From Actinophytocola algeriensis (lineage in GTDB: Bacteria > Actinomycetota > Actinomycetes > Mycobacteriales > Pseudonocardiaceae): a DNA stretch of 64,000 nt. Below, one piece after another: positions 1-64,000 of this stretch. Position 1 is the stretch's first letter. Each line of letters begins with the position of its first letter. The stretch spans positions 1-64,000 of the forward strand of contig NZ_JACHJQ010000009.1 in assembly GCF_014203735.1 (NCBI RefSeq), read 5' to 3'. The translations under genes and the position numbers were made by a program. Below the pieces are notes generated by a model that saw only the letters and a list, made by a program, of their open reading frames with translations, was not told the origin of the DNA and ran no database searches.

Positions 1-96
1 AGCGCGAAAAGTGCTCACCCACCGGCCGGCTACCACCAGGAGTGTGCCGGATAACCCACTCCCACCACTGATTAGGCGCGTTCAGGACATCGCCGA

Positions 97-181
97 CGCT
101 GTGAAAGGCGCGTTGAGGACGGTGAGCGCCCTGAAAGCGCCTTTCACAGCGTGGCCAACGCCGTGAAAGCGCCTTTCACGG
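97..181. repeat. Palindromic intergenic repeat cluster (GTGAAAG/CTTTCAC)
   Basis: A perfect 15-bp inverted repeat, CGCTGTGAAAGGCGC at 97-111 and its complement at 137-151, encloses a 25-nt loop. Ten bases further is a second palindrome at 161-181 with arms CCGTGAAAG and CTTTCACGG around CGC. The two share the GTGAAAG/CTTTCAC core, so this is a repeat unit and not just a terminator. Positions 1-335 hold no convincing gene; the short frames here have no RBS or family resemblance. The cluster may also terminate transcription of the leftward gene that ends at 336. Confidence 0.7.
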
Positions 182-335
182 CACCACGGGACGTCGTGAG
201 GGTGCGCAGGACGCCGGGGGCGCAAGCCCCACACCCGAGGCAAAGCCCGCCGGAGGCAAACCCGTCCGGCGACGACGCCCGTCCGGCGAGGACAAACCAC
301 GAACCCACCCCCGGCCAACGCAAGTGGACGCGGCA

Positions 336-1277
336 CTAGCCGCGAGCTAGTGCGTGGCCCGCGTCGGTGCGCTGGTAGAGGACGAACAGGCCGTCGCGGT
401 GGGTGACGACCAGGCCGGTGCGTTGCAGGACCTTCAGGTGGTAGGAGACCGTCGGTGGCGCGAGGTGGTGCCGGGCCGCGAGGGTGGCCGTCGAGCGCGG
501 TACGTCCAGGTCGCGCAGCAGCGCGGCGCGGGTCGTGCCCACGAGCCGGTCCACCGCGTGCGGGGCGCCCGCGCGCCTGCCGACGCCGGCGGCGGGGTAG
601 CCGAGGACCGCGTCGTCCGGGTCGCACAGCTGGATCGCGAGCTTCGGCCACGCCAGCACCGCGGGCACGCAGACGATCTCCACGCCGTGCAGTGTGAACT
701 CCTCCTGCCACGCCGACTGGATGCTCAGCGTGCCGTCCGCCCAGGTCACCGCCTCGTGCAGGGAGCCGAGCAGCGCGCCGACACCCTGTGTGGCCATGGT
801 GCGGGCGCGGTCGGCGAGGTCGGCGTCCATGGTGGCCTTCAGCGCCGTCCACCCGTCCCCGATCGCGGATCGCCAGAAGCGGCGGAGCCCCCGCGCGGCC
901 CTCGGCGCGAACGTGCCGTCGTCGACCGCCGCGCGCACCTGCGGCGGCAGCGGCCTGCCGGTGCTCGCCAGCTGGTCGGCGACCATGTCCTCGGGGGTGG
1001 CGGCGATGCGGTCGAGCTGGTCGTCCAGGTCCTTGCCCGGTTTCGGGGTCAGCAGGTCCGGCGTGTACGCCCGCGTGCCAGGCGGTGGCAGTACCGACGC
1101 AACGAGCCGCGCGTCCTCGTCGGCGAGCGCGGCGCGGGCGGCGGCGCCCGGATCGCCGAACACCGGGTGCCGTCCCCGGCCCGCGGTCAACGTCAGCCAC
1201 GCCGTCGCCTCGGCGGCCGGGGACATCGCGAGCCGCACCTTCGCGAGGGTGTCCGCGTCGAGATTCGCCCTGATCAC
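336..1277 (-). CDS. ArsR-type winged-helix transcriptional regulator with large N-terminal domain
   Basis: A 313-aa protein. Residues about 230-305 form a winged helix of the ArsR type (helix-turn-helix STATLAARHHLAPPTVSYHL followed by a basic wing ending LFVLYQRTDAG). The first 220 residues resemble the DUF5937-type domain that precedes such helices in many actinobacterial regulators; the effector is unknown. The start is GTG at 1277. A TACCCT box (complement of 1284-1289) lies 6 nt upstream of it, which suggests a leaderless transcript. It is divergent from the secreted SnoaL-like gene at 1362, a possible target. No ArsR metal-binding Cys motif is seen. Confidence 0.8.
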   Translation of the reverse strand: MIRANLDADTLAKVRLAMSPAAEATAWLTLTAGRGRHPVFGDPGAAARAALADEDARLVASVLPPPGTRAYTPDLLTPKPGKDLDDQLDRIAATPEDMVADQLASTGRPLPPQVRAAVDDGTFAPRAARGLRRFWRSAIGDGWTALKATMDADLADRARTMATQGVGALLGSLHEAVTWADGTLSIQSAWQEEFTLHGVEIVCVPAVLAWPKLAIQLCDPDDAVLGYPAAGVGRRAGAPHAVDRLVGTTRAALLRDLDVPRSTATLAARHHLAPPTVSYHLKVLQRTGLVVTHRDGLFVLYQRTDAGHALARG

Positions 1278-1361
1278 AGGTGGAGGGTACGTCGGTGGAG
1301 CACTGATTAGACCCTCCTCGAATCGCTGCTGTGCGGGCCCGGTGCGCGGTGGACTACGCCC

Positions 1362-1832
1362 ATGTCACTTCGTATGAGAATCATCGCCACCGGGCTCGCG
1401 CTCGTCGCCGCCGCGGGTGGCGCCACCGCCGCGGCCGCCGCCCCCTCCGCCACCGCCTCGGGCACCGGCTGTGCGCGCCAGTTCGACGCCGCCGTCGACA
1501 CCTACGTCCGCACCACCGACGACCGCGATGCGCGCGGCTTCAACGCGCTGCTGCACCGCGACGTGACGGGCGTCCTGCCCGGCGGCGCCGTGTTCAGCGG
1601 CAAGCGGGAGATGGCCTCGTTCATCGACGGGTTCTTCGCCCGCACCGACTGGACGCAGACCTTCGCGGAGAAGCGCAGGTCAGCGGACTGCGACACCGGG
1701 TTCGTGCTGTTCGAGTCCGTCTACGCCGAACCGGCGGCCGGGTTCTCGCAGTCGCTGATGATCGGGATCACGTGGACCCGCGAGCACGGCCGCTGGCTCG
1801 TGCTCGCGGACCAGAACACCGAGGTCCTCTAG
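1362..1832 (+). CDS. Secreted SnoaL/NTF2-like (DUF4440-type) protein
   Basis: A 156-aa protein with an obvious Sec signal peptide (MSLRMR followed by an Ala-rich hydrophobic stretch to about residue 27, cleavage near AAA-AP). The mature part has the alpha+beta cone pattern of small SnoaL/DUF4440 proteins: an N-terminal helix with DTYVRTTDDRDARGFNALLH, then strand pairs ending GITWTREHGRWLVLADQNT. The fold includes ketosteroid isomerases and binding proteins, and no catalytic residue can be assigned here. Cys37 and Cys109 could form a disulfide. It is divergent from the ArsR-type regulator and convergent with the YciI-like gene. Confidence 0.75.
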   Translation: MSLRMRIIATGLALVAAAGGATAAAAAPSATASGTGCARQFDAAVDTYVRTTDDRDARGFNALLHRDVTGVLPGGAVFSGKREMASFIDGFFARTDWTQTFAEKRRSADCDTGFVLFESVYAEPAAGFSQSLMIGITWTREHGRWLVLADQNTEVL

Positions 1833-1841
1833 CCCGTCCAA

Positions 1842-1858
1842 TTCGCCGCACCGGCGAA
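1842..1858. terminator. Short bidirectional hairpin between convergent genes
   Basis: Arms TTCGCCG (1842-1848) and CGGCGAA (1852-1858) with a 3-nt loop lie between the 3' ends of the convergent genes at 1832 and 1884. There is no T-tract, as is common for terminators in high-GC actinobacteria. Confidence 0.55.
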
Positions 1859-1883
1859 GGAGCCCCGCGCGGACCGGCAACGA

Positions 1884-2204
1884 TCAGAGGACCTGCCGCA
1901 CCTCGATGAAGCCGATCCTCGCCCACGGGTGCGTCGCCGCGATCTCGCGTGCCTCCTCCTGCGACGCCGCCTCGATCATCGCGAAGCCGCCCATCTGCTC
2001 CTTCGTCTCGGCGAACGGGCCGTCGGTCATCAGCACCTCGTCGCCGCGGACCCGCAGTGTGCTCGCGGTCCGCGGCGGGTGCAGGCCCACGGTCGTGACC
2101 AGCTTGTCCCGGGCGGCCAGCCCGTCCTGCCACTCGGCGCAGCCGGGCAGGTCGTCCGGGGCGGGGGTCGTGTCGTCGGCGCACATCAGGAGCAGGAACC
2201 TCAT
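1884..2204 (-). CDS. YciI-like (YCII domain) protein
   Basis: A 106-aa protein starting MRFLLLMCADD. The longer frame to 2249 adds a basic N-terminus atypical of the family, so the ATG at 2204 is preferred. It has the YCII hallmarks: a glycine-rich turn, DGPFAETKEQMGGFAMIEA, then EEAREIAATHPW. Many actinobacterial members (the DGPF group) sit beside sigma factors or SRPBCC genes, and their biochemical role is poorly known. It is divergent from the ArsR/SRPBCC/hydrolase operon starting at 2346, the same association seen elsewhere. A CAGAAT-like -10 lies 7 nt upstream of the ATG. Confidence 0.85.
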   Translation of the reverse strand: MRFLLLMCADDTTPAPDDLPGCAEWQDGLAARDKLVTTVGLHPPRTASTLRVRGDEVLMTDGPFAETKEQMGGFAMIEAASQEEAREIAATHPWARIGFIEVRQVL

Positions 2205-2301
2205 GTCCGCGATTCTGCCCGTCCGCGCGCGTTCCTTCGAGGCATCCACGTCGCGTCCGCCCCGGTCCTGGCCTGAGTGATCGCCGCTCCAACCGACAGG
2301 T

Positions 2302-2339
2302 CAAGTTGTCTTGACAAACAATATTGTCGGTGCGATGGT
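2302..2339 (+). promoter_or_regulatory. Promoter and overlapping operators for the ArsR operon
   Basis: A consensus -35 TTGACA (2311-2316) is 17 bp from GATGGT (2334-2339), placing the transcription start at or next to the ATG at 2346. The -35 is embedded in inverted repeats: CAAG-TTGT-CTTG (2302-2313) and GACAA-N6-TTGTC (2313-2328). These are plausible autoregulatory ArsR sites. Confidence 0.6.
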
Positions 2340-2345
2340 TCTCGC

Positions 2346-2933
2346 ATGTTCGATGTCACGGTTATCGAGGACCCGGCCGCCGCCGAGGTGTCGCTCGACC
2401 CCATCCGGGTCCGGCTGCTCGCGGCGCTGGCCGAGCCGGGGTCGGCGACCACACTCGCCGGCCGGGTGGGGCTGCCCCGCCAGAAGGTCAACTACCACCT
2501 GCGCGCGCTCGAGAAGCACGGGCTCGTCGAGCTGGTCGAGGAGCGCCGCAAGGGCAACGTGACCGAACGCGTGCTGCGGGCCACCGCCGCCTCGTACGTG
2601 ATCTCACCCGTCGCGCTCGCGGCCGTCGCGCCCGACCCCGACCGGTCGTCCGACCGGCTGTCGGCGCGCTGGCTGCTCGCGCTCGCGGCACGGCTGGTCA
2701 AGGACGTCGGCTCGCTGATCACCGGCGCCGACAAGGCCAGGAAGCGGGTCGCGACGTTCGCCGTCGAGGGCGAGATCCGGTTCGGGTCGGCACAGGACCG
2801 GGCCGCGTTCGCCGAGGAGCTGGCCGCCGCGGTCACCGGCCTCATCGGCAAGTACCACGACGAGTCGGCCGAGGGCGGGCGCAAGCACCGCCTGGTCGTC
2901 GCCGTCCACCCGAGTGCGGAAGGAGACTCGTGA
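2346..2933 (+). CDS. ArsR-family winged-helix regulator
   Basis: A 195-aa protein. Residues 10-75 form an ArsR winged helix (LDPIRVRLLAALAEPGSATT, then LPRQKVNYHLRALEKHGLVE and a basic wing KGNVTERVLRA). The C-terminal half is helical and resembles the extension of regulators that control SRPBCC (AHSA1) genes. ATG 2346 is chosen because it starts right after the promoter (leaderless) and begins the folded domain. The stop overlaps the next start (TGATG at 2931-2935), so it is translationally coupled to the SRPBCC gene. It is likely an autorepressor of this three-gene operon. Confidence 0.85.
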   Translation: MFDVTVIEDPAAAEVSLDPIRVRLLAALAEPGSATTLAGRVGLPRQKVNYHLRALEKHGLVELVEERRKGNVTERVLRATAASYVISPVALAAVAPDPDRSSDRLSARWLLALAARLVKDVGSLITGADKARKRVATFAVEGEIRFGSAQDRAAFAEELAAAVTGLIGKYHDESAEGGRKHRLVVAVHPSAEGDS

Positions 2934-3658
2934 TGGGACACGAGTTCAGCAGGACCGACGAACTGCGCGTGGACGCGACGCCCGACCAGGTGTGGGCCGC
3001 GATCGCGACCGGTCCCGGCATCGACTCCTGGTTCATGGGCCGCAACGAGGTCGATCCCGGCCAGGTGGTGCGGCAGGCGTTCGCCGGCTACGAGCCGTCC
3101 CACACGGTCACCGCGTGGGAACCCGGGAAGTGGCTCGCGTACGGCGGCGACCGCGCGCCGGACGGCCGGTTCGTGGCGTTCGAGTTCCTCATCGAGGGCC
3201 GCGACCACGGCAGCACCGTCCTGCGCATCGCCAACAGCGGCTTCCTGCCCGGCGACGACTGGGCCGACGAGTTCGAGGCGATGGCCAAGGGCAACGCGCT
3301 CTTCGTGAGCACCCTCGCCACGTACCTCAACCACTTCGCGGGCCGGTTCGCGACGCCGATCACCGCGGTCGGCCCGATGGTCACCGACTGGCCGCGCACC
3401 CGCGCGAAGCTCGTCGAGGCGATCGGCCTGGACGGTGACCGCGTCCGGTTCACGCCCGACGGTCTCCCGCCGGTCGACGGCGTCGTCTACTTCGAGAACG
3501 AGGACATCATCGGAGTCCGCGCCGACGACGCGATCTACCGGTTCATGCGTGGTTTCCGCGGCCCGGTGCTGGCCTGCCACCACATTTTCTCCGACATCTC
3601 CCGGGAAGCCACCGAGCAGGCCTGGGTGGCCTGGCTGAAATCAAAGGACCTGACATGA
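2933..3658 (+). CDS. SRPBCC (AHSA1-like) domain protein
   Basis: A 241-aa protein starting MGHEFSRTDELRVDATPDQVWAAIATGPGIDSWF, the typical opening strand and helix of AHSA1/START-like proteins, with VTAWEPGKWLAYGG in the middle. Residues 1-155 are the lipid/ligand-binding fold. The last 85 residues (VYFENEDIIGVRADDAIYRF) are an extra region. Such proteins bind hydrophobic ligands or act as small-molecule enzymes, and no specific ligand can be assigned. It overlaps the ArsR gene by 1 nt and the following hydrolase by 4 nt. Confidence 0.8.
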   Translation: MGHEFSRTDELRVDATPDQVWAAIATGPGIDSWFMGRNEVDPGQVVRQAFAGYEPSHTVTAWEPGKWLAYGGDRAPDGRFVAFEFLIEGRDHGSTVLRIANSGFLPGDDWADEFEAMAKGNALFVSTLATYLNHFAGRFATPITAVGPMVTDWPRTRAKLVEAIGLDGDRVRFTPDGLPPVDGVVYFENEDIIGVRADDAIYRFMRGFRGPVLACHHIFSDISREATEQAWVAWLKSKDLT

Positions 3659-4446
3659 CCACGACGATTTCCGCGGACGGCACGAGAATCGCGTACGAGG
3701 TCACCGGCGACGGTCCGCCGCTGGTGATCGTGGACGGCGCCATGTGCTACCGCGACTCCGGCCCGTCCCGCCCGCTCGCGGCCGAACTGGCGGCCGACTT
3801 CACCGTGTACACCTACGACCGCCGTGGCCGCGGCGAGACCCCGGACGCGGAGTTCACGCGGGAACGGGAGATCGAGGACCTCTCCTCGATCGTCAAGGAG
3901 GCGGGTGGCTCGGCGTACGTGTTCGGCGCGTCGTCGGGTGCGATGCTGGCGCTCGAGGCCGTGAACGCCGGTGTGGGCGCCACGAAGCTCGCGATGTACG
4001 AGCCCCCGCTGATCGTCGACGGCACCCACGCGCCCGCGCCGGAGTCGGCCTTGCCGGAAATGCGGAGAATGGTGGCGGAGAACCGTCGCGGCGACGCGGT
4101 GAAGGCATTCATGAAATCGGTCGACGTGCCCGGCTTCGGCATTGTGATGATGCGGCTCATGCCGGTGTGGAAGAAGCTGAAGGGCATCGCGCACACGCTG
4201 CCGAACGACCTGGTGCTCGTCGAGGGCCTGCGGCAGGGCCGCCCGCTGCCCACCGACCGCTGGACGACCGCGACGATGCCCATGCTGGTGGCGGACGGCG
4301 GCAAGAGCCCCGAGTACATGCGCAACAGCGCGGCGGCGCTCGCCGGCGTGCTGCCGGACGCGCGGCACGAGACCGTGCCGGGGCAGACCCACCTGGTGAA
4401 GGCGAAGGCCCTCGCACCGGTCCTGAGGGCGTTCTTCCTCGGGTAA
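3655..4446 (+). CDS. Alpha/beta hydrolase
   Basis: A 263-aa protein of the alpha/beta hydrolase fold. The nucleophile elbow is G91-A-S93-S-G95 (VFGASSGAMLALEA), with VYTYDRRGRGETP as the preceding conserved strand. A candidate acid is in PMLVADGG near 209 and the catalytic histidine is H246 in PGQTHLV. Length and layout match the small lipase-like group often found next to AHSA1/ArsR genes. The start ATG (3655) overlaps the SRPBCC stop (ATGA). The substrate is unknown. Confidence 0.85.
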   Translation: MTTTISADGTRIAYEVTGDGPPLVIVDGAMCYRDSGPSRPLAAELAADFTVYTYDRRGRGETPDAEFTREREIEDLSSIVKEAGGSAYVFGASSGAMLALEAVNAGVGATKLAMYEPPLIVDGTHAPAPESALPEMRRMVAENRRGDAVKAFMKSVDVPGFGIVMMRLMPVWKKLKGIAHTLPNDLVLVEGLRQGRPLPTDRWTTATMPMLVADGGKSPEYMRNSAAALAGVLPDARHETVPGQTHLVKAKALAPVLRAFFLG

Positions 4447-4459
4447 GGGGTGCCCTTAC
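4443..4459 (+). terminator. Hairpin at the end of the ArsR/hydrolase operon
   Basis: Arms GTAAGGG (4443-4449) and CCCTTAC (4453-4459) enclose GTG and overlap the hydrolase stop codon. A run of C and T follows. This is a plausible intrinsic terminator. Confidence 0.5.
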
Positions 4460-4572
4460 CCCCTCTTACCCGCTGGTCCGCCGCGAGTGGTGGGTGATCG
4501 TCCGATGCCGGGGTGCCCGCCTCAGGACGAGTCTTCTCCTTGTCAGCACGAAGACCGGACGAGGAGATCGAG

Positions 4573-4758
4573 ATGAACTGGGCACCTGAGGCGCTGCGGG
4601 CAGAGATGGACTACCGGGTCGAGCGAGCCCTTGGCGACCCGAAGACCACCCTGGCTCACCGGCGCGCGGCACAGCACGCACACCGGAGCTGGTTGCAGCG
4701 GTACCGCGCCAACCACGCAGCACACCACGACGAGACGGGGTCTTCCCGAGCCGCCTGA
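4573..4758 (+). CDS. Small hypothetical protein, Ala/His/Arg-rich
   Basis: A 61-aa protein starting MNWAPEALRAEMDYRVERAL, preceded by an Arg/Glu-rich RBS region (GACGAGGAG, 9 nt upstream). It is predicted mostly helical and amphipathic, with an unusual C-terminal His/Ala segment (RAAQHAHRSWLQRYRANHAAHH) that could bind metal or nucleic acid. No family is recognised. It ends 72 nt before a strong hairpin, which supports its being an independent transcription unit. Confidence 0.55.
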   Translation: MNWAPEALRAEMDYRVERALGDPKTTLAHRRAAQHAHRSWLQRYRANHAAHHDETGSSRAA

Positions 4759-4830
4759 CCCGGCTCGGACCGCGCCACCGCCACGCGCTCCGGCGACGGC
4801 ACGGTCCACGAGTCCCTCGTCCGAGAAACA

Positions 4831-4866
4831 CAAGGGCCCGCGACCATTTCCGGTCGCGGGCCCTTG
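4831..4866. terminator. Strong bidirectional terminator
   Basis: A perfect 15-bp stem, CAAGGGCCCGCGACC (4831-4845) with its complement at 4852-4866, has a 6-nt loop. It lies between the rightward small gene and the leftward amylase gene. Confidence 0.8.
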
Positions 4867-4879
4867 CTCATGCGCTCGG

Positions 4880-7621
4880 TCAGGCAGGCGGCTGTGTCGC
4901 GTAGACCACCGGATCGCCCTGCTTGATCCACACCTCCGGGGTGTCGATCGGGCGGAAGGAGCGGTCGCCGCCGGGTTCGCGGGTGTCCGGGACGGCGTCG
5001 CCGCCCGGCAGGTGCATGATGAAGTTCACCGGTTTGGTGTCGTCCACCAGCGGGATCTCGTACACGGCCCAGCCGTTCTCGACCCTGGTCACCGGCCACG
5101 GCTTGTCCCACGCGATCTGCGCGAGCACCGCCGGGTCGACCGCGTCGCCCCACAGGTGCAGGCCCCACTGGCCGTAATCACCGGCCGGGCGCAGGTACCG
5201 CAGCGTCGTCGTCTCCAGCGGCGGGCCCGCGTACCGCACGTTCCGCACCTCCGACCGCGCCCCGCCCAGCGTCGCCCGGTACGCCACCGGCGTGCCCGGT
5301 GCCAGGTTCAGCGCGCCGAGGTCGTCGAACACCGTGTACGCGGGCGAGGTGCTGTCGCTGCCGATCGCGGTCCACGGGCCGCCGTCGACGCTCCGCTCGA
5401 ACGACACGACGTGTGTCGCCTTCTCCGGGTCCGCCGACGCCCGCACCTCGACCGTGCCGCGCACGCCGCCACCCTCGGCCGGTGCCTCGATCGTCAGCTT
5501 CGGGTCGGGCACGCGGCCGCGGACCGTACCGCTCGACCGCGTGTGCTTGCCGTTGTCCAGCACCACCGCGCGGTACTCGACCGGCGTGCCGGGGGCGAGC
5601 GCGGTCGTGTCGTGGAAGACCCGGTACGGCGCGTTGTCGTCGGTGCCGATCGGCTGCCAGCGGCCACCGGCCACCCGCGCCTCGAACGACACCTCGTACA
5701 GCGACGACCCCCGCACGTCGGCGGCGATCCGCACCCGGCCCTGCGCGTCGGCGGCAGGCGCCGCCAGCGAGATCGCGGGCGCGTGGTGCGAGCGCGGGAT
5801 CCGGCCGTCGAGCGCGTAGACCACAGTGGACAGCGCGGGCACGGTGACCGTCAGCTTGCCGTCCCTACCGGACTTCACGCGGGACGCGCCGGTGCCGTAC
5901 ACCTTGCTGTAGTTCGACTTCGTCGTGTACGTCGGGATCGCCGCGGTGACCGGCGCCTCGCTGTTGTTGAGCGCCACCACGTACTCGCGCTGCCGCGACC
6001 GGTCGATCCGCGAGAACGCGTACACCCCGGCCGAGGCCGACGACAGCCTGCTCTGGTGCACGCCGTCCCGCAGCGCCGGGTGCCGTTCGGTCACCGACGC
6101 GAGGCCCGCGATCGTGCGGTACAGCGGGTGCCGGGTGTCGTAGTTGTCGGCCGCGTGGGTGGCGTCGGTGCCGAGCAGGTCGTCGTCGAGGTACTCGGGG
6201 ACCTGCGAGGCGAACAGCGTCTGCCGCGCGTCCTGGTCGCCGCCGGGGCCGGTGAAGCCCTGCTCGTCGCCGTAGTAGATCACCGGGTTGCCGCGCGAGA
6301 AGTACATGAGCTCGTGGCCGAGCCGGTCCCGCGCCAGCCACTCGTCGTCGCCGGCACCCGGGTTGTCGGCGACGACGAACCCGCCGAAGCGGCCCATGTC
6401 GTGGTTGCCGAGGAAGGTCGGCAGCTCGTAGACGTTGGAGTCGGCGTCGGTGTACCAGTCGTCGTCGGCGAAGAACGTGGCGAGGTTGTCGGTGGGGGCG
6501 CTGCTCGCCGCGAACTCGCGCGCCGCGTCCTGGAACGGGAAGTCCAGCACGGACTGCATCGTGCCGGTCGTGGTGAAGTGCGACGTGTAGCTCTTCGTGG
6601 TGTCGAAGACCTCGCCGAACATGAAGAACTCGCGCTTGCCGTGTTCGTGGGCAAACTTCAGCACGCGCGGCCCGAACTGCTGCCAGAACGCGTCGTCGAC
6701 GTGCTTCATCGTGTCGATGCGGAAGCCGTCGATCCCGAAGTCCTTGATCCACTTCTGGTAGATCTCGACCATGCCGTCGACGACGCGCGGGTTCTCGGTG
6801 AACAGGTCGTCGAGGCCGAAGAAGTCGCCGTACTGGGAGTCCTCGCCGACGAACGTGGTGTCACCGCGGTTGTGGTAGAGCGTGACGTCGTTCAGCCAGT
6901 CCGGGACCTTGAGGTGCTGCTCGGCGGGGTCCAGCACGGGCGTGTACGGGAAGGACGTCGCCGGGTCGAGCGCGGGGAAGTCCGTGCCGCCCGCGTAGTC
7001 GCGGTCGTCGAAGACGGTGCCGTCGGCGGTCGTGTAGGGCGAGACGTCCTTGGACGTGTACGCCTTGCGGGCGCCCTCTTCGTAGCCGATGACGTCGGCG
7101 GTGTGGTTGGTGATGATGTCGAAGTAGACCTTCATGCCGCGGTCGTGCGCGTCGTCGATCAGGGCGGCGAGGTCGTCGTTGGTGCCGAGGTGCGGGTCGA
7201 TCTGGGTGAAGTCGGTGATCCAGTACCCGTGGTAGCCGGCCGACGGGCCGTCCTCCAGCTGGACCGCCTTGTTCTTGAAGCTGGGGGTCAGCCAGATCGA
7301 GGTGGTGCCGAGGTCCTGGATGTAGTCGAGCTTGCCGCGCAGGCCCGCGAGGTCGCCGCCGTTGTAGAAGCCCTTCCTGGTGGGGTCGAACCCGGAGACC
7401 AGCGGGTCGGCACCCAGCCCGCCGCGGTCGTTCGCGGTGGAGCCGTTCGCGAACCGGTCGGCCATCACGAAGTAGAAGTTCTCGTCGGTGACCGGCCCGC
7501 GCAGTGAGTGACGCGCCTGCGGCCCACCGTCCCGGTACTCACGACTCGCGACGGCCGGTGTCGCCAACCCGGCCATCAGCAACGGAACCAGAAGCGCCAC
7601 CGCGGCGCGACGGACAGACAT
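4880..7621 (-). CDS. Secreted GH13 alpha-amylase family glycosidase with C-terminal starch-binding (PUD/CBM41-like) domain
   Basis: A 913-aa protein. The start ATG at 7621 gives a clean signal peptide (MSVRRAAVALLVPLLMAGLA, cleavage after PAVA); upstream frame extension is noncoding-like. The GH13 barrel spans about residues 45-500, with the nucleophile Asp near 300 in DGFRIDT, the acid/base Glu near 336 in FMFGEVFD and NHD near 405 in FLGNHDMGRF. Two Ig/fibronectin-like modules follow (about 570-770, each with VSFE and VDGG/AGGRW motifs). The last 120 residues (TTLRYLRPAGDYGQWGLHLW through NFIMHLPGGD to VWIKQGDPVVY) look like a pullulanase-associated starch-binding domain. It should hydrolyse extracellular starch-like alpha-glucan. 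It is monocistronic, with a terminator at its 3' end. Confidence 0.9.
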   Translation of the reverse strand: MSVRRAAVALLVPLLMAGLATPAVASREYRDGGPQARHSLRGPVTDENFYFVMADRFANGSTANDRGGLGADPLVSGFDPTRKGFYNGGDLAGLRGKLDYIQDLGTTSIWLTPSFKNKAVQLEDGPSAGYHGYWITDFTQIDPHLGTNDDLAALIDDAHDRGMKVYFDIITNHTADVIGYEEGARKAYTSKDVSPYTTADGTVFDDRDYAGGTDFPALDPATSFPYTPVLDPAEQHLKVPDWLNDVTLYHNRGDTTFVGEDSQYGDFFGLDDLFTENPRVVDGMVEIYQKWIKDFGIDGFRIDTMKHVDDAFWQQFGPRVLKFAHEHGKREFFMFGEVFDTTKSYTSHFTTTGTMQSVLDFPFQDAAREFAASSAPTDNLATFFADDDWYTDADSNVYELPTFLGNHDMGRFGGFVVADNPGAGDDEWLARDRLGHELMYFSRGNPVIYYGDEQGFTGPGGDQDARQTLFASQVPEYLDDDLLGTDATHAADNYDTRHPLYRTIAGLASVTERHPALRDGVHQSRLSSASAGVYAFSRIDRSRQREYVVALNNSEAPVTAAIPTYTTKSNYSKVYGTGASRVKSGRDGKLTVTVPALSTVVYALDGRIPRSHHAPAISLAAPAADAQGRVRIAADVRGSSLYEVSFEARVAGGRWQPIGTDDNAPYRVFHDTTALAPGTPVEYRAVVLDNGKHTRSSGTVRGRVPDPKLTIEAPAEGGGVRGTVEVRASADPEKATHVVSFERSVDGGPWTAIGSDSTSPAYTVFDDLGALNLAPGTPVAYRATLGGARSEVRNVRYAGPPLETTTLRYLRPAGDYGQWGLHLWGDAVDPAVLAQIAWDKPWPVTRVENGWAVYEIPLVDDTKPVNFIMHLPGGDAVPDTREPGGDRSFRPIDTPEVWIKQGDPVVYATQPPA

Positions 7622-7724
7622 AAGTGGGCCCTCCATCGGGATTTTCTCGGCGGGGAACGATAACCGCGCCGGGGCCCTCCCAGCGAGCGCCAACCAGACC
7701 AATTCCAGTGCCGGGCGAGGCCCC

Positions 7725-7830
7725 TGTGGACAACCACCCGGAACTGTCGGTGCCCACTGGTAGCGTCGAATCCGGGGGCCCCTGGGCGTGCGAATGGGAC
7801 TTTCGTACGGACTCGATGGCCGGGAACCTT
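7725..7830. repeat. Dispersed intergenic repeat copy with DnaA-box-like 9-mer
   Basis: A TGTGGACAA box (7725-7733) is followed by CTGTCGGTG, TAGCGTCGAA and a GGGGGCCCCTGGGCG segment that leads into GAATGGGACTTTCGTACGG. The latter part matches the three tandem copies at 13889-14120; the first part matches the islands near 19.4 and 56.7 kb. It lies upstream of the LLM oxidoreductase. No gene is seen in 7622-7903. Confidence 0.75.
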
Positions 7831-7903
7831 GCACCGCGTCTGCCATGCGGGTCGGGCGCGGCGAGCGGGAAGAAACCAGCGTGCGCGCGGGTTGTCGTCT
7901 GCT

Positions 7904-8905
7904 GTGACTCCGGTACCGCTTTCCGTGCTCGAACTCGCTCCCGCCGCCCGCGACGCCACCGCGACCGAGGCGCTGCGCAACACCGCTGAGCTGGCAAAAC
8001 GGGTCGAACAGCTCGGCTATCGGCGGATCTGGGTCGCCGAGCACCACAACATGCCGTCGATCGCCAGCTCGTCGCCCGCGGTGCTGATCGCGCACCTCGC
8101 GGCGGTGACGTCGACCATCCGCGTCGGGTCCGGCGGTGTGATGTTGCCCAACCACGCGCCGCTCGTGGTCGCCGAGCAGTTCGGGACGCTCGAGGCACTG
8201 CACCCGGGGCGCGTCGACCTGGGCATCGGCCGCGCGCCGGGCACCGACCAGCGGACCGCGCTGGCACTGCGCCGCACGATGGCGGGGCTGTCGGCGGAGG
8301 GGTTCCCGCAGGAGCTTGCCGATCTCATCGGCTACTTCCAGGGCGACAACGACCTGATCGAGGCGGTGCCGGGCCACGGCAACGAGCCCACGATCTGGCT
8401 GCTCGGGTCCAGCGGTTTCTCGGCCCAGCTGGCGGGGATGCTGGGGCTGCCGTTCTCGTTCGCGCACCACTTCAGCTCGGCCAACACGGTGCCTGCGCTC
8501 GAGCTGTACCGCGAGCACTTCCGCCCGTCGCGGTGGCTGTCGGAGCCGTACGCGAAGGTCGCGGTGAACGTGATCTGCGCCGACACGGACGACAAGGCCC
8601 GCTGGCTGGCCGGCCCGTCGGCGCTGGCCTTCCTGAAGCTGCGGACCGGCAAGCCGGAGGCGCTGGTGCCGCCGGAGGAGGCGGCGGAGTACCCGTACAA
8701 CGAGCTGGAGCAGGCGTTCGTCGAGGACCGCTGGCGCGACCAGGCGGTCGGCTCACCGGAGACGGTGGAGCGGCAGCTGCAGAACCTGCTGACCCGTACC
8801 GGCGCGAACGAACTGATGCTGACGACGATGGTCTACGACCTCGAAGCCCGCACCCACTCGTTCGAACTGGTGGCGGAGAAGGTAGCCCCGACCCTGACCC
8901 GCTGA
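7904..8905 (+). CDS. LLM-class flavin-dependent oxidoreductase (luciferase-like)
   Basis: A 333-aa protein. The GTG at 7904 (VTPVPLSVLELAPAARDATATEAL) fits the family N-terminus; the frame from 7829 would add 25 Arg-rich residues. Family signatures are YRRIWVAEHHNMPSIASSSP, RVGSGGVMLPNHAPLVVAEQFGTLEALHPGRVDLGIGRAPG and a C-terminal GSPETVERQLQ. Members use FMNH2 (or F420) for monooxygenation or dehydrogenation, and the substrate is unknown. No clear Shine-Dalgarno is present, so it may be leaderless. It is monocistronic, with intergenic repeat islands on both sides. Confidence 0.88.
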   Translation: MTPVPLSVLELAPAARDATATEALRNTAELAKRVEQLGYRRIWVAEHHNMPSIASSSPAVLIAHLAAVTSTIRVGSGGVMLPNHAPLVVAEQFGTLEALHPGRVDLGIGRAPGTDQRTALALRRTMAGLSAEGFPQELADLIGYFQGDNDLIEAVPGHGNEPTIWLLGSSGFSAQLAGMLGLPFSFAHHFSSANTVPALELYREHFRPSRWLSEPYAKVAVNVICADTDDKARWLAGPSALAFLKLRTGKPEALVPPEEAAEYPYNELEQAFVEDRWRDQAVGSPETVERQLQNLLTRTGANELMLTTMVYDLEARTHSFELVAEKVAPTLTR

Positions 8906-8950
8906 GCCACCCCCGGAAATCGCTCGCGCGCGTTACCCAGCCCCCACCCT

Positions 8951-9048
8951 GTCCCGGGGGCGTCCCGCCTTGCCAGCTTACCGGGTGGTACCGACGGATA
9001 CCCCGTTGTCGATCTTGCCTGTGGACAACTCGGTCGGCTGTGGACAAC
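8951..9048. repeat. Dispersed intergenic repeat copy with paired DnaA-box-like 9-mers
   Basis: A segment starting CCGGGGGCGTCCCGCCTTGC is shared with 31768-31860. It is followed by GTTGTCGATCTTG and two TGTGGACAA boxes at 9020-9028 and 9039-9047, 19 bp apart. The pair ends about 40 bp before the -10 of the aldo/keto reductase gene. Confidence 0.8.
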
Positions 9049-9097
9049 TCGGGGTTCGCGGCAGGCGGGTGTCATGGCCCCGGCCTACTGTGGCGGC

Positions 9098-9949
9098 ATG
9101 ACTGACGCGGTGGCTTCTGGCACCTTCCAGCTCGGCGGCGATCTGCCGGTGGTGCGGCTCGGGTACGGCTCCATGCAGCTCACGGGATACGGCGTGTGGG
9201 GCGAGCCGGACGACCCCGCGCAGGCGGTGCGCGTGCTGCGGCGAGCCGTGGAGCTGGGGGTCAACTTCATCGACACGGCCGACTCGTACGGGCCGTTCGT
9301 GGCGGAGCTGCTGATCCGCGAGGCGCTGCACCCTTACGACGGGGTGTTCGTCGCGACGAAGGCCGGGTTCACGCGGCAGGGGCCGCACCAGTGGACGGCG
9401 GTCGGGCGGCCGGAATATCTGCGGCAGCAGGTGGAGCTGTCGTTGCGGCACCTCGGCGTGGAGCGCATCGACCTGCTGCAGCTGCACCGGATCGACCCGA
9501 CGGTGCCGGTCGCGGACCAGGTCGGGGAGCTGGCCGAGCTGCGGTCGGAGGGCAAGATCCGGCACATCGGGCTGTCGGAGGTGTCGGTCGCCGACATCGA
9601 GGAGGCGTCGCGGACGGCGCGGATCGTGTCGGTGCAGAACCTGTACAACGTCGCCAACCGGCGCGCGGAGGACGTGCTGGAGTTCTGTGCGGCGGGGGAC
9701 ATCGGGTTCATCCCGTGGTTCCCGCTGGCGACCGGTGAACTGGCGGGGGAGCGCGGGCCGTTGGCCTCGATGGCCCGGGAGCACTCGGCTTCGCCTTCAC
9801 AGCTGGCGCTGGCCTGGTTGCTGCGGCGGTCGCCGGTGATGTTGCCGATCCCGGGGACGTCGAGCGTCGAGCACCTGGAGGAGAACATCGCGGCCGCCGG
9901 GATCGAGCTGACCGACGACGAGTTCGAGGCGGTCTCCAAGGCCGCGTGA
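9098..9949 (+). CDS. Aldo/keto reductase
   Basis: A 283-aa NADPH-dependent aldo/keto reductase. The tetrad is visible: Asp in FIDTADSYG, Tyr in the same motif, Lys in VFVATKAGF and His in DLLQLHRID. The cofactor-side motif MLPIPGTSSVEHLEEN is near the C-terminus. ATG 9098 is preferred over 9074, because a TACTGT box (9085-9090) is 7 nt upstream and implies a leaderless mRNA. Substrates are typically aldehydes or ketones, and none can be assigned. A hairpin at 10025-10052 follows. Confidence 0.9.
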   Translation: MTDAVASGTFQLGGDLPVVRLGYGSMQLTGYGVWGEPDDPAQAVRVLRRAVELGVNFIDTADSYGPFVAELLIREALHPYDGVFVATKAGFTRQGPHQWTAVGRPEYLRQQVELSLRHLGVERIDLLQLHRIDPTVPVADQVGELAELRSEGKIRHIGLSEVSVADIEEASRTARIVSVQNLYNVANRRAEDVLEFCAAGDIGFIPWFPLATGELAGERGPLASMAREHSASPSQLALAWLLRRSPVMLPIPGTSSVEHLEENIAAAGIELTDDEFEAVSKAA

Positions 9950-10024
9950 GGTCGTCGGCCTGGCCACCGGGGGCCGCGCCCGTCGATCCCGGGCGGCCCG
10001 GCCCACTCCCATCGAGGCGTTGGG

Positions 10025-10104
10025 GGCCGCCTGAGGGGCGGCTCAGGCGGCCGGAGCAGGCCGACGGTGGCGCCGACAAACGTGGATGAGGATGGTCATC
10101 CACG
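10025..10104 (+). terminator. Two hairpins downstream of the aldo/keto reductase gene
   Basis: Arms GGCCGCCTGAG (10025-10035) and CTCAGGCGGCC (10042-10052) form a strong stem. A second stem, CGTGGATGA (10081-10089) with TCATCCACG (10096-10104), follows. The first is a likely terminator. The 408-nt gap 9950-10357 otherwise holds only the HxlR upstream region. Confidence 0.6.
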
Positions 10105-10293
10105 GCTCGGATTGTCTTGGCGCCACCGTCGTCCCGGCTCCCCGACCCGCAACCGAAGTTGGCGCGGTCCCCCATTTCGTACACGGAAGGCCTCGGCACA
10201 CTGCAAGGTGCGTAGCACCCTGACATGTGGGTGCGCCGCCGCGACCTGCGGAGACGAAGAAGTGCCTTCACTCGTTCGGCGTAGTGCATCCAG

Positions 10294-10312
10294 GGGAACA
10301 CGGAGCGTTCCC
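10294..10312. promoter_or_regulatory. Inverted repeat upstream of the HxlR gene
   Basis: GGGAAC (10294-10299) and GTTCCC (10307-10312) are separated by 7 nt, 45 bp before the HxlR start codon. This is a plausible autoregulatory operator, by position only. Confidence 0.4.
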
Positions 10313-10357
10313 ATCGGGCACACTGGGATCCGAACACCATGTCTGGAGGGGGCAGGG

Positions 10358-10777
10358 ATGCACGAGGAGAACCTGCCGTACCGGCACGGCATCCACGAGG
10401 CGATGGGCGTGCTGTCCGGGCAGTGGGTGACCGCGGTCCTCGCGTCGCTGACCGCCCGGCCGATGACCTACTCAAAGTTGCTCGAACACATCAACCACTC
10501 CGAAGAGCGACACGGATGGGTTACCCATGAGCGCCCACTACGACAGAAGGTGCTCACCGACACGTTGCACCGCATGCAACGCGACGGCCTCGTGGTCAAG
10601 ATCAGCCGCCCGAGCCGCTTCGGCTCGACGTGGTACCAGCTGACCCCGATGGGACGGTCGTTGTTGCGGTCGTTGCTGCCACTCGCGAAGTGGGCGGAGG
10701 ACCACCGGGGCGATCTGTCACAGGCGCGGGCGGCGTACTTGGCGGCACAGCAAGCCGCGGTGAAGTCGGACAAGTAG
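10358..10777 (+). CDS. HxlR-family winged-helix regulator
   Basis: A 139-aa protein with the HxlR layout: a short N-terminal helix, LSGQWVTAVLASLTARPMTYSKLLEHI, recognition helix QKVLTDTLHRMQRDGLV and a wing ending in FGSTWYQLTPMGRSLL. ATG 10358 follows a strong GGAGGGGG RBS, and the longer frame upstream is noncoding. It lacks the usual N-terminal Cys of redox-sensing HxlR proteins, so a redox role is not supported. It has an insertion (NHSEERHGWVTHERPLR) between helices. The target is unknown; no divergent partner is present. Confidence 0.82.
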   Translation: MHEENLPYRHGIHEAMGVLSGQWVTAVLASLTARPMTYSKLLEHINHSEERHGWVTHERPLRQKVLTDTLHRMQRDGLVVKISRPSRFGSTWYQLTPMGRSLLRSLLPLAKWAEDHRGDLSQARAAYLAAQQAAVKSDK

Positions 10778-10830
10778 GCGCGCCAGGGCCGCCGAGCCCA
10801 GCGCGCCCCGACCGGACCGTTCGCCCGGCC

Positions 10831-13575
10831 TCAGTGCCCGTTGAGGTCACCGATCGCCGCCACGATGCTCTGCACCTGGTTCCGGCCGGAGTCCTTCGCG
10901 ACGAACAACGCGTCGTCCGCCGCGAGCAGCACATCCTGCAGCTCAGGCCCGAACTCCGGGTACAACGCGATCCCGATGGACACGGACAGCCCGTCGATCA
11001 CCGCGCCGCCCTCGGTCGGGACCCGCAGCTCACGCACCCGCTCGCACATCCGCTCGGCGATCGCCCGCAGCGCCTCGGACGTGACCTCCGGGCACAGGAC
11101 CACGAACTCCTCGCCGCCCCACCGCCCCACCACGTCGTACCGACGCGCTGACGCGGCCAGCACATCGGCGACCGCCTGCAACACCTGGTCGCCGACCAGA
11201 TGCCCGTGGGCGTCGTTGACCGCCTTGAAGTGGTCCAGGTCCACCATCAGCACCCCGACCTGCGACTCGTCCCGCGCGGCGCGCTGGATCTCGGCGGTCG
11301 CGAGGTTCGTCCACGATGTCGCGTTGGCCAGCCCCGTCTTCTGGTCGGTGGAAGCGGCCTCCTCCAGCTGCCGCATCAGCACGCTGCGGTGCAGCACCAG
11401 CAACGCGGGCACGATCATCACCGCCCACAGCGGGTTGAAGCTGATCAGCAGACCGGTGATCGCACCGAGGCCGAGGGTGCCGTACTCGAGCGCGTTCTCC
11501 TTGCCGGTGCCGAGCGCGCGACGAATGTCGAGGCGCTTCTCGTGCAGCGTGATCGCGCAGGCGACGAGACCCGAGTTCACGCACGAGTAGGCGACCACGG
11601 CCACCGCGACCGCGACCACCACCAGCGGCTGGTCCCACGCGCCGAGGCTTTCCGGCGCGAACAGGTGCCGGATGGTCCACGCGGTGTGCGCGGACAACAC
11701 GACCGTCGACGCCGTGAACACCAGCCGGTACGGGCGGACGCCGCGGACGCGGTACCAGCTGCGCCAGAACAGGTGGATGTAGAGCAAGCAGATCACGACC
11801 GGTGTGAGCACGGGCGGCAGCACGAGCGCGGCGGAGAACGTCCACACCGACGTCAGGTTCACGTGCGGGGTGTCGTTGAAGCGCCGCCGTACCCGCTCGA
11901 CATGCCGGGACAGCTCACCCATCGTCACACCGAGGAAGACGATGATGCCGAGCGTGACCATCGCGTTCCGGTCGACGACGGAGTGGCCGGCGAGGAAAGC
12001 CGTGACCCCGATCGCCGCGGCTTCCACGAACAGGATGAGCGCCAGCACTCTCGCCGGCTCGTCCCACAGCGCCCAGCGCCACGGTGCCCTGGACCGCTCA
12101 CCAGTCGAAAGGGATGCTGGTTGGGCCGATCGGGCGAAAACCACCTGATCAGCGGCGCCATTGCCGTGCTCGGCGGCAGTCCCCGCGGGAGGAGGTGCGA
12201 ACGATGACGAACAAGGACTGGTGATCTCCGTGCTCTGACCTATGGCCTGGTCAGAGGCCTTGACGTCGGATTCGTCATCCCCATCCGCGGGAGGAGGTGC
12301 CTTCGATGATGAACAAGGACTGGTGAGCTCCCCGTGCTTCTCGGCGTCGTCGGGTTCGCGCCCACCCGTCCGTTCGGGTGACAGCTCTCTGCGGGAGCGG
12401 GCGCGAAGCCACGACACGCCACTGAGTCCGGTCAACGCCACTCCGGCTACACCTCCGGTCGCGACCGCGAGGACGGGATCGGTCGCGTCGGCCAGGACAC
12501 CGGCGGCGAGCACCGCGACGCCCTGTGACGACAACACCCCCGCGCCCGCGAGTCCGGCGGCAGCGCCCCGACGGTGGTCGGGGACGCCGACGACGAACGC
12601 CGCCTGCGCGAGGATCAGATAGGCGGTGGCGCACGCTCCGGAGATCGCCCAGAGCAGCACCACCACGACCAGCGGTGGCTGGAAGAAGCACAACACGAGT
12701 GGCACGCCGGAAGCGACGGCGAGCCAGGACGTCATCTCGGCCCGCCGATCCTGCGGCAGCCTCGGCACGAGCCATGCGCCGACGATGCTGCCCGCGGGAT
12801 CGGCGGCCATCAGCAACCCGACGCCGATGGCGGCGGCGCCGAGCGTGTCGGCGTACGGCGCGGCGAGACCTTCGGGGATGGTGAAGATCCCGACCGTCCA
12901 GGACAGTGCGACCAGCGCGCGGAGCCTGCGGTCCGCCCAGAGCATCCGGACGGTGCCGGTGTCCCGCGGGTGGGACTGGGGTGCGGACGGCACGGGCCGG
13001 TGCCGGACGCGGGTGGCGACCACGACCGCCGCGACCACGAACGTGACGGCGTTGAGCCCGAGCGCGACGTGCGGGTCGAGCACGACGAGCAACGCGCCGC
13101 CGCCGAGGAACCCGGCGACCTGCGCGAACTGGTTGCTGACGGTCCGCAGTGAGAGGCCGGTGACGTACCGGTCGCCTTCGAGGATCGTGGGGAGGAGCGC
13201 TTGCTGCGCGGCCTTGAACGGCGCGCCGCCGAGGGTGAGCAGGAAGACCAGCGGCAGCAGTACGGGCAGCGGCAGGCCGGGCAGGGCCATGCCGCCGGCG
13301 ATGACGGCCCGTGCGAGGTCGGAGCCGATCATCAGCTCGCGGCGCGGGAACCGGTCGGCCAGCGGGGACAGCAGAACCCCGCCGAGGAGGGCGGGGAGAA
13401 AGGTCAGCGCGTAGGTGAGAGCGGTCCAGCCCGCCGAGTTCGTATGTCGGTACACGAGCACGGCGAGGCCGACGCGCGCGAGCTGGTCACCCGCGACCGA
13501 CAGCAGCTCCGCGGCCCACAGCGCGCGAAACTCACGCACCGCGAGAACATCGCGAAACCCCGCCTGACGCCCCAT
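10831..13575 (-). CDS. Fusion of MFS transporter and membrane GGDEF diguanylate cyclase
   Basis: One open frame of 914 codons. Residues 1-400 are a 12-helix MFS permease (LSPLADRFPRRELMIGSDLARA is the loop 2-3 motif). Residues about 405-500 are a hydrophilic linker carrying the duplicated motif TSPCSSS-x-APPPA. Residues 505-725 form 6-7 further membrane helices. Residues 735-905 are a GGDEF domain with an intact GGEEF active site and an upstream RxxD inhibitory site (RRYD). An intact cyclase should make c-di-GMP. The fusion is unusual: it could be a transport-sensing cyclase, or two adjacent genes joined in frame. No RBS-preceded start is obvious inside the linker. Confidence 0.7.
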   Translation of the reverse strand: MGRQAGFRDVLAVREFRALWAAELLSVAGDQLARVGLAVLVYRHTNSAGWTALTYALTFLPALLGGVLLSPLADRFPRRELMIGSDLARAVIAGGMALPGLPLPVLLPLVFLLTLGGAPFKAAQQALLPTILEGDRYVTGLSLRTVSNQFAQVAGFLGGGALLVVLDPHVALGLNAVTFVVAAVVVATRVRHRPVPSAPQSHPRDTGTVRMLWADRRLRALVALSWTVGIFTIPEGLAAPYADTLGAAAIGVGLLMAADPAGSIVGAWLVPRLPQDRRAEMTSWLAVASGVPLVLCFFQPPLVVVVLLWAISGACATAYLILAQAAFVVGVPDHRRGAAAGLAGAGVLSSQGVAVLAAGVLADATDPVLAVATGGVAGVALTGLSGVSWLRARSRRELSPERTGGREPDDAEKHGELTSPCSSSKAPPPADGDDESDVKASDQAIGQSTEITSPCSSSFAPPPAGTAAEHGNGAADQVVFARSAQPASLSTGERSRAPWRWALWDEPARVLALILFVEAAAIGVTAFLAGHSVVDRNAMVTLGIIVFLGVTMGELSRHVERVRRRFNDTPHVNLTSVWTFSAALVLPPVLTPVVICLLYIHLFWRSWYRVRGVRPYRLVFTASTVVLSAHTAWTIRHLFAPESLGAWDQPLVVVAVAVAVVAYSCVNSGLVACAITLHEKRLDIRRALGTGKENALEYGTLGLGAITGLLISFNPLWAVMIVPALLVLHRSVLMRQLEEAASTDQKTGLANATSWTNLATAEIQRAARDESQVGVLMVDLDHFKAVNDAHGHLVGDQVLQAVADVLAASARRYDVVGRWGGEEFVVLCPEVTSEALRAIAERMCERVRELRVPTEGGAVIDGLSVSIGIALYPEFGPELQDVLLAADDALFVAKDSGRNQVQSIVAAIGDLNGH
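12187..12326 (+). repeat. Duplicated Shine-Dalgarno plus six-codon mini-ORF, antisense to the MFS-GGDEF linker
   Basis: Two copies lie exactly 102 bp apart. Each has GGGAGGAGGTG (12187-12197 and 12289-12299), then 6 nt, then ATG-(ACG or ATG)-AAC-AAG-GAC-TGG-TGA (12204-12224 and 12306-12326). On the plus strand they would encode M-T-N-K-D-W and M-M-N-K-D-W with ideal SD spacing. On the minus strand the same DNA is the repeated TSPCSSS-x-APPPA linker. Differences between copies fall in the SD-ATG spacer and codon 2 only. Whether the peptides are made is unknown. Confidence 0.45.
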
Positions 13576-13748
13576 CCCGCCGTCCTCGCTCCGCTGCCGA
13601 CGGGCCGTCCGGCCGAACTCGCACGACCCGTCGTCACGACCCTAGGTCCAACCCAGACCGAGAACGCGGTCACGCCCGTTGTCCACCCAAATGGCCCATC
13701 GGGGTAACTGATAGTGATCTCGCTGGGGAGCCTCCGTTTCGTCTCCAC

Positions 13749-14120
13749 GCTACCGGTACCCACCGACAGGCCCGTTTCACCTGCGGTTCAGGGGTCCGGT
13801 CAACCCCGTGCGCCGGGAGGACGGTGGGCTGGGGACAACCGGCTCGCGACGGCCCGGACCTGTCGGTGGACGCCGGTAGCGTGGAAACCGGGGGCCCCTG
13901 GGCGTACGAATGGGACTCTCGTACGGGTTCGCGCCGGCCGGCACTTCGGGTTCGGCGGCGCTCGGTCGTAGGCTGGAAATCGGGGGACCCCTGGGCGTGT
14001 GAATGGGACTCTCGTACGGAGTCGCGTTCTTCGGCGCTTCCCGGCCGGCCGCGGTCGCCGTAGGCTGGAAACCGGGGGACCCCCGGTCGTACCAATGGGA
14101 CTTTCGCTCGGGGTCGCTCG
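13749..14120. repeat. Inverted core plus three tandem ~93-bp repeats
   Basis: An inverted pair with cores CTACCGGTACCCACCGACAG (about 13754) and CTGTCGGTGGACGCCGGTAG (about 13861) is followed by three tandem units. These are anchored at GAATGGGACTCTCGTACGG starting 13908 and 14001, and a diverged CAATGGGACTTTCGCTCGG at 14093. Each unit is preceded by a TAGGCTGGAAA/TAGCGTGGAAA and GGGGGMCCC block. A degenerate DnaA-like box TGGGGACAA is at 13830. A fourth copy of the unit is at 7776-7830. The region 13576-14133 has no convincing gene. Confidence 0.75.
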
Positions 14121-14133
14121 GATGTCGCCCGGC

Positions 14134-14298
14134 TCAGCGCCCGCGCAGGTCCGCTCCAGCACCGGCTCCGTGTCCGGACCAGGCGCCGGCGTGTCGAACC
14201 CGCACCCGCAGCTCCCCGTCGAGAACGTCCCGCTCCGCCAAGCCGTCGGCCAGCAAGCAGTCCGCGACCGCCTCGAGCGACGAGTCCCGCAGCGCCAC
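14134..14298 (-). other. Possible small ORF or gene remnant downstream of tetR-like gene
   Basis: A 54-codon frame (GTG at 14298) starts VALRDSSLEAVADCLLADGL and continues AERDVLDGELRVRVRHAG. It has high GC3 and protein-like composition, and begins 21 nt after the TetR stop on the same strand. No family is recognised and there is no good RBS. It may be a remnant C-terminus of a lost gene now bounded by the tandem repeats. Confidence 0.25.
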
Positions 14299-14319
14299 GT
14301 TCGGAATCTGACGCGGTCG

Positions 14320-14850
14320 TTACGACCTCGCCAATCCGCGCAGCGTCAGCGAGACGTGCCGCTCGACCAGTGAAGGTCCCGCCAGCTGCGCCACCCGTAT
14401 CAACCCCAGCAGCTGGTAGGCGATGTCCGGCGCCGTCACGTCGTCGGCCAGAGTGCCGTCGTCGCGGTCCAGTGCCTCCTGGCCCAGCCCTGTCAGGTGC
14501 GCGACGCACCGTGCCACGTCGGATTCGGATGGTGCCCCGGCCGCCAGCAGGTCCGTCATCGCCTTGTTGTCCGCCAGTTCGGTCAACATCGTCGTGACGA
14601 ACTCCCCGAGCGCGGTCAGCGCCGGACCCTCCGGCAGCGCCGCGAGCCCGGCCAGGTCCGTGCCCGTCACCGCGTGGATCAGGTCCTCCCGCGTCGGGAA
14701 ATGGCGGTACAGCGTGCCGACCCCGACACCCGCCGCCGCCGCGATCGCGCGCATGTCCACGCCCATGCCGTCCTCGCGCAGCACCTCGGTCGCGGCGGCC
14801 AGGATCCGGGCGCGGTTCGCTACCGCGTCCCGTCGTTGCCTGCGCTCCAC
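14320..14850 (-). CDS. TetR-family repressor
   Basis: A 176-aa protein. The N-terminal TetR helix-turn-helix is clear (RARILAAATEVLREDGMGVD, then MRAIAAAAGVGVGTLYRHFPTREDLIHAV, residues 12-60). The ligand domain follows to the end. The start is GTG at 14850. It is divergent from the SDR at 14922, with two near-identical 16-bp palindromes between them. It therefore very likely represses both itself and the SDR. The inducer is unknown. Confidence 0.9.
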   Translation of the reverse strand: MERRQRRDAVANRARILAAATEVLREDGMGVDMRAIAAAAGVGVGTLYRHFPTREDLIHAVTGTDLAGLAALPEGPALTALGEFVTTMLTELADNKAMTDLLAAGAPSESDVARCVAHLTGLGQEALDRDDGTLADDVTAPDIAYQLLGLIRVAQLAGPSLVERHVSLTLRGLARS

Positions 14851-14863
14851 GCAGCCAGCATAG

Positions 14864-14910
14864 CGGAACCAGCGTTCCGGTTACTATGGTCAAACGGAAC
14901 CTACGTTCCG
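14864..14910. promoter_or_regulatory. Twin TetR operators
   Basis: Two palindromes CGGAAC-N4-GTTCCG lie at 14864-14879 (N4 CAGC) and 14895-14910 (N4 CTAC). They are 31 bp apart, about three helical turns, in the 71-bp gap between the divergent tetR-like gene and the SDR. A TACTAT -10-like box (14882-14887) lies between them. Confidence 0.85.
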
Positions 14911-14921
14911 GAAAGGGCACC

Positions 14922-15695
14922 ATGAGGACGATCGTGATCACCGGTGGCACCGACGGCATGGGCGCCGCACTCACACGCCACTTCATCGAGGCGGGCGACC
15001 GCGTCGTCGTCATCGGCCGCAGTCAGGCCAAGTTCGACGCGCTCACCGACGGGTCGGCCGAGTTCGTCGGAGCCGACCTCTCCTTGGTGGCTGACAGCCG
15101 TCAGGTGGTGGACCACCTGACCGCGCGCCGCGAACGGATCGACGCCCTCGTGCTCGCCGCCTCCTTCATCCGGCAGCGGCGGCACACCACCACCGAAGGC
15201 CGCGAAGCGTCCTGGGTGCTGTTCTTCGTCTCCAAGTACCTGCTCACCACCGGGCTCGCAGGCCTCCTCCGCGCCGCGGACCGGCCGGTGATCGTCAACA
15301 CGGCCGTGCCCGGCGCCCGCGCCGACGCGATCGACTTCGCGGACCTCGAGCTGACCCGCGGCTTCACCTTCCGCCGCGCCAACGCCCAGCAACGACGGGC
15401 CAACGAACTCCTCGGCATCACCGCAACGCGCGACATCCCCGGCCTCTCGTACGTGACCTGGGGTCCCGGCCGCCTCGTCCGCACCAGCTTCGCCGGTGAA
15501 CCGGGCCTCGCGATGAAAACCGCCGCCGCGGTCCTCGGGCCCTTGCTCGGACAACGTGCCGATGACGCCGTCCGCCCGGTCGTCGAGCTCATCGACAACC
15601 CCGTGCCCGGCCGGTCCGCACGCCGCGGCGCCAAGGAGGTCCCGCTCGTGGTGGGCCCCGACGACGAGCGGGACGCGGCTCAACTGTCCACATGA
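14922..15695 (+). CDS. Atypical short-chain dehydrogenase-like protein
   Basis: A 257-aa protein with a Rossmann nucleotide-binding motif TGGTDGMG (residues 7-14) and GRSQAKFDAL after strand 2, as in SDRs. The ATG at 14922 is preferred over the frame from 14886, which overlaps an operator. The canonical YxxxK active site is missing: the aligned region reads FRRANAQQRRANELL, so classical reductase chemistry is doubtful. It may bind NAD(P) as a sensor or use other residues. It is under the TetR operators. Its last 16 nt overlap the convergent GlxA-type gene. Confidence 0.75.
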   Translation: MRTIVITGGTDGMGAALTRHFIEAGDRVVVIGRSQAKFDALTDGSAEFVGADLSLVADSRQVVDHLTARRERIDALVLAASFIRQRRHTTTEGREASWVLFFVSKYLLTTGLAGLLRAADRPVIVNTAVPGARADAIDFADLELTRGFTFRRANAQQRRANELLGITATRDIPGLSYVTWGPGRLVRTSFAGEPGLAMKTAAAVLGPLLGQRADDAVRPVVELIDNPVPGRSARRGAKEVPLVVGPDDERDAAQLST

Positions 15696-16633
15696 GACGC
15701 GCGACGGAACGTGCGCCGGTAGGTGTCCGGGGCGACGCCCACGGTGCGGTGGAAGTGGCGGCGCAGCGTCGCGGCCGTGCCCATGCCCGTGCGGGTCGCG
15801 ACCACGTCGATGTTGAGGTCGGTCGTCTCCAGCAGCTCCTGCGCGCGGTGCAGGCGCTGGTTGTGCAGCCACCGCAACGGGGTCGTGCCCGTGGTGGCGA
15901 CGAAGTGCCGCGCCAGGTTCCGCGAGCTCATGCTCGCCATGGCCGCCAGCTGCTCGACCGTCAACGGCTCGTGCAGCTGCTCGATCGCCCACCGCATGAC
16001 CGGCTCGAGCGGGTTCCCCGTGACCGGCGACGGGGTGCTGATGAACTGCGCTTGACCACCGGACCGGTGCGGCGGCACCACCAACCGCCGCGCGAGCGTG
16101 TTCGCGGCCGCGGCACCGTGGTCCTTGCGCACGACGTGCAGGGACAGGTCCATGCACGCCGCCTTGCCCGCCGATGTGAGGATCGGCTCGTCGTCGACGT
16201 ACAGCACGTCCGCGTCGACCTCGACCCGCGGGTAGCGGCGCGCCAGGTCCGCCGCGTGCGCCCAGTGCGTCGTGACCCGCCTGCCGTCGAGCAGGCCCGC
16301 CGCCGCCAGCACGAACGCGCCCGTGCACAGCGACATGATCCGCGCGCCACGCGCGTGCGCGGCCCGCAGCGCGGTGACCACATCGGACGGTGGGTCGGCG
16401 TCGACGTCGTGGCACGACGGGACGATCACCGTGTCCGCGCGGGCCACCGGGCCGAGGTCGGCGCACGTCGGCACGCGCGCCAGCTCACCGAGCCACGCCG
16501 CCCTCGGGCCGCAGACCGTGAAGTCGTACCAGGGGTCCGCGATGTCGTCGCGGACCACGCCGAACACCTCGACCGCGGTGGCGGCCTCGAACAGCATGGC
16601 GCCCTCGTACAGTGCCAGCACCACCGATCGCAT
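15680..16633 (-). CDS. GlxA-type AraC regulator with DJ-1/PfpI domain
   Basis: A 317-aa protein. Residues 1-185 are a DJ-1/PfpI-like amidotransferase fold (VVLALYEGAMLFEAATAVEVF; DTVIVPSCHD; IMSLCTGAFVLAAAGLLDGR, where the C-T-G elbow is retained). Residues 215-310 are an AraC DNA-binding domain (LTVEQLAAMASMSSRNLARHF, then LNIDVVATRTGMGTAATLRRHFHRTVGVAPDTYRRTF). ATG is at 16633. It is divergent from the saccharopine-dehydrogenase-like gene 62 nt away, a possible target. The 3' end overlaps the SDR by 16 nt in convergent orientation. Confidence 0.9.
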   Translation of the reverse strand: MRSVVLALYEGAMLFEAATAVEVFGVVRDDIADPWYDFTVCGPRAAWLGELARVPTCADLGPVARADTVIVPSCHDVDADPPSDVVTALRAAHARGARIMSLCTGAFVLAAAGLLDGRRVTTHWAHAADLARRYPRVEVDADVLYVDDEPILTSAGKAACMDLSLHVVRKDHGAAAANTLARRLVVPPHRSGGQAQFISTPSPVTGNPLEPVMRWAIEQLHEPLTVEQLAAMASMSSRNLARHFVATTGTTPLRWLHNQRLHRAQELLETTDLNIDVVATRTGMGTAATLRRHFHRTVGVAPDTYRRTFRRASHVDS

Positions 16634-16695
16634 GTCCGAAAGTATACGGACGTGGTCTGATCGGACACTCGTGTCGGCGGCGTGACCGCGTGACC

Positions 16696-17646
16696 ATGGT
16701 CTTCGTGAACACCACCGTCGCCGTCGTGGGCGCCCACGGGCACACCGCGAAGTTCGTCCTCACCCACCTGCGTGCCCTCGGGCTCACCCCGGTCCCCTTC
16801 GGTCGCGGCACCGCGCTCGACTTCGACGGCGTCGCGGCGGTCGTCAACTGCGCTGGCCCGTTCGCGGACACCGCCGTGCACGTCGCCGAGGCCGCGGTCC
16901 GGGCAGGCGCCCACTACCTCGACATCTCCGCGGAACAGGCCGTGACCATGGCGCTGCTGGCCCGGTTCCGGGACGCCGGCGTCGTGGTCGCACCGTCGGT
17001 CGCGTTCTACGGCGGGCTCGGTGACCTGCTGGCGACCGCGGCCATGGGGGACTGGCCCGACGCCGACGAGATCCGGATCGGCATCGTGCTCGACAGCTGG
17101 CGGCCGACCGCGGGCACGCGCCGCACGATCACCAGCAACGCGGGGAAGCACGTCGTCTACACCGGCGGCGAGTTCGTGCCACCGCCGAGCGCGCCGAGCA
17201 CGGTCGTGTGGGACTTCCCGGCACCGATCGGCGAGCAGAAGCTGGTCGAGCTGCCCACCGCCGACCAGGTGACCATCGCCCACCACCTCCGCACGCCGCG
17301 GATCACCGTCCACATGAACGCCGCGCCGCTCGCCGACCTCGCCGACCAGCAGACCCCGCCGCCGGTCCCGGCCGACGACCTCGGCCGGTCCGGGCAGACC
17401 TTCCTCGTCGAGGTCGAGGTGCGCAGGGGAGACGAGTGCCGCCGGGCGAGCGCGTCGGGCCAGGACATCTACGCGGTGACCGGTCCGATCGTGGCGACCG
17501 CGGTCACCCGCGTGCTCGGCGGCCGGTACGCCGGTGCGCGCACGGCCGGACAGCTCGGCGACCCGGCCGCCTTCCTGCGTGCACTCGCTCCGGAACACCT
17601 CGCCGTAAACCTTGACAGCGGATGTCAGGTTTATCCGGCATCGTGA
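16696..17646 (+). CDS. Saccharopine dehydrogenase-like NAD(P)-binding protein
   Basis: A 316-aa protein with an N-terminal Rossmann motif VAVVGAHGHTAKFVL. The conserved VVNCAGPFADTAVHVAEAAVRAGAHYLDIS block is typical of trans-acting enoyl-reductase/saccharopine dehydrogenase-like proteins, and GVVVAPSVAFYGGLGDLLA follows. These proteins act on varied substrates and lysine metabolism is not implied. ATG 16696 is chosen; an in-frame GTG 6 nt earlier is an alternative. It is divergent from the GlxA-type regulator and 5 nt upstream of an SDR. Confidence 0.82.
   Translation: MVFVNTTVAVVGAHGHTAKFVLTHLRALGLTPVPFGRGTALDFDGVAAVVNCAGPFADTAVHVAEAAVRAGAHYLDISAEQAVTMALLARFRDAGVVVAPSVAFYGGLGDLLATAAMGDWPDADEIRIGIVLDSWRPTAGTRRTITSNAGKHVVYTGGEFVPPPSAPSTVVWDFPAPIGEQKLVELPTADQVTIAHHLRTPRITVHMNAAPLADLADQQTPPPVPADDLGRSGQTFLVEVEVRRGDECRRASASGQDIYAVTGPIVATAVTRVLGGRYAGARTAGQLGDPAAFLRALAPEHLAVNLDSGCQVYPAS
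17612..17627. promoter_or_regulatory. Possible promoter/operator inside the 3' end of the preceding gene
   Basis: TTGACA (17612-17617) overlaps the palindrome TGACA-GCGGA-TGTCA (17613-17627), 25 bp before the SDR start. A separate promoter for the SDR is plausible; the -10 is weak. Confidence 0.35.
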
Positions 17647-17651
17647 TCCAC

Positions 17652-18566
17652 ATGGACGAACTCAAGGGAAAGGTCGCGCTGGTCGCCGGTGCGTCCCGGG
17701 CCGCTGGCCGGGCAATCGCGGTGGAGCTGGGCAGGCGCGGCGCGACCGTGTACGCGACGGGCAGGACGACCCGTGCGCAACGGTCGGAGATGAACCGGCC
17801 GGAGACGATCGACGACACGGCCGAGCTGGTGACCGCGGCGGGCGGCGAGGGCATCGCCGTGCGGGTCGACCACCTCGAACCGGAGCAGGTGAAGGCGCTG
17901 GTCGAGCGGATCGACCGCGACCACGGACGGCTCGACGTGCTGGTCAACGACATCTGGGGCGGCGATGTCTACCTCAAGTTCGGGCAGAAGCTGTGGGAGC
18001 ACGACCTGGCAGGTGGCCTGCGCATGCTGCGGCTGGGCGTCGACACGCACGCCATCACCAGCCATTTCGCGTTGCCGCTGTTGATCCGGCGGCCGGGCGG
18101 GCTGGTGCTGGAGATGACCGACGGCACCACCGAGTCCAACGCCACCTACCGCGCGGACGCCGGGTTCTTCTACGACCTCGTGAAGGTGTCGGTGCAGCGG
18201 ATGGCGCTCGCACAGTCGGTGGAGCTGGCGCCGCACGGCTGCACGGCGGTGGCGCTGACACCGGGCTGGCTGCGGTCCGAGGCGATGCTGGAGGCCTTCG
18301 GTGTGAGCGAGGACAACTGGCGCGACGCCACCGCGCACCAGCCGCACTTCGTGATCTCCGAGTCACCCGCGTTCGTGGGGAGGGCGGCGGCCGCGCTCGC
18401 GACGGATCCCGACGTCGCGCGGTGGAACGGGCAGTCGGTGTCGTCGGGCGAGCTGGCGAAGGTCTACGACTTCACCGACGCGGACGGCAGCAGCCCGGAC
18501 GCGTGGCGCTACATCGCGGAGGTGGAGAGCCAGGGCAAGCCCGCCGACGCGACCGGCTACCGCTGA
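17652..18566 (+). CDS. Short-chain dehydrogenase/reductase
   Basis: A 304-aa SDR. GASRAAGRAIAVELGRRGATVYATGRTTR is the cofactor site (the basic residues favour NADPH). DVLVNDIWGGD replaces the usual NNAG, and the active site YDLVK is present in FFYDLVKVSVQRMALAQSVE. It is longer than the usual 250 residues, with insertions near DIWGG and a C-terminal extension, as in the DUF-like SDR subgroup of actinobacteria. ATG 17652 is preceded only by a poor RBS. It may be co-transcribed with the gene ending at 17646. Confidence 0.87.
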   Translation: MDELKGKVALVAGASRAAGRAIAVELGRRGATVYATGRTTRAQRSEMNRPETIDDTAELVTAAGGEGIAVRVDHLEPEQVKALVERIDRDHGRLDVLVNDIWGGDVYLKFGQKLWEHDLAGGLRMLRLGVDTHAITSHFALPLLIRRPGGLVLEMTDGTTESNATYRADAGFFYDLVKVSVQRMALAQSVELAPHGCTAVALTPGWLRSEAMLEAFGVSEDNWRDATAHQPHFVISESPAFVGRAAAALATDPDVARWNGQSVSSGELAKVYDFTDADGSSPDAWRYIAEVESQGKPADATGYR

Positions 18567-18576
18567 GGCACTATGG

Positions 18577-19302
18577 ATGTCGATGAGATCTTGGCAGCCC
18601 ACCCTGGACATCGATGACTTCCGTGCACTGCGCGCGCAGTTCACGGATTTCATGCTGGGTTACAAGTTCGCGATCGACGAGATCACCACGAAGATCAACA
18701 TCCTTCGTGAGGACTTCAACAACGCGCACGAGTACAACCCGATCGAGCACATCAACTCCCGGCTGAAGGCGCCGGAAAGCGTGCTGGAGAAGGTGCGGCG
18801 CAAGAACTACCAGATGAACCTGGCCAGCATCCGCGAGAACGTGCTCGACATCGCGGGCGTCCGGGTCATCTGCAGTTTCATCTCGGACATCGTCAAGATC
18901 CGCGACATGATCGCGGGCCAGGAGGACGTCACCGTCCTCGACGAGCGCGACTACATCGCCCACCGCAAGCCCAACGGCTACCGGAGCCTGCACCTGATCG
19001 TGTCGATCCCGGTGTTCCGCTCCGACCGCACGGACCGCATCCCGGTGGAGATCCAGATCCGCACCATCGCGATGGACTTCTGGGCGAGCCTGGAACACAA
19101 GATCTACTACAAGTACCGCGGTGAGGTCCCACCGAACCTGCAGAGCGAGCTCACGGAGGCGGCGGAAGCCGCGGCCGCGCTCGACGAGAAGATGGAGTCC
19201 CTGCACCGGCTGGTCGACCACGGCAAGACCCGGTCGGCCCCGGTGGCGGACGAGCTGGACCTCACCGCGCTGTACATGGGCTTCCTGGGCAACAACGGCT
19301 GA
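18577..19302 (+). CDS. Small alarmone synthetase (RelA/SpoT-domain GTP pyrophosphokinase, RelQ-like)
   Basis: A 241-aa protein with a lone RelA/SpoT synthetase domain. Motifs are RENVLDIAGVRVICSF, the substrate loop HRKPNGYRSLHLIV, EIQIRT and FWASLEHKIYYKY. There is no HD hydrolase, TGS or ACT domain, as expected for small alarmone synthetases. It makes (p)ppGpp or pGpp from ATP plus a guanine nucleotide under stress. Coiled helices at the C-terminus resemble the oligomerising region of RelQ. It starts 10 nt after the SDR stop. A second in-frame ATG at 18583 is possible. Confidence 0.93.
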   Translation: MSMRSWQPTLDIDDFRALRAQFTDFMLGYKFAIDEITTKINILREDFNNAHEYNPIEHINSRLKAPESVLEKVRRKNYQMNLASIRENVLDIAGVRVICSFISDIVKIRDMIAGQEDVTVLDERDYIAHRKPNGYRSLHLIVSIPVFRSDRTDRIPVEIQIRTIAMDFWASLEHKIYYKYRGEVPPNLQSELTEAAEAAAALDEKMESLHRLVDHGKTRSAPVADELDLTALYMGFLGNNG

Positions 19303-19341
19303 CCGGCGGCCTCGTGAGGCGTGTGGTTTGCCGGTCCGTGT

Positions 19342-19523
19342 GGCCTCCGGCCCCCGGTTCAACGCTACGGCGTACCACCGACATTTCCGGACGCCCGGAC
19401 GACGGTTGTCCACAGCCGGCCGCGGGCTCGGTTCGGCAGCGTTGAGGGGTGTGGACAACCTCCGCTCCGCGGCCCGGAACTGTCGGCGCCTTGCCGTAGC
19501 GTCGAACCCGGGGGCCGGAGGCC
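19342..19523. repeat. Large inverted repeat with two opposed DnaA-box-like 9-mers
   Basis: The outer arms are 19342-19371 (begins GGCCTCCGGCCCCCGG) and 19493-19523 (ends CCGGGGGCCGGAGGCC), complementary over about 30 bp. Inside are CACCGACA and TGTCGGCG, then TTGTCCACA (19406-19414) and its complement TGTGGACAA (19450-19458). The whole element sits between convergent genes and is flanked by their 3' ends, with no gene inside. Confidence 0.85.
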
Positions 19524-19556
19524 ACGCCAGGTGAGCGGGCTCACTCCCACCCAGCG

Positions 19557-20564
19557 TCATGACGACCCCGGCGACCCGTCCCCCCGCTGCCGGTCCTCGA
19601 CCGGCGCGTTGCGGGCCGCGATGGCCAACCCCAGCTCGGCCAGAGCGGTCCGCAACTCAACCGGGGCCACCACCTCGACGCCGACCCCCAGCGAGAGCAG
19701 TTGGGTGGTGGCCACCGGGAGACTCTCGACCTCCAGCTCCACCTCCCGCCACCCCTCCTCATCCGCGGGCCCGGCCGAAGCGATGGCCGCCGCGGCCGCG
19801 TCCTCGTCGGTCACGCTCCGCAGCGCGCGCAGCCCGTGCCGATTCAGCCGCAGCCGCACCGTCTCCCGCAGCAGCGACCGCTCGAACCGGGCCGACGACC
19901 GTGCCCACCACGTCGCCAACGAGAAGTCCGGCGGCCGGGTGAACTCGGACAACGAAGCAGCAGCCGCGATCCGGGCCACCCGGTAGGTCCGGATGTCCGG
20001 CCCGACCCGCGCCACCAGGTACCAGACACCCGCCTTCACGACCAGCCCCAGCGGGTCCACCTCACGGGTCACCACCGACTCGCCGCGCCGGTAGTCCATC
20101 CGCAGCCGCCGCGTCGACGCCACCGCGTCCGCGACGACCGTCAGCAGCGTGGCCGTCTCCGGCTGCTGGAACCAGCCCGGCGCGTCCAGGTGGAACCGGT
20201 CCGCGATCGCCGACGCGTACTCCCGCAACGGTGCGGGCAGCCCGGCGAGCACCTTCGCCCGCGCGACCGTCAGCGACTCGCCGAGACCCAGCTGCGCCAG
20301 CAGCTCCGGCACGCCGACCGCGAAGATCGCCGCCGCCTCGCGGCCGGTCAGCCCGTCGAGCCGGGTGCGCCAGCCCTCCATCAGCCGGATCCCGCCCGCC
20401 CGGCCCTGCTCTGTCCACAGTGGAACACCGGCGGCGAGCAGCGCCTCGACGTCCCGGTACACGGTGCGTTCCGACACCTCGAGCGCCGCCGCCAGCTCGG
20501 CGGCCGTCGACCGTCCGCGCTGCTGCAACAGGAACAGCAGCGTCACCAACCGTTCAGCCCGCAC
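19557..20564 (-). CDS. YafY-type HTH/WYL transcriptional regulator
   Basis: A 335-aa protein. The N-terminal DeoR-like helix-turn-helix is ERLVTLLFLLQQRGRSTAAE, then LEVSERTVYRDVEALLAAGVPLW. The central WYL domain has the diagnostic GVWYLVARVGPDIRTYRVARI, with a C-terminal WCX extension. GTG 20564 (VRAERLVTLL) begins the HTH; the 31 codons further upstream are atypical. WYL domains sense nucleic-acid or nucleotide-like ligands in several characterised cases. The target is not evident. It is convergent with the alarmone synthetase across the inverted repeat. Confidence 0.88.
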   Translation of the reverse strand: MRAERLVTLLFLLQQRGRSTAAELAAALEVSERTVYRDVEALLAAGVPLWTEQGRAGGIRLMEGWRTRLDGLTGREAAAIFAVGVPELLAQLGLGESLTVARAKVLAGLPAPLREYASAIADRFHLDAPGWFQQPETATLLTVVADAVASTRRLRMDYRRGESVVTREVDPLGLVVKAGVWYLVARVGPDIRTYRVARIAAAASLSEFTRPPDFSLATWWARSSARFERSLLRETVRLRLNRHGLRALRSVTDEDAAAAAIASAGPADEEGWREVELEVESLPVATTQLLSLGVGVEVVAPVELRTALAELGLAIAARNAPVEDRQRGDGSPGSS

Positions 20565-20669
20565 CCCCGGATTCTGCCACCGCCGTGATCGGGTACCGGG
20601 CCTGCGAGTCCCGCCGAGCCGGACAACCGGCGCCCGCCACGAGGATCGGACGGTCACTGCCCTCGTCGA

Positions 20670-23600
20670 TCAGGTGGCGAGCAGCTTGCCGATCTCGGCG
20701 TCGGACAGGTCGTCGAGCCGGTCGAGCAGCGTGCGTGATCGGTCACCTGCCTGCGCCCGCGCGATCGACGCGCCGAGGCCGGCGATCGTCGGCGTACCGA
20801 ACACGGAAGCGAGCGGCAGGTTCACCGAGAGCTGGGTCCGGACCCGGGCCAGCAGTTGAGTCGCGGTCAGCGAATGGCCGCCGAGAGCGAAGAAGTCGTC
20901 ATGCACACTCAGATCCACGGCAGGCCCGAGGTGCAGGACGTCCCGCCAGAGCAGGGCGAGCCGCCGCTCGACGTCGTCGCGCGGCGCGACCACCCGCGTG
21001 CGGGTCGGCGCCCACACCGGATCCGGCAGCGCGGTCCGGTCGACCTTGCCCGTCGGCGTCCTCGGCACCGCGTCGAGCGTCATCACCAGGTTCGGCACCA
21101 GGTAGTCCGGCAGCCGCGCGGACAGCCAGGGCCGCAGCTCGTTCGGGTCCAGCCGGGGACCGGGCAGCACGTACGCGACGAGCCGCACGTCGGTCTCGCT
21201 GCCGCGCCACACGGTCACGACCGCGTCCCGCACCAGGTTGTGCTCGCGGAGCACCGACTCGATCTCGCCCAGCTCGATGCGGAACCCGCGGACCTTCACC
21301 TGGTGGTCGGCGCGGCCGAGGAACTCCAGCCGCCCGGACCGCATCCGCACGAGGTCGCCGGTGGCGTAGAGCCGCGCGCCGGGGGTGGTGCTGAACGGGT
21401 CCGGCAGGAACTTCGCCGCCGTGAGCCCCGGCCGGTTGAGGTAGCCACGCGCGACCCCGGCGCCCCCGATGTACAGCTCACCCAGCACACCGTCAGGCAC
21501 CGGCCGCAGCGCCGGGTCGAGCACGTGCAGGGTGGTGGCGCCCACCGGGTCGCCGAGCCGGACCGGCGCCGGGCTCGCCGGGACGGTCCCGGCGGTCGAG
21601 TACACCGTGGTCTCGGTCGGGCCGTACCCGTCGACCAGCCGCGCGCCGCCGGACTGCAGCGCGTCGGCGAGTTCGCGGGTCATCGCCTCGCCGCCGCTGA
21701 TCCGCAGCCGCACGGCTGCGGGCACCCCACCCGCGGTGACGAGCATCCGCCACGCGGACGGCGTCCCCTGCACGACTGTCGCGCCGGTGTCGATCAGCCG
21801 TTGCCGCAGGCGTAGCCCGTCGGACACCTCGCCCGCGGGGACCACGGTGACCCGCGCGCCCCGCAACAGCGGCACCAGCAGTTCGACGGTTGACACGTCG
21901 AACGATGGCGTGGTGATCGATGCGACGCGGTCGTCCGGCCGCAGGTCGAGCAGCTCGTCCATGGCGGACAGCAGGTTCTGGACGCCGCCGTGGGTGACGG
22001 TGACGCCCTTCGGCGTGCCCGTGGAGCCGGACGTGTACAGCAGGTAGGAGACGGTGCCCGGCGCGGCGGTCGGGCCGGGCGGGGTGGCCGGCTGTGCCGC
22101 GAGGTCGGCGGTGTCGAGGTTGATCACCGTGCGCTCGCCGGGCAGCGCCACCGCGGCCGCGTCGTGGGTGACCAGCACCGGGCAGCCCGCGTCGGTGACC
22201 ATCGTGGCGAGCCGGTCGGCGGGCCAGGCCGGGTCGAGCGGCAGGTAGCCACCACCGGCCCGCCACACGGCGAGGATGGCGGTGACCACGGGGACGCCGC
22301 GTTCGAGGCACAACGCGACCGGCACGTCCGGGCCGACCCCGTTGGCACGCAACAGGTGCGCGAGCCGGTTCGCGTTCTCGTCGAGCTCCCGGTAGGTGAG
22401 CAGGCGGTGCGCGTCGGCGACGGCCGGGGCGTCCCCGAACCGGGCGAGGTCGAACGTGACGGTGCCCGCGGCCGGGGTGTCGACGACCGTGCGGGTGCCG
22501 TCGCGCAGCGGCAGCTCGGCGATCGGCCGGTCCGGGTCGGCGGTCACGGCCGCGCAGAGCACCGCGTACAGGTCGGCGAACCCTTCGACGGTCGACTGGT
22601 CGAACAGGTCGGTGTCGTAGTTCCACCTGGCCAGCCACCGGTCCGGGCCGGGCTCGACCGTGAGGCACAGGTCGAACTTCGACCCGCCGGTGGGCAGCAA
22701 GCGTGGCGCGATGGTCAGACCGTCCACAGTGATCGGCTCGGGCGCCGGCTCGACCGCGAACATCACCTGCGCGACCGGCGCGTGCGCGCGCGAGCGCTCG
22801 GCGGGGAGCAGGTCCACGAGCTCCTCGAACGGCATGTCCTGGTTGGCGAGCGCGCCATGGACGGCGTCGGAGGTGTGCTTGGCGAGCTCGGCGAACGTGG
22901 TGCCGGGCGGGATGCGTGCGGGCAGCGCGAGCGTGTTGGCGAGGAACCCGACCAGGTGCTCGGTCTCGGGGCGGGTGCGCCCGGCCACCGGGGTGGCGAT
23001 GAGGAACTCCTCCTGCCCGGTCAGCCGGTGCAGCATCGCCTGGTAGACCGCGAGGAGCGTGCCGAACGAGGCGTCCGGCACCGGCTCGAGGTCGCGCACG
23101 AGGTCGGCGCCGTGGCCCGCCGCTGCCGACCGAGGGCGGTCGGTCGGCAGCGGCAGGACTGTGGGGATGCCTGCGAGCTCGGCCTGCCAGTACCGGGCCG
23201 CGTCGGCGAACGCGTTGGCGTCGGCCTGTTCCCGCTGCCAGACCGCGTAGTCCGGGTACTGGATGGCGGGTTCCGGCAGGTCTTCGCCCGCGTAGGCGCG
23301 GGCCAGCTCGTCGACCAGGATCGCGCAGGACCACTCGTCGACGACCGCGTGGTGCACGACGAGCACGAGCACGTGCTCGTCGGGGCCGGTGGCGGCGAGC
23401 CCGGCCCGCAACAGGGGCCCGGTGGCGAGGTCGAACCGATGCCGCACCAGAGTGTCCACTTCGGACTCGACGAGGTCGGTCAACCGCACGTCGGCCCGCG
23501 TGGTCACCACCTGGCTGGGCACCCCGTCGGTGGCGGTGAACGTGGTGCGCAGGGCTTCGTGCCGGTTGACCGCGGTGGTGAGCGCGTGTTCCAGCCGTCC

Positions 23601-23735
23601 TCGGTCGAGTGTCCCGGTGAGCGTGATCCGCCAGCCAACGTGGTACGCGGGGCTGCCCGGGATGAGCTGGTCCAGGAGCCACAGTCGCCGCTGGCCGGAG
23701 GAGGTGGGGAATACGAACGTGTCGTCGGTGTTCAC
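20670..23735 (-). CDS. Single-module nonribosomal peptide synthetase (C-A-PCP)
   Basis: A 1021-aa protein. The condensation domain (about 8-430) has the active motif HHAVVDEWS near residue 128. The adenylation domain (about 440-925) has LLYTSGSTGTPKG, YGPTETT and the lysine in TPTGKVDR. The carrier domain has the phosphopantetheine serine near 953 in FFALGGHSL. There is no thioesterase, so it must work with other enzymes or release otherwise. Reading the pocket by eye against PheA suggests D-V-V-Q-I-G-G-V-Y-K, with no confident substrate. GTG 23735 follows GAGGAAGG. An MbtH gene lies upstream on the same strand. The nearby genes give no tailoring set. Confidence 0.9.
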   Translation of the reverse strand: MNTDDTFVFPTSSGQRRLWLLDQLIPGSPAYHVGWRITLTGTLDRGRLEHALTTAVNRHEALRTTFTATDGVPSQVVTTRADVRLTDLVESEVDTLVRHRFDLATGPLLRAGLAATGPDEHVLVLVVHHAVVDEWSCAILVDELARAYAGEDLPEPAIQYPDYAVWQREQADANAFADAARYWQAELAGIPTVLPLPTDRPRSAAAGHGADLVRDLEPVPDASFGTLLAVYQAMLHRLTGQEEFLIATPVAGRTRPETEHLVGFLANTLALPARIPPGTTFAELAKHTSDAVHGALANQDMPFEELVDLLPAERSRAHAPVAQVMFAVEPAPEPITVDGLTIAPRLLPTGGSKFDLCLTVEPGPDRWLARWNYDTDLFDQSTVEGFADLYAVLCAAVTADPDRPIAELPLRDGTRTVVDTPAAGTVTFDLARFGDAPAVADAHRLLTYRELDENANRLAHLLRANGVGPDVPVALCLERGVPVVTAILAVWRAGGGYLPLDPAWPADRLATMVTDAGCPVLVTHDAAAVALPGERTVINLDTADLAAQPATPPGPTAAPGTVSYLLYTSGSTGTPKGVTVTHGGVQNLLSAMDELLDLRPDDRVASITTPSFDVSTVELLVPLLRGARVTVVPAGEVSDGLRLRQRLIDTGATVVQGTPSAWRMLVTAGGVPAAVRLRISGGEAMTRELADALQSGGARLVDGYGPTETTVYSTAGTVPASPAPVRLGDPVGATTLHVLDPALRPVPDGVLGELYIGGAGVARGYLNRPGLTAAKFLPDPFSTTPGARLYATGDLVRMRSGRLEFLGRADHQVKVRGFRIELGEIESVLREHNLVRDAVVTVWRGSETDVRLVAYVLPGPRLDPNELRPWLSARLPDYLVPNLVMTLDAVPRTPTGKVDRTALPDPVWAPTRTRVVAPRDDVERRLALLWRDVLHLGPAVDLSVHDDFFALGGHSLTATQLLARVRTQLSVNLPLASVFGTPTIAGLGASIARAQAGDRSRTLLDRLDDLSDAEIGKLLAT

Positions 23736-23999
23736 GACTGACCTTCCTCAGCGCGGGCAGCCTGCTCCGGCTGTTTTCGGGTGCACGAGACCTCCAACGC
23801 ACTCCTGGCGGAATGCGAAGTCGTCAAATCCGGGGGCAAATGCTGATCGTCATATGCCCATGGTGCGTTTCCGGCACGCGTTCGCCGGCACCCCGAAATA
23901 TGTGCGAACCTGGTCAAGGGCACGTGAAGCCCGAACAGGTGACAAGAACCCCAGTTCCTGCGGGTTGTTCAGCGGGCGCCGGCCGTCACGGCCGCCCGG

Positions 24000-24200
24000 T
24001 TATGCGGACAGGTACTCCCGCACGCTGCGTGGCCGCATGTCCGTCCAGACCCGCTCGATGTGATCGAGGCAGACCGGCCGGTCGCCTTCGGTGCCCTCCA
24101 CGTGCCATCCCGCGGGTAGCTCCTGGTCAGCAGCCCAGATGGAGTACTGCTCCTCGTCGTTGACCACCACCCGGTACCGGCGGCCGTCGACATCACTCAT
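24000..24200 (-). CDS. MbtH-family NRPS accessory protein
   Basis: A 66-aa protein. Family hallmarks are NDEEQYSIWAADQELPAGWHVEG, then CLDHIERVWTDMRPRSVREYL. ATG 24200 gives the standard length; the longer frame to 24305 adds noncoding sequence. MbtH proteins bind and activate adenylation domains, so its partner is presumably the NRPS that starts 264 bp downstream on the same strand. The intervening 264 bp (23736-23999) shows no gene and may carry a second promoter. Confidence 0.93.
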   Translation of the reverse strand: MSDVDGRRYRVVVNDEEQYSIWAADQELPAGWHVEGTEGDRPVCLDHIERVWTDMRPRSVREYLSA

Positions 24201-24392
24201 GTCCCACGCCTTTCCTGCCATGCCCTCTCGGAGCAAGACGCTACCGGCGTAGTGACAAGGGCGAATCGCCCGAACGGCCTCATCCGACCATCCGGGACGG
24301 ACCATCGAGAGTAAATCGATTACGGACCGGAAGCAGTCGGATACGGGATGACAATTGCTTCCTTTGCGAATGGATTCGCAGATTTCGAATGG

Positions 24393-24818
24393 CTACTTCG
24401 GCAGTGGCCAGAACATCGTCACCGTGGTGCCTGCGGTGGTCGGGGTGATTGTGGACGTACTCGTGAGGCCCTGGATCAGCGGCAGTCCGCGGCCGCGCAA
24501 CCCACCACTGGGTTGTGGCGGCCGCCACTTGCCGTAGTCGGTGACGGTGACGACGACACGGCCTTGCTCGGTGTCCACTTCGCCTCGGAGGTCGAGCAGG
24601 CCCTGCGTCTGATCGCGGTAGGCGTGCTCGACCGTGTTGGCCATGGCCTCGTAGCTGGCGAGCACGAGCGCCTCGGTGTCCGCGTCGGACAGTCCGACGC
24701 GGCCCGCCCAGACGGCGAGTGCGTGCCGCAACCCGGCCAGGCGCGCGGCCACCGCGGGCACCCGGAAGTGCAGTTCCCCTTCCGGGACGTCATCCGGGTC
24801 CAGTTGCCCCAGGTTCAC
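24393..24818 (-). CDS. Anti-sigma-factor-type serine kinase (RsbW/HATPase)
   Basis: A 141-aa GHKL ATPase of the RsbW/SpoIIAB type. The N box is ASYEAMANTVEHAYR, the G1 box VTVTDYGKWRP and the G2 box GGLRGRGLPLIQGLT. The GTG at 24818 is chosen because GGAGG sits 8 nt upstream; a TTG at 24833 is the longest alternative. It lies just downstream of a STAS-domain antagonist on the same strand, so the two form an RsbV-RsbW-like partner-switching pair that should regulate a sigma factor encoded elsewhere. Confidence 0.85.
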   Translation of the reverse strand: MNLGQLDPDDVPEGELHFRVPAVAARLAGLRHALAVWAGRVGLSDADTEALVLASYEAMANTVEHAYRDQTQGLLDLRGEVDTEQGRVVVTVTDYGKWRPPQPSGGLRGRGLPLIQGLTSTSTITPTTAGTTVTMFWPLPK

Positions 24819-24890
24819 GGCCGAAGCCTCCAACGTTCAGCCTTCCGATCCTCCTGCTCACAGGCGTGAGCCGACCGGAGTAAATCGCGT

Positions 24891-25289
24891 TCAGTCGGCA
24901 GTGAGCGCCTCATCGCGGGTGGGGAAGATCGAGATCTCGTCCGTCATTCCTGTCAGTTCCATCGGGCGGAACGTGGCGCTGCCGGTCGCGACGATCCGGA
25001 ACCGGATGGTGCCCTTCGCCTGCTGGTGGCAGCCGATGAGCACAGCCATGCCGGCTGAAGCGAGGAAGTCGACCTGACTCAGGTCCACCACCAGCGTCTC
25101 CGGCCGCTGCTCCATGGCAGCGTTGATCGATTCGCCCAGTTGCGGGGCGGTGGCCAAGTCGATCTCCCCGGCCACGTTCAGCACCACTGCCTCGCCGTGG
25201 GGTTCCACCAGAACAGACAGTCCGGGTGCGGCGGGCGTGCTCGTGTCAGCTTCTCGGAACGGCTCTGAACTCACCGGACCATCATCCAA
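24891..25289 (-). CDS. STAS-domain anti-sigma factor antagonist (RsbV-like)
   Basis: A 132-aa protein (TTG at 25289; GTG at 25274 is a shorter alternative). The STAS domain occupies residues 22-125, with the conserved phosphorylation-site region LVVDLSQVDFLASAGMAVLIG, where the serine in LASAG is the expected target. The first 20 residues are a variable Ser/Pro/Thr tail. It pairs with the RsbW-like kinase 72 nt downstream: the unphosphorylated antagonist would sequester the kinase and free a sigma factor. No sigma gene is in the window. Confidence 0.87.
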   Translation of the reverse strand: MDDGPVSSEPFREADTSTPAAPGLSVLVEPHGEAVVLNVAGEIDLATAPQLGESINAAMEQRPETLVVDLSQVDFLASAGMAVLIGCHQQAKGTIRFRIVATGSATFRPMELTGMTDEISIFPTRDEALTAD

Positions 25290-25374
25290 TACTTCTCAAG
25301 GCCACGTGTGACCGCCGCTCCTACTGACACTTTGGGCTGGTCGCCCCGTACATCCACTCGGTCCTCCGCTCGGC

Positions 25375-25533
25375 TCACGGCTGATCGACGCCGGGGGTCC
25401 AACCGGCGTGTCTCGAGGGATAGCCGTCCACGCGAACTTCAAACATTTCGTGCCAAGGAAGTTGCAAATGCGCGTCGACCAGCGGTTTCGCGCAGTCTGT
25501 GCACTCGTACGGTACGAACGTATGGGAGGACAC
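25375..25533 (-). CDS. Possible small Cys-x2-Cys protein in a low-GC patch
   Basis: A 52-codon frame (GTG 25533) containing FVPYECTDCAKPLVDAHLQL, then PWHEMFEVRVDGYPSRHAGW. The composition is protein-like, with a CxxC motif that could bind zinc. GGAGG lies only 3 nt before the GTG, which is short. The surrounding DNA (about 25290-25560) is visibly less GC-rich than its neighbours and could be acquired or non-coding. No family is recognised. The rest of 25290-25726 shows only fragmentary frames on the plus strand (for example a tail DDIAADVIDRTVLPFLARLT ending 25699) that may be gene remnants. Confidence 0.35.
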   Translation of the reverse strand: MSSHTFVPYECTDCAKPLVDAHLQLPWHEMFEVRVDGYPSRHAGWTPGVDQP

Positions 25534-25726
25534 CGACCTCCGCACACGCCTGTCCGAAAGCGGGCCTGACGGACGACCAAGCCGCCCAGCTGGCACTTCT
25601 GGACGGCGCGGCACTCCACTGCCCGGTGCTCCCGATGACATCGCGGCAGATGTGATCGATCGCACAGTGCTGCCGTTTCTGGCCAGGCTGACGGAATGAG
25701 CGCCGACCGGCCGGGTAACCGCCCGC

Positions 25727-26530
25727 ATGACCGATGCGAACGATCGCCCACTGGCAGTGGTGACAGGAGCGTCCAGCGGGATCGGCTACGCCTTGGCGGC
25801 GGAACTCGCCGACCAGGGCTTCGACCTGCTGGTAGCGGCCGAGAACGAGGAGATCACTAGGACGCCGGCCCGCCTGGAACGCCCAGGAGCACAGGTGACG
25901 GCCATCCAGGTCGACCTGACGGTGCCGAAGGAGGTGGACGCCTTCGCCGAAAGGATCATGACGTTGAACCGCCCGGTGGCCGTGCTGGCGATCAACGCGG
26001 GCGTGGGCGTCAGCGGGGGCTTCGTCCAGGACACGTCCCTGAAGGACCAGCTGGCCGTGGTGGACCTGAACGTCCGCTCGGCGGTGCACCTGGCGAAGCT
26101 GATCGTCCCGGACATGGTGGACCGGTCCCAGGGAAGGGTGCTGTTCACGTCGTCCATAGCGGCGACCGCCCCGGCCCCGTTCCAGGCGGTGTACCACGCG
26201 TCGAAGGCGTTCCTGCAGTACTTCGCACAGGGCTTGCGCGAGGAACTGAAGGGCACCGGCGTGACGGTCACCGCCGCCATGCCCGGCCCGACGGAGACCA
26301 GGTTCTTCGAACGAGCAGGCATGACGGACACCAAACTGGGCGCAGGCCCCAAGGACGACGCGGCCGAGGTCGCCAAGGAGGTTGTGCAGGCCCTGCTGGC
26401 CGGCAAGGACCACGTGGTGACCGGCTCACTGCGCAACAAGGCCCAAGCGGTGGTCGGCCACCTCCTCCCGGATCGCATGCTGACTGCCATCCAGCGCCGC
26501 GTCTCGGCCCCGGGCACAGCCAAGAAGTGA
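25727..26530 (+). CDS. Classical short-chain dehydrogenase/reductase
   Basis: A 267-aa SDR with all hallmarks: TGASSGIGYALAAELADQGF, an NAG-type motif in LAINAGVGVSGGF, the catalytic serine in VLFTSSIAATAPAP and YHASK. The length and PGPTETRFF after the active site fit the DltE/YqjQ-like group. ATG 25727 opens the frame; an RBS is weak. It is monocistronic and followed by a long proline/glutamate-coding low-complexity intergenic stretch. Confidence 0.9.
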   Translation: MTDANDRPLAVVTGASSGIGYALAAELADQGFDLLVAAENEEITRTPARLERPGAQVTAIQVDLTVPKEVDAFAERIMTLNRPVAVLAINAGVGVSGGFVQDTSLKDQLAVVDLNVRSAVHLAKLIVPDMVDRSQGRVLFTSSIAATAPAPFQAVYHASKAFLQYFAQGLREELKGTGVTVTAAMPGPTETRFFERAGMTDTKLGAGPKDDAAEVAKEVVQALLAGKDHVVTGSLRNKAQAVVGHLLPDRMLTAIQRRVSAPGTAKK

Positions 26531-27010
<480 letters not shown>

Positions 27011-28984
27011 TCAGGTCGAGCCGTGGGTTTTGCCGGTGACGTTGCGTTGTAAGCGGAACACGACGAACAGCAGCCGCAGGCCCAGTAGGGCGCTCACGAC
27101 CAGCAGGTTGTAGCCGAACAGCTGGTTCAGCGTCAGCTCCGGGCTCACGCGCGGCCCGCCAGTGCTCGCCAGCAGCAGCACCGCCATGACACCCGTCGCC
27201 GTGCCGGTGAACGCGAGCAGCAACTCGTGCAGCATGCCGGTGACCACCGCGCGGTCGCGTTCGTCGGCGAACAGGCGGATGTTCACCGACAGGCGGCCCT
27301 GTTCGAGGGCGGACGTCACCCGGTCGATGCGCCGCGGGATCCTGCGCAGCACCGGCAGCAGTGACATCAGTTCCTCGGTCGCGGTGCGGCGCAACGACTC
27401 CGGCTGCAGCTGTTCGCCTATCAGCTTGTTCGCGAACGCCCGCGACGCCACCAGGATGTTGAAGCCCGGGGACAGCAGACCCAGCGTGCCCTCGACCGTC
27501 GCCAGTGCACGGAACACCGCCGCGATCGCCGGTGGGATCGACAGCCGGAACTCGGCCACGACGCGGAACAGGTCCGTGAACATGTCGATGTCCGGTGCCT
27601 GTCCGTGCGACAGGTGCTTCGCCATGAGCGCACCCAGCGCACGTTCGAGCCGTTGTTCGTCGATCTCGTCCGGGCGGTCGACGATCTCCAGGAGTCCGTC
27701 GCGCAGGCCCGCCGGGTCGCCTCGGTCGATGGCCGCGAGCAGGTTGCGCAGGCCGCCGCGCAGTGTCGCGTCGAGGCGGCCGACCGAGCCGAAGTCGAGC
27801 AGGCCCAGCTTGCCGTCGGCGAGGAGCAACACGTTGCCCGGGTGTGGATCCGCGTGGAACACGCCGTGCAGTAGCACTTGTCGCAACACGCAGTCGAGCA
27901 GCGCCCGTGCCAGGTCGTCACGGCGGTCGTCCGCCACGTCGCCGATCCCGGTGCGCACCGGTGTGCCGTCGAGGCGTCGCATCACCAGGACACGCTCGCT
28001 CGACAGTTCACTGTGGACGGCCGGCAGTGCGATGTCCGCTCCGCTGTCGACCGCACTCACCGCTGCGATGTTGCGTGCCTCGACCCGGAAGTCGAGCTCC
28101 TCGGTGAGCGCGGCGGCGAACCCGTCGGCGAGGTCGACCACCCCGAGCGACCGTGCCCACGCCGCCCGCAGCTGCAGCGACCGCGCGACCCGGTAGACGA
28201 TGTCGAGGTCCCGGTCCACCACCCGGTCGATGCCCGGCCGGCGGACCTTCACCACGACGTCGTCGCCGTTGTGCAGCCGCGCCCGGTACACCTGCGCGAT
28301 GGACGCGGAGGCCAGCGGTTCCCGGTCGAACTCCGCGAACACCTCGGCCACCGGCCGGCCCAGCTCGTCTTCCAGTTCCTGTTCGACGCGATCGAACGGA
28401 ACCGGGGCGACCTGGTCCTGCAGCTTGCTGAGCTCATCGATGAACGCGGGCGGCAACAGATCCGGTCGCGTCGAAAGGACCTGGCCGAGCTTCACGAACG
28501 TCACCCCGCCGTCCTCCAGCGCCTTGCGCAGGGAACGTGCGAGCACCGTGTGGCGAGTGCCGTCGGCGGCGCGTCCGCCACCGAGGTACGGCCCGATGCC
28601 GTGCTTCACCGCGATCCGGCTGACCTGCGAGTACCGACGCGCTCGAGCCATCCGGCGCCGGATCGACCGCAACCGCCCGACGAACCCCAGCCCACCACCG
28701 CTGGGAAACGCCATCTCGGCGAGGAACAGGAACGTCAGCGTCCCCAGGAACGCACATCCCGCGACCGGGATGAGCAGCCCCGCGAACAGCCCGGGTGACT
28801 CGTGGACGCTCGGGAACAGCCAGGTGAGCATCCGCCCCGCCACGACCCATCCGACCGCGGCACCGATCAGCGCCCGCACGGTTCTGATCCGCACCCCAAG
28901 CACCCGCCGCGACGCCACAACCAGCGGCCACAGCATCAGGAGGTAGAAGGGGAGCGAGAGCAAACCGAAGAGCAAGGCGGACAT
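27011..28984 (-). CDS. ABC1/UbiB (AarF) family atypical kinase-like membrane protein
   Basis: A 657-aa protein. Three hydrophobic segments come first (MSALLFGLLSLPFYLLMLWP and two more up to residue 125), then the ABC1 kinase-like domain: VKLGQVLSTRPDLLPPAF (KxGQ motif), ASIAQVYRARL, VVVKVRRPG, FHADPHPGNVLLL and LLDFGSVGRLD. Two further TM helices are at the C-terminus. ATG 28984 begins the first TM; the 37 codons upstream are basic and atypical. UbiB-like ATPases support prenyl-lipid (quinone) metabolism; here that role is inferred. It is monocistronic. Confidence 0.9.
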   Translation of the reverse strand: MSALLFGLLSLPFYLLMLWPLVVASRRVLGVRIRTVRALIGAAVGWVVAGRMLTWLFPSVHESPGLFAGLLIPVAGCAFLGTLTFLFLAEMAFPSGGGLGFVGRLRSIRRRMARARRYSQVSRIAVKHGIGPYLGGGRAADGTRHTVLARSLRKALEDGGVTFVKLGQVLSTRPDLLPPAFIDELSKLQDQVAPVPFDRVEQELEDELGRPVAEVFAEFDREPLASASIAQVYRARLHNGDDVVVKVRRPGIDRVVDRDLDIVYRVARSLQLRAAWARSLGVVDLADGFAAALTEELDFRVEARNIAAVSAVDSGADIALPAVHSELSSERVLVMRRLDGTPVRTGIGDVADDRRDDLARALLDCVLRQVLLHGVFHADPHPGNVLLLADGKLGLLDFGSVGRLDATLRGGLRNLLAAIDRGDPAGLRDGLLEIVDRPDEIDEQRLERALGALMAKHLSHGQAPDIDMFTDLFRVVAEFRLSIPPAIAAVFRALATVEGTLGLLSPGFNILVASRAFANKLIGEQLQPESLRRTATEELMSLLPVLRRIPRRIDRVTSALEQGRLSVNIRLFADERDRAVVTGMLHELLLAFTGTATGVMAVLLLASTGGPRVSPELTLNQLFGYNLLVVSALLGLRLLFVVFRLQRNVTGKTHGST

Positions 28985-29492
28985 GCGGTTCCGAACGTCG
29001 GCTGGACTGGCTGGTCGCCGTCGATCGAAACACAGCCGGGCTCGGCGCACTGGCGAAACGTCAACCGCGTGTCGCGTTGGTTCGTGAAACATCACCTCTT
29101 TCGGGGTCGGGACGGTCGGACGGTGGTCTGTGGACGTACAGAGGCCCCCTTTGGGCGTGGATTGATGGGTTGGTGCCGGACGAGGTCATGGGGCCAGACA
29201 CGGTCGACGGCGGCAGACCGGACTTGGCGAGATCGACTGGGGCGGACAGTTGGAAGGCGCGGACGCGGACTGGCAGACCTGGGACCGCGGGCGCGGGCGG
29301 AACGGATGTGCGATAGGCGGGCGGACCTGGGTTAGGTGGATGTGGGACGGCGACCAGCGACAAGTTGATTGAGGGACTGCTGGACGAGGGCGGGCAGATG
29401 ACGAATCGGTGGGGCAGGGCGGTCGGACGAGGGACAGGCCCGACGACGGACAGATGGACGGTGAGACAGGGCGCAGTCGCGGTTCTCGGAGA
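28985..29492. other. 508-bp gap without a recognisable gene
   Basis: The plus strand is purine-rich here (many GGAC/GGCG runs), and no frame has an RBS or family resemblance. A TTCGTGAAACATCACCTCTTTC segment near 29080 is lower in GC and may hold the promoter of the ABC1-type gene. Nothing else is identified. Confidence 0.6.
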
Positions 29493-30155
29493 TCAGCGAC
29501 GTGCCCTCAGCAAACGCACCACCTCCTCTGCGACCCGGGTGGCGGACGCGGGGTTCTGGCCGGTGACCAGCCGCTCGGACACCGAGACCTGGCTTTCGAA
29601 GTCAGGCGCCGAGACATGCTTCGCGCCTCGTTCATCGAGCGTTGACTGCAGGAGGAACGGAACGACGCCTGCCAGACCGACCGCCTCCTCCTCCGTGTTC
29701 GTGAACGCGGAGACTTCCTTGCCTTCCACCAGATAAGTGCCGTCGGACAGGGTCAGGTTCAGCAGCGCCGCCGGGCCGTGGCAGACCGCTGCCACCACAC
29801 CGCCGCCCTCGTAGATGTCGCGGCCCAGGCGGGCGAGGCCTTCGTCGTTCGGGAAGTCCCACATGGTGCCGTGGCCGCCCACGTAGAAGATCGCGTCGTA
29901 GCCCACCGCGTCGGTCTCCATCGCTCGTGGGGTCGTTGCCAGGTCCGGCAGCTTGATGAAGTCGCGCTGGGTGGCGTCCTCCGGGTCGAAGCCGTCCATC
30001 GGTGGGCGGCCGCCTTCGACGCTCACCAGGTCCACCGCGAAACCGGCGTTGCGGAACAGCCGCCACGGGTGCGCGGCCTCGGGTACGTAGAAGCCGGTCT
30101 TGCGGAGTCCGCCGAGGTCGTCGTGGCTGGTCAGGGCCAGCAGGATTGCGTTCAT
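29493..30155 (-). CDS. DJ-1/PfpI (class I glutamine amidotransferase-like) protein
   Basis: A 220-aa protein of the Hsp31-like DJ-1 group. FYVPEAAHPWRLFRNAGFAV includes the glutamate-containing N-terminal region. YVGGHGTMWDF and the nucleophile elbow VVAAVCHGPAAL (Cys-His-Gly) are intact, with GKEVSAFTNTEEEAVGL following. The family includes glyoxalase III/deglycase and chaperone activities. ATG 30155 is preferred to the longer frame to 30182. It is divergent from a LysR regulator with a 16-bp palindrome between them. Confidence 0.9.
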   Translation of the reverse strand: MNAILLALTSHDDLGGLRKTGFYVPEAAHPWRLFRNAGFAVDLVSVEGGRPPMDGFDPEDATQRDFIKLPDLATTPRAMETDAVGYDAIFYVGGHGTMWDFPNDEGLARLGRDIYEGGGVVAAVCHGPAALLNLTLSDGTYLVEGKEVSAFTNTEEEAVGLAGVVPFLLQSTLDERGAKHVSAPDFESQVSVSERLVTGQNPASATRVAEEVVRLLRARR

Positions 30156-30188
30156 GAGCCAAGGATGGCAGGCGAGAGGCATCGAGCA

Positions 30189-30204
30189 CCAATAGAACTA
30201 TTGG
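30189..30204. promoter_or_regulatory. LysR-type operator between divergent genes
   Basis: A perfect 16-bp palindrome CCAATAG-AA-CTATTGG in the 69-bp gap between the DJ-1 gene and the LysR gene. It is AT-rich against a GC-rich background and is followed by TTATCAGTTTTCTGATGA at the LysR start. This is the expected autoregulatory site. Confidence 0.75.
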
Positions 30205-30224
30205 GCTGTATTATCAGTTTTCTG

Positions 30225-31088
30225 ATGACTTCACTTGACCTGCTCAGGACCTTTCTCGCGGTGCACCGCGCCGGGTCGGTCACCGCCGCCGCGCAGCTCC
30301 TCGACCTGTCCCAGCCCGCCGTCACCGCCCAGCTCAAGGTGCTGGAGAAGAACGTCGGCAAGCCGCTCTTCCACCGCCACGCCCGCGGGGTCACCACCAC
30401 CGCGGCCGGTGAGGACCTCGCAGGCAGGCTCGCCGGGCCGCTCGACGACCTGACCGCCGCGCTCGGCGACTTCGTCGGCGGCAAGGTGTCGCTGCACGTC
30501 GGCGGGCCAGCCGAGTTCATGACGCTGAAAGCCCTGCCCGCGCTGGTCGAGCTGCCCGACACCGCGCTGCGCGTCACCTTCGGGATGCCGGACGATCTGC
30601 TCGACCAGCTGGCCAAAGGCGGCCTCGACCTGGTGATCGCCGGAGCGCGACCGCGGATGCGCGGCATCCTGACCGCGGCGCTGTACGAGGAGGAGCTCAC
30701 CATCGTCGCGGCGCCGCGCTGGTACTACCCGGACGGGGCCGGCGTGCTCGGGGACGCGCCCTGGGTGGCGTATGCGGAGGACCTGCCGCTGATCCGCCGG
30801 TACTGGAAGACGGTCTACAAGGCACTGCCGCCGGGACGTGCCGTCGTCGTGGTGCCTGACTTGCGCGCGGTGCTCGCGGCGACCGTCGCGGGTGCCGGGG
30901 CGACTGTTCTGCCCAGGTACCTGTGCGAGAACGAGCTGGCGACCGGTGCGCTGCGCGAGCTGATCGTCCGCGGGGACGGTGAGCTGCCGACAAACACCAT
31001 CTACCTGGCCGTGCGCGCCGGTGCGTTCGCCGAGCCGCACATCGCGCGGGCCCGTGACGTGCTCATGTCCAGCGCGAAGGAGTGGTGA
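30225..31088 (+). CDS. LysR-family transcriptional regulator
   Basis: A 287-aa protein. The N-terminal LysR helix-turn-helix is LLRTFLAVHRAGSVTAAAQL, then LSQPAVTAQLKVLEKNVGKPLFHR. The effector domain occupies residues 90-285 (LTIVAAPRWYYP, ATVAGAGATVLPRYL). ATG 30225 is immediately downstream of the palindrome. It probably controls the divergent DJ-1-type gene. The long frame upstream (from 29778) is a shadow of that gene. The inducer is unknown. Confidence 0.92.
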   Translation: MTSLDLLRTFLAVHRAGSVTAAAQLLDLSQPAVTAQLKVLEKNVGKPLFHRHARGVTTTAAGEDLAGRLAGPLDDLTAALGDFVGGKVSLHVGGPAEFMTLKALPALVELPDTALRVTFGMPDDLLDQLAKGGLDLVIAGARPRMRGILTAALYEEELTIVAAPRWYYPDGAGVLGDAPWVAYAEDLPLIRRYWKTVYKALPPGRAVVVVPDLRAVLAATVAGAGATVLPRYLCENELATGALRELIVRGDGELPTNTIYLAVRAGAFAEPHIARARDVLMSSAKEW

Positions 31089-31095
31089 GCAGGTG

Positions 31096-31114
31096 CGCCA
31101 CGCCTAGCGTGGCG
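31096..31114 (+). promoter_or_regulatory. Stem-loop overlapping the mug promoter
   Basis: Perfect arms CGCCACGC (31096-31103) and GCGTGGCG (31107-31114) enclose CTA, 8 nt after the LysR stop. The hairpin contains TAGCGT (31105-31110), a good actinobacterial -10. It could terminate lysR, act as an operator, or both. Confidence 0.5.
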
Positions 31115-31127
31115 GGGCAAGGTCGTC

Positions 31128-31688
31128 ATGGTGATCCGTACGCTGGAGGACATGAGGCCGACCGCGGCCGAATTGGCCGCCGCACGTGCCAGGACCCTGC
31201 CCGACGTGGTGGGGCCGGGGTTGTCGGTGCTGTTCTGCGGGATCAACCCGGGGCTGTACTCGGCGGCGACCGGGCACCACTTCGCCAGGCCGGGCAACAG
31301 GTTCTGGCCCGCGTTGCACAACTCCGGGTTCACGCCGCGCCTGCTGCACCCGTCCGAACAGGACGAGCTGCCGACGTACGGGCTCGGTGTCACGAACATC
31401 GTCGCGCGTGCGACGGCGCGCGCCGACGAGCTGACCCGTGAGGAACTCCGTGCTGGGGCGCTGAGGTTGACGGAGCTGGCTGCCCGGTACACGCCCACAT
31501 TCGTGGCGGTGGTGGGTATTTCGGCGTACCGGACGGCGTTCGACCGGCCGAAGGCGACGGTCGGGCCGCAGGTGGAGCGGATTGCCGCGTCGCGGTTGTG
31601 GGTGCTGCCGAACCCGAGCGGCCTCAACGCGCACTACCAGGCGGATGCGCTGGCCGCCGCGTTCCGCGAACTGCGCGAGGCAACGTGA
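31128..31688 (+). CDS. mug: G/U mismatch-specific uracil-DNA glycosylase (Mug family)
   Basis: A 186-aa protein matching the Mug/TDG family. The catalytic segment is LFCGINPGLYSAATGHHFARPGNRFW, with Asn in GINPG activating water, and the minor-groove insertion motif is WVLPNPSGLNAHYQ. It removes uracil or ethenocytosine opposite guanine in base excision repair. ATG 31128 is the longest start; ATG 31152 (MRPTAAELAAARARTLPD) matches the usual family N-terminus and is preceded by GGAGGAC, so it may be the true start. It lies just after lysR, with its own TAGCGT box. Confidence 0.92.
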   Translation: MVIRTLEDMRPTAAELAAARARTLPDVVGPGLSVLFCGINPGLYSAATGHHFARPGNRFWPALHNSGFTPRLLHPSEQDELPTYGLGVTNIVARATARADELTREELRAGALRLTELAARYTPTFVAVVGISAYRTAFDRPKATVGPQVERIAASRLWVLPNPSGLNAHYQADALAAAFRELREAT

Positions 31689-31756
31689 TCCACCGGCGAT
31701 CGTGATCCCACAGCCATTTGACCCGCGACATTCGCCGAACCGGCCAGTACGCAACC

Positions 31757-31860
31757 CCCACCCGAACCCGGGGGCGTCCCGCCTTGCCATTCTACCGGCT
31801 GGGTGGGACGGCCCCGGGTTGTCGATCTTGGTTGTGGATAACCGGGTGTGCTGTGGATAA
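31757..31860. repeat. Dispersed intergenic repeat copy with paired DnaA-box-like 9-mers
   Basis: CCCGGGGGCGTCCCGCCTTGCC and GTTGTCGATCTTG match the island at 8951-9048. Two TGTGGATAA boxes lie at 31833-31841 and 31852-31860, again exactly 19 bp apart. The island lies between convergent mug and the secreted repeat protein, and nothing else is seen in 31689-31864. Confidence 0.8.
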
Positions 31861-31864
31861 CTTG

Positions 31865-33064
31865 TCACCACGTGCTGTTGATCAGTCCCGTGCCGACGTT
31901 CACCTCATCGAAGTCGTCGCCGTCCGCGTCGTCGCTGTAGGTCATCGTGATGTGGCCGTACGGGCTGACCGCCAAGGCCGGCTGGTTCTGCCGGCCCGTG
32001 GCGGACGGGTTGGCCCGCACCTGTGGCTGGCGGCCCGCGCCGGTGCCGTCCGGGTTGAGTCCCCGCAGGTACACGTCGTCGCCGAGGGTCCAGTACGCCA
32101 CCGCGTAACGCTGGTCGTCCAGGCCCACCTGTGGGTCGTTGCCCGGGAGGAACACCTCGGCAGGCGCTGTACCCGTTGCGGTGAAGGAACGTACGCCGAT
32201 CTGGTCCGCTCCCTGGTGATCGGTTTCCCAGCCCACCACGAAGTCGCCGTTGAAGTTCGCGGCCACCGTCGCGTTCCGCTGCTGGTCGCCGGTGGCCTGG
32301 TTCGCCACACGTTTGGCGATCTTCACGGCACCGCTCGGGGTGAAGCTCGCAAGACCGACGTTGTAGTACCCGTTGGCGTCGATGTCCTCGTCCCACACGA
32401 CGATCGCGTTGCCTGCCGCGCCCATCGCGACGTCCGGGTGGCGGTTGGTGCCGCCCGCGGCGTGCACGCGGATCTCGTAGCTCTTCGACGTGACCGACGC
32501 GAAGCCGGACAGGCGGACCGTCGGTTCGGCATCCGTCTGCTCGTCCTCGAACACGACCGCGAAGCCCGCTCCGTCGGGGTCGGCGGCGACCTCGGGGTTG
32601 ACCTGCTGACCCGCGGCGGTCGCGTTGGCCACTGTCGAGCCGGTCTGCGTGCCCGCGGCGTTGAACGTCAGGACCCTGATCTGGTAGTACCCGTTGCCGT
32701 CCGGATCCTCGGCGAACACGACCACCGCGCTGCCGTCGTCGCGGACCGCCACGTCGGGCTGGACGTGCCGCCAGTTCCCCGTGCCGCCCGTGGACACCTT
32801 CTTCTCGTACAGCGAGGTGCCGTCGCGATACAGCCGTATGAACACCTCGGTGTGCACACTGTCGTTCGGGGCTGTGGTGTCGCGGTCGTCCTCCCACACC
32901 ACCGCCGTGTAGCCGGTGCGGGACACCGCGACCGACGAGTTGTCCTGGTCGCCGGCGGCCGTCGTGTTGACCCTGGCCCAGGTGAGCGTCCCGTCCGCCG
33001 TGGCGAGGGGAGCGGTCAGCAGTCCGAGGGCGACCACCAGCACCGGGATGATGACGTGTCTCAT
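31865..33064 (-). CDS. Secreted repeat protein with acidic DxDxNGYY motifs (beta-propeller-like)
   Basis: A 399-aa protein with a signal peptide (MRHVIIPVLVVALGLLTAPL, cleavage after ATA). The mature protein is 6-7 repeats of about 50 residues, each with a W/F-acidic turn such as FAEDPDGNGYYQIRV, WDEDIDANGYYNVGL, FEDEQTDAEPTVRLSGF or YSDDADGDDFDEVNV. The acidic loops resemble calcium-binding turns, and the repeat length fits a beta-propeller. The function is unknown. It begins 14 nt after the PhoD stop, so the two are one operon. It may act with the phosphatase at the cell surface. Confidence 0.75.
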   Translation of the reverse strand: MRHVIIPVLVVALGLLTAPLATADGTLTWARVNTTAAGDQDNSSVAVSRTGYTAVVWEDDRDTTAPNDSVHTEVFIRLYRDGTSLYEKKVSTGGTGNWRHVQPDVAVRDDGSAVVVFAEDPDGNGYYQIRVLTFNAAGTQTGSTVANATAAGQQVNPEVAADPDGAGFAVVFEDEQTDAEPTVRLSGFASVTSKSYEIRVHAAGGTNRHPDVAMGAAGNAIVVWDEDIDANGYYNVGLASFTPSGAVKIAKRVANQATGDQQRNATVAANFNGDFVVGWETDHQGADQIGVRSFTATGTAPAEVFLPGNDPQVGLDDQRYAVAYWTLGDDVYLRGLNPDGTGAGRQPQVRANPSATGRQNQPALAVSPYGHITMTYSDDADGDDFDEVNVGTGLINSTW

Positions 33065-33078
33065 GAACACACCCCTGT

Positions 33079-34584
33079 TCACGGGTTCTGGAGGCCCGGG
33101 TTGCCGGCCTGGACCAAGTAGCTCTTCGCGGTCTTGATCGGGTGGTCTCGGACGGTGACCTTGTCGAGCACGCGGAAGTCGACGTTCATCTGCGTCGGCG
33201 TGATCCTCGTGCGGACGTAGCCGCGTTGGTTCTTGTTGAACTTGACGTGCGGGTTGCGGCTCGACGTGCCGTCGTCGGCCGCGTTGCCGTCGCCGCCGGA
33301 GGTGATCGACGTGGTCACCAGCTCGGTGCCGACGATCTTGTCCTGCGACGTGTAGTTGTTCATGAGGTTGGCGGCCCAGTGCTTGTGCACGTCGCCGGTG
33401 AGCACGACCGTGCTGGTGTTGCCTCTGGCCTGCCAGCCGTCCTGGATGCGCTTGCGGTTGGCGGTGTAGCCGTCCCACGCGTCCATGCTCCGCGCGCCCT
33501 CCGCGTTGTTGAGGCGCTGCGCGAAGAACACCTGTTGTCCGATCAGGTCCCACGTGCCGAGGCGCTGGCCGAGTCCGTCCAGCAGCCACGACTCCTGGGC
33601 GGCGCCGGTGATCGTGCGGGCCGGGTCGTCGGCCGCCGGGCACACCTTCGAACCGTCGTTGCACGCCTGGTCCATGCGGTACTGGCGGGTGTCGAGCATG
33701 TGCAGCGTGGCGAGGCTGCCCCACCGCAGACGCCGGTACAGCTGGAGGTTCTCCGCCGACGGCAGCTGCGCCGACCGCAACGGCATGTGCTCGTAGTACG
33801 CCTTGTACGCCGCCTCGCGCCGGGCGCGGAAGTCGCCGGACGGGCTGTCGTTCTCGCGGACCATCGCGGCGTAGTTGTTCTCGACCTCGTGGTCGTCCCA
33901 GACCACCACCCAGGGCGCGACGTGGTGTGCGGCCTGCAGGTCGACGTCGCTGCGGTACTGCGCGTGCCGTACCCGGTAGTCGGCGAGACCGGTGATCTCC
34001 TTGGCGGGCAGGTGGGCGCGGACGTCGGACGCGCCGGACTCGTAGATGTAGTCACCGAGGTGCAGGATCAGGTCGGGGTTCTCCTCGGCCATCCGCCGGT
34101 ACGCGGTGTAGTAGCCGGAGGCGTAGTGGGCGCACGACGCGAACAGCATCGTGAGCGCGGGGGAGGTGTCGACTGCGGGCGCGGTACGAGTACGACCGAC
34201 TTGCGAAGTGTGGCCGTTGGCGCGGAAGCGGTACCAATACACCCGACCCGGGACCAGGCCGGTGACCTCGACGTGCACGCTGTGCGCGGATGCCCGTACA
34301 GCTGTAACAGCACCGTTCGCGACGACGTCACGGAAGTACTCGTCGTTCGCGACCTGCCATTCGACGCTGACCGGCTGGTCCGGCATACCGCCGAACCCGT
34401 CGAGGTTGAGCGGGTTCGGGGCGAGGCGGGTCCAGATGACAAACCCGTCCGCGGCCGGTTCGCCGGAGGCGACACCGAGTGCGAACGGGTAGGTGGCAGC
34501 GGAAGAGGCGGAGCTGAAGGCGATCAGACCGGCGCCGGCTCCGGCAAGACCGCCCAGCAGGAAGGTTCTTCTTCGCAGGGGCAT
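33079..34584 (-). CDS. phoD: Tat-exported PhoD-type alkaline phosphatase/phosphodiesterase
   Basis: A 501-aa protein. It starts MPLRRRTFLLGGLAGAGAGL, a twin-arginine signal. The PhoD N-terminal domain (ATYPFALGVASGEPAADGFVIWTRL) precedes the metallophosphatase core: FASCAHYASGYYTAYRRMAE, LILHLGDYIYE, VVVWDDHEVENNYA and VVLTGDVHKHWAANL. These supply the Ca/Fe ligands. It releases phosphate from phosphodiesters outside the cell. ATG 34584 is chosen for the Tat signal; the upstream extension overlaps the MarR gene. A typical repeated PHO box is not obvious upstream. It is first in an operon with the secreted repeat protein. Confidence 0.92.
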   Translation of the reverse strand: MPLRRRTFLLGGLAGAGAGLIAFSSASSAATYPFALGVASGEPAADGFVIWTRLAPNPLNLDGFGGMPDQPVSVEWQVANDEYFRDVVANGAVTAVRASAHSVHVEVTGLVPGRVYWYRFRANGHTSQVGRTRTAPAVDTSPALTMLFASCAHYASGYYTAYRRMAEENPDLILHLGDYIYESGASDVRAHLPAKEITGLADYRVRHAQYRSDVDLQAAHHVAPWVVVWDDHEVENNYAAMVRENDSPSGDFRARREAAYKAYYEHMPLRSAQLPSAENLQLYRRLRWGSLATLHMLDTRQYRMDQACNDGSKVCPAADDPARTITGAAQESWLLDGLGQRLGTWDLIGQQVFFAQRLNNAEGARSMDAWDGYTANRKRIQDGWQARGNTSTVVLTGDVHKHWAANLMNNYTSQDKIVGTELVTTSITSGGDGNAADDGTSSRNPHVKFNKNQRGYVRTRITPTQMNVDFRVLDKVTVRDHPIKTAKSYLVQAGNPGLQNP

Positions 34585-34748
34585 AGGTGCGATATGTACG
34601 ACACCAAGGCGCACATTCAAGGTCTTGCAGGTAAATAACCCACATAAAGGCGCGTAACGGAGCCTTTTCACTGCTCCGAACGGGCTCACGACCGAAGATC
34701 GACGACCCGGGAGGCCCTGCTGGTCGACCGCGCGCGTGGTCGGCACTC

Positions 34749-35186
34749 CTAGCCGTTGGCGGTGCGCAGGTCCCGCATCGTCTCGGCCAGCGTCACGCAC
34801 CGCTCGGCACCCAGTGGCCCGAGCAGTCGCTCCCGGAGGATGTCCGCGCAGGCCTTGCGGGCGCGCTCGGCCACGCCGCGCCCGTGGTCGGTGAGCACGG
34901 CGAACGTGACGCGCCGGTCGGTCTCGCTCGGTTCCCGGCGAATCAGGTCGGCCGCGACGAGCCGGTCGGCGACCTTGGTGAACCCGCCGCTGGACAGCGC
35001 CGCCTCCTTGGCGAGACGCGTCATCGGCAGCCGGTGATCGGGGGAGCGGAGCAGGCGGATGACGATGTCGAACGCGCCGGGAGCGAGCCCGACCTGCTCC
35101 TCGATCCCGCTCATGAGCTGGTTGTGGGTGGCGTAGTAGCCCTCGATGACCAGGCCCCACCAGCTCACGATCTCGTCGTCGTCCAT
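34749..35186 (-). CDS. MarR-family regulator
   Basis: A 145-aa protein with the MarR winged helix (LAPGAFDIVIRLLRSPDHRL, MTRLAKEAALSSGGFTKVADRLVAADLIRREPSETDRRVTFAVLT). The basic wing (DRRV) is intact. It is divergent from the pirin/VOC operon, with a duplicated 14-bp motif in the 112-bp gap. Repression of that operon, and of itself, is the simple reading. The ATG at 35186 leaves a short leader. Confidence 0.9.
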   Translation of the reverse strand: MDDDEIVSWWGLVIEGYYATHNQLMSGIEEQVGLAPGAFDIVIRLLRSPDHRLPMTRLAKEAALSSGGFTKVADRLVAADLIRREPSETDRRVTFAVLTDHGRGVAERARKACADILRERLLGPLGAERCVTLAETMRDLRTANG

Positions 35187-35237
35187 GCGGTCACTGTAGC
35201 GAAAGAAGCTCGCTTGGAATAATCTCGCGTAGAGTTA

Positions 35238-35281
35238 TCTTGCGCAGAAGAGATTGGCGAGCTACTGTCTTGCGCAGAAGA
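35238..35281. promoter_or_regulatory. Duplicated putative MarR operator
   Basis: The 14-mer TCTTGCGCAGAAGA occurs at 35238-35251 and again at 35268-35281, 30 bp apart. Each has TCTT/AAGA inverted ends. The second copy ends 18 bp before the pirin ATG, so binding would block ribosome or RNA polymerase access. A related AATCTCGCG is at 35221-35229. Confidence 0.7.
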
Positions 35282-35298
35282 CATCCGCAGGAGGCGGC

Positions 35299-36039
35299 AT
35301 GAACCACCCGAAGATCGACGTCCGCCGAGCAGACGACCGCTTCACCACCAAGATCGACTGGCTGGACTCCAAGCACTCGTTCTCGTTCGGCGGCCATTTC
35401 GACGACGCCAACACCCACCACGGCGTGCTGCTCGTGAACAACGACGACATCGTCGAGCCGGGGACCGGGTTCGACACCCACCCGCACCAGGACATGGAGA
35501 TCGTGACCTGGGTACTCGGTGGCGCACTGGTGCACCAGGACTCGGAGGGACATTCGGGCGTGATCTACCCGGGTCTGGCGCAACGCATGAGCGCGGGCAC
35601 CGGCATCCTCCACTCGGAGAAGAACGACACGTGGCGCATGAAGAACGACCCGGAGCCGGTCCACTTCGTACAGATGTGGGTGCTCCCGGACGAGCCGGGC
35701 ATCAAACCGGGCTACGAACAGCGGGAGATCGACCACGAACTGCTGGCGGGCGGCCTGGTCCCGGTGGCGTCCGGAATGGACAAGCACGAGTCGGCGATCC
35801 GCATCCACAACAAGTACGCGGCGCTGTACGCGGCAAGGCTGGCGCCGGGCCAGAGCGTCCAGCTGCCGGACGCCCCGCTGCTGCACCTGTTCGTACCGAG
35901 GGGAACCGTGACCCTGGAGGGCACCGGCACCCTGGCCCCGGGCGACGCGGCCCGCTTCACCGCGACCGGCGGCCAGCGGGTCACCGCGGTGGAACCCGCG
36001 GAACTCCTGGTCTGGGAAATGCACGCCACCATCAGCTGA
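35299..36039 (+). CDS. Pirin-family bicupin protein
   Basis: A 246-aa protein. The N-terminal cupin carries the metal ligands in GFDTHPHQDMEIVTWVLGG and RMSAGTGILHSEKN; the second cupin (LYAARLAPGQSVQLPDAPLL, VPRGTVTLEGTGTLAPGDAARF) completes the pirin fold. ATG 35299 has the RBS GGAGG 6 nt upstream. Some pirins have quercetin 2,3-dioxygenase activity and others act as redox-dependent regulators; no choice can be made here. It heads a two-gene operon with a VOC protein under the MarR-type operator. Confidence 0.92.
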   Translation: MNHPKIDVRRADDRFTTKIDWLDSKHSFSFGGHFDDANTHHGVLLVNNDDIVEPGTGFDTHPHQDMEIVTWVLGGALVHQDSEGHSGVIYPGLAQRMSAGTGILHSEKNDTWRMKNDPEPVHFVQMWVLPDEPGIKPGYEQREIDHELLAGGLVPVASGMDKHESAIRIHNKYAALYAARLAPGQSVQLPDAPLLHLFVPRGTVTLEGTGTLAPGDAARFTATGGQRVTAVEPAELLVWEMHATIS

Positions 36040-36053
36040 GAAGGGATTCGGAC

Positions 36054-36518
36054 ATGACTACCCGAGAAGAACTACGCGACAAGTACCTGAACGAAGACCG
36101 CCCGGCCACCACAGCACGCGGCCTGCACCACACAGCCCTGATCTCGAGCGATGTCGAGCGGACGATCAACTTCTACCAGGGCCTGCTGGGCTTCCCGCTC
36201 ACGGAACTGATCGAGAACCGCGACTACGAAGGTTCGTCCCACTTCTTCTTCGACATCGGCAACGGCAACCTGCTGGCCTTCTTCGACTTCCCAGGCCTGG
36301 ACGTGGGCCCGTACAAGGAGGTGCTGGGCGGCCTGCACCACGTGGCGATCTCGGTGGACCCGGCCCTGTGGGACGAACTGGTGGCGCGCCTGAAGGAAGC
36401 AGGCGTGGACCACGTGGTGCACAGCGAGGTCTCGGTCTACTTCCAGGACCCCGATGGTGCCCGCATCGAACTGATCGCCGACCCCCTTGGCGAGATGTAC
36501 GGCAACCAGGTCCTCTGA
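36054..36518 (+). CDS. VOC-family (glyoxalase/dioxygenase-like) protein
   Basis: A 154-aa single VOC protein: GLHHTALISSDVERTINFYQGLLGF (first metal His), SHFFFDIGNGNLLAFFDFPG, then LHHVAISVD and VYFQDPDGARIELIAD, which supplies the C-terminal Glu. Ligand positions (His, His, Glu) are consistent with a metal centre. It starts 14 nt after pirin, with an AAGGGA RBS. The longer frame to 35631 is a shadow of pirin. The substrate is unknown; pairing with pirin suggests ring-cleavage or aldehyde detoxification. Confidence 0.88.
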   Translation: MTTREELRDKYLNEDRPATTARGLHHTALISSDVERTINFYQGLLGFPLTELIENRDYEGSSHFFFDIGNGNLLAFFDFPGLDVGPYKEVLGGLHHVAISVDPALWDELVARLKEAGVDHVVHSEVSVYFQDPDGARIELIADPLGEMYGNQVL

Positions 36519-36589
36519 CGCTCGAACCGCCGATGCGCCCAGCCCGACATGCCACAAGTCCACAGGATGACACCCGTCGTGGGACATCG

Positions 36590-37159
36590 TTACCGTAGGC
36601 CGGGTAGCGATCGGCACGACCGGTCGGATGCGCCTGCCTTCATCGCATCGGTGAGTTCGACGTCGGCCAACGGGTCACCGGCCACTGAGGCGACCTTTGG
36701 CCAGACGGTCCCCACCACACGGCCGGTATCAGCCTCGGTCGCCTCCGGCGGTAATGCCGTCAGTGTCCTTCGTCCGTCGACCGTGTCGTCGTGAAGATCG
36801 CTCAGTTTGCCGGCCAGGGTGGACACCGCTGTCGAACCACCGGAAGGTGGGGTCTCCGGCAATGACTCCAACTGGGACATGGTCGTCGCCAATGCCTTCG
36901 AAGCTGCGTCGAGTTGCGACTCTAAGCGGACTCGTAATGCGCCGGTGCCACCGTCCGCGCTGCTCCACAACGACGTGCGTAGGTCGCCGACCACGGTGCA
37001 GAACTCCGTCATCCACGTGACCGAGGATCGCGGGGCCGTTGACGCGACACCGGAACGTGGCGAGGAGGTGGAGGCGTCCCCACAACCTGTCGTGAGCGTC
37101 ATGGCGAGGGCGAGGGCGAGGGCGAGGGCGAGGGCCAGTGCCAGTGCGAGGCGACTCAT
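36590..37159 (-). CDS. Putative lipoprotein with microsatellite-encoded signal peptide
   Basis: A 189-aa protein. The signal peptide is MSRLALALALALALALALAM with lipobox LTTGC (Cys26). The mature part is Ser/Thr-rich, then helical (LRVRLESQLDAASKALATTMSQLE, KLSDLHDDTVDGRRTLTAL), like small cell-wall lipoproteins of actinobacteria. The (Leu-Ala)n core is encoded by GGCGAG units (plus strand) at 37103-37132. Slippage by one unit would add or remove two residues without a frameshift. No family is recognised. Confidence 0.75.
   Translation of the reverse strand: MSRLALALALALALALALAMTLTTGCGDASTSSPRSGVASTAPRSSVTWMTEFCTVVGDLRTSLWSSADGGTGALRVRLESQLDAASKALATTMSQLESLPETPPSGGSTAVSTLAGKLSDLHDDTVDGRRTLTALPPEATEADTGRVVGTVWPKVASVAGDPLADVELTDAMKAGASDRSCRSLPGLR
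37103..37138. repeat. GGCGAG hexanucleotide repeat inside a signal peptide
   Basis: Five perfect GGCGAG units (37103-37132) and a variant GGCCAG (37133-37138) code, on the minus strand, for the Ala-Leu core of the lipoprotein signal peptide. Confidence 0.85.
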
Positions 37160-37302
37160 CGGCGTCTCTTTCTCAGAATGGGACTCTCAAGTCCGACCAG
37201 TCCGGCTGTGAGGAAAGCTGAGGCCAGGAGAGACCGTGCGGGGCTTGGGGACACATCTGCCCCGGTTCCCGGGGGATCTGATGCGTGGGCATAATCGTTG
37301 CG

Positions 37303-38760
37303 ATGAGCCCGGTGAGTCGTGGACGGAAGTCCAAGAAGCGCAACAAGTCCGGTGGGCGGCCCGCGCCTATCAGTCTGGTGACCGACACCGAGCCGTGTGA
37401 CTGTCCGGCCTGCGCCGGTCCGCCGGTCGAGCTGTCCGAGCTGGTCGACGGGATCCTCGCCGATGTCGCGGACGACGCCTCGCCTGCTGATCCGATCGCG
37501 GCCGAGTTCGGTGCTGCGCTCTTCGTCGCCATGTGCGAGATGGCCGGTGAGGAGTACGAGGACGCGCTGGCCGGCGGGTTCGTGCCCGAATTCGAGTCGC
37601 GGAACGACAGCCGGGCCCTGATCATGTTGCTCGCGCTCGGCTCGGTCTGTGGCGGCCGTGCGGCGACGGCCGCGGCGGACGCCGCGCGGCGGATGGTCGA
37701 CACCGGGGTCGAACCGCCCGGCTGGGCCGCTGAGCTGACCACGCCGGTGACAGCCGGGGACTGCTGGCGGTTCGCCGACCCTGATGGCGCTGGGGCGATG
37801 TTGCTCGGCACCTTCGATCGCGCTGGGCGGGCGCACACCTTCGTGGTCGGCGTCGACCACACCGACTGCGGTGCCGCGGTGAACGTCGAACTGCTCGATG
37901 CCGAGGGGCTGCCGGAGGCGGTGGAGATCGTGCGGCAGTCCTTCGGAGCCGTCAGCGAGGAGCGGCTCGACCCGGCGGAGTGGCGTTGGCAGGTCGAGTG
38001 CGCCCTCGACGCGCGGGCGTTGCACGACGCGGGGGAGATGCCGTTCGACGAGGACGGTCTGCCGGACTACTACCCACTGGCGATGCTGCTCCGGGCGCGG
38101 CTGCGTGTGCTGCCCGAATCCGGCAAGCCCAAGCCTCCGCACGAGGAGTCGTTGACGTCGTTGCCGAGCCTGCTGGACGCGTGGCTGGAGCCGTTGCCGC
38201 CGATACCGGTCGGACCAGCGCAGGTGTACCAGCTCAAGGTGGGTCTGAAGGGCGCGAAGCCGCCGATCTGGCGGCGGTTGGAGGTGCCCGCCGACGTCAC
38301 CCTGGACCGGCTGCACCTGATCATCCAGGTCGCGTTCGGCTGGGACGGCAGCCACCTGCACGTCTTCGAGACCCCGTACGGCGACTTCGGGATCGCCGAC
38401 GCCGAACTGCGGCACCGGCCTGCCGACGAGGTCTCGCTGGCCCAGGTGCTGCCTGCCGCACGATCGAAGATCACCTACGTGTACGACTTCGGAGACGACT
38501 GGCGGCACGAGATCCTCGTGGAGAAGGTGCTCGACCCGGACGAGTCGGTGACCTACCCGCGCTGCACCGGTGGCCGCCGCGCCGCGCCGCCCGAGGACAG
38601 TGGCGGCGTCTGGTCCTACGCCGGCATGCTGGAGATACTCGCTGATACTGCGCACCCGGATCACGTCAGCACAATGGAGTGGCTGGGTCTCGACAGCTCG
38701 GCTGAGTTCGACCCGAGCACGTTCGACGCCCAGGCGATCACGAAGGCGCTCACGTCCTGA
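37303..38760 (+). CDS. pRiA4b ORF-3-like domain protein
   Basis: A 485-aa protein. The basic N-terminus (MSPVSRGRKSKKRNKSGG) is followed by a CDCPACAG zinc-knuckle-like pair. A large helical middle domain (to about residue 300) leads to a C-terminal pRiA4b_ORF3 domain: VYQLKVGLKGAKPPIWRRLE, LHLIIQVAFGWDGSHLHVF, ITYVYDFGDDWRHEILVEK and YPRCTGGRRAAPPEDSGGVW. The family is widespread on plasmids and chromosomes but is functionally obscure. ATG 37303 fits a CATAAT -10 at 37290-37295 (leaderless). It is convergent with the decayed helicase remnant, only 6 bp away. Confidence 0.85.
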   Translation: MSPVSRGRKSKKRNKSGGRPAPISLVTDTEPCDCPACAGPPVELSELVDGILADVADDASPADPIAAEFGAALFVAMCEMAGEEYEDALAGGFVPEFESRNDSRALIMLLALGSVCGGRAATAAADAARRMVDTGVEPPGWAAELTTPVTAGDCWRFADPDGAGAMLLGTFDRAGRAHTFVVGVDHTDCGAAVNVELLDAEGLPEAVEIVRQSFGAVSEERLDPAEWRWQVECALDARALHDAGEMPFDEDGLPDYYPLAMLLRARLRVLPESGKPKPPHEESLTSLPSLLDAWLEPLPPIPVGPAQVYQLKVGLKGAKPPIWRRLEVPADVTLDRLHLIIQVAFGWDGSHLHVFETPYGDFGIADAELRHRPADEVSLAQVLPAARSKITYVYDFGDDWRHEILVEKVLDPDESVTYPRCTGGRRAAPPEDSGGVWSYAGMLEILADTAHPDHVSTMEWLGLDSSAEFDPSTFDAQAITKALTS

Positions 38761-38766
38761 CAAGTC

Positions 38767-39060
38767 CTATCGGGCCGGACCGAGAAGGCTGGTGAGGTAC
38801 TCCTGTGTCTGCTCGTCTGTCTAGTACAGGCGGCACCCGCGAGTTCCCCGGCTCGCGAGGACGTAGTAGATGTTGGCGGCGAGCCGGGCGTACTCGGCCG
38901 GAGTGATTTCTCCTTGCATCGCCGGGTCTTTGGAGCGTTACGGGCGCCGACCCATCGACCTTCGCGGCGGACGAAGTCCGGTCCGAGGATGACACCCGCG
39001 TAGTCGTACTCGAGTCCCTGGCAGGTGTAGATGATAAGTCGGCGGAGACCTATCAGACCA
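38767..39060 (-). pseudogene. C-terminal remnant of a DUF2075-type DNA/RNA helicase
   Basis: The minus strand reads LIIYTCQGLEYDYAGVILGP then DFVRREGRWVGARNAPK. After a one-base deletion near 38928 it continues DPAMQGEITPAEYARLAANI and YYVLASRGTRGCRLY. A TAG (38821-38823) interrupts TDEQTQEYLTSLLGPAR, whose own stop is at 38767. This order (TCQGLEYDYAGV, then a terminal arginine-finger-like SRGTRGC) is the end of DUF2075/Schlafen-group-3 superfamily 1 helicases. The first 500 or so residues are absent. It lies directly after the broken mazG-like gene, on the same strand as the Jet operon. Confidence 0.75.
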
Positions 39061-39095
39061 CAGGCTGGATAGCGTGGCGTGTATCTCGGGCCCTG

Positions 39096-39478
39096 CTAGG
39101 TCTCGTCTGCGTGTATCTGGTCGTACTTGTCCGCCCGCCCCTTGGCGAGTGCCACCGGGTAGCGCTGCTCGTTCCGGCGGACCTTCTCCCGCAGGGCCCC
39201 GGCGAGATCGATATCGAGATGGTCGGCGAGTTGCAGCAGGTAGGCGAAGACGTCCGCGACCTCCTCACGGACCCGTTCCGCCTGCCTCTCGGTCGTCATG
39301 ACGGCAGCCGACTCATCGGGAGTGAGCCACTGGAAAAGCTCCACCAGCCGCCGGCCTCTCCGGCGAGCGCCATGACGAGGTTCTTGGGGGTGTGGAATCG
39401 CTGCCAGTCGCGCTCGGCGGCGAACGCACGCAGTTCTCGCTGAAGGTCGTTCAACACCATCCCGGTTGCGTACCACAT
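39096..39478 (-). pseudogene. MazG-like nucleotide pyrophosphohydrolase, frameshifted
   Basis: Frame 1 from ATG 39478 reads LNDLQRELRAFAAERDWQRF then HTPKNLVMALAGEAG. After a one-base loss near 39345-39352 frame 2 continues LVELFQWLTPDESAAVMTTE and EEVADVFAYLLQLADHLDID, ending HADET at 39096. Joined, it is a roughly 125-residue all-alpha NTP pyrophosphohydrolase of the RS21-C6/MazG type, with its ExxE and ExxD Mg-binding motifs intact. It starts 27 nt after the jetC stop on the same strand. It could be a real pseudogene or a sequencing error. It would hydrolyse (d)NTPs to (d)NMPs. Confidence 0.8.
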
Positions 39479-39505
39479 TCCTCGGCCGGGCCCGTCTCCG
39501 GTGGT

Positions 39506-42500
39506 TCAGCCTTCGTCGGGAACAACGTCCTGGCCGTTCCACACGAATCGTGCCGTGGTGACCGCGTCGTCGCCGTCGTCGCCGGTGATCAGTTGGTGGA
39601 TCGCGACGCCGCTCAGTTCGGGGTAGGTGCACCACTCGTGGTCCGACGTCAGCAGCAGGTCCAGGTCCAGTGCGGAAAGCAGCGCGAACACCTGCCCCCG
39701 GTTGTTGCTGTCGACGCCGACGAACACCTCGTCGAGCAGGATGATCCTGGGTGCCGTCGGTACCGCGTGGTAGTGCGCCGCGACGGCGGCGAACAGCGGC
39801 AGGTGCAGCGCGATGGCCTTCTCACCGCCGGAAAGCGCGCCGTGCAGTTTCTTCGTGAGCAACTGCCAACCCAGGCCGTTCGCGCGGTCCACCTTGACAT
39901 CGAACCTGTGCCAGGCCGTGTAGTCGAACACCTGCGCCAGTTGCTGTTCCCAGCTCGCCGCGGTGTCGTCGGCTTTCGCCTGTTCGATGCGCTCCCGGAA
40001 GAACTGGTGCAGGGACTCACGGTCCGCGTCGGTCAGCCGGACCGGGTCTTTGAGGAGCAGGTCCCGCGCGGCTTTGGTGCCCGTCGGCAGGTCGGGTGCG
40101 ATCTGCCAGACGAGCCGGACCGCCACGTTCGACGCCGTCCGCACCCGTTCCAGCCGGGCGTTCATCGCGTCCACCAGTTCGCCTGCCTGGCGGATGCGTG
40201 CCGCGAGGTGGCGACGGGTGTCGCCGGTCAGGGTCTGGTCGAACAGCTGCCGTTCGCGGTCTGTGATGTCGAGCCTGCTCTGCTCGGCGTCCTCCTTCAG
40301 GATCGTCAGCAGCTCGGCCGCGCCGACCCGGACTCCGTCGACCATGGCGGTGAACACCTGGACGTCCTCGTCGGTCTCGAGGTCGAGGTCGGCGCGTGCG
40401 GACAGCGCCGTGCGGCACTCGTGGACCGACTCGGAGAGCCGGTGCAGGGCGTCGCCGAGGTTGTTCGGCTCGTGCGGGACCGTCGGCCAGGCCGCGGCGA
40501 CCAGTCGTGCGGTGTCCAGTGCGGCACGCACTCCCTCGGACCCGGCGAGCGTAGCGGTGAACCGGTCGAGCTCGCCGAACGCGCTGTCCTCGGGGAAGCT
40601 CGTGGTCGCGAGGTGCCGGAAACGGCGGGCCGCGGTGTCGCGGACCGCGGTCGCGTCATCCCGGGCCGCGGCGTCGGCCTTGCTCCGTTCCGCGAGCACG
40701 CCCAACCGCTCGGCGAGCGTCGTGACCCTAGTCCGTGCGGTGCCGATTTCCTTGCTGGCCCGGGACAACCGCCCGCGCAGTGCGGAGAGGTCGGCGAGCA
40801 CCTCCCGGTAGTCCACCCCGACCGTGTGCTCGATCGCGTCGAGCTTCGCCGCGAGCCGGCGATGTGTGCTCTCGGCGTCCTCGGCCTCTTCCTCCCGCTG
40901 CGTGGCGGTCGCGTCCGACCGGCTGGCTCGCTGCGCGGCGTCGCGGGCGGCACCGCGGGCCGCGACCAGGTCGCGGTGGCCGTCGAGCCACAGCTCGGCC
41001 TGTTCCCGGAAGCCGTCCACGGCCTGTTCATGGGTGCTGAGCGCGGCCCGTTCCGTGGGAAGACCGTGCTCGGCCGCGACGACCGTGAGGGCGTGCAGGG
41101 CGGCGGTCGCCTCGCTTTCCCTTCGGGACAACGTGTCCAGCCGCTTCCGGACGGCCCCGTTGGCGGCGCCCACGACGGACTCCGCGCGAGTCAGCGCGTC
41201 CCGTGCGTCCATGGTCGTGGCATGGGCGGGCCGGGACTTCCGCTCGCTCGCGAGTATTCCGCGGCGTGCGTCGATCGCGACCTGGCGCGTCACCAGTCCG
41301 CTCAGCACGTCGTCGGCCTCGGCGATCAGCCTGCGCAGCTCACGCGCACGGCGTTCCCTGGCCCGTTCCCTGGCCACCGCGCCGATGTACTCGGCGTGGG
41401 ACTTCCGCCAGCTGCCGCGCAGGTTCGCCAGTCGCCAGCCACCGTCCGCGCCGATGGCGACCAGGTGTTCGTCCGGAGTCCGCTCGCCGTAGGCGATCGC
41501 CGCGAGAAGCCGTGTCACGACGGCCACCGGCACGGGTGTGTCCACCTCGGGCACCACGACGTCCGACAGGGACCGCCCAGGTGCGGCGGGGACGGCGTCC
41601 GGCTCGGCGAAGACGTCGTTGCCTGCCACGGCTCCGGTCGCACCGACCCAGGCGTCCAGCAAACCGGCCGACTGCAGAGCGGCTTCGACGCCGGTCTGGG
41701 TGGCCTCTGGTACCTCGTCGGCGAAGCGGATCAGCCGCCACAGGGGAGCGCCGACCATGGTGGCGCGGTCTGTCGTGCGCGTCGGTGGTGCCTCCGGCGG
41801 TAGGTCCCGCTGACCGGCGAGGCTGTCCAGTTCCGCTGAGAGACGAACCCGCTCGGCCTGCGCCGCCGTGCGTTCCGTCGCCACGACGGTCTCCTCGCGC
41901 ACCAGGTCGGCGCGCACCGCCTCGGCGACGGACTCGACGTGTTCGACGAGCGCGGTCTCGTTCTCGACCAGATCGGTGAACACGTCGAGGTCGCCGAATC
42001 GCAGTTCCCGGCATGCTGCGGCCCACTCGAGGAGTGCGCCGGTGAGCCGGTCGAGCTCCTGTTCGTACGCGTCGGCGGCCTCGGCCCGGTTCTCCTCCGC
42101 GTCGGTGAGGTCGGTGCGTGCGTCGTCGAGGTCCTCTTCGGCCTGCCGACGCCGGTCCACCGCCTTCTCGTGTGTGTCGAGTGCCTGCCGCACCGCCGTG
42201 ATCTGGCTCAGCCGCCCCTTGACCGCCGCCCGGAGGAGCGGGCGGGACCGTTCGGGACCGGTGTCCAGACTCGCGGCCACCTCGCCGTGGACGCTCGCGA
42301 GCCTGGCCCGGGTCGCGGCCTGGCGGGTGTCGTCCGCGCGTGCCGCCACGGTGTGTTGCCGTGCGGCCACGTGGTTCTCCGCGGTCGCGGCGTTCTCGGC
42401 GTCGTCGCCGGCCTGCCCGCGCTTGCCTGCCGCGTCGGCGCGGACGGACGTCGCGCGCACCTCCGCCTCGGTCGTGCGCTGCCTGAGCTGGTCCAGCTCC

Positions 42501-43543
42501 CGGCCCTGCTGGTAGGCCTCGCTCTCGACGAGCCCATCGATCCGTGCCTTGGTCTCTTCCTCCTGGTGGACGAGGGTCTCGACGAGCGTCTCGGTGGCGG
42601 CCTTGTCGGTCGCCACGCGTTCGTGCTCGTCGGCGGAGCGGCGCGCCGACTTGGTGAGGTTGTCCAGGTCGGTGGTCGCGGAGATCAGCGCGGCCGACGC
42701 CGCGCGCAGGACCCGCTGCGCGTAGGTGCGTTGCCTGGCCGCGAGACCGCGGGCGGCGGCGACCTCATCGTCCAGTTTGGCCAGTCGTTCCCGCTGCCGG
42801 TCGAGCCGCTCGAAACCCTCGGCCAGGTCGGCCACTTCCTGCTGCCCCAGCGGTGGCAGCGCACGGGAGAGCAGTGTGGACAGCAGCGACGGGTCCAGCC
42901 GCTGCGACAGTTTGGGGGTGCGTAGCTGAAGGAGCGCGGTGATCAGCGCGTCGTAGCGTTGCTCGCTCAGTCCCGGGAAGAGGGTCGTGCGGACGGCGGA
43001 CCGGTACTCGGTCGCGTTCGGGTGGAGCACGCCGTGCTCGCCGAGAGCCTGCTCGAGTGCGTTCCTGGTGAGCGGGGTGCCCGCCTCGGTGACGAGCGAC
43101 AGGCCGTCCGGGGTACCGATCCGCAGGGTCGTCGTGAAGTAGTCGGCGTGCACCGTGGTGGTGTGGTTGCTCGCCTGCAGTCGTGCGCCACAGCTGAACC
43201 ACTCGCCTGCGAGGTGGAACTCCAGCCACGCGTACCCGACCCGCGTCGTGCCGGACGCCCCTTCACCCATGAGGTTCCAGTGCATCGTGCGCTCGCCGGT
43301 GCCGAACGTCGACAGCCGGTTCGCCCGCAGGTTCGCGTCGAACAGGAACGGCAGCAACAGTTCCAGCGCCTTGGACTTGCCGGTCCCGTTCGGGCCCCGC
43401 AGCAGCAGCCTGCCCTGGTGGAACTCGAACACCTCGTCGTAGTACCGCCAGACGTTGAGGATGCCCGCGCGGGACGGGAGCCAGCGGGCGGCCCGGGGCT
43501 CCGGTGGCTCGGTCGTGTGCCGGGGCAGTTCGGTGACGGTCAC
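39506..43543 (-). CDS. jetC: SMC-like ATPase of a Wadjet/Jet anti-plasmid system (JetC; TIGR02680 type)
   Basis: A 1345-aa protein. The N-terminal ATPase half has Walker A GPNGTGKS (residues 50-57). Long coiled coils run from about 260 to 530 and 640 to 1190, around a hinge-like centre (about 560-660). The C-terminal half has the ABC signature LSGGEK (about 1235) and Walker B IILLDEVF (about 1264), followed by LLTSDHEW. This is a full SMC-style ATPase of the TIGR02680 family. GTG 43543 overlaps the jetB-like stop by 4 nt. Jet complexes extrude circular DNA loops and cleave plasmids. A longer open frame to 45901 is antisense-free shadow, not coding. Confidence 0.93.
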   Translation of the reverse strand: MTVTELPRHTTEPPEPRAARWLPSRAGILNVWRYYDEVFEFHQGRLLLRGPNGTGKSKALELLLPFLFDANLRANRLSTFGTGERTMHWNLMGEGASGTTRVGYAWLEFHLAGEWFSCGARLQASNHTTTVHADYFTTTLRIGTPDGLSLVTEAGTPLTRNALEQALGEHGVLHPNATEYRSAVRTTLFPGLSEQRYDALITALLQLRTPKLSQRLDPSLLSTLLSRALPPLGQQEVADLAEGFERLDRQRERLAKLDDEVAAARGLAARQRTYAQRVLRAASAALISATTDLDNLTKSARRSADEHERVATDKAATETLVETLVHQEEETKARIDGLVESEAYQQGRELDQLRQRTTEAEVRATSVRADAAGKRGQAGDDAENAATAENHVAARQHTVAARADDTRQAATRARLASVHGEVAASLDTGPERSRPLLRAAVKGRLSQITAVRQALDTHEKAVDRRRQAEEDLDDARTDLTDAEENRAEAADAYEQELDRLTGALLEWAAACRELRFGDLDVFTDLVENETALVEHVESVAEAVRADLVREETVVATERTAAQAERVRLSAELDSLAGQRDLPPEAPPTRTTDRATMVGAPLWRLIRFADEVPEATQTGVEAALQSAGLLDAWVGATGAVAGNDVFAEPDAVPAAPGRSLSDVVVPEVDTPVPVAVVTRLLAAIAYGERTPDEHLVAIGADGGWRLANLRGSWRKSHAEYIGAVARERARERRARELRRLIAEADDVLSGLVTRQVAIDARRGILASERKSRPAHATTMDARDALTRAESVVGAANGAVRKRLDTLSRRESEATAALHALTVVAAEHGLPTERAALSTHEQAVDGFREQAELWLDGHRDLVAARGAARDAAQRASRSDATATQREEEAEDAESTHRRLAAKLDAIEHTVGVDYREVLADLSALRGRLSRASKEIGTARTRVTTLAERLGVLAERSKADAAARDDATAVRDTAARRFRHLATTSFPEDSAFGELDRFTATLAGSEGVRAALDTARLVAAAWPTVPHEPNNLGDALHRLSESVHECRTALSARADLDLETDEDVQVFTAMVDGVRVGAAELLTILKEDAEQSRLDITDRERQLFDQTLTGDTRRHLAARIRQAGELVDAMNARLERVRTASNVAVRLVWQIAPDLPTGTKAARDLLLKDPVRLTDADRESLHQFFRERIEQAKADDTAASWEQQLAQVFDYTAWHRFDVKVDRANGLGWQLLTKKLHGALSGGEKAIALHLPLFAAVAAHYHAVPTAPRIILLDEVFVGVDSNNRGQVFALLSALDLDLLLTSDHEWCTYPELSGVAIHQLITGDDGDDAVTTARFVWNGQDVVPDEG

Positions 43544-44784
43544 GGCGTGTCCTCCCCGGAGTCGCTGCTCCTCGTGGTGCCCACGGCGTACCGCGCCGCC
43601 GCGGGCAACGGGTGCACCCGCCCGTCGGTGACCCGGACGAGACCGAACCCGCGCAGCACCTCCAGTGCGTCGGTCACGAGCGCGTGCGTGCCGTTGTCGC
43701 CGCGGTATCCCTTGGCCCACGAGGGAAACCGGGCCAGCAGCGCGGCCGCGGACACGCGGAGCTGCTCGGTCGTCGTCACCGGGCCGATGCCGTCCAGCAG
43801 GAGCAGGGCAGCCACCTTGGCGTTGTTGCCGTCGTCGGGGAACCGGCTGTCCGTGGCGATGCCGTCCTGGTCGACGAACAACACGCCCTCGGCTCGTTCC
43901 TCGACCAGGAAACCACCCTCGTCGGCCGCCCGCCGCAGCAGCCGGCGTCCGGTCGGCGAGTTGAGGTAGGCGCGCTCGTCCTCGGTCAGGTCGTCGAGGT
44001 GGACGACCGGGTCGTCGACGAGCCTGCGGAAGATCGAGTGCCGCAGCCACAGGTTGCGCTGGACCTCCGAGACCGGTGGGGTGCCCGAAGCGTGCTCCGC
44101 CGCGGCTCCGTACCGCCGTTCCCGCGAGACCGCCGACAGCAGCTCCTCGAACCGGGCCGGGACCTCGTCGACAGGGATGGCCAGCTGGGAGACCCCGGTC
44201 GGCGCGGCCAGCAGGCGCATGAGCAACGTGGCGTCGACCCGGTAGAGGACCTTGGCCTCTGTCGAGTCCACAAAGGATTCGGTGGCGCCGTCGAGCACCT
44301 CGATGGCGCCGAGGTGCTCCAGCATGCGCAGCGCGTCCACGAAGGCCATGCGCTCGCCGCGTGCCGACGTGTCGAAGTCCACGAGCACCGGATCGGTCGT
44401 CGTGGCACGGGTCATCCGGTCGGCGAGCAGCCCGATGGTCGTCACCGGGACGCTCAACAGTTCCGCGGCCGCCACGCACAGCAGGACGTAGCGGCGCCGG
44501 TCGAACGGCGCCCGCCCGGACCGGTGCCTGCGTGGCGGGCGACTCGCGTCGGCCATCGGGCGGACCTTGGCCAGCCGCGCGTAACCCTGCCGCGGCTCGA
44601 CGACCAGGGTCCAGCCGCAGTAGTAGTCGAACCACTTCCTGATCGGCTCCCGGCGACGTCGTATGAGATCGAACGACTCCGGGGCGCCGCGTTCGTGGAC
44701 GAGCGGACTCGCCAGCATGATCCGGATGCCCCTGGCGACCTCGTCCCGCTCCGCGATCACCAGCTGGTTGGACAGGTTGCTCAT
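43540..44784 (-). CDS. jetB: Jet system subunit of the TIGR02678/DUF2398 family (JetB-like)
   Basis: A 414-aa protein: MSNLSNQLVIAERDEVARGIRIMLASPLVHERG and KWFDYYCGWTLVVEPRQGYARLAKV at the N-terminus, and LYRVDATLLMRLLA and YGVG-like winged-helix segments (TEQLRVSAAALLARF) later. These match the family that always neighbours TIGR02680. By analogy with MukE/JetB it should be a kite-type winged-helix dimer binding the SMC. ATG 44784 overlaps the upstream stop (ATGA). The extended frame to 45354 is a shadow of the upstream gene. Confidence 0.87.
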   Translation of the reverse strand: MSNLSNQLVIAERDEVARGIRIMLASPLVHERGAPESFDLIRRRREPIRKWFDYYCGWTLVVEPRQGYARLAKVRPMADASRPPRRHRSGRAPFDRRRYVLLCVAAAELLSVPVTTIGLLADRMTRATTTDPVLVDFDTSARGERMAFVDALRMLEHLGAIEVLDGATESFVDSTEAKVLYRVDATLLMRLLAAPTGVSQLAIPVDEVPARFEELLSAVSRERRYGAAAEHASGTPPVSEVQRNLWLRHSIFRRLVDDPVVHLDDLTEDERAYLNSPTGRRLLRRAADEGGFLVEERAEGVLFVDQDGIATDSRFPDDGNNAKVAALLLLDGIGPVTTTEQLRVSAAALLARFPSWAKGYRGDNGTHALVTDALEVLRGFGLVRVTDGRVHPLPAAARYAVGTTRSSDSGEDTP

Positions 44785-46376
44785 CGAGCGGCCTTCCGCA
44801 GGTGCCGGTTCCCGAACGCGCGGATCTCGATCTCGTAGTCCGGCCCGCTGAACCGGCCGTGGGGCGTCGTGAGGTGCGCGATCGCGTCGTCCACCGGCGG
44901 GCGCAGGATGATCTCGACTTTCCCGTCCGTCGTGGTGGCACGCCGGGTGCCCGATGTCGGACTGCTCGCGAGAGCTCGGCCGAGCAGTTCGAGGAGACGC
45001 TCGAACGCACTGTGTTCGAGGCGGCCGAAGCCTGACAGGCGTAGTGGCCCGCCGGTGTCGAGCAGGTTCCACGCGGCCTCGAGCTGAGCGCGTTCGTCCC
45101 GTGCCTGTTCCGCGCGGGCGGCCTTGATCGCGTCGACGTCGCGCACGCGCCCGGTCCGGCTGAACCGCTCGGTTCTGCCGGACGATCGCAGCAACGCCGA
45201 CACTTCCACCGGTGGCGTCTCCGACCAGCTCGCCGAGGTGCTGACCAGTTCCGGATCCGGGTGCCCGAGGTGCGCGTGCCGCGCCGGGCCGAGCCCGAAC
45301 GCCGTCGACCACAGCCGGTGGAGGTCGTCCTGTGCGGGCAGGACGGTGAACCACCTTGCCAGCTCACGGAAATCGGCCACCGCGCTGCTGGCCCGCCGTC
45401 GTGACTCGGTGATGCGGTCGAGCACCTGCAACAAGGTGATGATCGCGCGCCGGGCCACCAGGTGCAGCTGCTCGACCCGGGGACGCATGCCGTCTTCCGG
45501 CGCGAACCAGGCGCGCAGCCCTTCCCAGCGGGCGTGGCGGTGCGCGAGCCATTCCGGTCCCGGATCCTCGCCTGCGAGTCGCGGTAGCTCGGCGCCCAGT
45601 AGCGCTCGGTGGTGCAGCAGGCTGACGCCGTGTCCCGCCACCCGGCGAATCCGGGTCTCGATCGTGTACGTGCGCTGGTCCAGGTTCGTGAGGAACTCCT
45701 GAAGATAGGCCACAGTGGCGGCCTTGACCTCGTGGAAGGTCGACAGCTCCGCGCCGTCCGCCCGCAGCAACCGCTGCAGCTCACCGTTGAACTGTTTGGT
45801 GTTGGCGCGCAGGGCGTCGAGATGTCCCTCCAGTTCCATGAGCGTGCTGAAGATCCGGCGATCGCCGCCGGTGTCCTCATCGAGGAGGTTGCCGAGGTCA
45901 CCGAGACGGTCCGCGATCGCGTCGAGCACAGCTGTCTGGAGCGCTCCGCTGGACGACAGGACGGTCAAGGCGTGCAGGACACCGGCGAACGCCGCTTCCC
46001 CTTGCCTGGTGAGGGAGTACTGGAGGTTGCGGCGCTCGTACTCGCTCGCGGTGCGGTAGTTCTCCGCGTGGTTCTGCGTGACGTCGACGAGGTTCCAGTC
46101 GCGTAGCTGACCCAGTGCCGACGCGAGATCGTCGTCGTCGATCGCCTCGAGCCAGCCGACGGACCGGAGGCGCGCTCGCACGTCGTCCAACCCGAGCGCC
46201 GTTTCGAGGCGCTCATTGGCCTCGCCGAACGCGTGGAGAACCGCGACGTAGAGACCCGCGCGGTCCCCGCTGGTGAACCGGAACATCTCCGGCGGGACGC
46301 GGATGGGTGCCACGAAGTCCTCCCCCTGTCCACTCCATTTCATCGTTGCGCCAGCCGATCGGTAAACGGAACTCAT
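44781..46376 (-). CDS. jetA: Jet system subunit of the TIGR02677/DUF2397 family (JetA-like kleisin)
   Basis: A 531-aa protein, largely helical. VPPEMFRFTSGDRAGLYVAV and LRDWNLVDVTQNHAENYRTASEYERRNLQYSLT form the N-terminal winged helix; the middle contains long helices (DRLGDLGNLLDEDTGGDRRI); the end is basic. In the TIGR02677-02680 set this protein plays the kleisin role (MukF/JetA analogue). ATG 46376 overlaps the jetD-like stop by 4 nt and is preferred over the internal ATG 46343. The 64 codons upstream in frame are shadows. Confidence 0.87.
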   Translation of the reverse strand: MSSVYRSAGATMKWSGQGEDFVAPIRVPPEMFRFTSGDRAGLYVAVLHAFGEANERLETALGLDDVRARLRSVGWLEAIDDDDLASALGQLRDWNLVDVTQNHAENYRTASEYERRNLQYSLTRQGEAAFAGVLHALTVLSSSGALQTAVLDAIADRLGDLGNLLDEDTGGDRRIFSTLMELEGHLDALRANTKQFNGELQRLLRADGAELSTFHEVKAATVAYLQEFLTNLDQRTYTIETRIRRVAGHGVSLLHHRALLGAELPRLAGEDPGPEWLAHRHARWEGLRAWFAPEDGMRPRVEQLHLVARRAIITLLQVLDRITESRRRASSAVADFRELARWFTVLPAQDDLHRLWSTAFGLGPARHAHLGHPDPELVSTSASWSETPPVEVSALLRSSGRTERFSRTGRVRDVDAIKAARAEQARDERAQLEAAWNLLDTGGPLRLSGFGRLEHSAFERLLELLGRALASSPTSGTRRATTTDGKVEIILRPPVDDAIAHLTTPHGRFSGPDYEIEIRAFGNRHLRKAAR

Positions 46377-47563
46377 GCGGTTGGGCGGTATCTGTGCAGT
46401 TCTTCCATGAGGAGGTCCGCGACGCGTTCCTCGCTCACGGTAATGCCGTGCTCGCGCATGCGGTCGGCGAGCGCCGCGTCCCAGGGCGCGTCCGTGACCC
46501 GCCCGACCGTGGGGCCGGTCGCATGAGGACCGAGCGCGGCGAGGTAGTCGTCCGTGGACATGCGCCACGGCACGGCCCCGGTGCGGGACGCCACGTTCGC
46601 CGCGATGCGAAGCCCCTCACCGTCGAGGTCTCCGTGGTAGCGCAGCGTACACCCTGCCGCAGAGAGTCCTTGCAGCACAAGGATTCCCGCGCTGTTGGGC
46701 CAGCCGGAGGTGCACACCATCGGTGGACACCTCGTGCCGAACCGGGCGAGCGCCACCGCGACGACGCTCGGGTTCTCGAACACCCACACGATCTCCGGCA
46801 GCCCGGCCGGCCATGTCGTCACCCGCACCTGCCCGAGCGTCAGTGCCGCCACCTGTCCGGCGTCCGCGCACAGGCGGAGAATCGCGCTGACCAGTCCCTG
46901 TTCGGGTGGTCGAAGCCCCGCGACCAGCACCACGGACGACAGTTCGTCGTCGGCCACCCCCGCCCGCTCCCAGAGCCGGCGCCGCTGCGCCACGTCGGAC
47001 GGCGCGGGCGTCTCGTAGATCGCGGCCAGTGCCCGCAGCACCAGCGTGGAGCAGCGGGTCCCGTCGTCCAGAGCGTGCGAATCCCGCAGTGTCCGCTCCG
47101 CCAGTACCGGCAGCGGCACCCCGGCGGCAGGCAGTTCGGCGAGCACCCGTAGCACCTGCTCGAGCGTCGTCCTGGTGCGCGCGACCGAACCACCGACCAG
47201 TCCTGTCCTGCGGACGAACTCGACCCAGTCGAGCAAGGCGGGCTGCGCGCCCACCACGGGGTGGTGCGAAAGCCATGACCACAGTTCAGCCCGCGCCTCG
47301 GCCGCCTCGGCACGCCGCCCGGCCCGGTCGTCGAGCGGCCCGACGAGCCGCGTCACCACGTCGCGCAGGCCGTCACCCGTCTCGGCGAGCACGTGGTCGA
47401 GCCTCGTCACGGCCACCGACACGTGCTCGGGTGGCAGCCGATCCATCCCGAGCAGGTCCGCCAACGCGACCCGTTGCTCCTCGGTCAACGGCCCGACCCG
47501 GATCCGGCTCACCGACCGCCCCGACGACAACCGGTCGTGCGCGGCACGCCAGAGCGGGGACAA
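46373..47563 (-). CDS. jetD: Jet system Toprim nuclease subunit of the TIGR02679/DUF2399 family (JetD-like)
   Basis: A 396-aa protein. The N-terminal domain LSPLWRAAHDRLSSGRSVSR and VGPLTEEQRVALADLLG is typical of TIGR02679. The C-terminal Toprim-like part carries VWVFENPSVV (Glu near 261) and YHGDLDGEGLRIA (the DxDGE metal cluster near 311-317), the topoisomerase VI-A-like nuclease signature. It cuts plasmid DNA captured by the SMC complex. The start TTG 47563 is uncertain: the frame is open for several codons upstream (REFSPA) and GGAGG lies about 30 nt away. It is unusual in being the first gene of the operon. Confidence 0.85.
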   Translation of the reverse strand: MSPLWRAAHDRLSSGRSVSRIRVGPLTEEQRVALADLLGMDRLPPEHVSVAVTRLDHVLAETGDGLRDVVTRLVGPLDDRAGRRAEAAEARAELWSWLSHHPVVGAQPALLDWVEFVRRTGLVGGSVARTRTTLEQVLRVLAELPAAGVPLPVLAERTLRDSHALDDGTRCSTLVLRALAAIYETPAPSDVAQRRRLWERAGVADDELSSVVLVAGLRPPEQGLVSAILRLCADAGQVAALTLGQVRVTTWPAGLPEIVWVFENPSVVAVALARFGTRCPPMVCTSGWPNSAGILVLQGLSAAGCTLRYHGDLDGEGLRIAANVASRTGAVPWRMSTDDYLAALGPHATGPTVGRVTDAPWDAALADRMREHGITVSEERVADLLMEELHRYRPTA

Positions 47564-47693
47564 CGCGGGCGAGAACTCTCGGATCGTTCCTCCACGTGAC
47601 GGGTGGTCGCCTCAGCCAGAGGGTACTGCGGGCGGGTCTGTAGGGCGTTCGCCGGACAACACGAGGACCGCCGCTTACCTAGCCTTCCCGCAC

Positions 47694-49053
47694 ATGTCCT
47701 ACCGGCCACCACCGCGGCAGCAGCCGCCGAACCAGTACGGCTACCCCGGCCCCCAGCCCTATCCGGCCCAACCGCCGATGGGAGAGGCGCAACGGCCGAA
47801 ACGCGGGCGGCGTGGCGTCATCGCGACAGTCGTGGCCGTCGCGGTGGTGACTGGGATCGCCGGGGGTGTCTGGCTGTGGCAGCGGGACGGCGGCTCGTCC
47901 GCGGCAAGCCAGAGCGACCTGCCGAAGAACCCGAACCTCGAGACGTTGGCCGTTCCCGACCCGGACAAGCTCGGCTATGGCGGAGGTGCCGCCGCGATGT
48001 GCGGGAGTGTCGAGGAGGTGATGATCCAACGCGGGTACAGCCGGTCGACCGAAGGAACCACGGAAGGCGGGATCTACTGCCGGTCCATCACGCCCGCGCT
48101 GTCGTTGCTGGAAGACGGCTCGTACCGGATCGGGGCGGATGTCGCTGTCTGGCGGGACAACGCGGAGGAGCGGTATCAGCGCTTCCTGGACAAGGCGACC
48201 GGGGAAAGGGACGTCCAGAAGGACAACCCCGATTACCGGCTGAGCAAGATCGAGCAGTTTCCCGCCGGCGACGTGGGGTTCATCTTCCATCGGGAAGCCG
48301 ACACCCAGGGAATGAACCGAGCCGACACCGAGGCGGTCTTCCGGTCGGGCGGTGACGTGCTGATGATCTCGGTGTGGGGCTCCATCGAACACGTCGGCGG
48401 GGAGGTCGGTGAGCCACCGCCGAGCGAGCCGCTCACCGAGGAGACCACCTATCGGGAGATCACCGATGTCCTGATGGCGCTCAGCGGGGAGGGACAGCCT
48501 GGAAAGCCGCAGATCACCGCGCCGAACCTGCAGGAGAGCCCGATCCTGGCCGCGCTGCGGGACCTCGAGCCGCCGGCGGGGGCGACGGACGAGGTCTGCG
48601 GGAAGGCCGCCGCTGCGGCCGGGCAGCTGGGCGTCAAGCGCAAGGACGGCAACACGTGCGTCTTCGAGCCGATCGCCGATGAGGACGCCGAGAACTACCA
48701 CCAGGAAGGCTACGTCGAGCGTGACATAACCGTCGGCGTCGAAGCGCTGGCCAAGGACAGCAATGTCGACAAAGTTGGGCAATGATCTCAAGTCGCTGTC
48801 GGACCGGACCACGGGCGACGGCTACCAACGTGGACCGCTGTATGAACTGCCCGTCGGCGACGGTGGCTACGCCATCCACTACTCACTCAGGGAAGGCATG
48901 GGCTTCCTCCAGGCCGGCTACACCCTTGACGGCACCCACTACACCTTGATCGAGATCCGCGGCTTCAAGAAGACCGGAGGGGAACTCGTGGCGTTGACCG
49001 AACAGGAGCTCTTCGCCGACCTCGCCACGCTCCTGACCGCGATGGCCGGCTGA
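47694..49053 (+). pseudogene. Membrane-anchored two-domain hypothetical protein, split by a one-base insertion
   Basis: Part 1 (47694-48785) has a Pro/Gln/Tyr-rich tail (MSYRPPPRQQPPNQYGYPGP), a TM helix (GVIATVVAVAVVTGIAGGVW) and an extracellular CGSVEEVMIQRGYS domain. It ends NVDKVGQ. The overlapping frame (to 49053) continues KLGNDLKSLSDRTTGDGYQR through ELFADLATLLTAMAG. Removing one A from GACAAAGTTG at about 48767-48770 joins them as DNVDKLGNDLKS, giving about 452 residues with a second Cys-containing domain like the first. The two halves resemble DUF3558-type exported domains. It is divergent from the Jet operon. It could be a mutation, an error or slippage. Confidence 0.7.
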
Positions 49054-49143
49054 CCTGCGGTCCTCGGACGGTCTGACCAGGCGCCAGCGGTCCAGATGCG
49101 GCACGTATTCGGCACAGCCGGCTGACGACCACCGGAACAGCAC

Positions 49144-49184
49144 GGCCCACGACAGCGTCAGCGCTGATCGTGGGCCTTGTTTGT
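49144..49184 (+). terminator. Terminator after the membrane-protein gene
   Basis: Stem GGCCCACGA (49144-49152) with TCGTGGGCC (49168-49176), plus an inner CAGCG/CGCTG pairing, is followed by TTGTTTGT. It may serve both this gene and the leftward tRNA-Arg, whose 3' end is at 49197. Confidence 0.75.
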
Positions 49185-49196
49185 GCTGGTCAGACG

Positions 49197-49272
49197 TGGT
49201 GCCCCCGGTAGGATTCGAACCTACGACACCCGCTTTAGGAGAGCGGTGCTCTATCCCCTGAGCTACGAGGGC
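49197..49272 (-). tRNA. tRNA-Arg (anticodon CCT), CCA encoded
   Basis: The minus strand folds as a full cloverleaf. The acceptor GCCCTCG pairs with CGGGGGC (one G-U). The D arm is GCTC-AGGGGATA-GAGC, the anticodon stem CCGCT/AGCGG has loop CTCCTAA, and the T arm CTACC-region has GGTTCGAATC. The discriminator is A, followed by genomic CCA (49197-49199). It reads AGG codons. A tRNA gene is a common integration site, but no att duplication is seen nearby. Confidence 0.95.
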
Positions 49273-49310
49273 GTTGCCCCGACAGCCTAGCGGCAGCCGG
49301 GGGCGGGATG

Positions 49311-50141
49311 TCACCGCATTGCGGCGAACATCGCTCGATGGTCCCTCGCCCACTGTTCGAACGTGCTCGCCGGGCGGCCGAGGATGCGGCTGACGTGCTC
49401 GGTCACGTACTCCGTGCCGCCGGCTGATGCCCAGGCGGCACCCACGCTGACCTGCTCGATCGCTTCCGGCGGCATGCCGAAGGACGCGAGTTGGCCTCGG
49501 AGGTCGACGTCGACGGTCTTCACCGGACGGCCGAGTACGCGTTCGAGGATCGCCGCCTGATCGTTGAACGTGAGCAGCTCCGGTCCGGTCACGTCGTACC
49601 GCCGACCGTCATGAGCGCTGTCGAGGAGCGCTTCCACCGCGACAGCCGCCACGTCGCGTGGGTCCACGACTGGCTGGCGGGCCGCACCGAACACGTTCGG
49701 CAGCGGATCGGAGGCCTCGATCAACTCCCGGTACTGCAGGAAGTTCGACGCGAAGCTCGGCGGTCGCAGCACGGTCCACGCGAGCCCACTGGCCGCGATC
49801 GCCTCCTCCGCTGCCACGTGCCAACCGCCGACGGTGGTGCCGTCGAACGGCTCCCCGCTGCCGATCGCGGACAGCTTCACGATCTTCCGCACGCCCGCTG
49901 CCTTCGCCGCGGTGACCAGTGCGATGTCGTGCTCTGCCGACGGGACGGGTGGCACGGTGACCAGGAAGACCGCCTCAACCCCGGCGACGGCCGTGGCTAG
50001 CGACTCCGGGTCGGTGAAGTCGGCGCGCACGCCGTTCGGCAGGTCGTTGCGTGACATGCCGCGGAACGCCACGCCCCGGTCGGTCAGGAGCCGGGCGACG
50101 TGGCCGCCGATGGTGCCGGTGGCACCGGTGACAAGGATCAT
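49311..50141 (-). CDS. NmrA-like NAD(P)-binding protein
   Basis: A 276-aa atypical SDR: MILVTGATGTIGGHVARLLTDRG (Rossmann Gly motif), GVEAVFLVTVPPVPS, VRKIVKLSAIGS and WTVLRPPSFASNFL, all features of NmrA/QOR2-type proteins that bind NAD(P) and either reduce quinones or act as redox sensors. There is no YxxxK. ATG 50141 has no clear RBS. It is divergent from an AraC-type regulator whose promoter lies in the 85-bp gap; control by that regulator is plausible. Confidence 0.88.
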   Translation of the reverse strand: MILVTGATGTIGGHVARLLTDRGVAFRGMSRNDLPNGVRADFTDPESLATAVAGVEAVFLVTVPPVPSAEHDIALVTAAKAAGVRKIVKLSAIGSGEPFDGTTVGGWHVAAEEAIAASGLAWTVLRPPSFASNFLQYRELIEASDPLPNVFGAARQPVVDPRDVAAVAVEALLDSAHDGRRYDVTGPELLTFNDQAAILERVLGRPVKTVDVDLRGQLASFGMPPEAIEQVSVGAAWASAGGTEYVTEHVSRILGRPASTFEQWARDHRAMFAAMR

Positions 50142-50214
50142 GAGCCGACTGTCGCGTCCCGCGCACGACTGCCTATAGGAAGTTTCGGCACATCTGGATG
50201 TCGGTGGTCGCGGT

Positions 50215-50220
50215 TACCGT
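50215..50220 (+). promoter_or_regulatory. -10 box of a leaderless araC-type gene
   Basis: TACCGT lies 6 nt before ATG 50227, so the first transcribed base would be at or next to the start codon. Confidence 0.6.
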
Positions 50221-50226
50221 GGCGAC

Positions 50227-50916
50227 ATGGGAACGCATGTGGTGCCCGACGAGCTGCGGCCGTGGGTTGCGGGCATCGACGTGGCCGCCGCGTCGGGTGT
50301 GGACGCGGTGGACGTGCCGGACCACGCCACGACGCTCGTGGTGCGCACTGTCCCGGGCTTACCGCGCGAGGTGATCGTCATGGGGCCGAGGACCCGTGCG
50401 GCGTACCACGTCGCCGACCCCGGGCCGTCGTGTGTCCGGGTGCGCCTGCGGGCTGGGCGTGCGAAAGCCCTGCTCAGCCGACCTGTACGGGACCTCGCCG
50501 ATCGGGCTGTCCCGGTGGGTGCGCTGCCTGGGCTGGACGTCGACGGTCTCATCGAGGACCCGGTCGGCGCGCTGGCGGCCGCGTTCGCCGGGCGCCGGGT
50601 GGACGACGACCTGGTCGCGGAGGCGGCCGACCTGCTGGCGGACGAGGGGGTCGCGGCGACGGCTCGGCGGCTGCACGTCAGTGAGCGCCGGTTACGGGTT
50701 CTGTTCGCCGACGGCGTAGGGCTCTCGCCGAAGCACTTCGCGCGGATCAACCGGGTGCGGACGGTGCTCGCGTCCGAGGGCCGGTGGGCCGATGTCGCTG
50801 CCGGGGCCGGGTACTACGACCAGTCGCACATGACCAGCGAGTTCCGCCACCTCATGGGCGTGCCGCCGGCCGCGTTCGCCGCTGGAAGACGGCCCGCCGC
50901 CCGGCGCTGCGGCTGA
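50227..50916 (+). CDS. AraC-family transcriptional regulator
   Basis: A 229-aa protein. The N-terminal 120 residues are a short cupin-like sensor (DHATTLVVRTVPGLPREVIV, PSCVRVRLRAGRAKALLSRP). The C-terminal AraC domain has GVAATARRLHVSERRLRVLF, then FARINRVRTVLASEGRWADVAAGAGYYDQSHMTSEFRHLMGVPPAAF. It is smaller than typical AraC proteins but complete. ATG 50227 is placed right after TACCGT. It is divergent from the NmrA-like gene. Confidence 0.9.
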   Translation: MGTHVVPDELRPWVAGIDVAAASGVDAVDVPDHATTLVVRTVPGLPREVIVMGPRTRAAYHVADPGPSCVRVRLRAGRAKALLSRPVRDLADRAVPVGALPGLDVDGLIEDPVGALAAAFAGRRVDDDLVAEAADLLADEGVAATARRLHVSERRLRVLFADGVGLSPKHFARINRVRTVLASEGRWADVAAGAGYYDQSHMTSEFRHLMGVPPAAFAAGRRPAARRCG

Positions 50917-50951
50917 CCGGAAGCAGTCATCCACAGCCTTGTCGGACCCGC

Positions 50952-50979
50952 TTGACATACTTAACGACAGCGTTAATAG
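50952..50979 (+). promoter_or_regulatory. Promoter with ArsR operator
   Basis: TTGACA (50952-50957) and TAATAG (50974-50979) are spaced 16 bp. Between and over the -10 is the perfect palindrome TTAACG-ACAG-CGTTAA (50961-50976). The GTG of the regulator is 8 nt after the -10, so the transcript is leaderless and the regulator would block its own promoter. Confidence 0.8.
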
Positions 50980-50987
50980 TTGTCATT

Positions 50988-51320
50988 GTGCGTACTGAAG
51001 TGGATGAGGTGCTCGTCGCGCTCGCAGACCCCGTACGGCGGCAGGTGGTCGACGAGTTGCGGCAGAGGCCCAGACGGGCTGGGGAACTGGCCGACTCGGC
51101 GGGGATGAGCTTCCCGGCGATCAGCCGGCATTTACGGGTGCTGCGTGCCTGCGGGCTGGTGGAGGTCCGCGCGCTCGACGAGGACGCGCGGGTGCGCGTC
51201 TACCAGCTGCGGGCGGAGCCGTTCCTCGCGCTGCGTGCCTGGCTCGACCAGGTCGAGGGGTTCTGGACCGAACAGCTCGACGCCTTCTCCGACTACGCGA
51301 AGAAGAGGAAACAGGAATGA
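50988..51320 (+). CDS. ArsR-family repressor
   Basis: A 110-aa compact ArsR protein: LVALADPVRRQVVDELRQRP, LADSAGMSFPAISRHLRVLRACGLVEVRAL, with wing DEDARVRVYQLRA, then a C-terminal helix. No metal-binding Cys is present. It belongs to the group that regulates AHSA1 (SRPBCC) genes, and indeed overlaps one by 4 nt. GTG 50988 is chosen from the promoter position; the long frame upstream overlaps the araC-type gene. Confidence 0.9.
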   Translation: MRTEVDEVLVALADPVRRQVVDELRQRPRRAGELADSAGMSFPAISRHLRVLRACGLVEVRALDEDARVRVYQLRAEPFLALRAWLDQVEGFWTEQLDAFSDYAKKRKQE

Positions 51321-52036
51321 CCGAGGCCAACGTGGCGGTCGAGGTGGAGGTCGACCCGGCCACCGCGTTCGACCTGTTCACCAGGGACATCGCCGCGTGG
51401 TGGCGTGCGGACCGCTCGCTGTGGGGTGAGACAGAGGGGGAGTTGCGCTTCGAGAACGGTGCGCTGATGCAGGGCGACACCGAGGTCGGCCGGGTGTCCA
51501 CATGGGAGCCGGGGCCGCGGCTTGCCTTCAGCTACGGCCCGCCCGGTGTCGATCCGGCGGAGCGGACGGATGTGGAGGTCCGTTTCGAGGCGGTGCGGGG
51601 CGGCACCCGTGTCGTCGTGCGGCACGGCGGCTGGGAGAAAGCGAACTGGGCGGGGCTTTTAGCCGGGTTCGCCCGGCACTCACTGGAACGGATGCTGCTC
51701 GCCCGGCTGGGGGACTTCCTGGACGCGATAGCGGAGGGGAACGTCGAGTTCTTCGAACGGAACCTCACTGACGAGGCGATGCTGATCTTTCCCGGTGAGG
51801 GCAACACATACACGAAAGCCCAGTGTGTCGCCGCGATGGTCGACCATCCCGTGTACCACAAGTACGAACTGACCGATCCGCATATTGTCCACATTGGAGA
51901 GTCGACGGCGGTGCTCACGCATCGCGCCACGGTCATGCACGAGCAGCACGAACGACCGATGTCGGTCGCGGTGTCGACGGTGCTCGTGCACCGGGACGGC
52001 GAGTGGCGTCTGGCGCTCCACCAGTGGACCCAGTGA
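51317..52036 (+). CDS. SRPBCC (AHSA1)-SnoaL/DUF4440 fusion protein
   Basis: A 239-aa protein. Residues 1-135 are an AHSA1-type domain (VEVEVDPATAFDLFTRDIAA, GRVSTWEPGPRLAFSYGPPG, GGTRVVVRHGGWEKANW). Residues 140-239 are a SnoaL-like domain (AIAEGNVEFFERNLTDEAML, AAMVDHPVYHKYELTDPHIV, VAVSTVLVHRDGEWRLALHQ). The two domains are usually separate proteins. The ATGA overlap with the ArsR gene indicates translational coupling. A VOC protein follows 10 nt after. The ligand is unknown. Confidence 0.82.
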   Translation: MTEANVAVEVEVDPATAFDLFTRDIAAWWRADRSLWGETEGELRFENGALMQGDTEVGRVSTWEPGPRLAFSYGPPGVDPAERTDVEVRFEAVRGGTRVVVRHGGWEKANWAGLLAGFARHSLERMLLARLGDFLDAIAEGNVEFFERNLTDEAMLIFPGEGNTYTKAQCVAAMVDHPVYHKYELTDPHIVHIGESTAVLTHRATVMHEQHERPMSVAVSTVLVHRDGEWRLALHQWTQ

Positions 52037-52046
52037 TGGGAGCACG

Positions 52047-52694
52047 ATGTACTACGTGATCCGCGCGCCGGACCTGGCGCGTGCCAAGGACTTCTACACA
52101 GCCGTGTTCGGCTGGAGCTACACCGAGGACCACCACATCCAGGGCAGTTCGCCTGCTGGCGGTCTGGCCGAGGGCGAGCCGGGCACCGACCTGTACCTCG
52201 AGGTGCCGGACGCGGCGGCGGCCGTGGCGCTGTTGCGTGAGCTCGGCAGGGAGGCGCCCGACCCCGTGCTGTCGAAGTCCGGGTGGAGTTGTCAGGCCGA
52301 GGGCGGCCTGCTCGCGCTGTGGCAGCCCGCGGACGGGTATGCGCAGGACAACCCCAAATGCGCGGAAGGTGACCTCTTCTACTTCGTCGTCCCGGTCGCG
52401 GACGACGCGGCGTTGGAGCGCTACCGAGCGGTGCTCGGCTGGGAGTTGTCGACCGGCTCCCATCCGAACGGGTGGAACATCGAGAACTCCGAACCGCCGG
52501 GTGGTGTGTTCGTTGATCACGCCGGACGTCCTGACCTGTACTTCCGGGTGGCCGACGTCGACGAGGCCGCGCGGCGCATCCGTGACGCCGGTGGCACCGC
52601 GGGCGACACACAACCGAATTCGGCCGGTTGGCATGCCTCGTGCAGCGACGATCAGGGGGTGAGTTTCAACATCGGTGCACTGCGTCAGAGCTGA
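52047..52694 (+). CDS. Two-domain VOC (glyoxalase-like) protein
   Basis: A 215-aa protein with tandem VOC halves: MYYVIRAPDLARAKDFYTAVFGW, LYLEVPDAAAAVALLREL, then FYFVVPVADDAALERYRAVLGW and LYFRVADVDEAARRIRDAGG. The proteins of this operon (ArsR, AHSA1, VOC) commonly co-occur. The N-terminus is short, lacking the typical first His-strand, so metal binding may be incomplete. Start 52047 follows a GGGAG RBS-like stretch. Confidence 0.85.
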   Translation: MYYVIRAPDLARAKDFYTAVFGWSYTEDHHIQGSSPAGGLAEGEPGTDLYLEVPDAAAAVALLRELGREAPDPVLSKSGWSCQAEGGLLALWQPADGYAQDNPKCAEGDLFYFVVPVADDAALERYRAVLGWELSTGSHPNGWNIENSEPPGGVFVDHAGRPDLYFRVADVDEAARRIRDAGGTAGDTQPNSAGWHASCSDDQGVSFNIGALRQS

Positions 52695-52748
52695 CGTCGC
52701 GTACTAGGGTTCCTCCGACGGCGGTGTGTTTTTGGGGAGGGGTCCGAG

Positions 52749-53705
52749 TTGGGTGACGGACGGTTGGAGATCGACCGCATCTCCAAGCGATACGGCGATG
52801 TGGTCGCGTTGCGGGACACGACATTCGACGTACGCGCGGGAGAGCTGTTCGGTTTCGTCGGCAGCAACGGTGCAGGCAAGACCACGACGATGCGCATCAC
52901 TCTCGGTGTGCTCGCCGCGGACTCCGGTGAGGTGCGCTGGGGCGGTGAGCGGATCACGCTCGAAACGCGGCGGCACATCGGGTACATGCCGGAGGAACGT
53001 GGGCTCTACCCGAAGATGAAGGTCGGCGAGCAGCTGATCTACCTCGCCAGGATGCACGGCCTTTCCGCCAAGGACGCGAAGGCATCTACGGAGGAGTGGA
53101 CCGAGCGGCTCGGTGTCGCGCACCGGCAGGGCGACGACGTCCAGAACCTGAGCCTGGGCAACCAGCAGCGCGTGCAGCTCGCTGCCGCGCTGGTGCACAA
53201 CCCGAGCATCCTCGTGCTGGACGAGCCGTTCTCCGGGCTCGACCCGATCGCCGTCGACGTGATGAGCAAGGTGCTGCTGGACAAGGCGGCCGAGGGCATC
53301 CCCGTGGTGTTCTCCAGCCACCAGCTGGAACTCGTGGAACGACTCTGCGACCGCGTCGGGATCATCCGTAGTGGGCAGATGGTCGCGATCGGCGAGGTCG
53401 ACGAGCTGCGCTCGGGCGGGGCGGCCGAGCTGGTCGTCGTCGCGCCGAACGCCGCGCCGGGCTGGGCCGCCGGACTGGCCGGGGTCACGGTGCGCGAGCA
53501 GGACGGTGACCGCACCGTGCTCGAACTCGGTGACGGGGCCGACGACCAGGCCGTGCTGCACGCGGCGCTGGCGACCGGGCCGGTGACCGAGTTCAGCAGG
53601 CAGCGCCCGTCGCTGACCGAGCTGTACCGCGAAGTGGTGACGCAGGAGACCGACGAGGACGCGGCGCCGGGCGCCGAGCGGAACGAGGCAGGTGTCACGG
53701 CATGA
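52749..53705 (+). CDS. ABC transporter ATPase (NatA-like)
   Basis: A 318-aa protein. Walker A is GSNGAGKT, then the Q-loop region HIGYMPEERGLYPKM, signature LSLGNQQRVQLAAALVHNP and Walker B ILVLDEPFSGLDP, with H-loop SSHQLELVE. The C-terminal 80 residues (VVVAPNAAPGWAAGLAG) are the regulatory extension of DrrA/NatA-type exporters. TTG 52749 is chosen because GGGGAGGGG lies 6 nt upstream. It overlaps the permease by 4 nt. It likely drives sodium or drug export. Confidence 0.92.
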   Translation: MGDGRLEIDRISKRYGDVVALRDTTFDVRAGELFGFVGSNGAGKTTTMRITLGVLAADSGEVRWGGERITLETRRHIGYMPEERGLYPKMKVGEQLIYLARMHGLSAKDAKASTEEWTERLGVAHRQGDDVQNLSLGNQQRVQLAAALVHNPSILVLDEPFSGLDPIAVDVMSKVLLDKAAEGIPVVFSSHQLELVERLCDRVGIIRSGQMVAIGEVDELRSGGAAELVVVAPNAAPGWAAGLAGVTVREQDGDRTVLELGDGADDQAVLHAALATGPVTEFSRQRPSLTELYREVVTQETDEDAAPGAERNEAGVTA

Positions 53706-54907
53706 GCACTCCGGATGTCCGGCTGGGGGCGTGGGAAGCGGTGCGGCTCGTCGCGAGCCGGGAGGTCACCACGAAGATGCGGTCGAAGGCGTTCATCATC
53801 ACGACCGTCGCGACGCTCGTGCTGCTCATCGGGTTCGCGCTGGTGATGAAGCTGAGCGAAGGGTCGGGCGAGACGGTCGGCGTCACGCAGGAGACGCAGG
53901 CGCTCGCCGAGCCGCTGAAGGCCACCGCGGGGCAGATCGGGCAGAGCGTCGACACCACGGTCGTCTCCGAGGAGGAGGGCCGCGAACAGGTCGCCGACGG
54001 GACGCTCGACGCGCTGCTCGTCGGTGGCGACGACGATCAGCCGCTGCGGGTCGTGGTCGAGAAGGATCTCGACGGCGATCTCAAGAACGCGTTCACCGTG
54101 CTCGCCGGGCAGCTCGCGCTCAACCAGGAGATCGCCGAGCTCGGTGGTGACCCGGCACAGGTGCAGTCGTCGGTCGCGAGCGCGCAGGTGGACGTCGAGC
54201 CGCTGGAGGAGCCCTACCCGTACCAGCCGGAGCAGCTCGTGCTGGGCATCATCGCGGGCGTTCTGATCTACATGTCGCTGCTGTTGAACGGGCAGCTGGT
54301 GGCGCAGGGTGTGGTCGAGGAGAAGTCCAGCCGCGTGGTCGAGCTGCTCCTGTCGACCATCCGGCCGTGGCAGTTGATGGCGGGCAAGGTGCTGGGCATC
54401 GGGTTCGTCGGGTTCGTGCAGATGGTCGTGGTCGGCGGCGGCGGTCTCATCGCGGCGCTGGCGCTCGACGTGCTGTCGATACCGGTGTCGGCCGCCATCG
54501 GCACGGTGGTGTGGCTGATCGTCTGGTACATCCTCGGTTTCGTCATGTACTCGCTGGTGTTCGCCGCGCTCGGGGCCCTGGTGTCCCGGCAGGAGGACGT
54601 CGGTGGCGTCATCACGCCCGCGCTGATGTTCGTCATCGTCGGTTACGTCGTCGGCATCTCGGTGCTGCCATCGGAACCGGACAACACGCTCGCGGAGGTG
54701 CTGTCGGTCATCCCGGTGTTCGCGCCGACGCTGATGCCGATGCGGCTCGCGATGGGTGGTGTTCCGGTGTGGGAGATGATCGTCTCGGTCGGACTCGTCA
54801 TCGTGCTGATCCCGTTGCTCGTGTGGCTGGCAGGGCGGATCTACGCCAACGCCGTGATGCGCAGTGGGGCGAAGGTCAAGCTGCGGGATGCGATGAAGCC
54901 CGCATAA
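53702..54907 (+). CDS. ABC-2 type permease (NatB-like)
   Basis: A 401-aa protein. One TM helix near residue 30-50 is followed by an extracellular domain (about 55-185), then 5-6 TM helices (VLGIIAGVLIYMSLLLNGQL, VLGIGFVGFVQMVVVGGGGL, IVWYILGFVMYSLVFAALGA, VIVGYVVGISVL, MIVSVGLVIVLIPLLVWL). The motif EEKSSRVVELLLSTIRPWQLMAGK in the first cytoplasmic loop is typical of NatB/YhaP-type exporters. Start ATG overlaps the ATPase stop. Function with the ATPase as a two-component exporter is well supported; the substrate is not. Confidence 0.9.
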   Translation: MSTPDVRLGAWEAVRLVASREVTTKMRSKAFIITTVATLVLLIGFALVMKLSEGSGETVGVTQETQALAEPLKATAGQIGQSVDTTVVSEEEGREQVADGTLDALLVGGDDDQPLRVVVEKDLDGDLKNAFTVLAGQLALNQEIAELGGDPAQVQSSVASAQVDVEPLEEPYPYQPEQLVLGIIAGVLIYMSLLLNGQLVAQGVVEEKSSRVVELLLSTIRPWQLMAGKVLGIGFVGFVQMVVVGGGGLIAALALDVLSIPVSAAIGTVVWLIVWYILGFVMYSLVFAALGALVSRQEDVGGVITPALMFVIVGYVVGISVLPSEPDNTLAEVLSVIPVFAPTLMPMRLAMGGVPVWEMIVSVGLVIVLIPLLVWLAGRIYANAVMRSGAKVKLRDAMKPA

Positions 54908-54989
54908 CCGCTGGTCACTCACGGCAACGGGGTACGATCATTACTGTCAAGTAGACCCGCCATGACCGCCCACTGTCGGGGAGGCGTTC

Positions 54990-55637
54990 GTGATCAAGGT
55001 GCTGCTCGCGGATGATGAAGATCTCGTCCGCTCAGGACTACGCACAATTCTGACCAGCGCCGGTGACATCGAGGTGGTCGCCGAGTGTGACGACGGCGTG
55101 CACGTCGCCGATCTGGCACGGCAGCATCGACCACATGTCGTGCTGCTGGACATCCGGATGCGTTCGGCGGACGGGATCGTCGCTCTGCGTAAGATCCGTG
55201 CTCTGCCGGACCCGCCGGTCGTCTCCATGCTGACCACCTTCGACGTCGACGAGTACGTCCAGGAGGCGCTGCGCATCGGCGCGAGCGGCTTCCTGCTAAA
55301 GGACACCGAGCCCGCCGTGCTGATCAAGGCCGTGCGTGATCTCGCGCGCGGCGGCGCGGTGCTCGACCCGAAGGTCGCCGCACGCGTGCTGTCCGCGGTT
55401 GCGGACGGTGAGCGAGCGGCGGAGCCTGCGCGCCGCCTGCTGGCGTCTCTGTCCGACCGGGAGCGAGAAGTGGTCGCGCTCATCGGGCAGGGGCTGTCCA
55501 ACGCGGAGATCGGCAGCGCGCTGCACCTGTCGGAGGCCACGGTCAAGGGGTACGTGTCCGCGGTGCTCGGCAAGATCGGCGCGGTGAACCGGGTGCAGGC
55601 GGCGCTCGTGGCCTACCGGGGTGGCCTTATCGCTTGA
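54990..55637 (+). CDS. NarL/LuxR-type response regulator (orphan)
   Basis: A 215-aa protein. The receiver domain has D8/D9 acidic pocket, phosphoacceptor D54 (VVLLDIRMRSADG) and a Lys in FLLKD. The LuxR helix-turn-helix is LSDREREVVALIGQGLSNAE, IGSALHLSEATVKGYVSAVLGKIGAVNRVQAA. GTG 54990 follows GGGGAGG. No histidine kinase is adjacent in the window. It lies 82 nt after the NatAB-like exporter, so it may be its regulator, as in exporter-regulator sets. Confidence 0.93.
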   Translation: MIKVLLADDEDLVRSGLRTILTSAGDIEVVAECDDGVHVADLARQHRPHVVLLDIRMRSADGIVALRKIRALPDPPVVSMLTTFDVDEYVQEALRIGASGFLLKDTEPAVLIKAVRDLARGGAVLDPKVAARVLSAVADGERAAEPARRLLASLSDREREVVALIGQGLSNAEIGSALHLSEATVKGYVSAVLGKIGAVNRVQAALVAYRGGLIA

Positions 55638-55664
55638 CCTCTACCTTGCTTGAGGTTCAAGACT
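55634..55664 (+). promoter_or_regulatory. MerR-type promoter (19-bp spacer) of the quinone oxidoreductase gene
   Basis: TTGACC (55634-55639) and AAGACT (55659-55664) are 19 bp apart, and the spacer contains the inverted repeat ACCTC-N10-GAGGT (55637-55656). This long-spacer, dyad-within-spacer layout is the hallmark of promoters activated by MerR/SoxR-family proteins. Transcription would start at about the ATG 55671. No merR-like gene is in the window. Confidence 0.7.
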
Positions 55665-55670
55665 GGCCGC

Positions 55671-56630
55671 ATGCGAGCTGTAGAGGTGACGAAGCACGGC
55701 GGACCCCAGGTGCTGGCCGTTCGTGAGGTGCCCGACCCCGTGGCCCGAGCCGGCCAAGTGGTGATCGACGTCGCGGCGGTCGACGTGCTGTTCGTGGACA
55801 CGCGGATCCGCGCAGGCTGGGGCAAGGAGTGGTTCCAGGTCGAGCCACCGTACGTGCCGGGCAACGGGGTCGCGGGTGTCGTGCGCGAGGTTGGCGCGGA
55901 CGTGGACGAGTCGTGGGTGGGGCGGCGCGTGCTCGCCTACACCGGCGAGAACAACGGCATGACGCCGACCGGTGGGTATGCCGAGCGCGCGGCGGTGCCC
56001 GTGTCCGCGGTCGTGCCGGTACCGGACCGGCTCGGACTGCCCGAGGCGCTCACCTTGCTGCACGACGGCCCGATGGTGGTGGGCACGCTGAAGACGGCGG
56101 ACGTGCGGACGGGTGAGCGGGTGCTGATCACCGGCGCGGGCGGCAGCCTGGGCACGCTGCTGGTGCCGATGCTGAAGGCGGCCGGAGCGGTGGTCGTCGG
56201 CGCGGCAAAGGGCGCGCGCAAGCTCGACTTCATCCGTGAGTGGGGCGCGGACGAGGCGGTCGACTACTCCGTTCCGGAGTGGACAGAGCAGGTCGGCGCG
56301 GTGGACGTGGTCCTCGACGGGACCGGCGGGGACATCGGCACGGCCGCGTACCAGTTGGTGCGTACGGGCGGCCGGTTCCTGGCGTACGGGTCGTCGGCGG
56401 GCGACTTCGCGAAGACCGAACCCGCGCGTGAGGGCGTGACGGTGGTATCGATCCTGGACATCGGCAAGGACGTCGACCAGTCGTCGGCGATCGCCGAGAT
56501 GCTCGCGAAGGCGGTGGACGGGACGATCACACCGCTGGTGGGACAGACGTTCCCACTGGACAAGGCCGTGGAAGCGCACGAGGCGATCGCGGCACGTCAG
56601 ACGGTGGGGAAGACACTGCTGCTGCCGTGA
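55671..56630 (+). CDS. Zinc-type/quinone oxidoreductase (medium-chain dehydrogenase)
   Basis: A 319-aa MDR protein: MRAVEVTKHGGPQVLAVREV, VLFVDTRIRAGWGKEWFQVEPPYVPGNGVAGVVREVG, with the nucleotide-binding motif ITGAGGSLGTLLVPMLKAAG and VDVVLDGTGGDIGTAAYQLV, then YGSSAGDF. It lacks the catalytic-zinc Cys/His of alcohol dehydrogenases, so it is a QOR-like NADPH:quinone reductase. ATG 55671 is preceded by a MerR-type promoter and is likely leaderless; the longer frame adds a few residues only. Confidence 0.9.
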   Translation: MRAVEVTKHGGPQVLAVREVPDPVARAGQVVIDVAAVDVLFVDTRIRAGWGKEWFQVEPPYVPGNGVAGVVREVGADVDESWVGRRVLAYTGENNGMTPTGGYAERAAVPVSAVVPVPDRLGLPEALTLLHDGPMVVGTLKTADVRTGERVLITGAGGSLGTLLVPMLKAAGAVVVGAAKGARKLDFIREWGADEAVDYSVPEWTEQVGAVDVVLDGTGGDIGTAAYQLVRTGGRFLAYGSSAGDFAKTEPAREGVTVVSILDIGKDVDQSSAIAEMLAKAVDGTITPLVGQTFPLDKAVEAHEAIAARQTVGKTLLLP

Positions 56631-56637
56631 CCGGCGC

Positions 56638-56969
56638 GGCCTCCGGCCCCCGATCACCAGCGTAGCGCCGGGCACCGACATCGACGGGCGTCGTGAACCG
56701 AGTTGTCCACAGGGGGTGGCGTGCGGGCGCCTCCGGCCCCCGGAATCCAGCGTAATGGCGGGCACCGACAACGACCGGGGCCGCGAGCCGAGTTGTCCAC
56801 AGGGTGGCCTGTGGGCGGCCTCCGGCCCCCGGAATCCAGCCTAGCGGCGAGCACCGACACTCGGCGGTCGTGCGAGGCTGGTTGTCCACAGCGGCTGTGG
56901 TTGTCCACAGAACCCGCGGTGAGCACCGGTTTTGTCGGTGGTGTGCCGTAGCGTGGTTCGAGGGGGACG
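56638..56969. repeat. Three tandem ~90-bp units with DnaA-box-like 9-mers, plus an inverted unit
   Basis: Units start at 56641, 56731 and 56820 with CTCCGGCCCCCGG, each continuing through CACCGACA to TTGTCCACA at 56703-56711, 56793-56801 and 56882-56890. A fourth box is at 56901-56909, 19 bp after the third. An inverted piece, TGTCGGTGGTGTGCCGTAGCGTGG, follows at about 56935. The array lies between the convergent 3' ends of the oxidoreductase and rpsR. Nothing resembling a gene is present in 56631-56996. Confidence 0.9.
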
Positions 56970-56996
56970 GAGGCCGCCGCTGCAATGAGCGCCTTC

Positions 56997-57230
56997 TCAG
57001 CGAGCGCTGCCCGGATACGGCAGCAGCGCCATCTCCCGCGCGTTCTTGATCGCGGTCGCGACCTGCCGTTGCTGTCGCGGGGCCAGGCCGGTCACCCGGC
57101 GGGCGCGGATCTTGCCCCGGTCCGAGATGAACTTGCGCAGCAGTGCCGCGTCCTTCCAGTCCACAGTGGAAACACCTTCGTGCGTCAGCAGGTTCCGCTT
57201 CTTACGTGGCGCACCCTGCCGCGGCCTCAC
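56997..57230 (-). CDS. rpsR: 30S ribosomal protein S18, zinc-free paralogue
   Basis: A 77-aa S18: [63 protein letters not shown]. It has no cysteines, unlike the zinc-type version. GTG 57230 overlaps the rpsN stop (GTGA). It is last of the four-gene leftward operon rpmB-rpmG-rpsN-rpsR. In actinobacteria such Cys-free paralogues are Zur-repressed and made when zinc is scarce, freeing zinc from ribosomes. Confidence 0.95.
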
Positions 57231-57532
57231 CAGCTCGACTTGCTGACGCCGGGCAGCTCACCGCGGTGCGCCATCTCCCGCAGGCGCACCCGCGACAGGC
57301 CGAACGCGCGGAAGTAGCCGCGAGGCCTGCCGTCGACGACATCCCGGTTGCGGATCCGGGTTGCCGACGCGTCTCGGGGCTGGCGGCGCAGCTCGCGGGC
57401 CGCCGCCTCGCGTTCGGCGTCCGTCGACGCCGGAGCCGCGATGGTCTTCTTCAGTTCCGCACGGCACTCGGCGTAGCGGGCGACGACCTCGCGCCGCCGG
57501 TCGTTCTTGACGACCTTGGACGTCTTCGCCAT
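57227..57532 (-). CDS. rpsN: 30S ribosomal protein S14, zinc-free paralogue
   Basis: A 101-aa long-form S14: [69 protein letters not shown]. The short zinc-type has CxxC-x12-CxxC; this form has only one Cys (AECRAEL) and needs no zinc. It is translationally coupled to rpmG upstream (ATGA) and rpsR downstream (GTGA). Confidence 0.95.
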
Positions 57533-57696
57533 CAGCGTTCCTCGCGGAACTCGACGTGCTCGCGGGCCACCGGGTCGAACTTGCGCAGCACCATCCGGTC
57601 CGGGTCGTTGCGGCGGTTCTTCCTGGTGACGTACGTGTAGCCGGTGCCCGCCGTCGAGCGGAGCTTCACGATCGGCCGTAGTTCGTTGCGTGCCAT
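57532..57696 (-). CDS. rpmG: 50S ribosomal protein L33, zinc-free paralogue
   Basis: A 54-aa L33: [54 protein letters not shown]. No CxxC pairs are present. ATG 57696 is chosen because it gives the family length and overlaps the rpmB stop by one codon pair (ATGA). It belongs to the same Zur-type operon. Confidence 0.95.
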
Positions 57697-57932
57697 CAGA
57701 TTCGCTGTCCCTTCGCGCGTAGCTCGGCGACCACCGACTCGATGCCGCGCCGGTCGATCACCTTCATCCCCTTGGTGGACACCCGCAGGCGGATCCACCG
57801 CCCTTCACTCGCCAGCCAGTACCTGCGGCGCTGCAGGTTCGGCCGCCACTGCCGCGACGTGCGGCGGTGCGAGTGCGACACCTGCTTGCCGAAGCCGGGC
57901 GCACGGCCTGTGACCTGGCATACCGCGGACAT
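57696..57932 (-). CDS. rpmB: 50S ribosomal protein L28, zinc-free paralogue
   Basis: A 78-aa L28: [61 protein letters not shown]. Only one Cys of the usual CxxC pairs remains (CQVTG), so it is the zinc-free type. ATG 57932 has GGAGG 4 nt upstream (GTG 57935 is the longer alternative). It is first of the operon, facing the Zur-type sites. Confidence 0.95.
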
Positions 57933-57948
57933 CACACCTCCAGTTGTA

Positions 57949-58003
57949 GGTAACGGTTTCCATGTTCAGTTATTCCACTGTACGGTAATGACAATGATTG
58001 TCG
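57949..58003. promoter_or_regulatory. Two Zur-type operators in the divergent intergenic region
   Basis: Sites GGTAAC-G-GTTTCC (57949-57961) and TGACAATGATTGTCG (57989-58003) have the 7-1-7 dyad seen in actinobacterial Zur boxes (TGAAAATGATTTTCA type). The first is 17 bp from rpmB and the second 18 bp from the COG0523 gene. Together they would give zinc-dependent repression of both operons. Confidence 0.8.
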
Positions 58004-58020
58004 ATAGTGGGGAGGCTGTG

Positions 58021-59172
58021 GTGCGAGACACCCGGTTGGTGCTGGTCACGGGGCTGGACCGCGGCGCGACAGGTTGGGTCGCGGGCCGGCTTCTGCACGC
58101 GGAGCCGGACACGGTCGTCGTGCACCACGACATGAGCGCGCTCGCGGAGGGCATCGTCCGCCGAAGCGTGCGCACCGAACACGGCGTGCCGAGCGAGACG
58201 ATCCTGGAACTGGCGCACGGGTGCGTCTCCTGCACGCTGCGCGAGGACACGCTGCCGCTGCTGCACGCGCTCGCCGCGAAACCCGACGTGCGGCGGATCG
58301 TCCTGCAACTCGACCCCGGCGTGGAACCGGAACCGGTCTGCTGGGCACTGCACCACGCGCTGGTCGGAGACGCCACCATCACCGATCTCGTCACGATCGA
58401 GGCCGTGGTGGCGGTCGTCGACGAAGGCCGCTGGCTCGCCGCCGCGACCGGCGACGAACCACTCGACCTCACCCCGGGCGACGACCGCACGCTCGCCCAG
58501 GTCGCGGTCGGACAGGTGGAGTTCGCCGACGCGATCGTCGTGACCGGGCAGGCCGCCGACGGGTGGGCCGCCACCCGCACCGCCGCCGTGCTCGACCGGC
58601 TCGCGCCGACCGCGCCGCGTGCGTCCTCGGTGCACCGGCTGCTCGACGCCATTCCCGACGACGCCCGCCGAGGTGAGGTGACCGACGCGCACGCGCCGTT
58701 GCTGCGCTGGAGCCCGCCGCTGGACCCCGACTGCGGCGTCACGATCACGGTCTTCGAGGCACGGCGTCCGTTCCACCCCGGCCGCCTGCACGACGCCATC
58801 GACGTGCTGCTCGAGGGCGTGGTCCGCGCACGGGGCCGGATCTGGGTCGCCACGCAGCCGGACGTCGCGCTGTGGCTGGAGTCCGCGGGCGGCGGACTGC
58901 GTGTCGGCCACGCGGGCGCGTGGCTCGCCGCGGTTGGCGACGACGCGTGGCCGAGGGCGAGTGCCGAGCGCCGCGCCAAGGCGGCCGTGGAATGGCACCC
59001 GAGGTGGGGCGACCGGATGCAGGAGATCGCGATCATCTCGCACGACGCGTCGCCGGGACACCTGGTCGCGACGCTGCGCGATGCGCTGCTGAGCGACGAG
59101 GAGCTGGCGGCCGACTGGGACCGCTACGAAGACCCGTTCACCGCACGGGAACCGTTGGAGGACAAGGCATGA
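58021..59172 (+). CDS. COG0523/CobW-like putative zinc metallochaperone, degenerate P-loop
   Basis: A 383-aa protein. The CobW C-terminal domain ([67 protein letters not shown]) is clear. The G-x-C-C-type metal site is [10 protein letters not shown] (C68, C71; the middle Cys is Ser). Walker A should be GxxxxGK[ST] but reads [14 protein letters not shown], lacking the lysine, so GTP hydrolysis is doubtful. GTG 58021 lies 5 nt after GGGGAGG. It overlaps rpmE by 4 nt. It is probably Zur-regulated and involved in zinc allocation. Confidence 0.88.
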
Positions 59173-59420
59173 AGAAGAACATCCACCCCGACTACCACCC
59201 GGTCGTGTTCCGGGACGCGTTGACGGGCATGCAGTTCCTGACCCGCTCCACCGCGACGTCCACAGTGGACGTCGCATGGCCGGACGGCAACCGCTACCCG
59301 CTGATCGTCGTCGACGTCACCGCCGACTCGCACCCGTTCTGGACCGGTGGCAGGCGGATCGTCGACAGCACGGGCCAGGTGGAGAAGTTCCACCGCCGCT
59401 ACGGGAAGCGAGGCAAGTAG
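59169..59420 (+). CDS. rpmE2: 50S ribosomal protein L31 type B, zinc-free
   Basis: An 83-aa type B L31: [57 protein letters not shown]. It has no Cys (type A has a CxxC zinc site). The stop of the COG0523 gene overlaps its start (ATGA). It replaces L31A on ribosomes under zinc limitation. Confidence 0.95.
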
Positions 59421-59582
59421 GTGGCCGTTCCGAAGCGGAAGAAGTCCCGCAGCCGCACGAGGTCCCGCCGCGCGCAGTGGAAGGCCACGGCCCCGGAACT
59501 GGTGGAGGTGACGACCCCGGACGGCAGGAAGCTCAAGGTGCCAGGCCGCTTGGTCGCGGCTGCCCGGCGTGGACTGTTGTAG
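59421..59582 (+). CDS. rpmF: 50S ribosomal protein L32, zinc-free
   Basis: A 53-aa L32: [56 protein letters not shown] 59421 is immediately after the L31 stop (TAG GTG). The zinc ribbon Cys pairs of normal L32 are absent. It completes the divergent Zur-type set. It is easily missed because it is short. Confidence 0.93.
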
Positions 59583-59654
59583 GCCGCCTGCACGGACTCG
59601 ACCACACCTGCGCGATCCGCGCCCAGCGTTCCCGCGCACCTCGACGGTGCGGGT

Positions 59655-60311
59655 TCAGTGTTGTGGGAGATCGGCCAGTTGTTTCGTGCCGTCCGGGGAG
59701 TCCCGCCACTGGGTGAACGGCTCGTTCAGGTGCCAGCGGGTGCCGTCGTGGTCGAGGACGCGGATCGCGCAGTGTTCGGGGTTGGACAGCGACTCGAAGA
59801 GGTCGATGCTCCACGAGAACATGCGGCGGCACAGCAGGCGCATCGTGAGACCGTGGCTGACCACCACCACCGTGTTCGGGTGGGAGGGGTCCTTCGCGAT
59901 GCGGATTTCCAGCTCGTTCAGGAACGACGCCACCCGGTCGTCGACGTCGGCGCCGGACTCGCCGTGGGGGAGGCGGTAGAAGAAGTGGCCGAACTCGTTG
60001 CGGCGTCGCTTCTCCAGCTCCTGCTCCACCGGGTCCTGCAGGTTGCCCCAGTCCTGTTCGCGCAGGCGGGGTTCCGGGATCACGCGTTCGGTGGGAACGT
60101 CGAGCAGGGCGAAAGTCCGCTGGGCGCGGATGTACGGGCTCACGTAGGCGGCCGCCGGTCCGTGCAGCAGCCCGCGTACTGCCGGCCCGGCCGCTCTCGC
60201 CTGGCTTTCGCCCCGGGCGGTCAGTGGCAGGGCGTGGTCCGGGGTTCTCGTGTACGCGAGCTCGTCGACGTTGCCGAGGCTTTCCGCGTGACGCAGCAGG
60301 ATGATCCGCAC
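59655..60311 (-). CDS. Histidine phosphatase family (phosphoglycerate mutase-like) protein
   Basis: A 218-aa protein with the RHG-type motif LLRHAESLGN (catalytic His9), the second active-site segment in VVSHGLTMRLL and an Arg in IRAQRTF. It belongs to the 2H phosphatase superfamily and the substrate is unknown. The start is GTG 60311. It is divergent from the EthD gene, 64 nt away, and convergent with the L32 gene. Confidence 0.9.
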   Translation of the reverse strand: MRIILLRHAESLGNVDELAYTRTPDHALPLTARGESQARAAGPAVRGLLHGPAAAYVSPYIRAQRTFALLDVPTERVIPEPRLREQDWGNLQDPVEQELEKRRRNEFGHFFYRLPHGESGADVDDRVASFLNELEIRIAKDPSHPNTVVVVSHGLTMRLLCRRMFSWSIDLFESLSNPEHCAIRVLDHDGTRWHLNEPFTQWRDSPDGTKQLADLPQH

Positions 60312-60375
60312 GGCGCTATCGTGCCTCGTCCGCAGCTATTACAGTTCGACCGCCGGTCTACGCGAGGAGTGTCAC

Positions 60376-60693
60376 ATGATCAAGTATGTTGCGTTGTACA
60401 AGCAACCCGCCGATCCTGAGGTGTTCGAGAAGGCCTACTTCGAGCAGCACAAACCGTTGATCGACAAGGTGCCAGGGCTGGTCCGGCAGGAGATCGGCAA
60501 GGTCACGCGCACGTTCGTGCCGAACTTCCTCGAAGGGTCCGAGCCCTACCTGATCGCCGAGCTGTACTTCGAGTCCAAGGACGCCATGAAGGCCGCCTTC
60601 GCCTCCCCCGAGTGGCAGGTCTCCGGTGCCAACCTGACCGAGATCGGGGGCATGGAGCTCGTCGCGATGTTCTCCGCCGAGGTGGTTGAGTGA
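60376..60693 (+). CDS. EthD-family protein
   Basis: A 105-aa dimeric alpha+beta barrel protein: MIKYVALYKQPADPEVFEKAYFEQHKPLIDKVPGL, FESKDAMKAAFASPEWQVSG. The EthD fold is found in ether-degradation and polyketide accessory proteins. ATG 60376 follows GAGGAG by 8 nt. It overlaps the next gene by 4 nt, so it is co-translated with the acyl-CoA dehydrogenase. It may belong to a degradation module. Confidence 0.88.
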   Translation: MIKYVALYKQPADPEVFEKAYFEQHKPLIDKVPGLVRQEIGKVTRTFVPNFLEGSEPYLIAELYFESKDAMKAAFASPEWQVSGANLTEIGGMELVAMFSAEVVE

Positions 60694-61514
60694 CGCGCTC
60701 CGCGGCGGTCGTCGGTGGCGGGACCATGGGCGCGGGCATCGCGCACGTACTGCTCGCCGCCGGGGACCGGGTCACCGTCGCCGAAGCCGGAGAAGAGCGG
60801 GCCGCCGCGGCGCGGGAGGCGGTGGCGCGGTCGCTGCGGAAGGCCGAGGAGCGCGGGAAGCTCGACGGGACCGCCGACGAGCTGCTCGCCAACCTCGACG
60901 TCGTGCCCGCGATCGCCGACCTGCCGCGCGGCGCGGAACTCGTCGTCGAGGCCGTGCCCGAGAACGTGCCGCTCAAGAAACAGGTGCTCGCCGACATCCG
61001 GGAAGCCTGCCCGGACGCGTTGCTCGCCTCCAACACCTCCTCGCTGTCGGTGCGGCAGCTCGGGGACGACGTCATCGGCATGCACTTCTTCAACCCCGTG
61101 CCCGTGCAGGCCCTGCTCGAACTGGTCGTGCACGACGGGCTGAGCGCCGACCAGGTCCGCGCCGCCCGCGCGTGGGGCGAGTCGCTGGGCAAGTCGGTCA
61201 TCGAGGTGCGGGACTCGCCCGGCTTCGCCACCTCCCGGCTGGGTGTGGTGGTCGGGCTCGAGGCGATCCGCATGCTCGAAGAGGGCGTCGCGTCCGCGGC
61301 GGACATCGACACCGGCATGCGGCTGGGCTACGGCTGGCCCATGGGCCCGCTGCGGCTCACCGACCTCGTCGGCCTCGACGTGCGCCTCTCCATCGCCGAG
61401 CACCTCACCCGTGAGCTGGGACCGCGCTTCACCCCACCGGACCTGTTGCGAAACATGGTGGCGCGCGGCGAACTGGGTCGCAAGACTGGCCGGGGATTCT
61501 TCGACTGGACCTGA
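60690..61514 (+). CDS. 3-hydroxyacyl-CoA dehydrogenase
   Basis: A 274-aa NAD-dependent dehydrogenase: VVGGGTMGAGIAHVLLAAGD (Rossmann), EAVPENVPLKKQVLADI, LASNTSSLSV, IGMHFFNPVPVQALLELV (catalytic His-Glu region), DSPGFATSRL and GYGWPMGPLRLTDLVGLD. It oxidises 3-hydroxyacyl-CoA to the 3-keto form in beta-oxidation or aromatic-acid degradation (PaaH-like). GTG 60690 overlaps the EthD stop (GTGA). Confidence 0.93.
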   Translation: MTRSAAVVGGGTMGAGIAHVLLAAGDRVTVAEAGEERAAAAREAVARSLRKAEERGKLDGTADELLANLDVVPAIADLPRGAELVVEAVPENVPLKKQVLADIREACPDALLASNTSSLSVRQLGDDVIGMHFFNPVPVQALLELVVHDGLSADQVRAARAWGESLGKSVIEVRDSPGFATSRLGVVVGLEAIRMLEEGVASAADIDTGMRLGYGWPMGPLRLTDLVGLDVRLSIAEHLTRELGPRFTPPDLLRNMVARGELGRKTGRGFFDWT

Positions 61515-61528
61515 GGTAGGGAGCACAC

Positions 61529-62701
61529 GTGATCGTTCGGCCGCCCCGCGAAGAGGATGACGAGCAGATCTACGAGATGTCCCGGCTGGCGTTCGGCGGC
61601 CCGCGCGAGCCGAGGTCCGGTGACCTGTGGTCCAACCAGCCGGGCTGGCACGGGCTCATCGCCGAGCTGGACGACCGCGTCGTCGGCACGGTGAAGGTCC
61701 GGGACTACCAGCAGTACTTCGGCGGCGCCGCGGTGCCGATGGGCGGCGTCGCGAACGTGGCCGTCGCGCCTGCCGCGCGGGGGCACGGCGTCGCGAACGC
61801 GCTGGTCGGCGCGATCCTCCCGGAGATGCGCGACCGAGGGCAGTGCGTGTCGGCGCTGTACCCGTCGGTGCCGCCGCTCTACCGCGGCCGCGGCTGGGAG
61901 CAGACGGGCAACTACGAGCGCGTCGCGCTGCGGCCCGAGCACTTCACGTTCCTGCCCAAACCGGCGGAACGGCTCGTCATGCGCCGCGCCACCAAGGACG
62001 ACCTGCCCGCGCTGCACGACTGCTACCGGCGGTTCGCGCAGACCGTCGACGGCATGCTCGACCGGGACACCGACGCCTTCCAGCGCGAACGGCTCCTCGA
62101 CCTGGACATCGTGGACGTCGCGCCAGGGCCAGACGGCACGGTCCGCGGCTACCTCACCGGCCAGCGACCGGAAGGCGAGAAGCTCACGATCCACGACCTC
62201 GTCGCCGACGACCTGGACACCGTGCTCGGCCTGTTCACCAACCTCGCGCGCTGGTCCGGGATCATCGAGGAGATCTCGCTGCGGATCGACGATCCCGCCT
62301 GGTGGCAGCTGATCGTGCCGCAGCCCGTGCTGTACGACGTGCGCAACCACCCGTGGATGCTGCGGGTCGTCGACCTGCCCGCCGCGGTCGCCGCACGGGG
62401 GTGGCCGATCGCCGCGCACCTCGCGGACATGGCCGTGGACATCGAGGTGGCCGACGAGCACGCGTCGTGGCAGGCGGGCAGGCACCGGATCGTCGTCGAC
62501 GGCGGCAAGGTCGTCTGCGTGCCGGGCGGGCAGGGCACGGTGCGGCTGCACGCCCGCGCGCTCGGGCCGTGGTTCGCGGGCTCGGCCGACACGGCCATGC
62601 TGCGGCGCGCGGGTCTGCTGGAGGGCGACGCGACCGCGGCACGGGTCCTGGACCTCCTCACCGGCGCACCCCGGCTACCCCGAATGGCCGATTCGTTCTG
62701 A
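61529..62701 (+). CDS. Eis-like GNAT acetyltransferase
   Basis: A 390-aa protein: the N-terminal GNAT ([60 protein letters not shown], with the acetyl-CoA loop AARGHGVA), a second GNAT-like half and a C-terminal SCP2-like part ([25 protein letters not shown]), the three-domain Eis layout. Eis proteins acetylate aminoglycosides or lysines. GTG 61529 is 14 nt after the dehydrogenase; co-transcription is likely. Confidence 0.9.
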
Positions 62702-62744
62702 CCCTTCTCAGGCGCGTCTCAGCACGGCGGGTAACACTGACCGC

Positions 62745-63434
62745 ATGCGCATCCTCGTTGTCGACGACGACCGGGCCGTTCGCGAGTCGCTGCGGCGGTC
62801 GCTGCAGTTCAACGGCTACCAGGTCGACCTGGCCAGCGACGGTCAGCAGGCGATCGAGTCGGTGACGAACTCCCGGCCCGACGCCATGGTGCTCGACGTG
62901 ATGATGCCGCGACTGGACGGGCTCGAGGTGTGCCGACGACTGCGCGGCACCGGCGACGACCTGCCGATCCTCGTGCTCACCGCACGGGACACGGTGTCGG
63001 ACCGGGTGTCCGGGCTCGACGCGGGTGCCGACGACTACCTGCCGAAGCCGTTCGCGCTGGAGGAGCTGCTCGCCCGCCTGCGTGCGCTGCTGCGCCGCCG
63101 GACGTTCGACACCACCGGGCCCGCGCCGCAGGTGCTGAGCTTCGCGGGCCTGGAGCTCGACCCGAACACGCGGGACGTCAAGCGCGGCGACCGGTCGATG
63201 AGCCTGACCCGCACGGAGTTCTCGCTGCTGGAGCTGCTGCTCGCGCACCCCAAGCAGGTGCTGACCCGCAGCCGCATCCTGGAGGAGGTCTGGGGCTACG
63301 ACTTCCCGACCTCCGGCAACGCGCTCGAGGTGTACATCGGCTACCTGCGCCGCAAGACCGAGGCCGACGGTGAGCCGAGGCTGATCCACACCGTGCGCGG
63401 CATCGGCTACGTGCTGCGGGAGACGCCTCCGTGA
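62745..63434 (+). CDS. MprA-like OmpR/PhoB response regulator
   Basis: A 229-aa protein. The receiver has D8/D9 pocket, phosphoacceptor D51 ([15 protein letters not shown]) and K in [21 protein letters not shown]. The winged helix has [53 protein letters not shown]. It is close to mycobacterial MprA, the envelope-stress regulator. The stop overlaps the kinase start by 1 nt (TGATG). Confidence 0.93.
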
Positions 63435-64000
63435 TGTTGCTGTCCGGGGCGCCTGCACCAGCGAAGCAGCGGGTGTCGCTCCGGTCGCGGGTGACGTTGC
63501 TCGCGGCCAGCTGTGTGGCGGGCGCGGTGGCACTGGTGTCGCTCGGCGCCTACTGGACGGTCCGGGAGAACCTGTACGCGCAGCTCGACGAGACCCTGTG
63601 GGGGAAAGCGCAGGCCACGGTCCAGAACAAGCTGATCCTGGAGACCCCGAGCGGCGACCAGTGGCCCGCCGGGCTGTTCGGCCTGTCGGGTGTCGAGGTG
63701 GCGTTGATCGACGACACCGGGCACGCACTGATCGGCACGATGGAGAGCCTGCCGCCGATCAGCTCCAAGGAGATCGCCGTCGCGAAGACCGGCGAGCCGA
63801 GCATCCGCACCGACGGCAAGACCGACTCGCGGGTGGTCGCCGTGCCGTACCGGGGCGAGGCGCTGGTGCTGGCGCAGTCGTGGGGGCCGACGAAGAAGCA
63901 GCTCGCCGACCTGTCGCTGGTGCTGCTGCTGATAGGCGGCGCGGGTGTCGTGGTCGCGGCGGCCGCGGGCACGGCGGTGGCGCGGACCGGCCTGAGACCG
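63434..64000 (+). CDS. MprB-like sensor histidine kinase (partial, runs off the window)
   Basis: The N-terminal 189 residues are visible: a TM helix (VTLLAASCVAGAVALVSLGA), an extracytoplasmic sensor (YWTVRENLYAQLDETLWGKA to about residue 155) and a second TM helix (LADLSLVLLLIGGAGVVVAA). The HAMP and kinase domains are beyond the end. It begins ATG 63434, one base into the MprA-like stop; GTG 63431 is an alternative. It pairs with that regulator as MprAB-type envelope-stress sensing. Confidence 0.9.
   Translation, partial: MLLSGAPAPAKQRVSLRSRVTLLAASCVAGAVALVSLGAYWTVRENLYAQLDETLWGKAQATVQNKLILETPSGDQWPAGLFGLSGVEVALIDDTGHALIGTMESLPPISSKEIAVAKTGEPSIRTDGKTDSRVVAVPYRGEALVLAQSWGPTKKQLADLSLVLLLIGGAGVVVAAAAGTAVARTGLRP

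What the first reader, a model, noticed from the sequence alone, without database searches (positions are those of the whole stretch)
7725..56909. DnaA-box-like 9-mers concentrated in five dispersed intergenic repeat islands, with a conserved 19-bp pair spacing
TTGTCCACA (or its complement) occurs at 7725, 9020, 9039, 19406, 19450, 56703, 56793, 56882 and 56901, and TTATCCACA at 31833 and 31852. About 0.5 perfect TTGTCCACA sites are expected by chance in 64 kb on both strands. All are intergenic. Pairs at 9020/9039, 31833/31852 and 56882/56901 are each exactly 19 bp apart although the surrounding islands differ. TTGTCCACA matches the actinobacterial DnaA box. These could be DnaA titration or regulatory sites, or a mobile repeat that carries them. 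They also share CACCGACA/TGTCGGTG, TAGCGT and GGGGGCC.
Basis: partly seen in the sequence, partly recalled or inferred. Interest (0 to 1): 0.85.

Follow-up and report, generated by a model that had tools for sequence, protein, structure and literature searches.

The report
Tandem DnaA boxes mark DNA-uptake promoters
The dispersed "DnaA-box" islands are copies of one promoter-like module, two DnaA-type boxes 19 bp apart followed at a fixed distance by a -10 element, and the same module stands before genes that some actinobacteria would use to take up and recombine foreign DNA, whose control is still unknown.

Summary
In detail: 10 TTGTCCACA and 2 TTATCCACA in the window (0.27 and 0.01 expected), three pairs at 19 bp. 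Genome-wide there are 102 exact 19-bp pairs, none in the reversed control. The pair is half of a promoter: of 100 listed pairs, 82 have TANNNT at +39 to +41, 2 at any of 20 flanking offsets. The shared CACCGACA/TAGCGT words resemble the RecA-NDp (PafBC) DNA-damage promoter, though only 18 of 102 pairs meet a strict form of it. About 88 copies are dispersed repeats (types A, B), including the window's. At least nine precede genes: comEA-comEC, yraN-comM, ssd/tad, recA, SAF, M23, DUF4192, two AbiEi-like. Gene-first test, 30 family genomes each: a pair at 18 or 19 bp lies upstream of yraN in 24, comEA in 23, recA in 16; downstream control 0 of 30 each. I read it as the operator, probably DnaA-bound, of an actinobacterial DNA-uptake/recombination regulon, amplified as repeats in some lineages. 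Sequence geometry and gene association are shown; binding protein, effect and role of the repeats are inferred. My searches listed no such motif; competence control in this phylum is called unidentified.

The parts
9020..9047 (-). Tandem box pair TTGTCCACA-N10-TTGTCCACA, operator part of a type A island
8941..8980 (-). Type A promoter and conserved block: -10 TAAGCT (8980-8975), then GGCAAGGCGGGACGCCCCCGGGACAGGGTGGGGG; points into the 3' end of the + strand gene 7925-8905
31833..31860 (-). Tandem box pair TTATCCACA-N10-TTATCCACA of a type A island, 4 nt past the end of the - strand gene 31865-33070
31755..31794 (-). Type A promoter and conserved block, -10 TAGAAT at 31794-31789
56882..56909 (+). 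Tandem box pair TTGTCCACA-N10-TTGTCCACA at the centre of a type B island
56932..56954 (+). Promoter motif TTGTCGGTG-N8-TAGCGT downstream of the pair, -10 beginning at +40 after the pair
56838..56859 (-). Divergent promoter motif TGTCGGTG-N8-TAGGCT of the same island
56749..56771 (-). Further type B promoter motif TTGTCGGTG-N8-TACGCT with single box 56793-56801(+)
56659..56680 (-). Further type B promoter motif TGTCGGTG-N8-TACGCT with single box 56703-56711(+)
19362..19383 (-). Type B promoter motif, left arm of an inverted-repeat island; single box 19406-19414(+)
   Evidence: (I1)
19481..19502 (+). Type B promoter motif, right arm of the same island; single box 19450-19458(-)
   Evidence: (I1)
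7745..7766 (+). Type B-like promoter motif TGTCGGTG-N8-TAGCGT with single box 7725-7733(-)
13747..13768 (-). Type B-like promoter motif without a perfect box (nearest TTGTCCACC at 13679)
13861..13882 (+). Type B-like promoter motif without a perfect box; two further degenerate copies have TAGGCT at 13969 and 14061
51885..51893 (+). Single TTGTCCACA inside a coding sequence; taken as chance, not part of an island

Best explanation
The 19-bp tandem pair (GTTRTCCACAG twice) is an operator at about -79 to -52 before a sigma-A-type promoter whose -10 (TANNNT) begins 39-41 nt after the pair; between them many copies carry an element like that of PafBC/RecA-NDp promoters (GTCRG). The module belongs to a DNA-uptake and recombination regulon of some Actinomycetes (comEA-comEC, yraN-comM-dprA, ssd/tad pilus, an SSB paralogue, recA, radA), often with a start codon at the predicted start site (leaderless). 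The protein that most likely binds the pair is DnaA. In this genome and, probably independently, in a few relatives the module has been copied into dozens of intergenic repeats; the window's islands are such copies and may act as extra promoters, decoys, or only as tolerated mobile promoters. Shown here: sites, spacing, promoter-like geometry, gene association, conservation. Inferred: promoter activity, the binding protein, the sign of regulation, co-expression, and any role of the repeats.
For: 102 exact pairs, 0 reversed-control. TANNNT at +39..+41 in 82 of the 100 listed pairs, against 2 with it at any of 20 flanking offsets; divergent TANNNT at 39 (27 pairs) and 49-50 (14), one helical turn apart. 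Nine gene-facing pairs in the own genome: comEA, yraN, ssd/tadZ, recA, SAF/CpaB-like, M23 peptidase, DUF4192, two AbiEi/DUF559-like; eight of them (not ssd) have a possible start codon at +52..+54. Operons and families. Same genes in congeners. Gene-first test, the 30 best of 60 family genomes per gene, <=2 mismatches at spacing 18/19: yraN 24/30, recA 16/30, comEA 23/30; downstream control 0/30 for each; shuffled upstream 0/600 for yraN and 0/600 for recA; all C9 genes 3 of 327. A looser -10 ([TC]ANNNT) begins at +39..42 in 60 of those 63 promoters. Beyond the family, of 27 loci found by the pair alone, 6 precede recA, 3 ssd, 2 the SAF gene, 2 yraN (several of these by neighbours or by eye only); radA in Microtetraspora. 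One DnaA-domain protein over the cut-off.
Against: No expression or binding data. In the congeners strict TANNNT stands at +39..41 in only 33 of 67 pairs, and in the other 34 at no offset from +31 to +56. The RecA-NDp element is clear in recA, radA and many repeats but not general: GTCRG at the right place in 40 of 100 own pairs, the strict composite in 18 of 102, and it is weak or absent at yraN and most com-type promoters, so PafBC control of those is doubtful. 14 of 30 recA, 7 of 30 comEA and 6 of 30 yraN loci lack the pair, G001 yraN among them. The 18/19-bp pair is in only 41 of 394 genomes of the class and the strict composite in 1 of 396 of the phylum, the own genome. Several gene-facing pairs precede genes without a known link to DNA uptake (DUF4192, M23), and several class-wide hits look like chance. 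The oriC boxes of this genome are not spaced 19 bp. Whether this organism is transformable is unknown, and its comM is cut short.
Confidence: 0.7

Rival explanations
1. The pair is the operator of another, unidentified activator or repressor whose site happens to equal a tandem DnaA box; the rest of the model stands.
For: The 18/19-bp spacing is not seen at this genome's oriC boxes; competence regulators of other phyla are dedicated proteins (recalled).
Against: Each half site matches the actinobacterial high-affinity DnaA box, with A or G as third base (the sites were chosen at <=2 mismatches, which favours this). Free DnaA would be expected to occupy such sites.
Confidence: 0.3
2. The islands are only a mobile or selfish intergenic repeat that happens to carry DnaA boxes and a promoter; there is no regulon.
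For: About 88 of 100 pairs are repeat copies of two sequence types; lineage-specific numbers: G000 102, G006 101, G034 66, G467 38, at most 25 in the other 146 of 150 family genomes; A. diospyrosa has a different version.
Against: Pairs before comEA and yraN in most, and before recA in half, of 30 family genomes, and before some of the same genes in other families.
Confidence: 0.1
3. The sites are DnaA titration or reactivation loci (datA/DARS-like) that set initiation timing.
For: Many strong boxes outside oriC; uneven contig distribution of the 100 listed pairs (0 on C2 against 13.6 expected; chi-square p 2e-16).
Against: The link to a -10 element and to particular genes is not needed for titration; the pair number varies from 0 to about 100 among genomes of one family.
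Confidence: 0.1
4. The islands are DNA-uptake recognition sequences like those of Neisseria or Haemophilus.
For: Association with uptake genes; frequent place between convergent genes (41 of 100 pairs).
Against: 369 single sites in 9.7 Mb is far rarer than uptake sequences in those genera (about one per kb, recalled), and most pairs are bound to a promoter geometry.
Confidence: 0.04

Closest known systems
RecA-NDp / PafBC-dependent promoter (tTGTCRgtg-N8-TannnT; PMC5656591 passage; PMC11804915 passages)
   Same: recA and many repeats carry this motif at a fixed place behind the pair; recA also seems to have a LexA-type box upstream (by eye, motif recalled)
   Different: No upstream tandem DnaA box appears in the passages I read; yraN and most com-type promoters here lack a good motif but keep the pair and a -10-like hexamer
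DnaA as transcription factor (review PMC8203912, passages)
   Same: DnaA acts at promoters of DNA-repair and developmental genes in other bacteria
   Different: The word competence does not occur in that review's text; an 18/19-bp tandem pair locked to a -10 element is not described in the passages read
comEA-comEC and tad (Flp pilus) competence genes of Micrococcus luteus (PMC4322843, PMC8467076, PMC12849477, abstracts and passages)
   Same: Same uptake genes; their upstream control is stated to be unidentified (PMC12849477)
   Different: No operator or regulator is given in the passages read; M. luteus itself was not examined here
Competence operators of other phyla (ComK box, CIN box, CRP-S; recalled)
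   Same: One operator shared by pilus, ComEA/EC, SSB, DprA and RecA genes
   Different: Sequence and presumed binding protein are unrelated
datA/DARS DnaA-binding loci (recalled)
   Same: DnaA boxes outside oriC
   Different: Those are single loci without a promoter link; here one module occurs up to about 100 times

Membership tests
DnaA-box regulatory site | Match to the high-affinity actinobacterial DnaA box TTGTCCACA | tested here: met
   Table 1 of PMC4285127 seen
DnaA-box regulatory site | Bound by DnaA | not testable with these tools
   only indirect: a single Bac_DnaA_C protein over the cut-off in the genome
RecA-NDp / PafBC promoter | TTGTCRGTG-N8-TANNNT | tested here: inconclusive
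   good matches at recA, radA and many repeats; GTCRG at the right place in 40 of 100 own pairs, strict composite in 18 of 102; not met at yraN and most com-type promoters
RecA-NDp / PafBC promoter | Induction by DNA damage through PafBC | not testable with these tools
   none
Competence regulon operator | Shared site before the DNA-uptake and recombination genes | tested here: met
   comEA 23/30, yraN 24/30, recA 16/30 family genomes, downstream controls 0/30; ssd/tad and SSB in some genomes
Competence regulon operator | Controls transformability | not testable with these tools
   none
MITE / mobile repeat (for the dispersed copies) | Many similar dispersed copies | tested here: met
   45 type A and 40 type B among 100 pairs
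MITE / mobile repeat (for the dispersed copies) | Terminal inverted repeats with target duplication or an empty site | tested here: inconclusive
   type B is an inverted repeat (I1 and I8), explained also by divergent promoters; gyrB-gyrA has an island in G001 and G004 but not in G000, boundaries not resolvable
datA/DARS titration locus | Few DnaA-box clusters acting without transcription | tested here: not met
   102 dispersed copies, most locked to a -10-like element; ori distance not testable in a 23-contig assembly
DNA uptake sequence | Very high genomic density | tested here: not met
   369 boxes in 9.73 Mb
DUF222/13E12 repeat element | Copies linked to DUF222 genes | tested here: not met
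   one DUF222 match in the genome

The most novel reading that the evidence does not exclude
The replication initiator DnaA is itself the master switch of natural transformation and recombination genes in Actinomycetes: by binding an 18/19-bp tandem pair it links replication state to a promoter that ssDNA-activated PafBC can also use, and some lineages have spread this promoter to about a hundred intergenic places, so that entry into the state fires antisense or intergenic transcripts across the core genome.
Probability: 0.25. Interest if true: 0.95.

Novelty: new variant of a known kind. Interest (0 to 1): 0.8.

Why it matters
How competence is controlled in Actinomycetota is described as little known, and the upstream regulation in Micrococcus luteus as still to be identified (PMC12849477, abstract and passages). 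A short, searchable operator with fixed promoter geometry makes that question directly testable in many genera, names likely members of the regulon, and suggests a link between replication (DnaA), DNA damage (PafBC) and DNA uptake. It also gives a clear case in which a promoter-like module has been multiplied as intergenic repeats.

Tried and rejected
DUF222/13E12 element as source of the repeats: one DUF222 gene in the genome. Known RNA family: the window has only a tRNA at gathering scores. Structured RNA at the 5' end of type A, type B or A. diospyrosa transcripts: five folds no better than shuffles. Second DnaA-domain regulator: only DnaA above the cut-off (one weak hit at E 1.36). oriC as origin of the spacing: boxes there are not at 19 bp (two imperfect ones at 20, counted by hand). 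Uptake sequences: too rare. Phylum-wide strict composite: own genome only, 1 of 396, but that pattern demanded GTCGGTG-N8-TA and 19 bp. Empty-site test at gyrB-gyrA: inconclusive. The first orientation script failed for most loci and was replaced.

Counts and what was dropped: the pair list shows 100 of 102 places, so all own-genome statistics are on 100, and the two unlisted pairs may lie on the last contigs. Three of the 100 are overlapping pairs of one array (C14). Class counts (45 A, 40 B, 15 other) are by regular expression; by eye 3 of the 15 are type A and 3 are unclear. Gene calls come from a home-made finder that missed some genes, so several identities rest on neighbours or on reading the first residues: among the class-wide loci L286, L287, L291, L292 and L299, the congener genes other than those named as tested, and the recA genes outside. 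Family tests covered the own-genome genes, two SSBs, one DprA, RadA, one Ssd (L290) and one YraN (L297). Of congener pairs 67 of 79 were read (G001 14/14, G002 25/25, G003 7/9, G004 11/11, G005 10/20). In some searches I used the 30 best of 60 genomes, because 30 loci is the cap, so close relatives are favoured. The comEA scan used 800 nt upstream, the yraN and recA scans 350 nt upstream plus 30 nt. The genome-contig scan may leave out the window's own records.

Papers: PMC11804915, PMC5656591, PMC8223512, PMC8467076, PMC12849477, PMC4322843, PMC8203912 and PMC4285127 were seen as passages (some with abstract or table pieces), none in full; PMC6789036 and the others as search listings. The statement that no such motif was found in print rests on titles and abstract starts in the ten searches, and on the passages named.
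Full report
What was checked. Three pairs lie at exactly 19 bp, same strand. In the whole 9.73-Mb genome TTRTCCACA occurs 369 times against 40 for the reversed pattern, and the exact 19-bp pair 102 times against 0. In 1.33 Mb of fetched own DNA (mostly chosen around pairs, so enriched) 100 same-strand pairs are at 19 bp and no other distance up to 300 has more than 2.

The pair belongs to a promoter-like module. Counted from the end of the pair, TANNNT occurs at +39, +40 or +41 in 82 of the 100 listed pairs (26, 33 and 23; none at +31..38 or +42..50; 2 of 100 at any of +29..38 and +42..51). On the other side a divergent TANNNT occurs at 39 (27 pairs) and at 49-50 (14 pairs), one helical turn further. 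In the congeners the strict form is rarer: 33 of 67 pairs at +39..41, the other 34 at no offset from +31 to +56. In A. diospyrosa 65 of 67 have it at +40 or +41, but most of those were chosen by a pattern that included it. This element is clear in recA, radA and many repeats but not in all promoters: GTCRG stands at the right place in 40 of 100 own pairs, and 18 of 102 meet the strict composite.

Two kinds of copies. Of the 100 pairs, 45 (48 by eye) are type A: pair, then TAGACTGGCAAGGCGGGACGCCCCCGGGACAGGGTGGGGG or close; 40 are type B: promoters around the pair with outer GGGGGCCGGAGGCC, seen as an inverted repeat. All pairs together: 41 of 100 lie between convergent genes and 9 between divergent ones, while of 656 intergenic gaps over 60 nt 126 are convergent and 197 divergent. 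The window's pairs at 9020 and 31833 are type A and the one at 56882 is type B; the 7725, 13.7-14.1 kb and 19.4-kb islands are type B-like with single or imperfect boxes. In a contiguous 360 kb all 7 type A blocks that my expression found have a perfect pair. The folded RNA ends are no more stable than shuffles, so I make no claim of an RNA function.

The rest stand mostly before genes. In the own genome nine pairs face the start of: recA; a ComEA (HhH plus SLBB) followed by ComEC; YraN followed by ComM; Ssd/TadZ followed by TadA, further tad-like genes and a DUF4244 protein; a SAF-domain CpaB-like protein (below the NCBIfam cut-off); an M23 peptidase; a DUF4192 protein; and two AbiEi/DUF559-like proteins (that label is recalled; Pfam and NCBIfam gave none for the one tested). 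All but ssd have a possible start codon at +52 to +54, where a promoter with this -10 would start transcription; at comEA and recA this is an in-frame GTG upstream of the start called by my finder. In congeners the same genes recur (67 of 79 pairs read; identities mostly by eye or by neighbours): over G000-G005 comEA in 5 genomes, DUF4192 in 5, the M23 locus in 5, yraN in 4, ssd, SAF and AbiEi-like in 3 each, and an SSB paralogue in 2. In congeners L157, L186 and L201 yraN is followed by a comM-like gene and a third gene; the one tested (L157) is DprA by TIGR00732.

A test that starts from genes. For each of three genes I took the 30 best loci from 60 family genomes and asked for two boxes with at most 2 mismatches in total. 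yraN: 24 of 30 at spacing 18 or 19. recA: 16 of 30. comEA: 23 of 30. The same scan downstream gave 0 of 30 for each gene. Shuffled upstream gave 0 of 600 for yraN and 0 of 600 for recA; it was not run for comEA. Other spacings from 11 to 35 gave 0-2 of 30 at that threshold. Of 327 genes in the contiguous part of contig C9, 3 have a pair facing the start. In 60 of the 63 positive promoters a -10-like [TC]ANNNT begins at +39 to +42 (30 of 33 at spacing 18, 30 of 30 at spacing 19).

How far it reaches. The 19-bp pair is in 97 of 150 family genomes with no reversed-control match in any, and the 18/19-bp pair in 41 of 394 genomes of the class. Of 27 loci beyond the family found by the pair alone, 6 precede recA, 3 ssd, 2 the SAF gene and 2 yraN, some by gene order or by eye; 3 lie beside AbiEi/DUF559-like genes and 2 before DUF222-like genes (labels by eye), and the rest are mixed, several probably chance. 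A scan of named genomes with pair plus RecA-NDp core found 50 stretches: 47 in Actinokineospora diospyrosa, two recA promoters of Pseudonocardia (by eye) and one radA promoter of Microtetraspora (TIGR00416); the pattern allowed gaps of 18 to 30 from pair to TGTCGGTG and only 23-25 occur. A. diospyrosa has its own repeat sequence built on the same module, so the amplification probably happened more than once.

Mechanism. A protein bound at about -79 to -52 with fixed helical phase is in the position of an upstream activator, though a repressor is not excluded. DnaA is my first choice: the half site is the high-affinity box of M. tuberculosis and S. coelicolor (PMC4285127 Table 1), the six bases TCCACA are nearly invariant while the first three vary (sites chosen at <=2 mismatches), and no second DnaA-domain protein passes the cut-off. 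DnaA is known as a transcription factor for DNA-repair and developmental genes in other bacteria (PMC8203912, passages). None of this shows binding. A dedicated competence regulator with the same site is the main rival.

What is known. Flp/Tad pilus genes are needed for transformation in Micrococcus luteus (PMC4322843, abstract and passages), and a 2026 paper says that the upstream signals or regulatory cascade there remain to be identified (PMC12849477, abstract and passages). My searches showed no title or abstract start naming a DnaA-box operator for these genes. I have no evidence that this organism is transformable; its comM is cut short and followed by UvrD-helicase and DarT-like genes.

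Noticed in passing
L081:4882-8183 (G000:C7 about 499.9-503.2 kb): comM of this genome is cut short (360 aa against 497-505 called in three congeners) and followed by UvrD-helicase and DarT-like genes, as if a defence cassette had entered comM.
   Followed up: partly
G000 contigs: The 100 listed pairs are very uneven: 29 on C3 (holds dnaA), none on the 1.32-Mb C2, one on C5; possibly core against accessory or ori-near against ori-far DNA.
   Followed up: partly
L071 (G000:C14:33301-33366): Four TTGTCCACA boxes in a row at exact 19-bp steps.
   Followed up: no
window 31833-31864 and ten other rows with distance 0-4: Eleven pairs begin 0-4 nt after a stop codon, as if the left end of the element were GAG-TTGTCCACA.
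   Followed up: no
window 9000-9020 and 31810-31832; A further recurring word GATCTTG / CAAGATCGACAAC lies just beside many pairs in this genus and in A. diospyrosa.
   Followed up: no
L003, L151, L183, L190, L202: In G000 and four congeners a pair points at the 3' end of the same dehydrogenase-like gene (label recalled), with an ATG at +52/53 opening an antisense frame of 65-150 aa.
   Followed up: partly
L288, L289: In two genomes of another family of the order (one genus, g38) a pair precedes DUF222-like (13E12-type) genes; label by eye, the family scan failed.
   Followed up: no
L172, L204 against L195: A type A island lies between gyrB and gyrA in G001 and G004; G000 has only about 33 nt there.
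   Followed up: partly
window 74-174: A separate palindromic repeat (AAAGGCGC..GCGCCTTT) near the window start; similar words lie beside type A islands.
   Followed up: no
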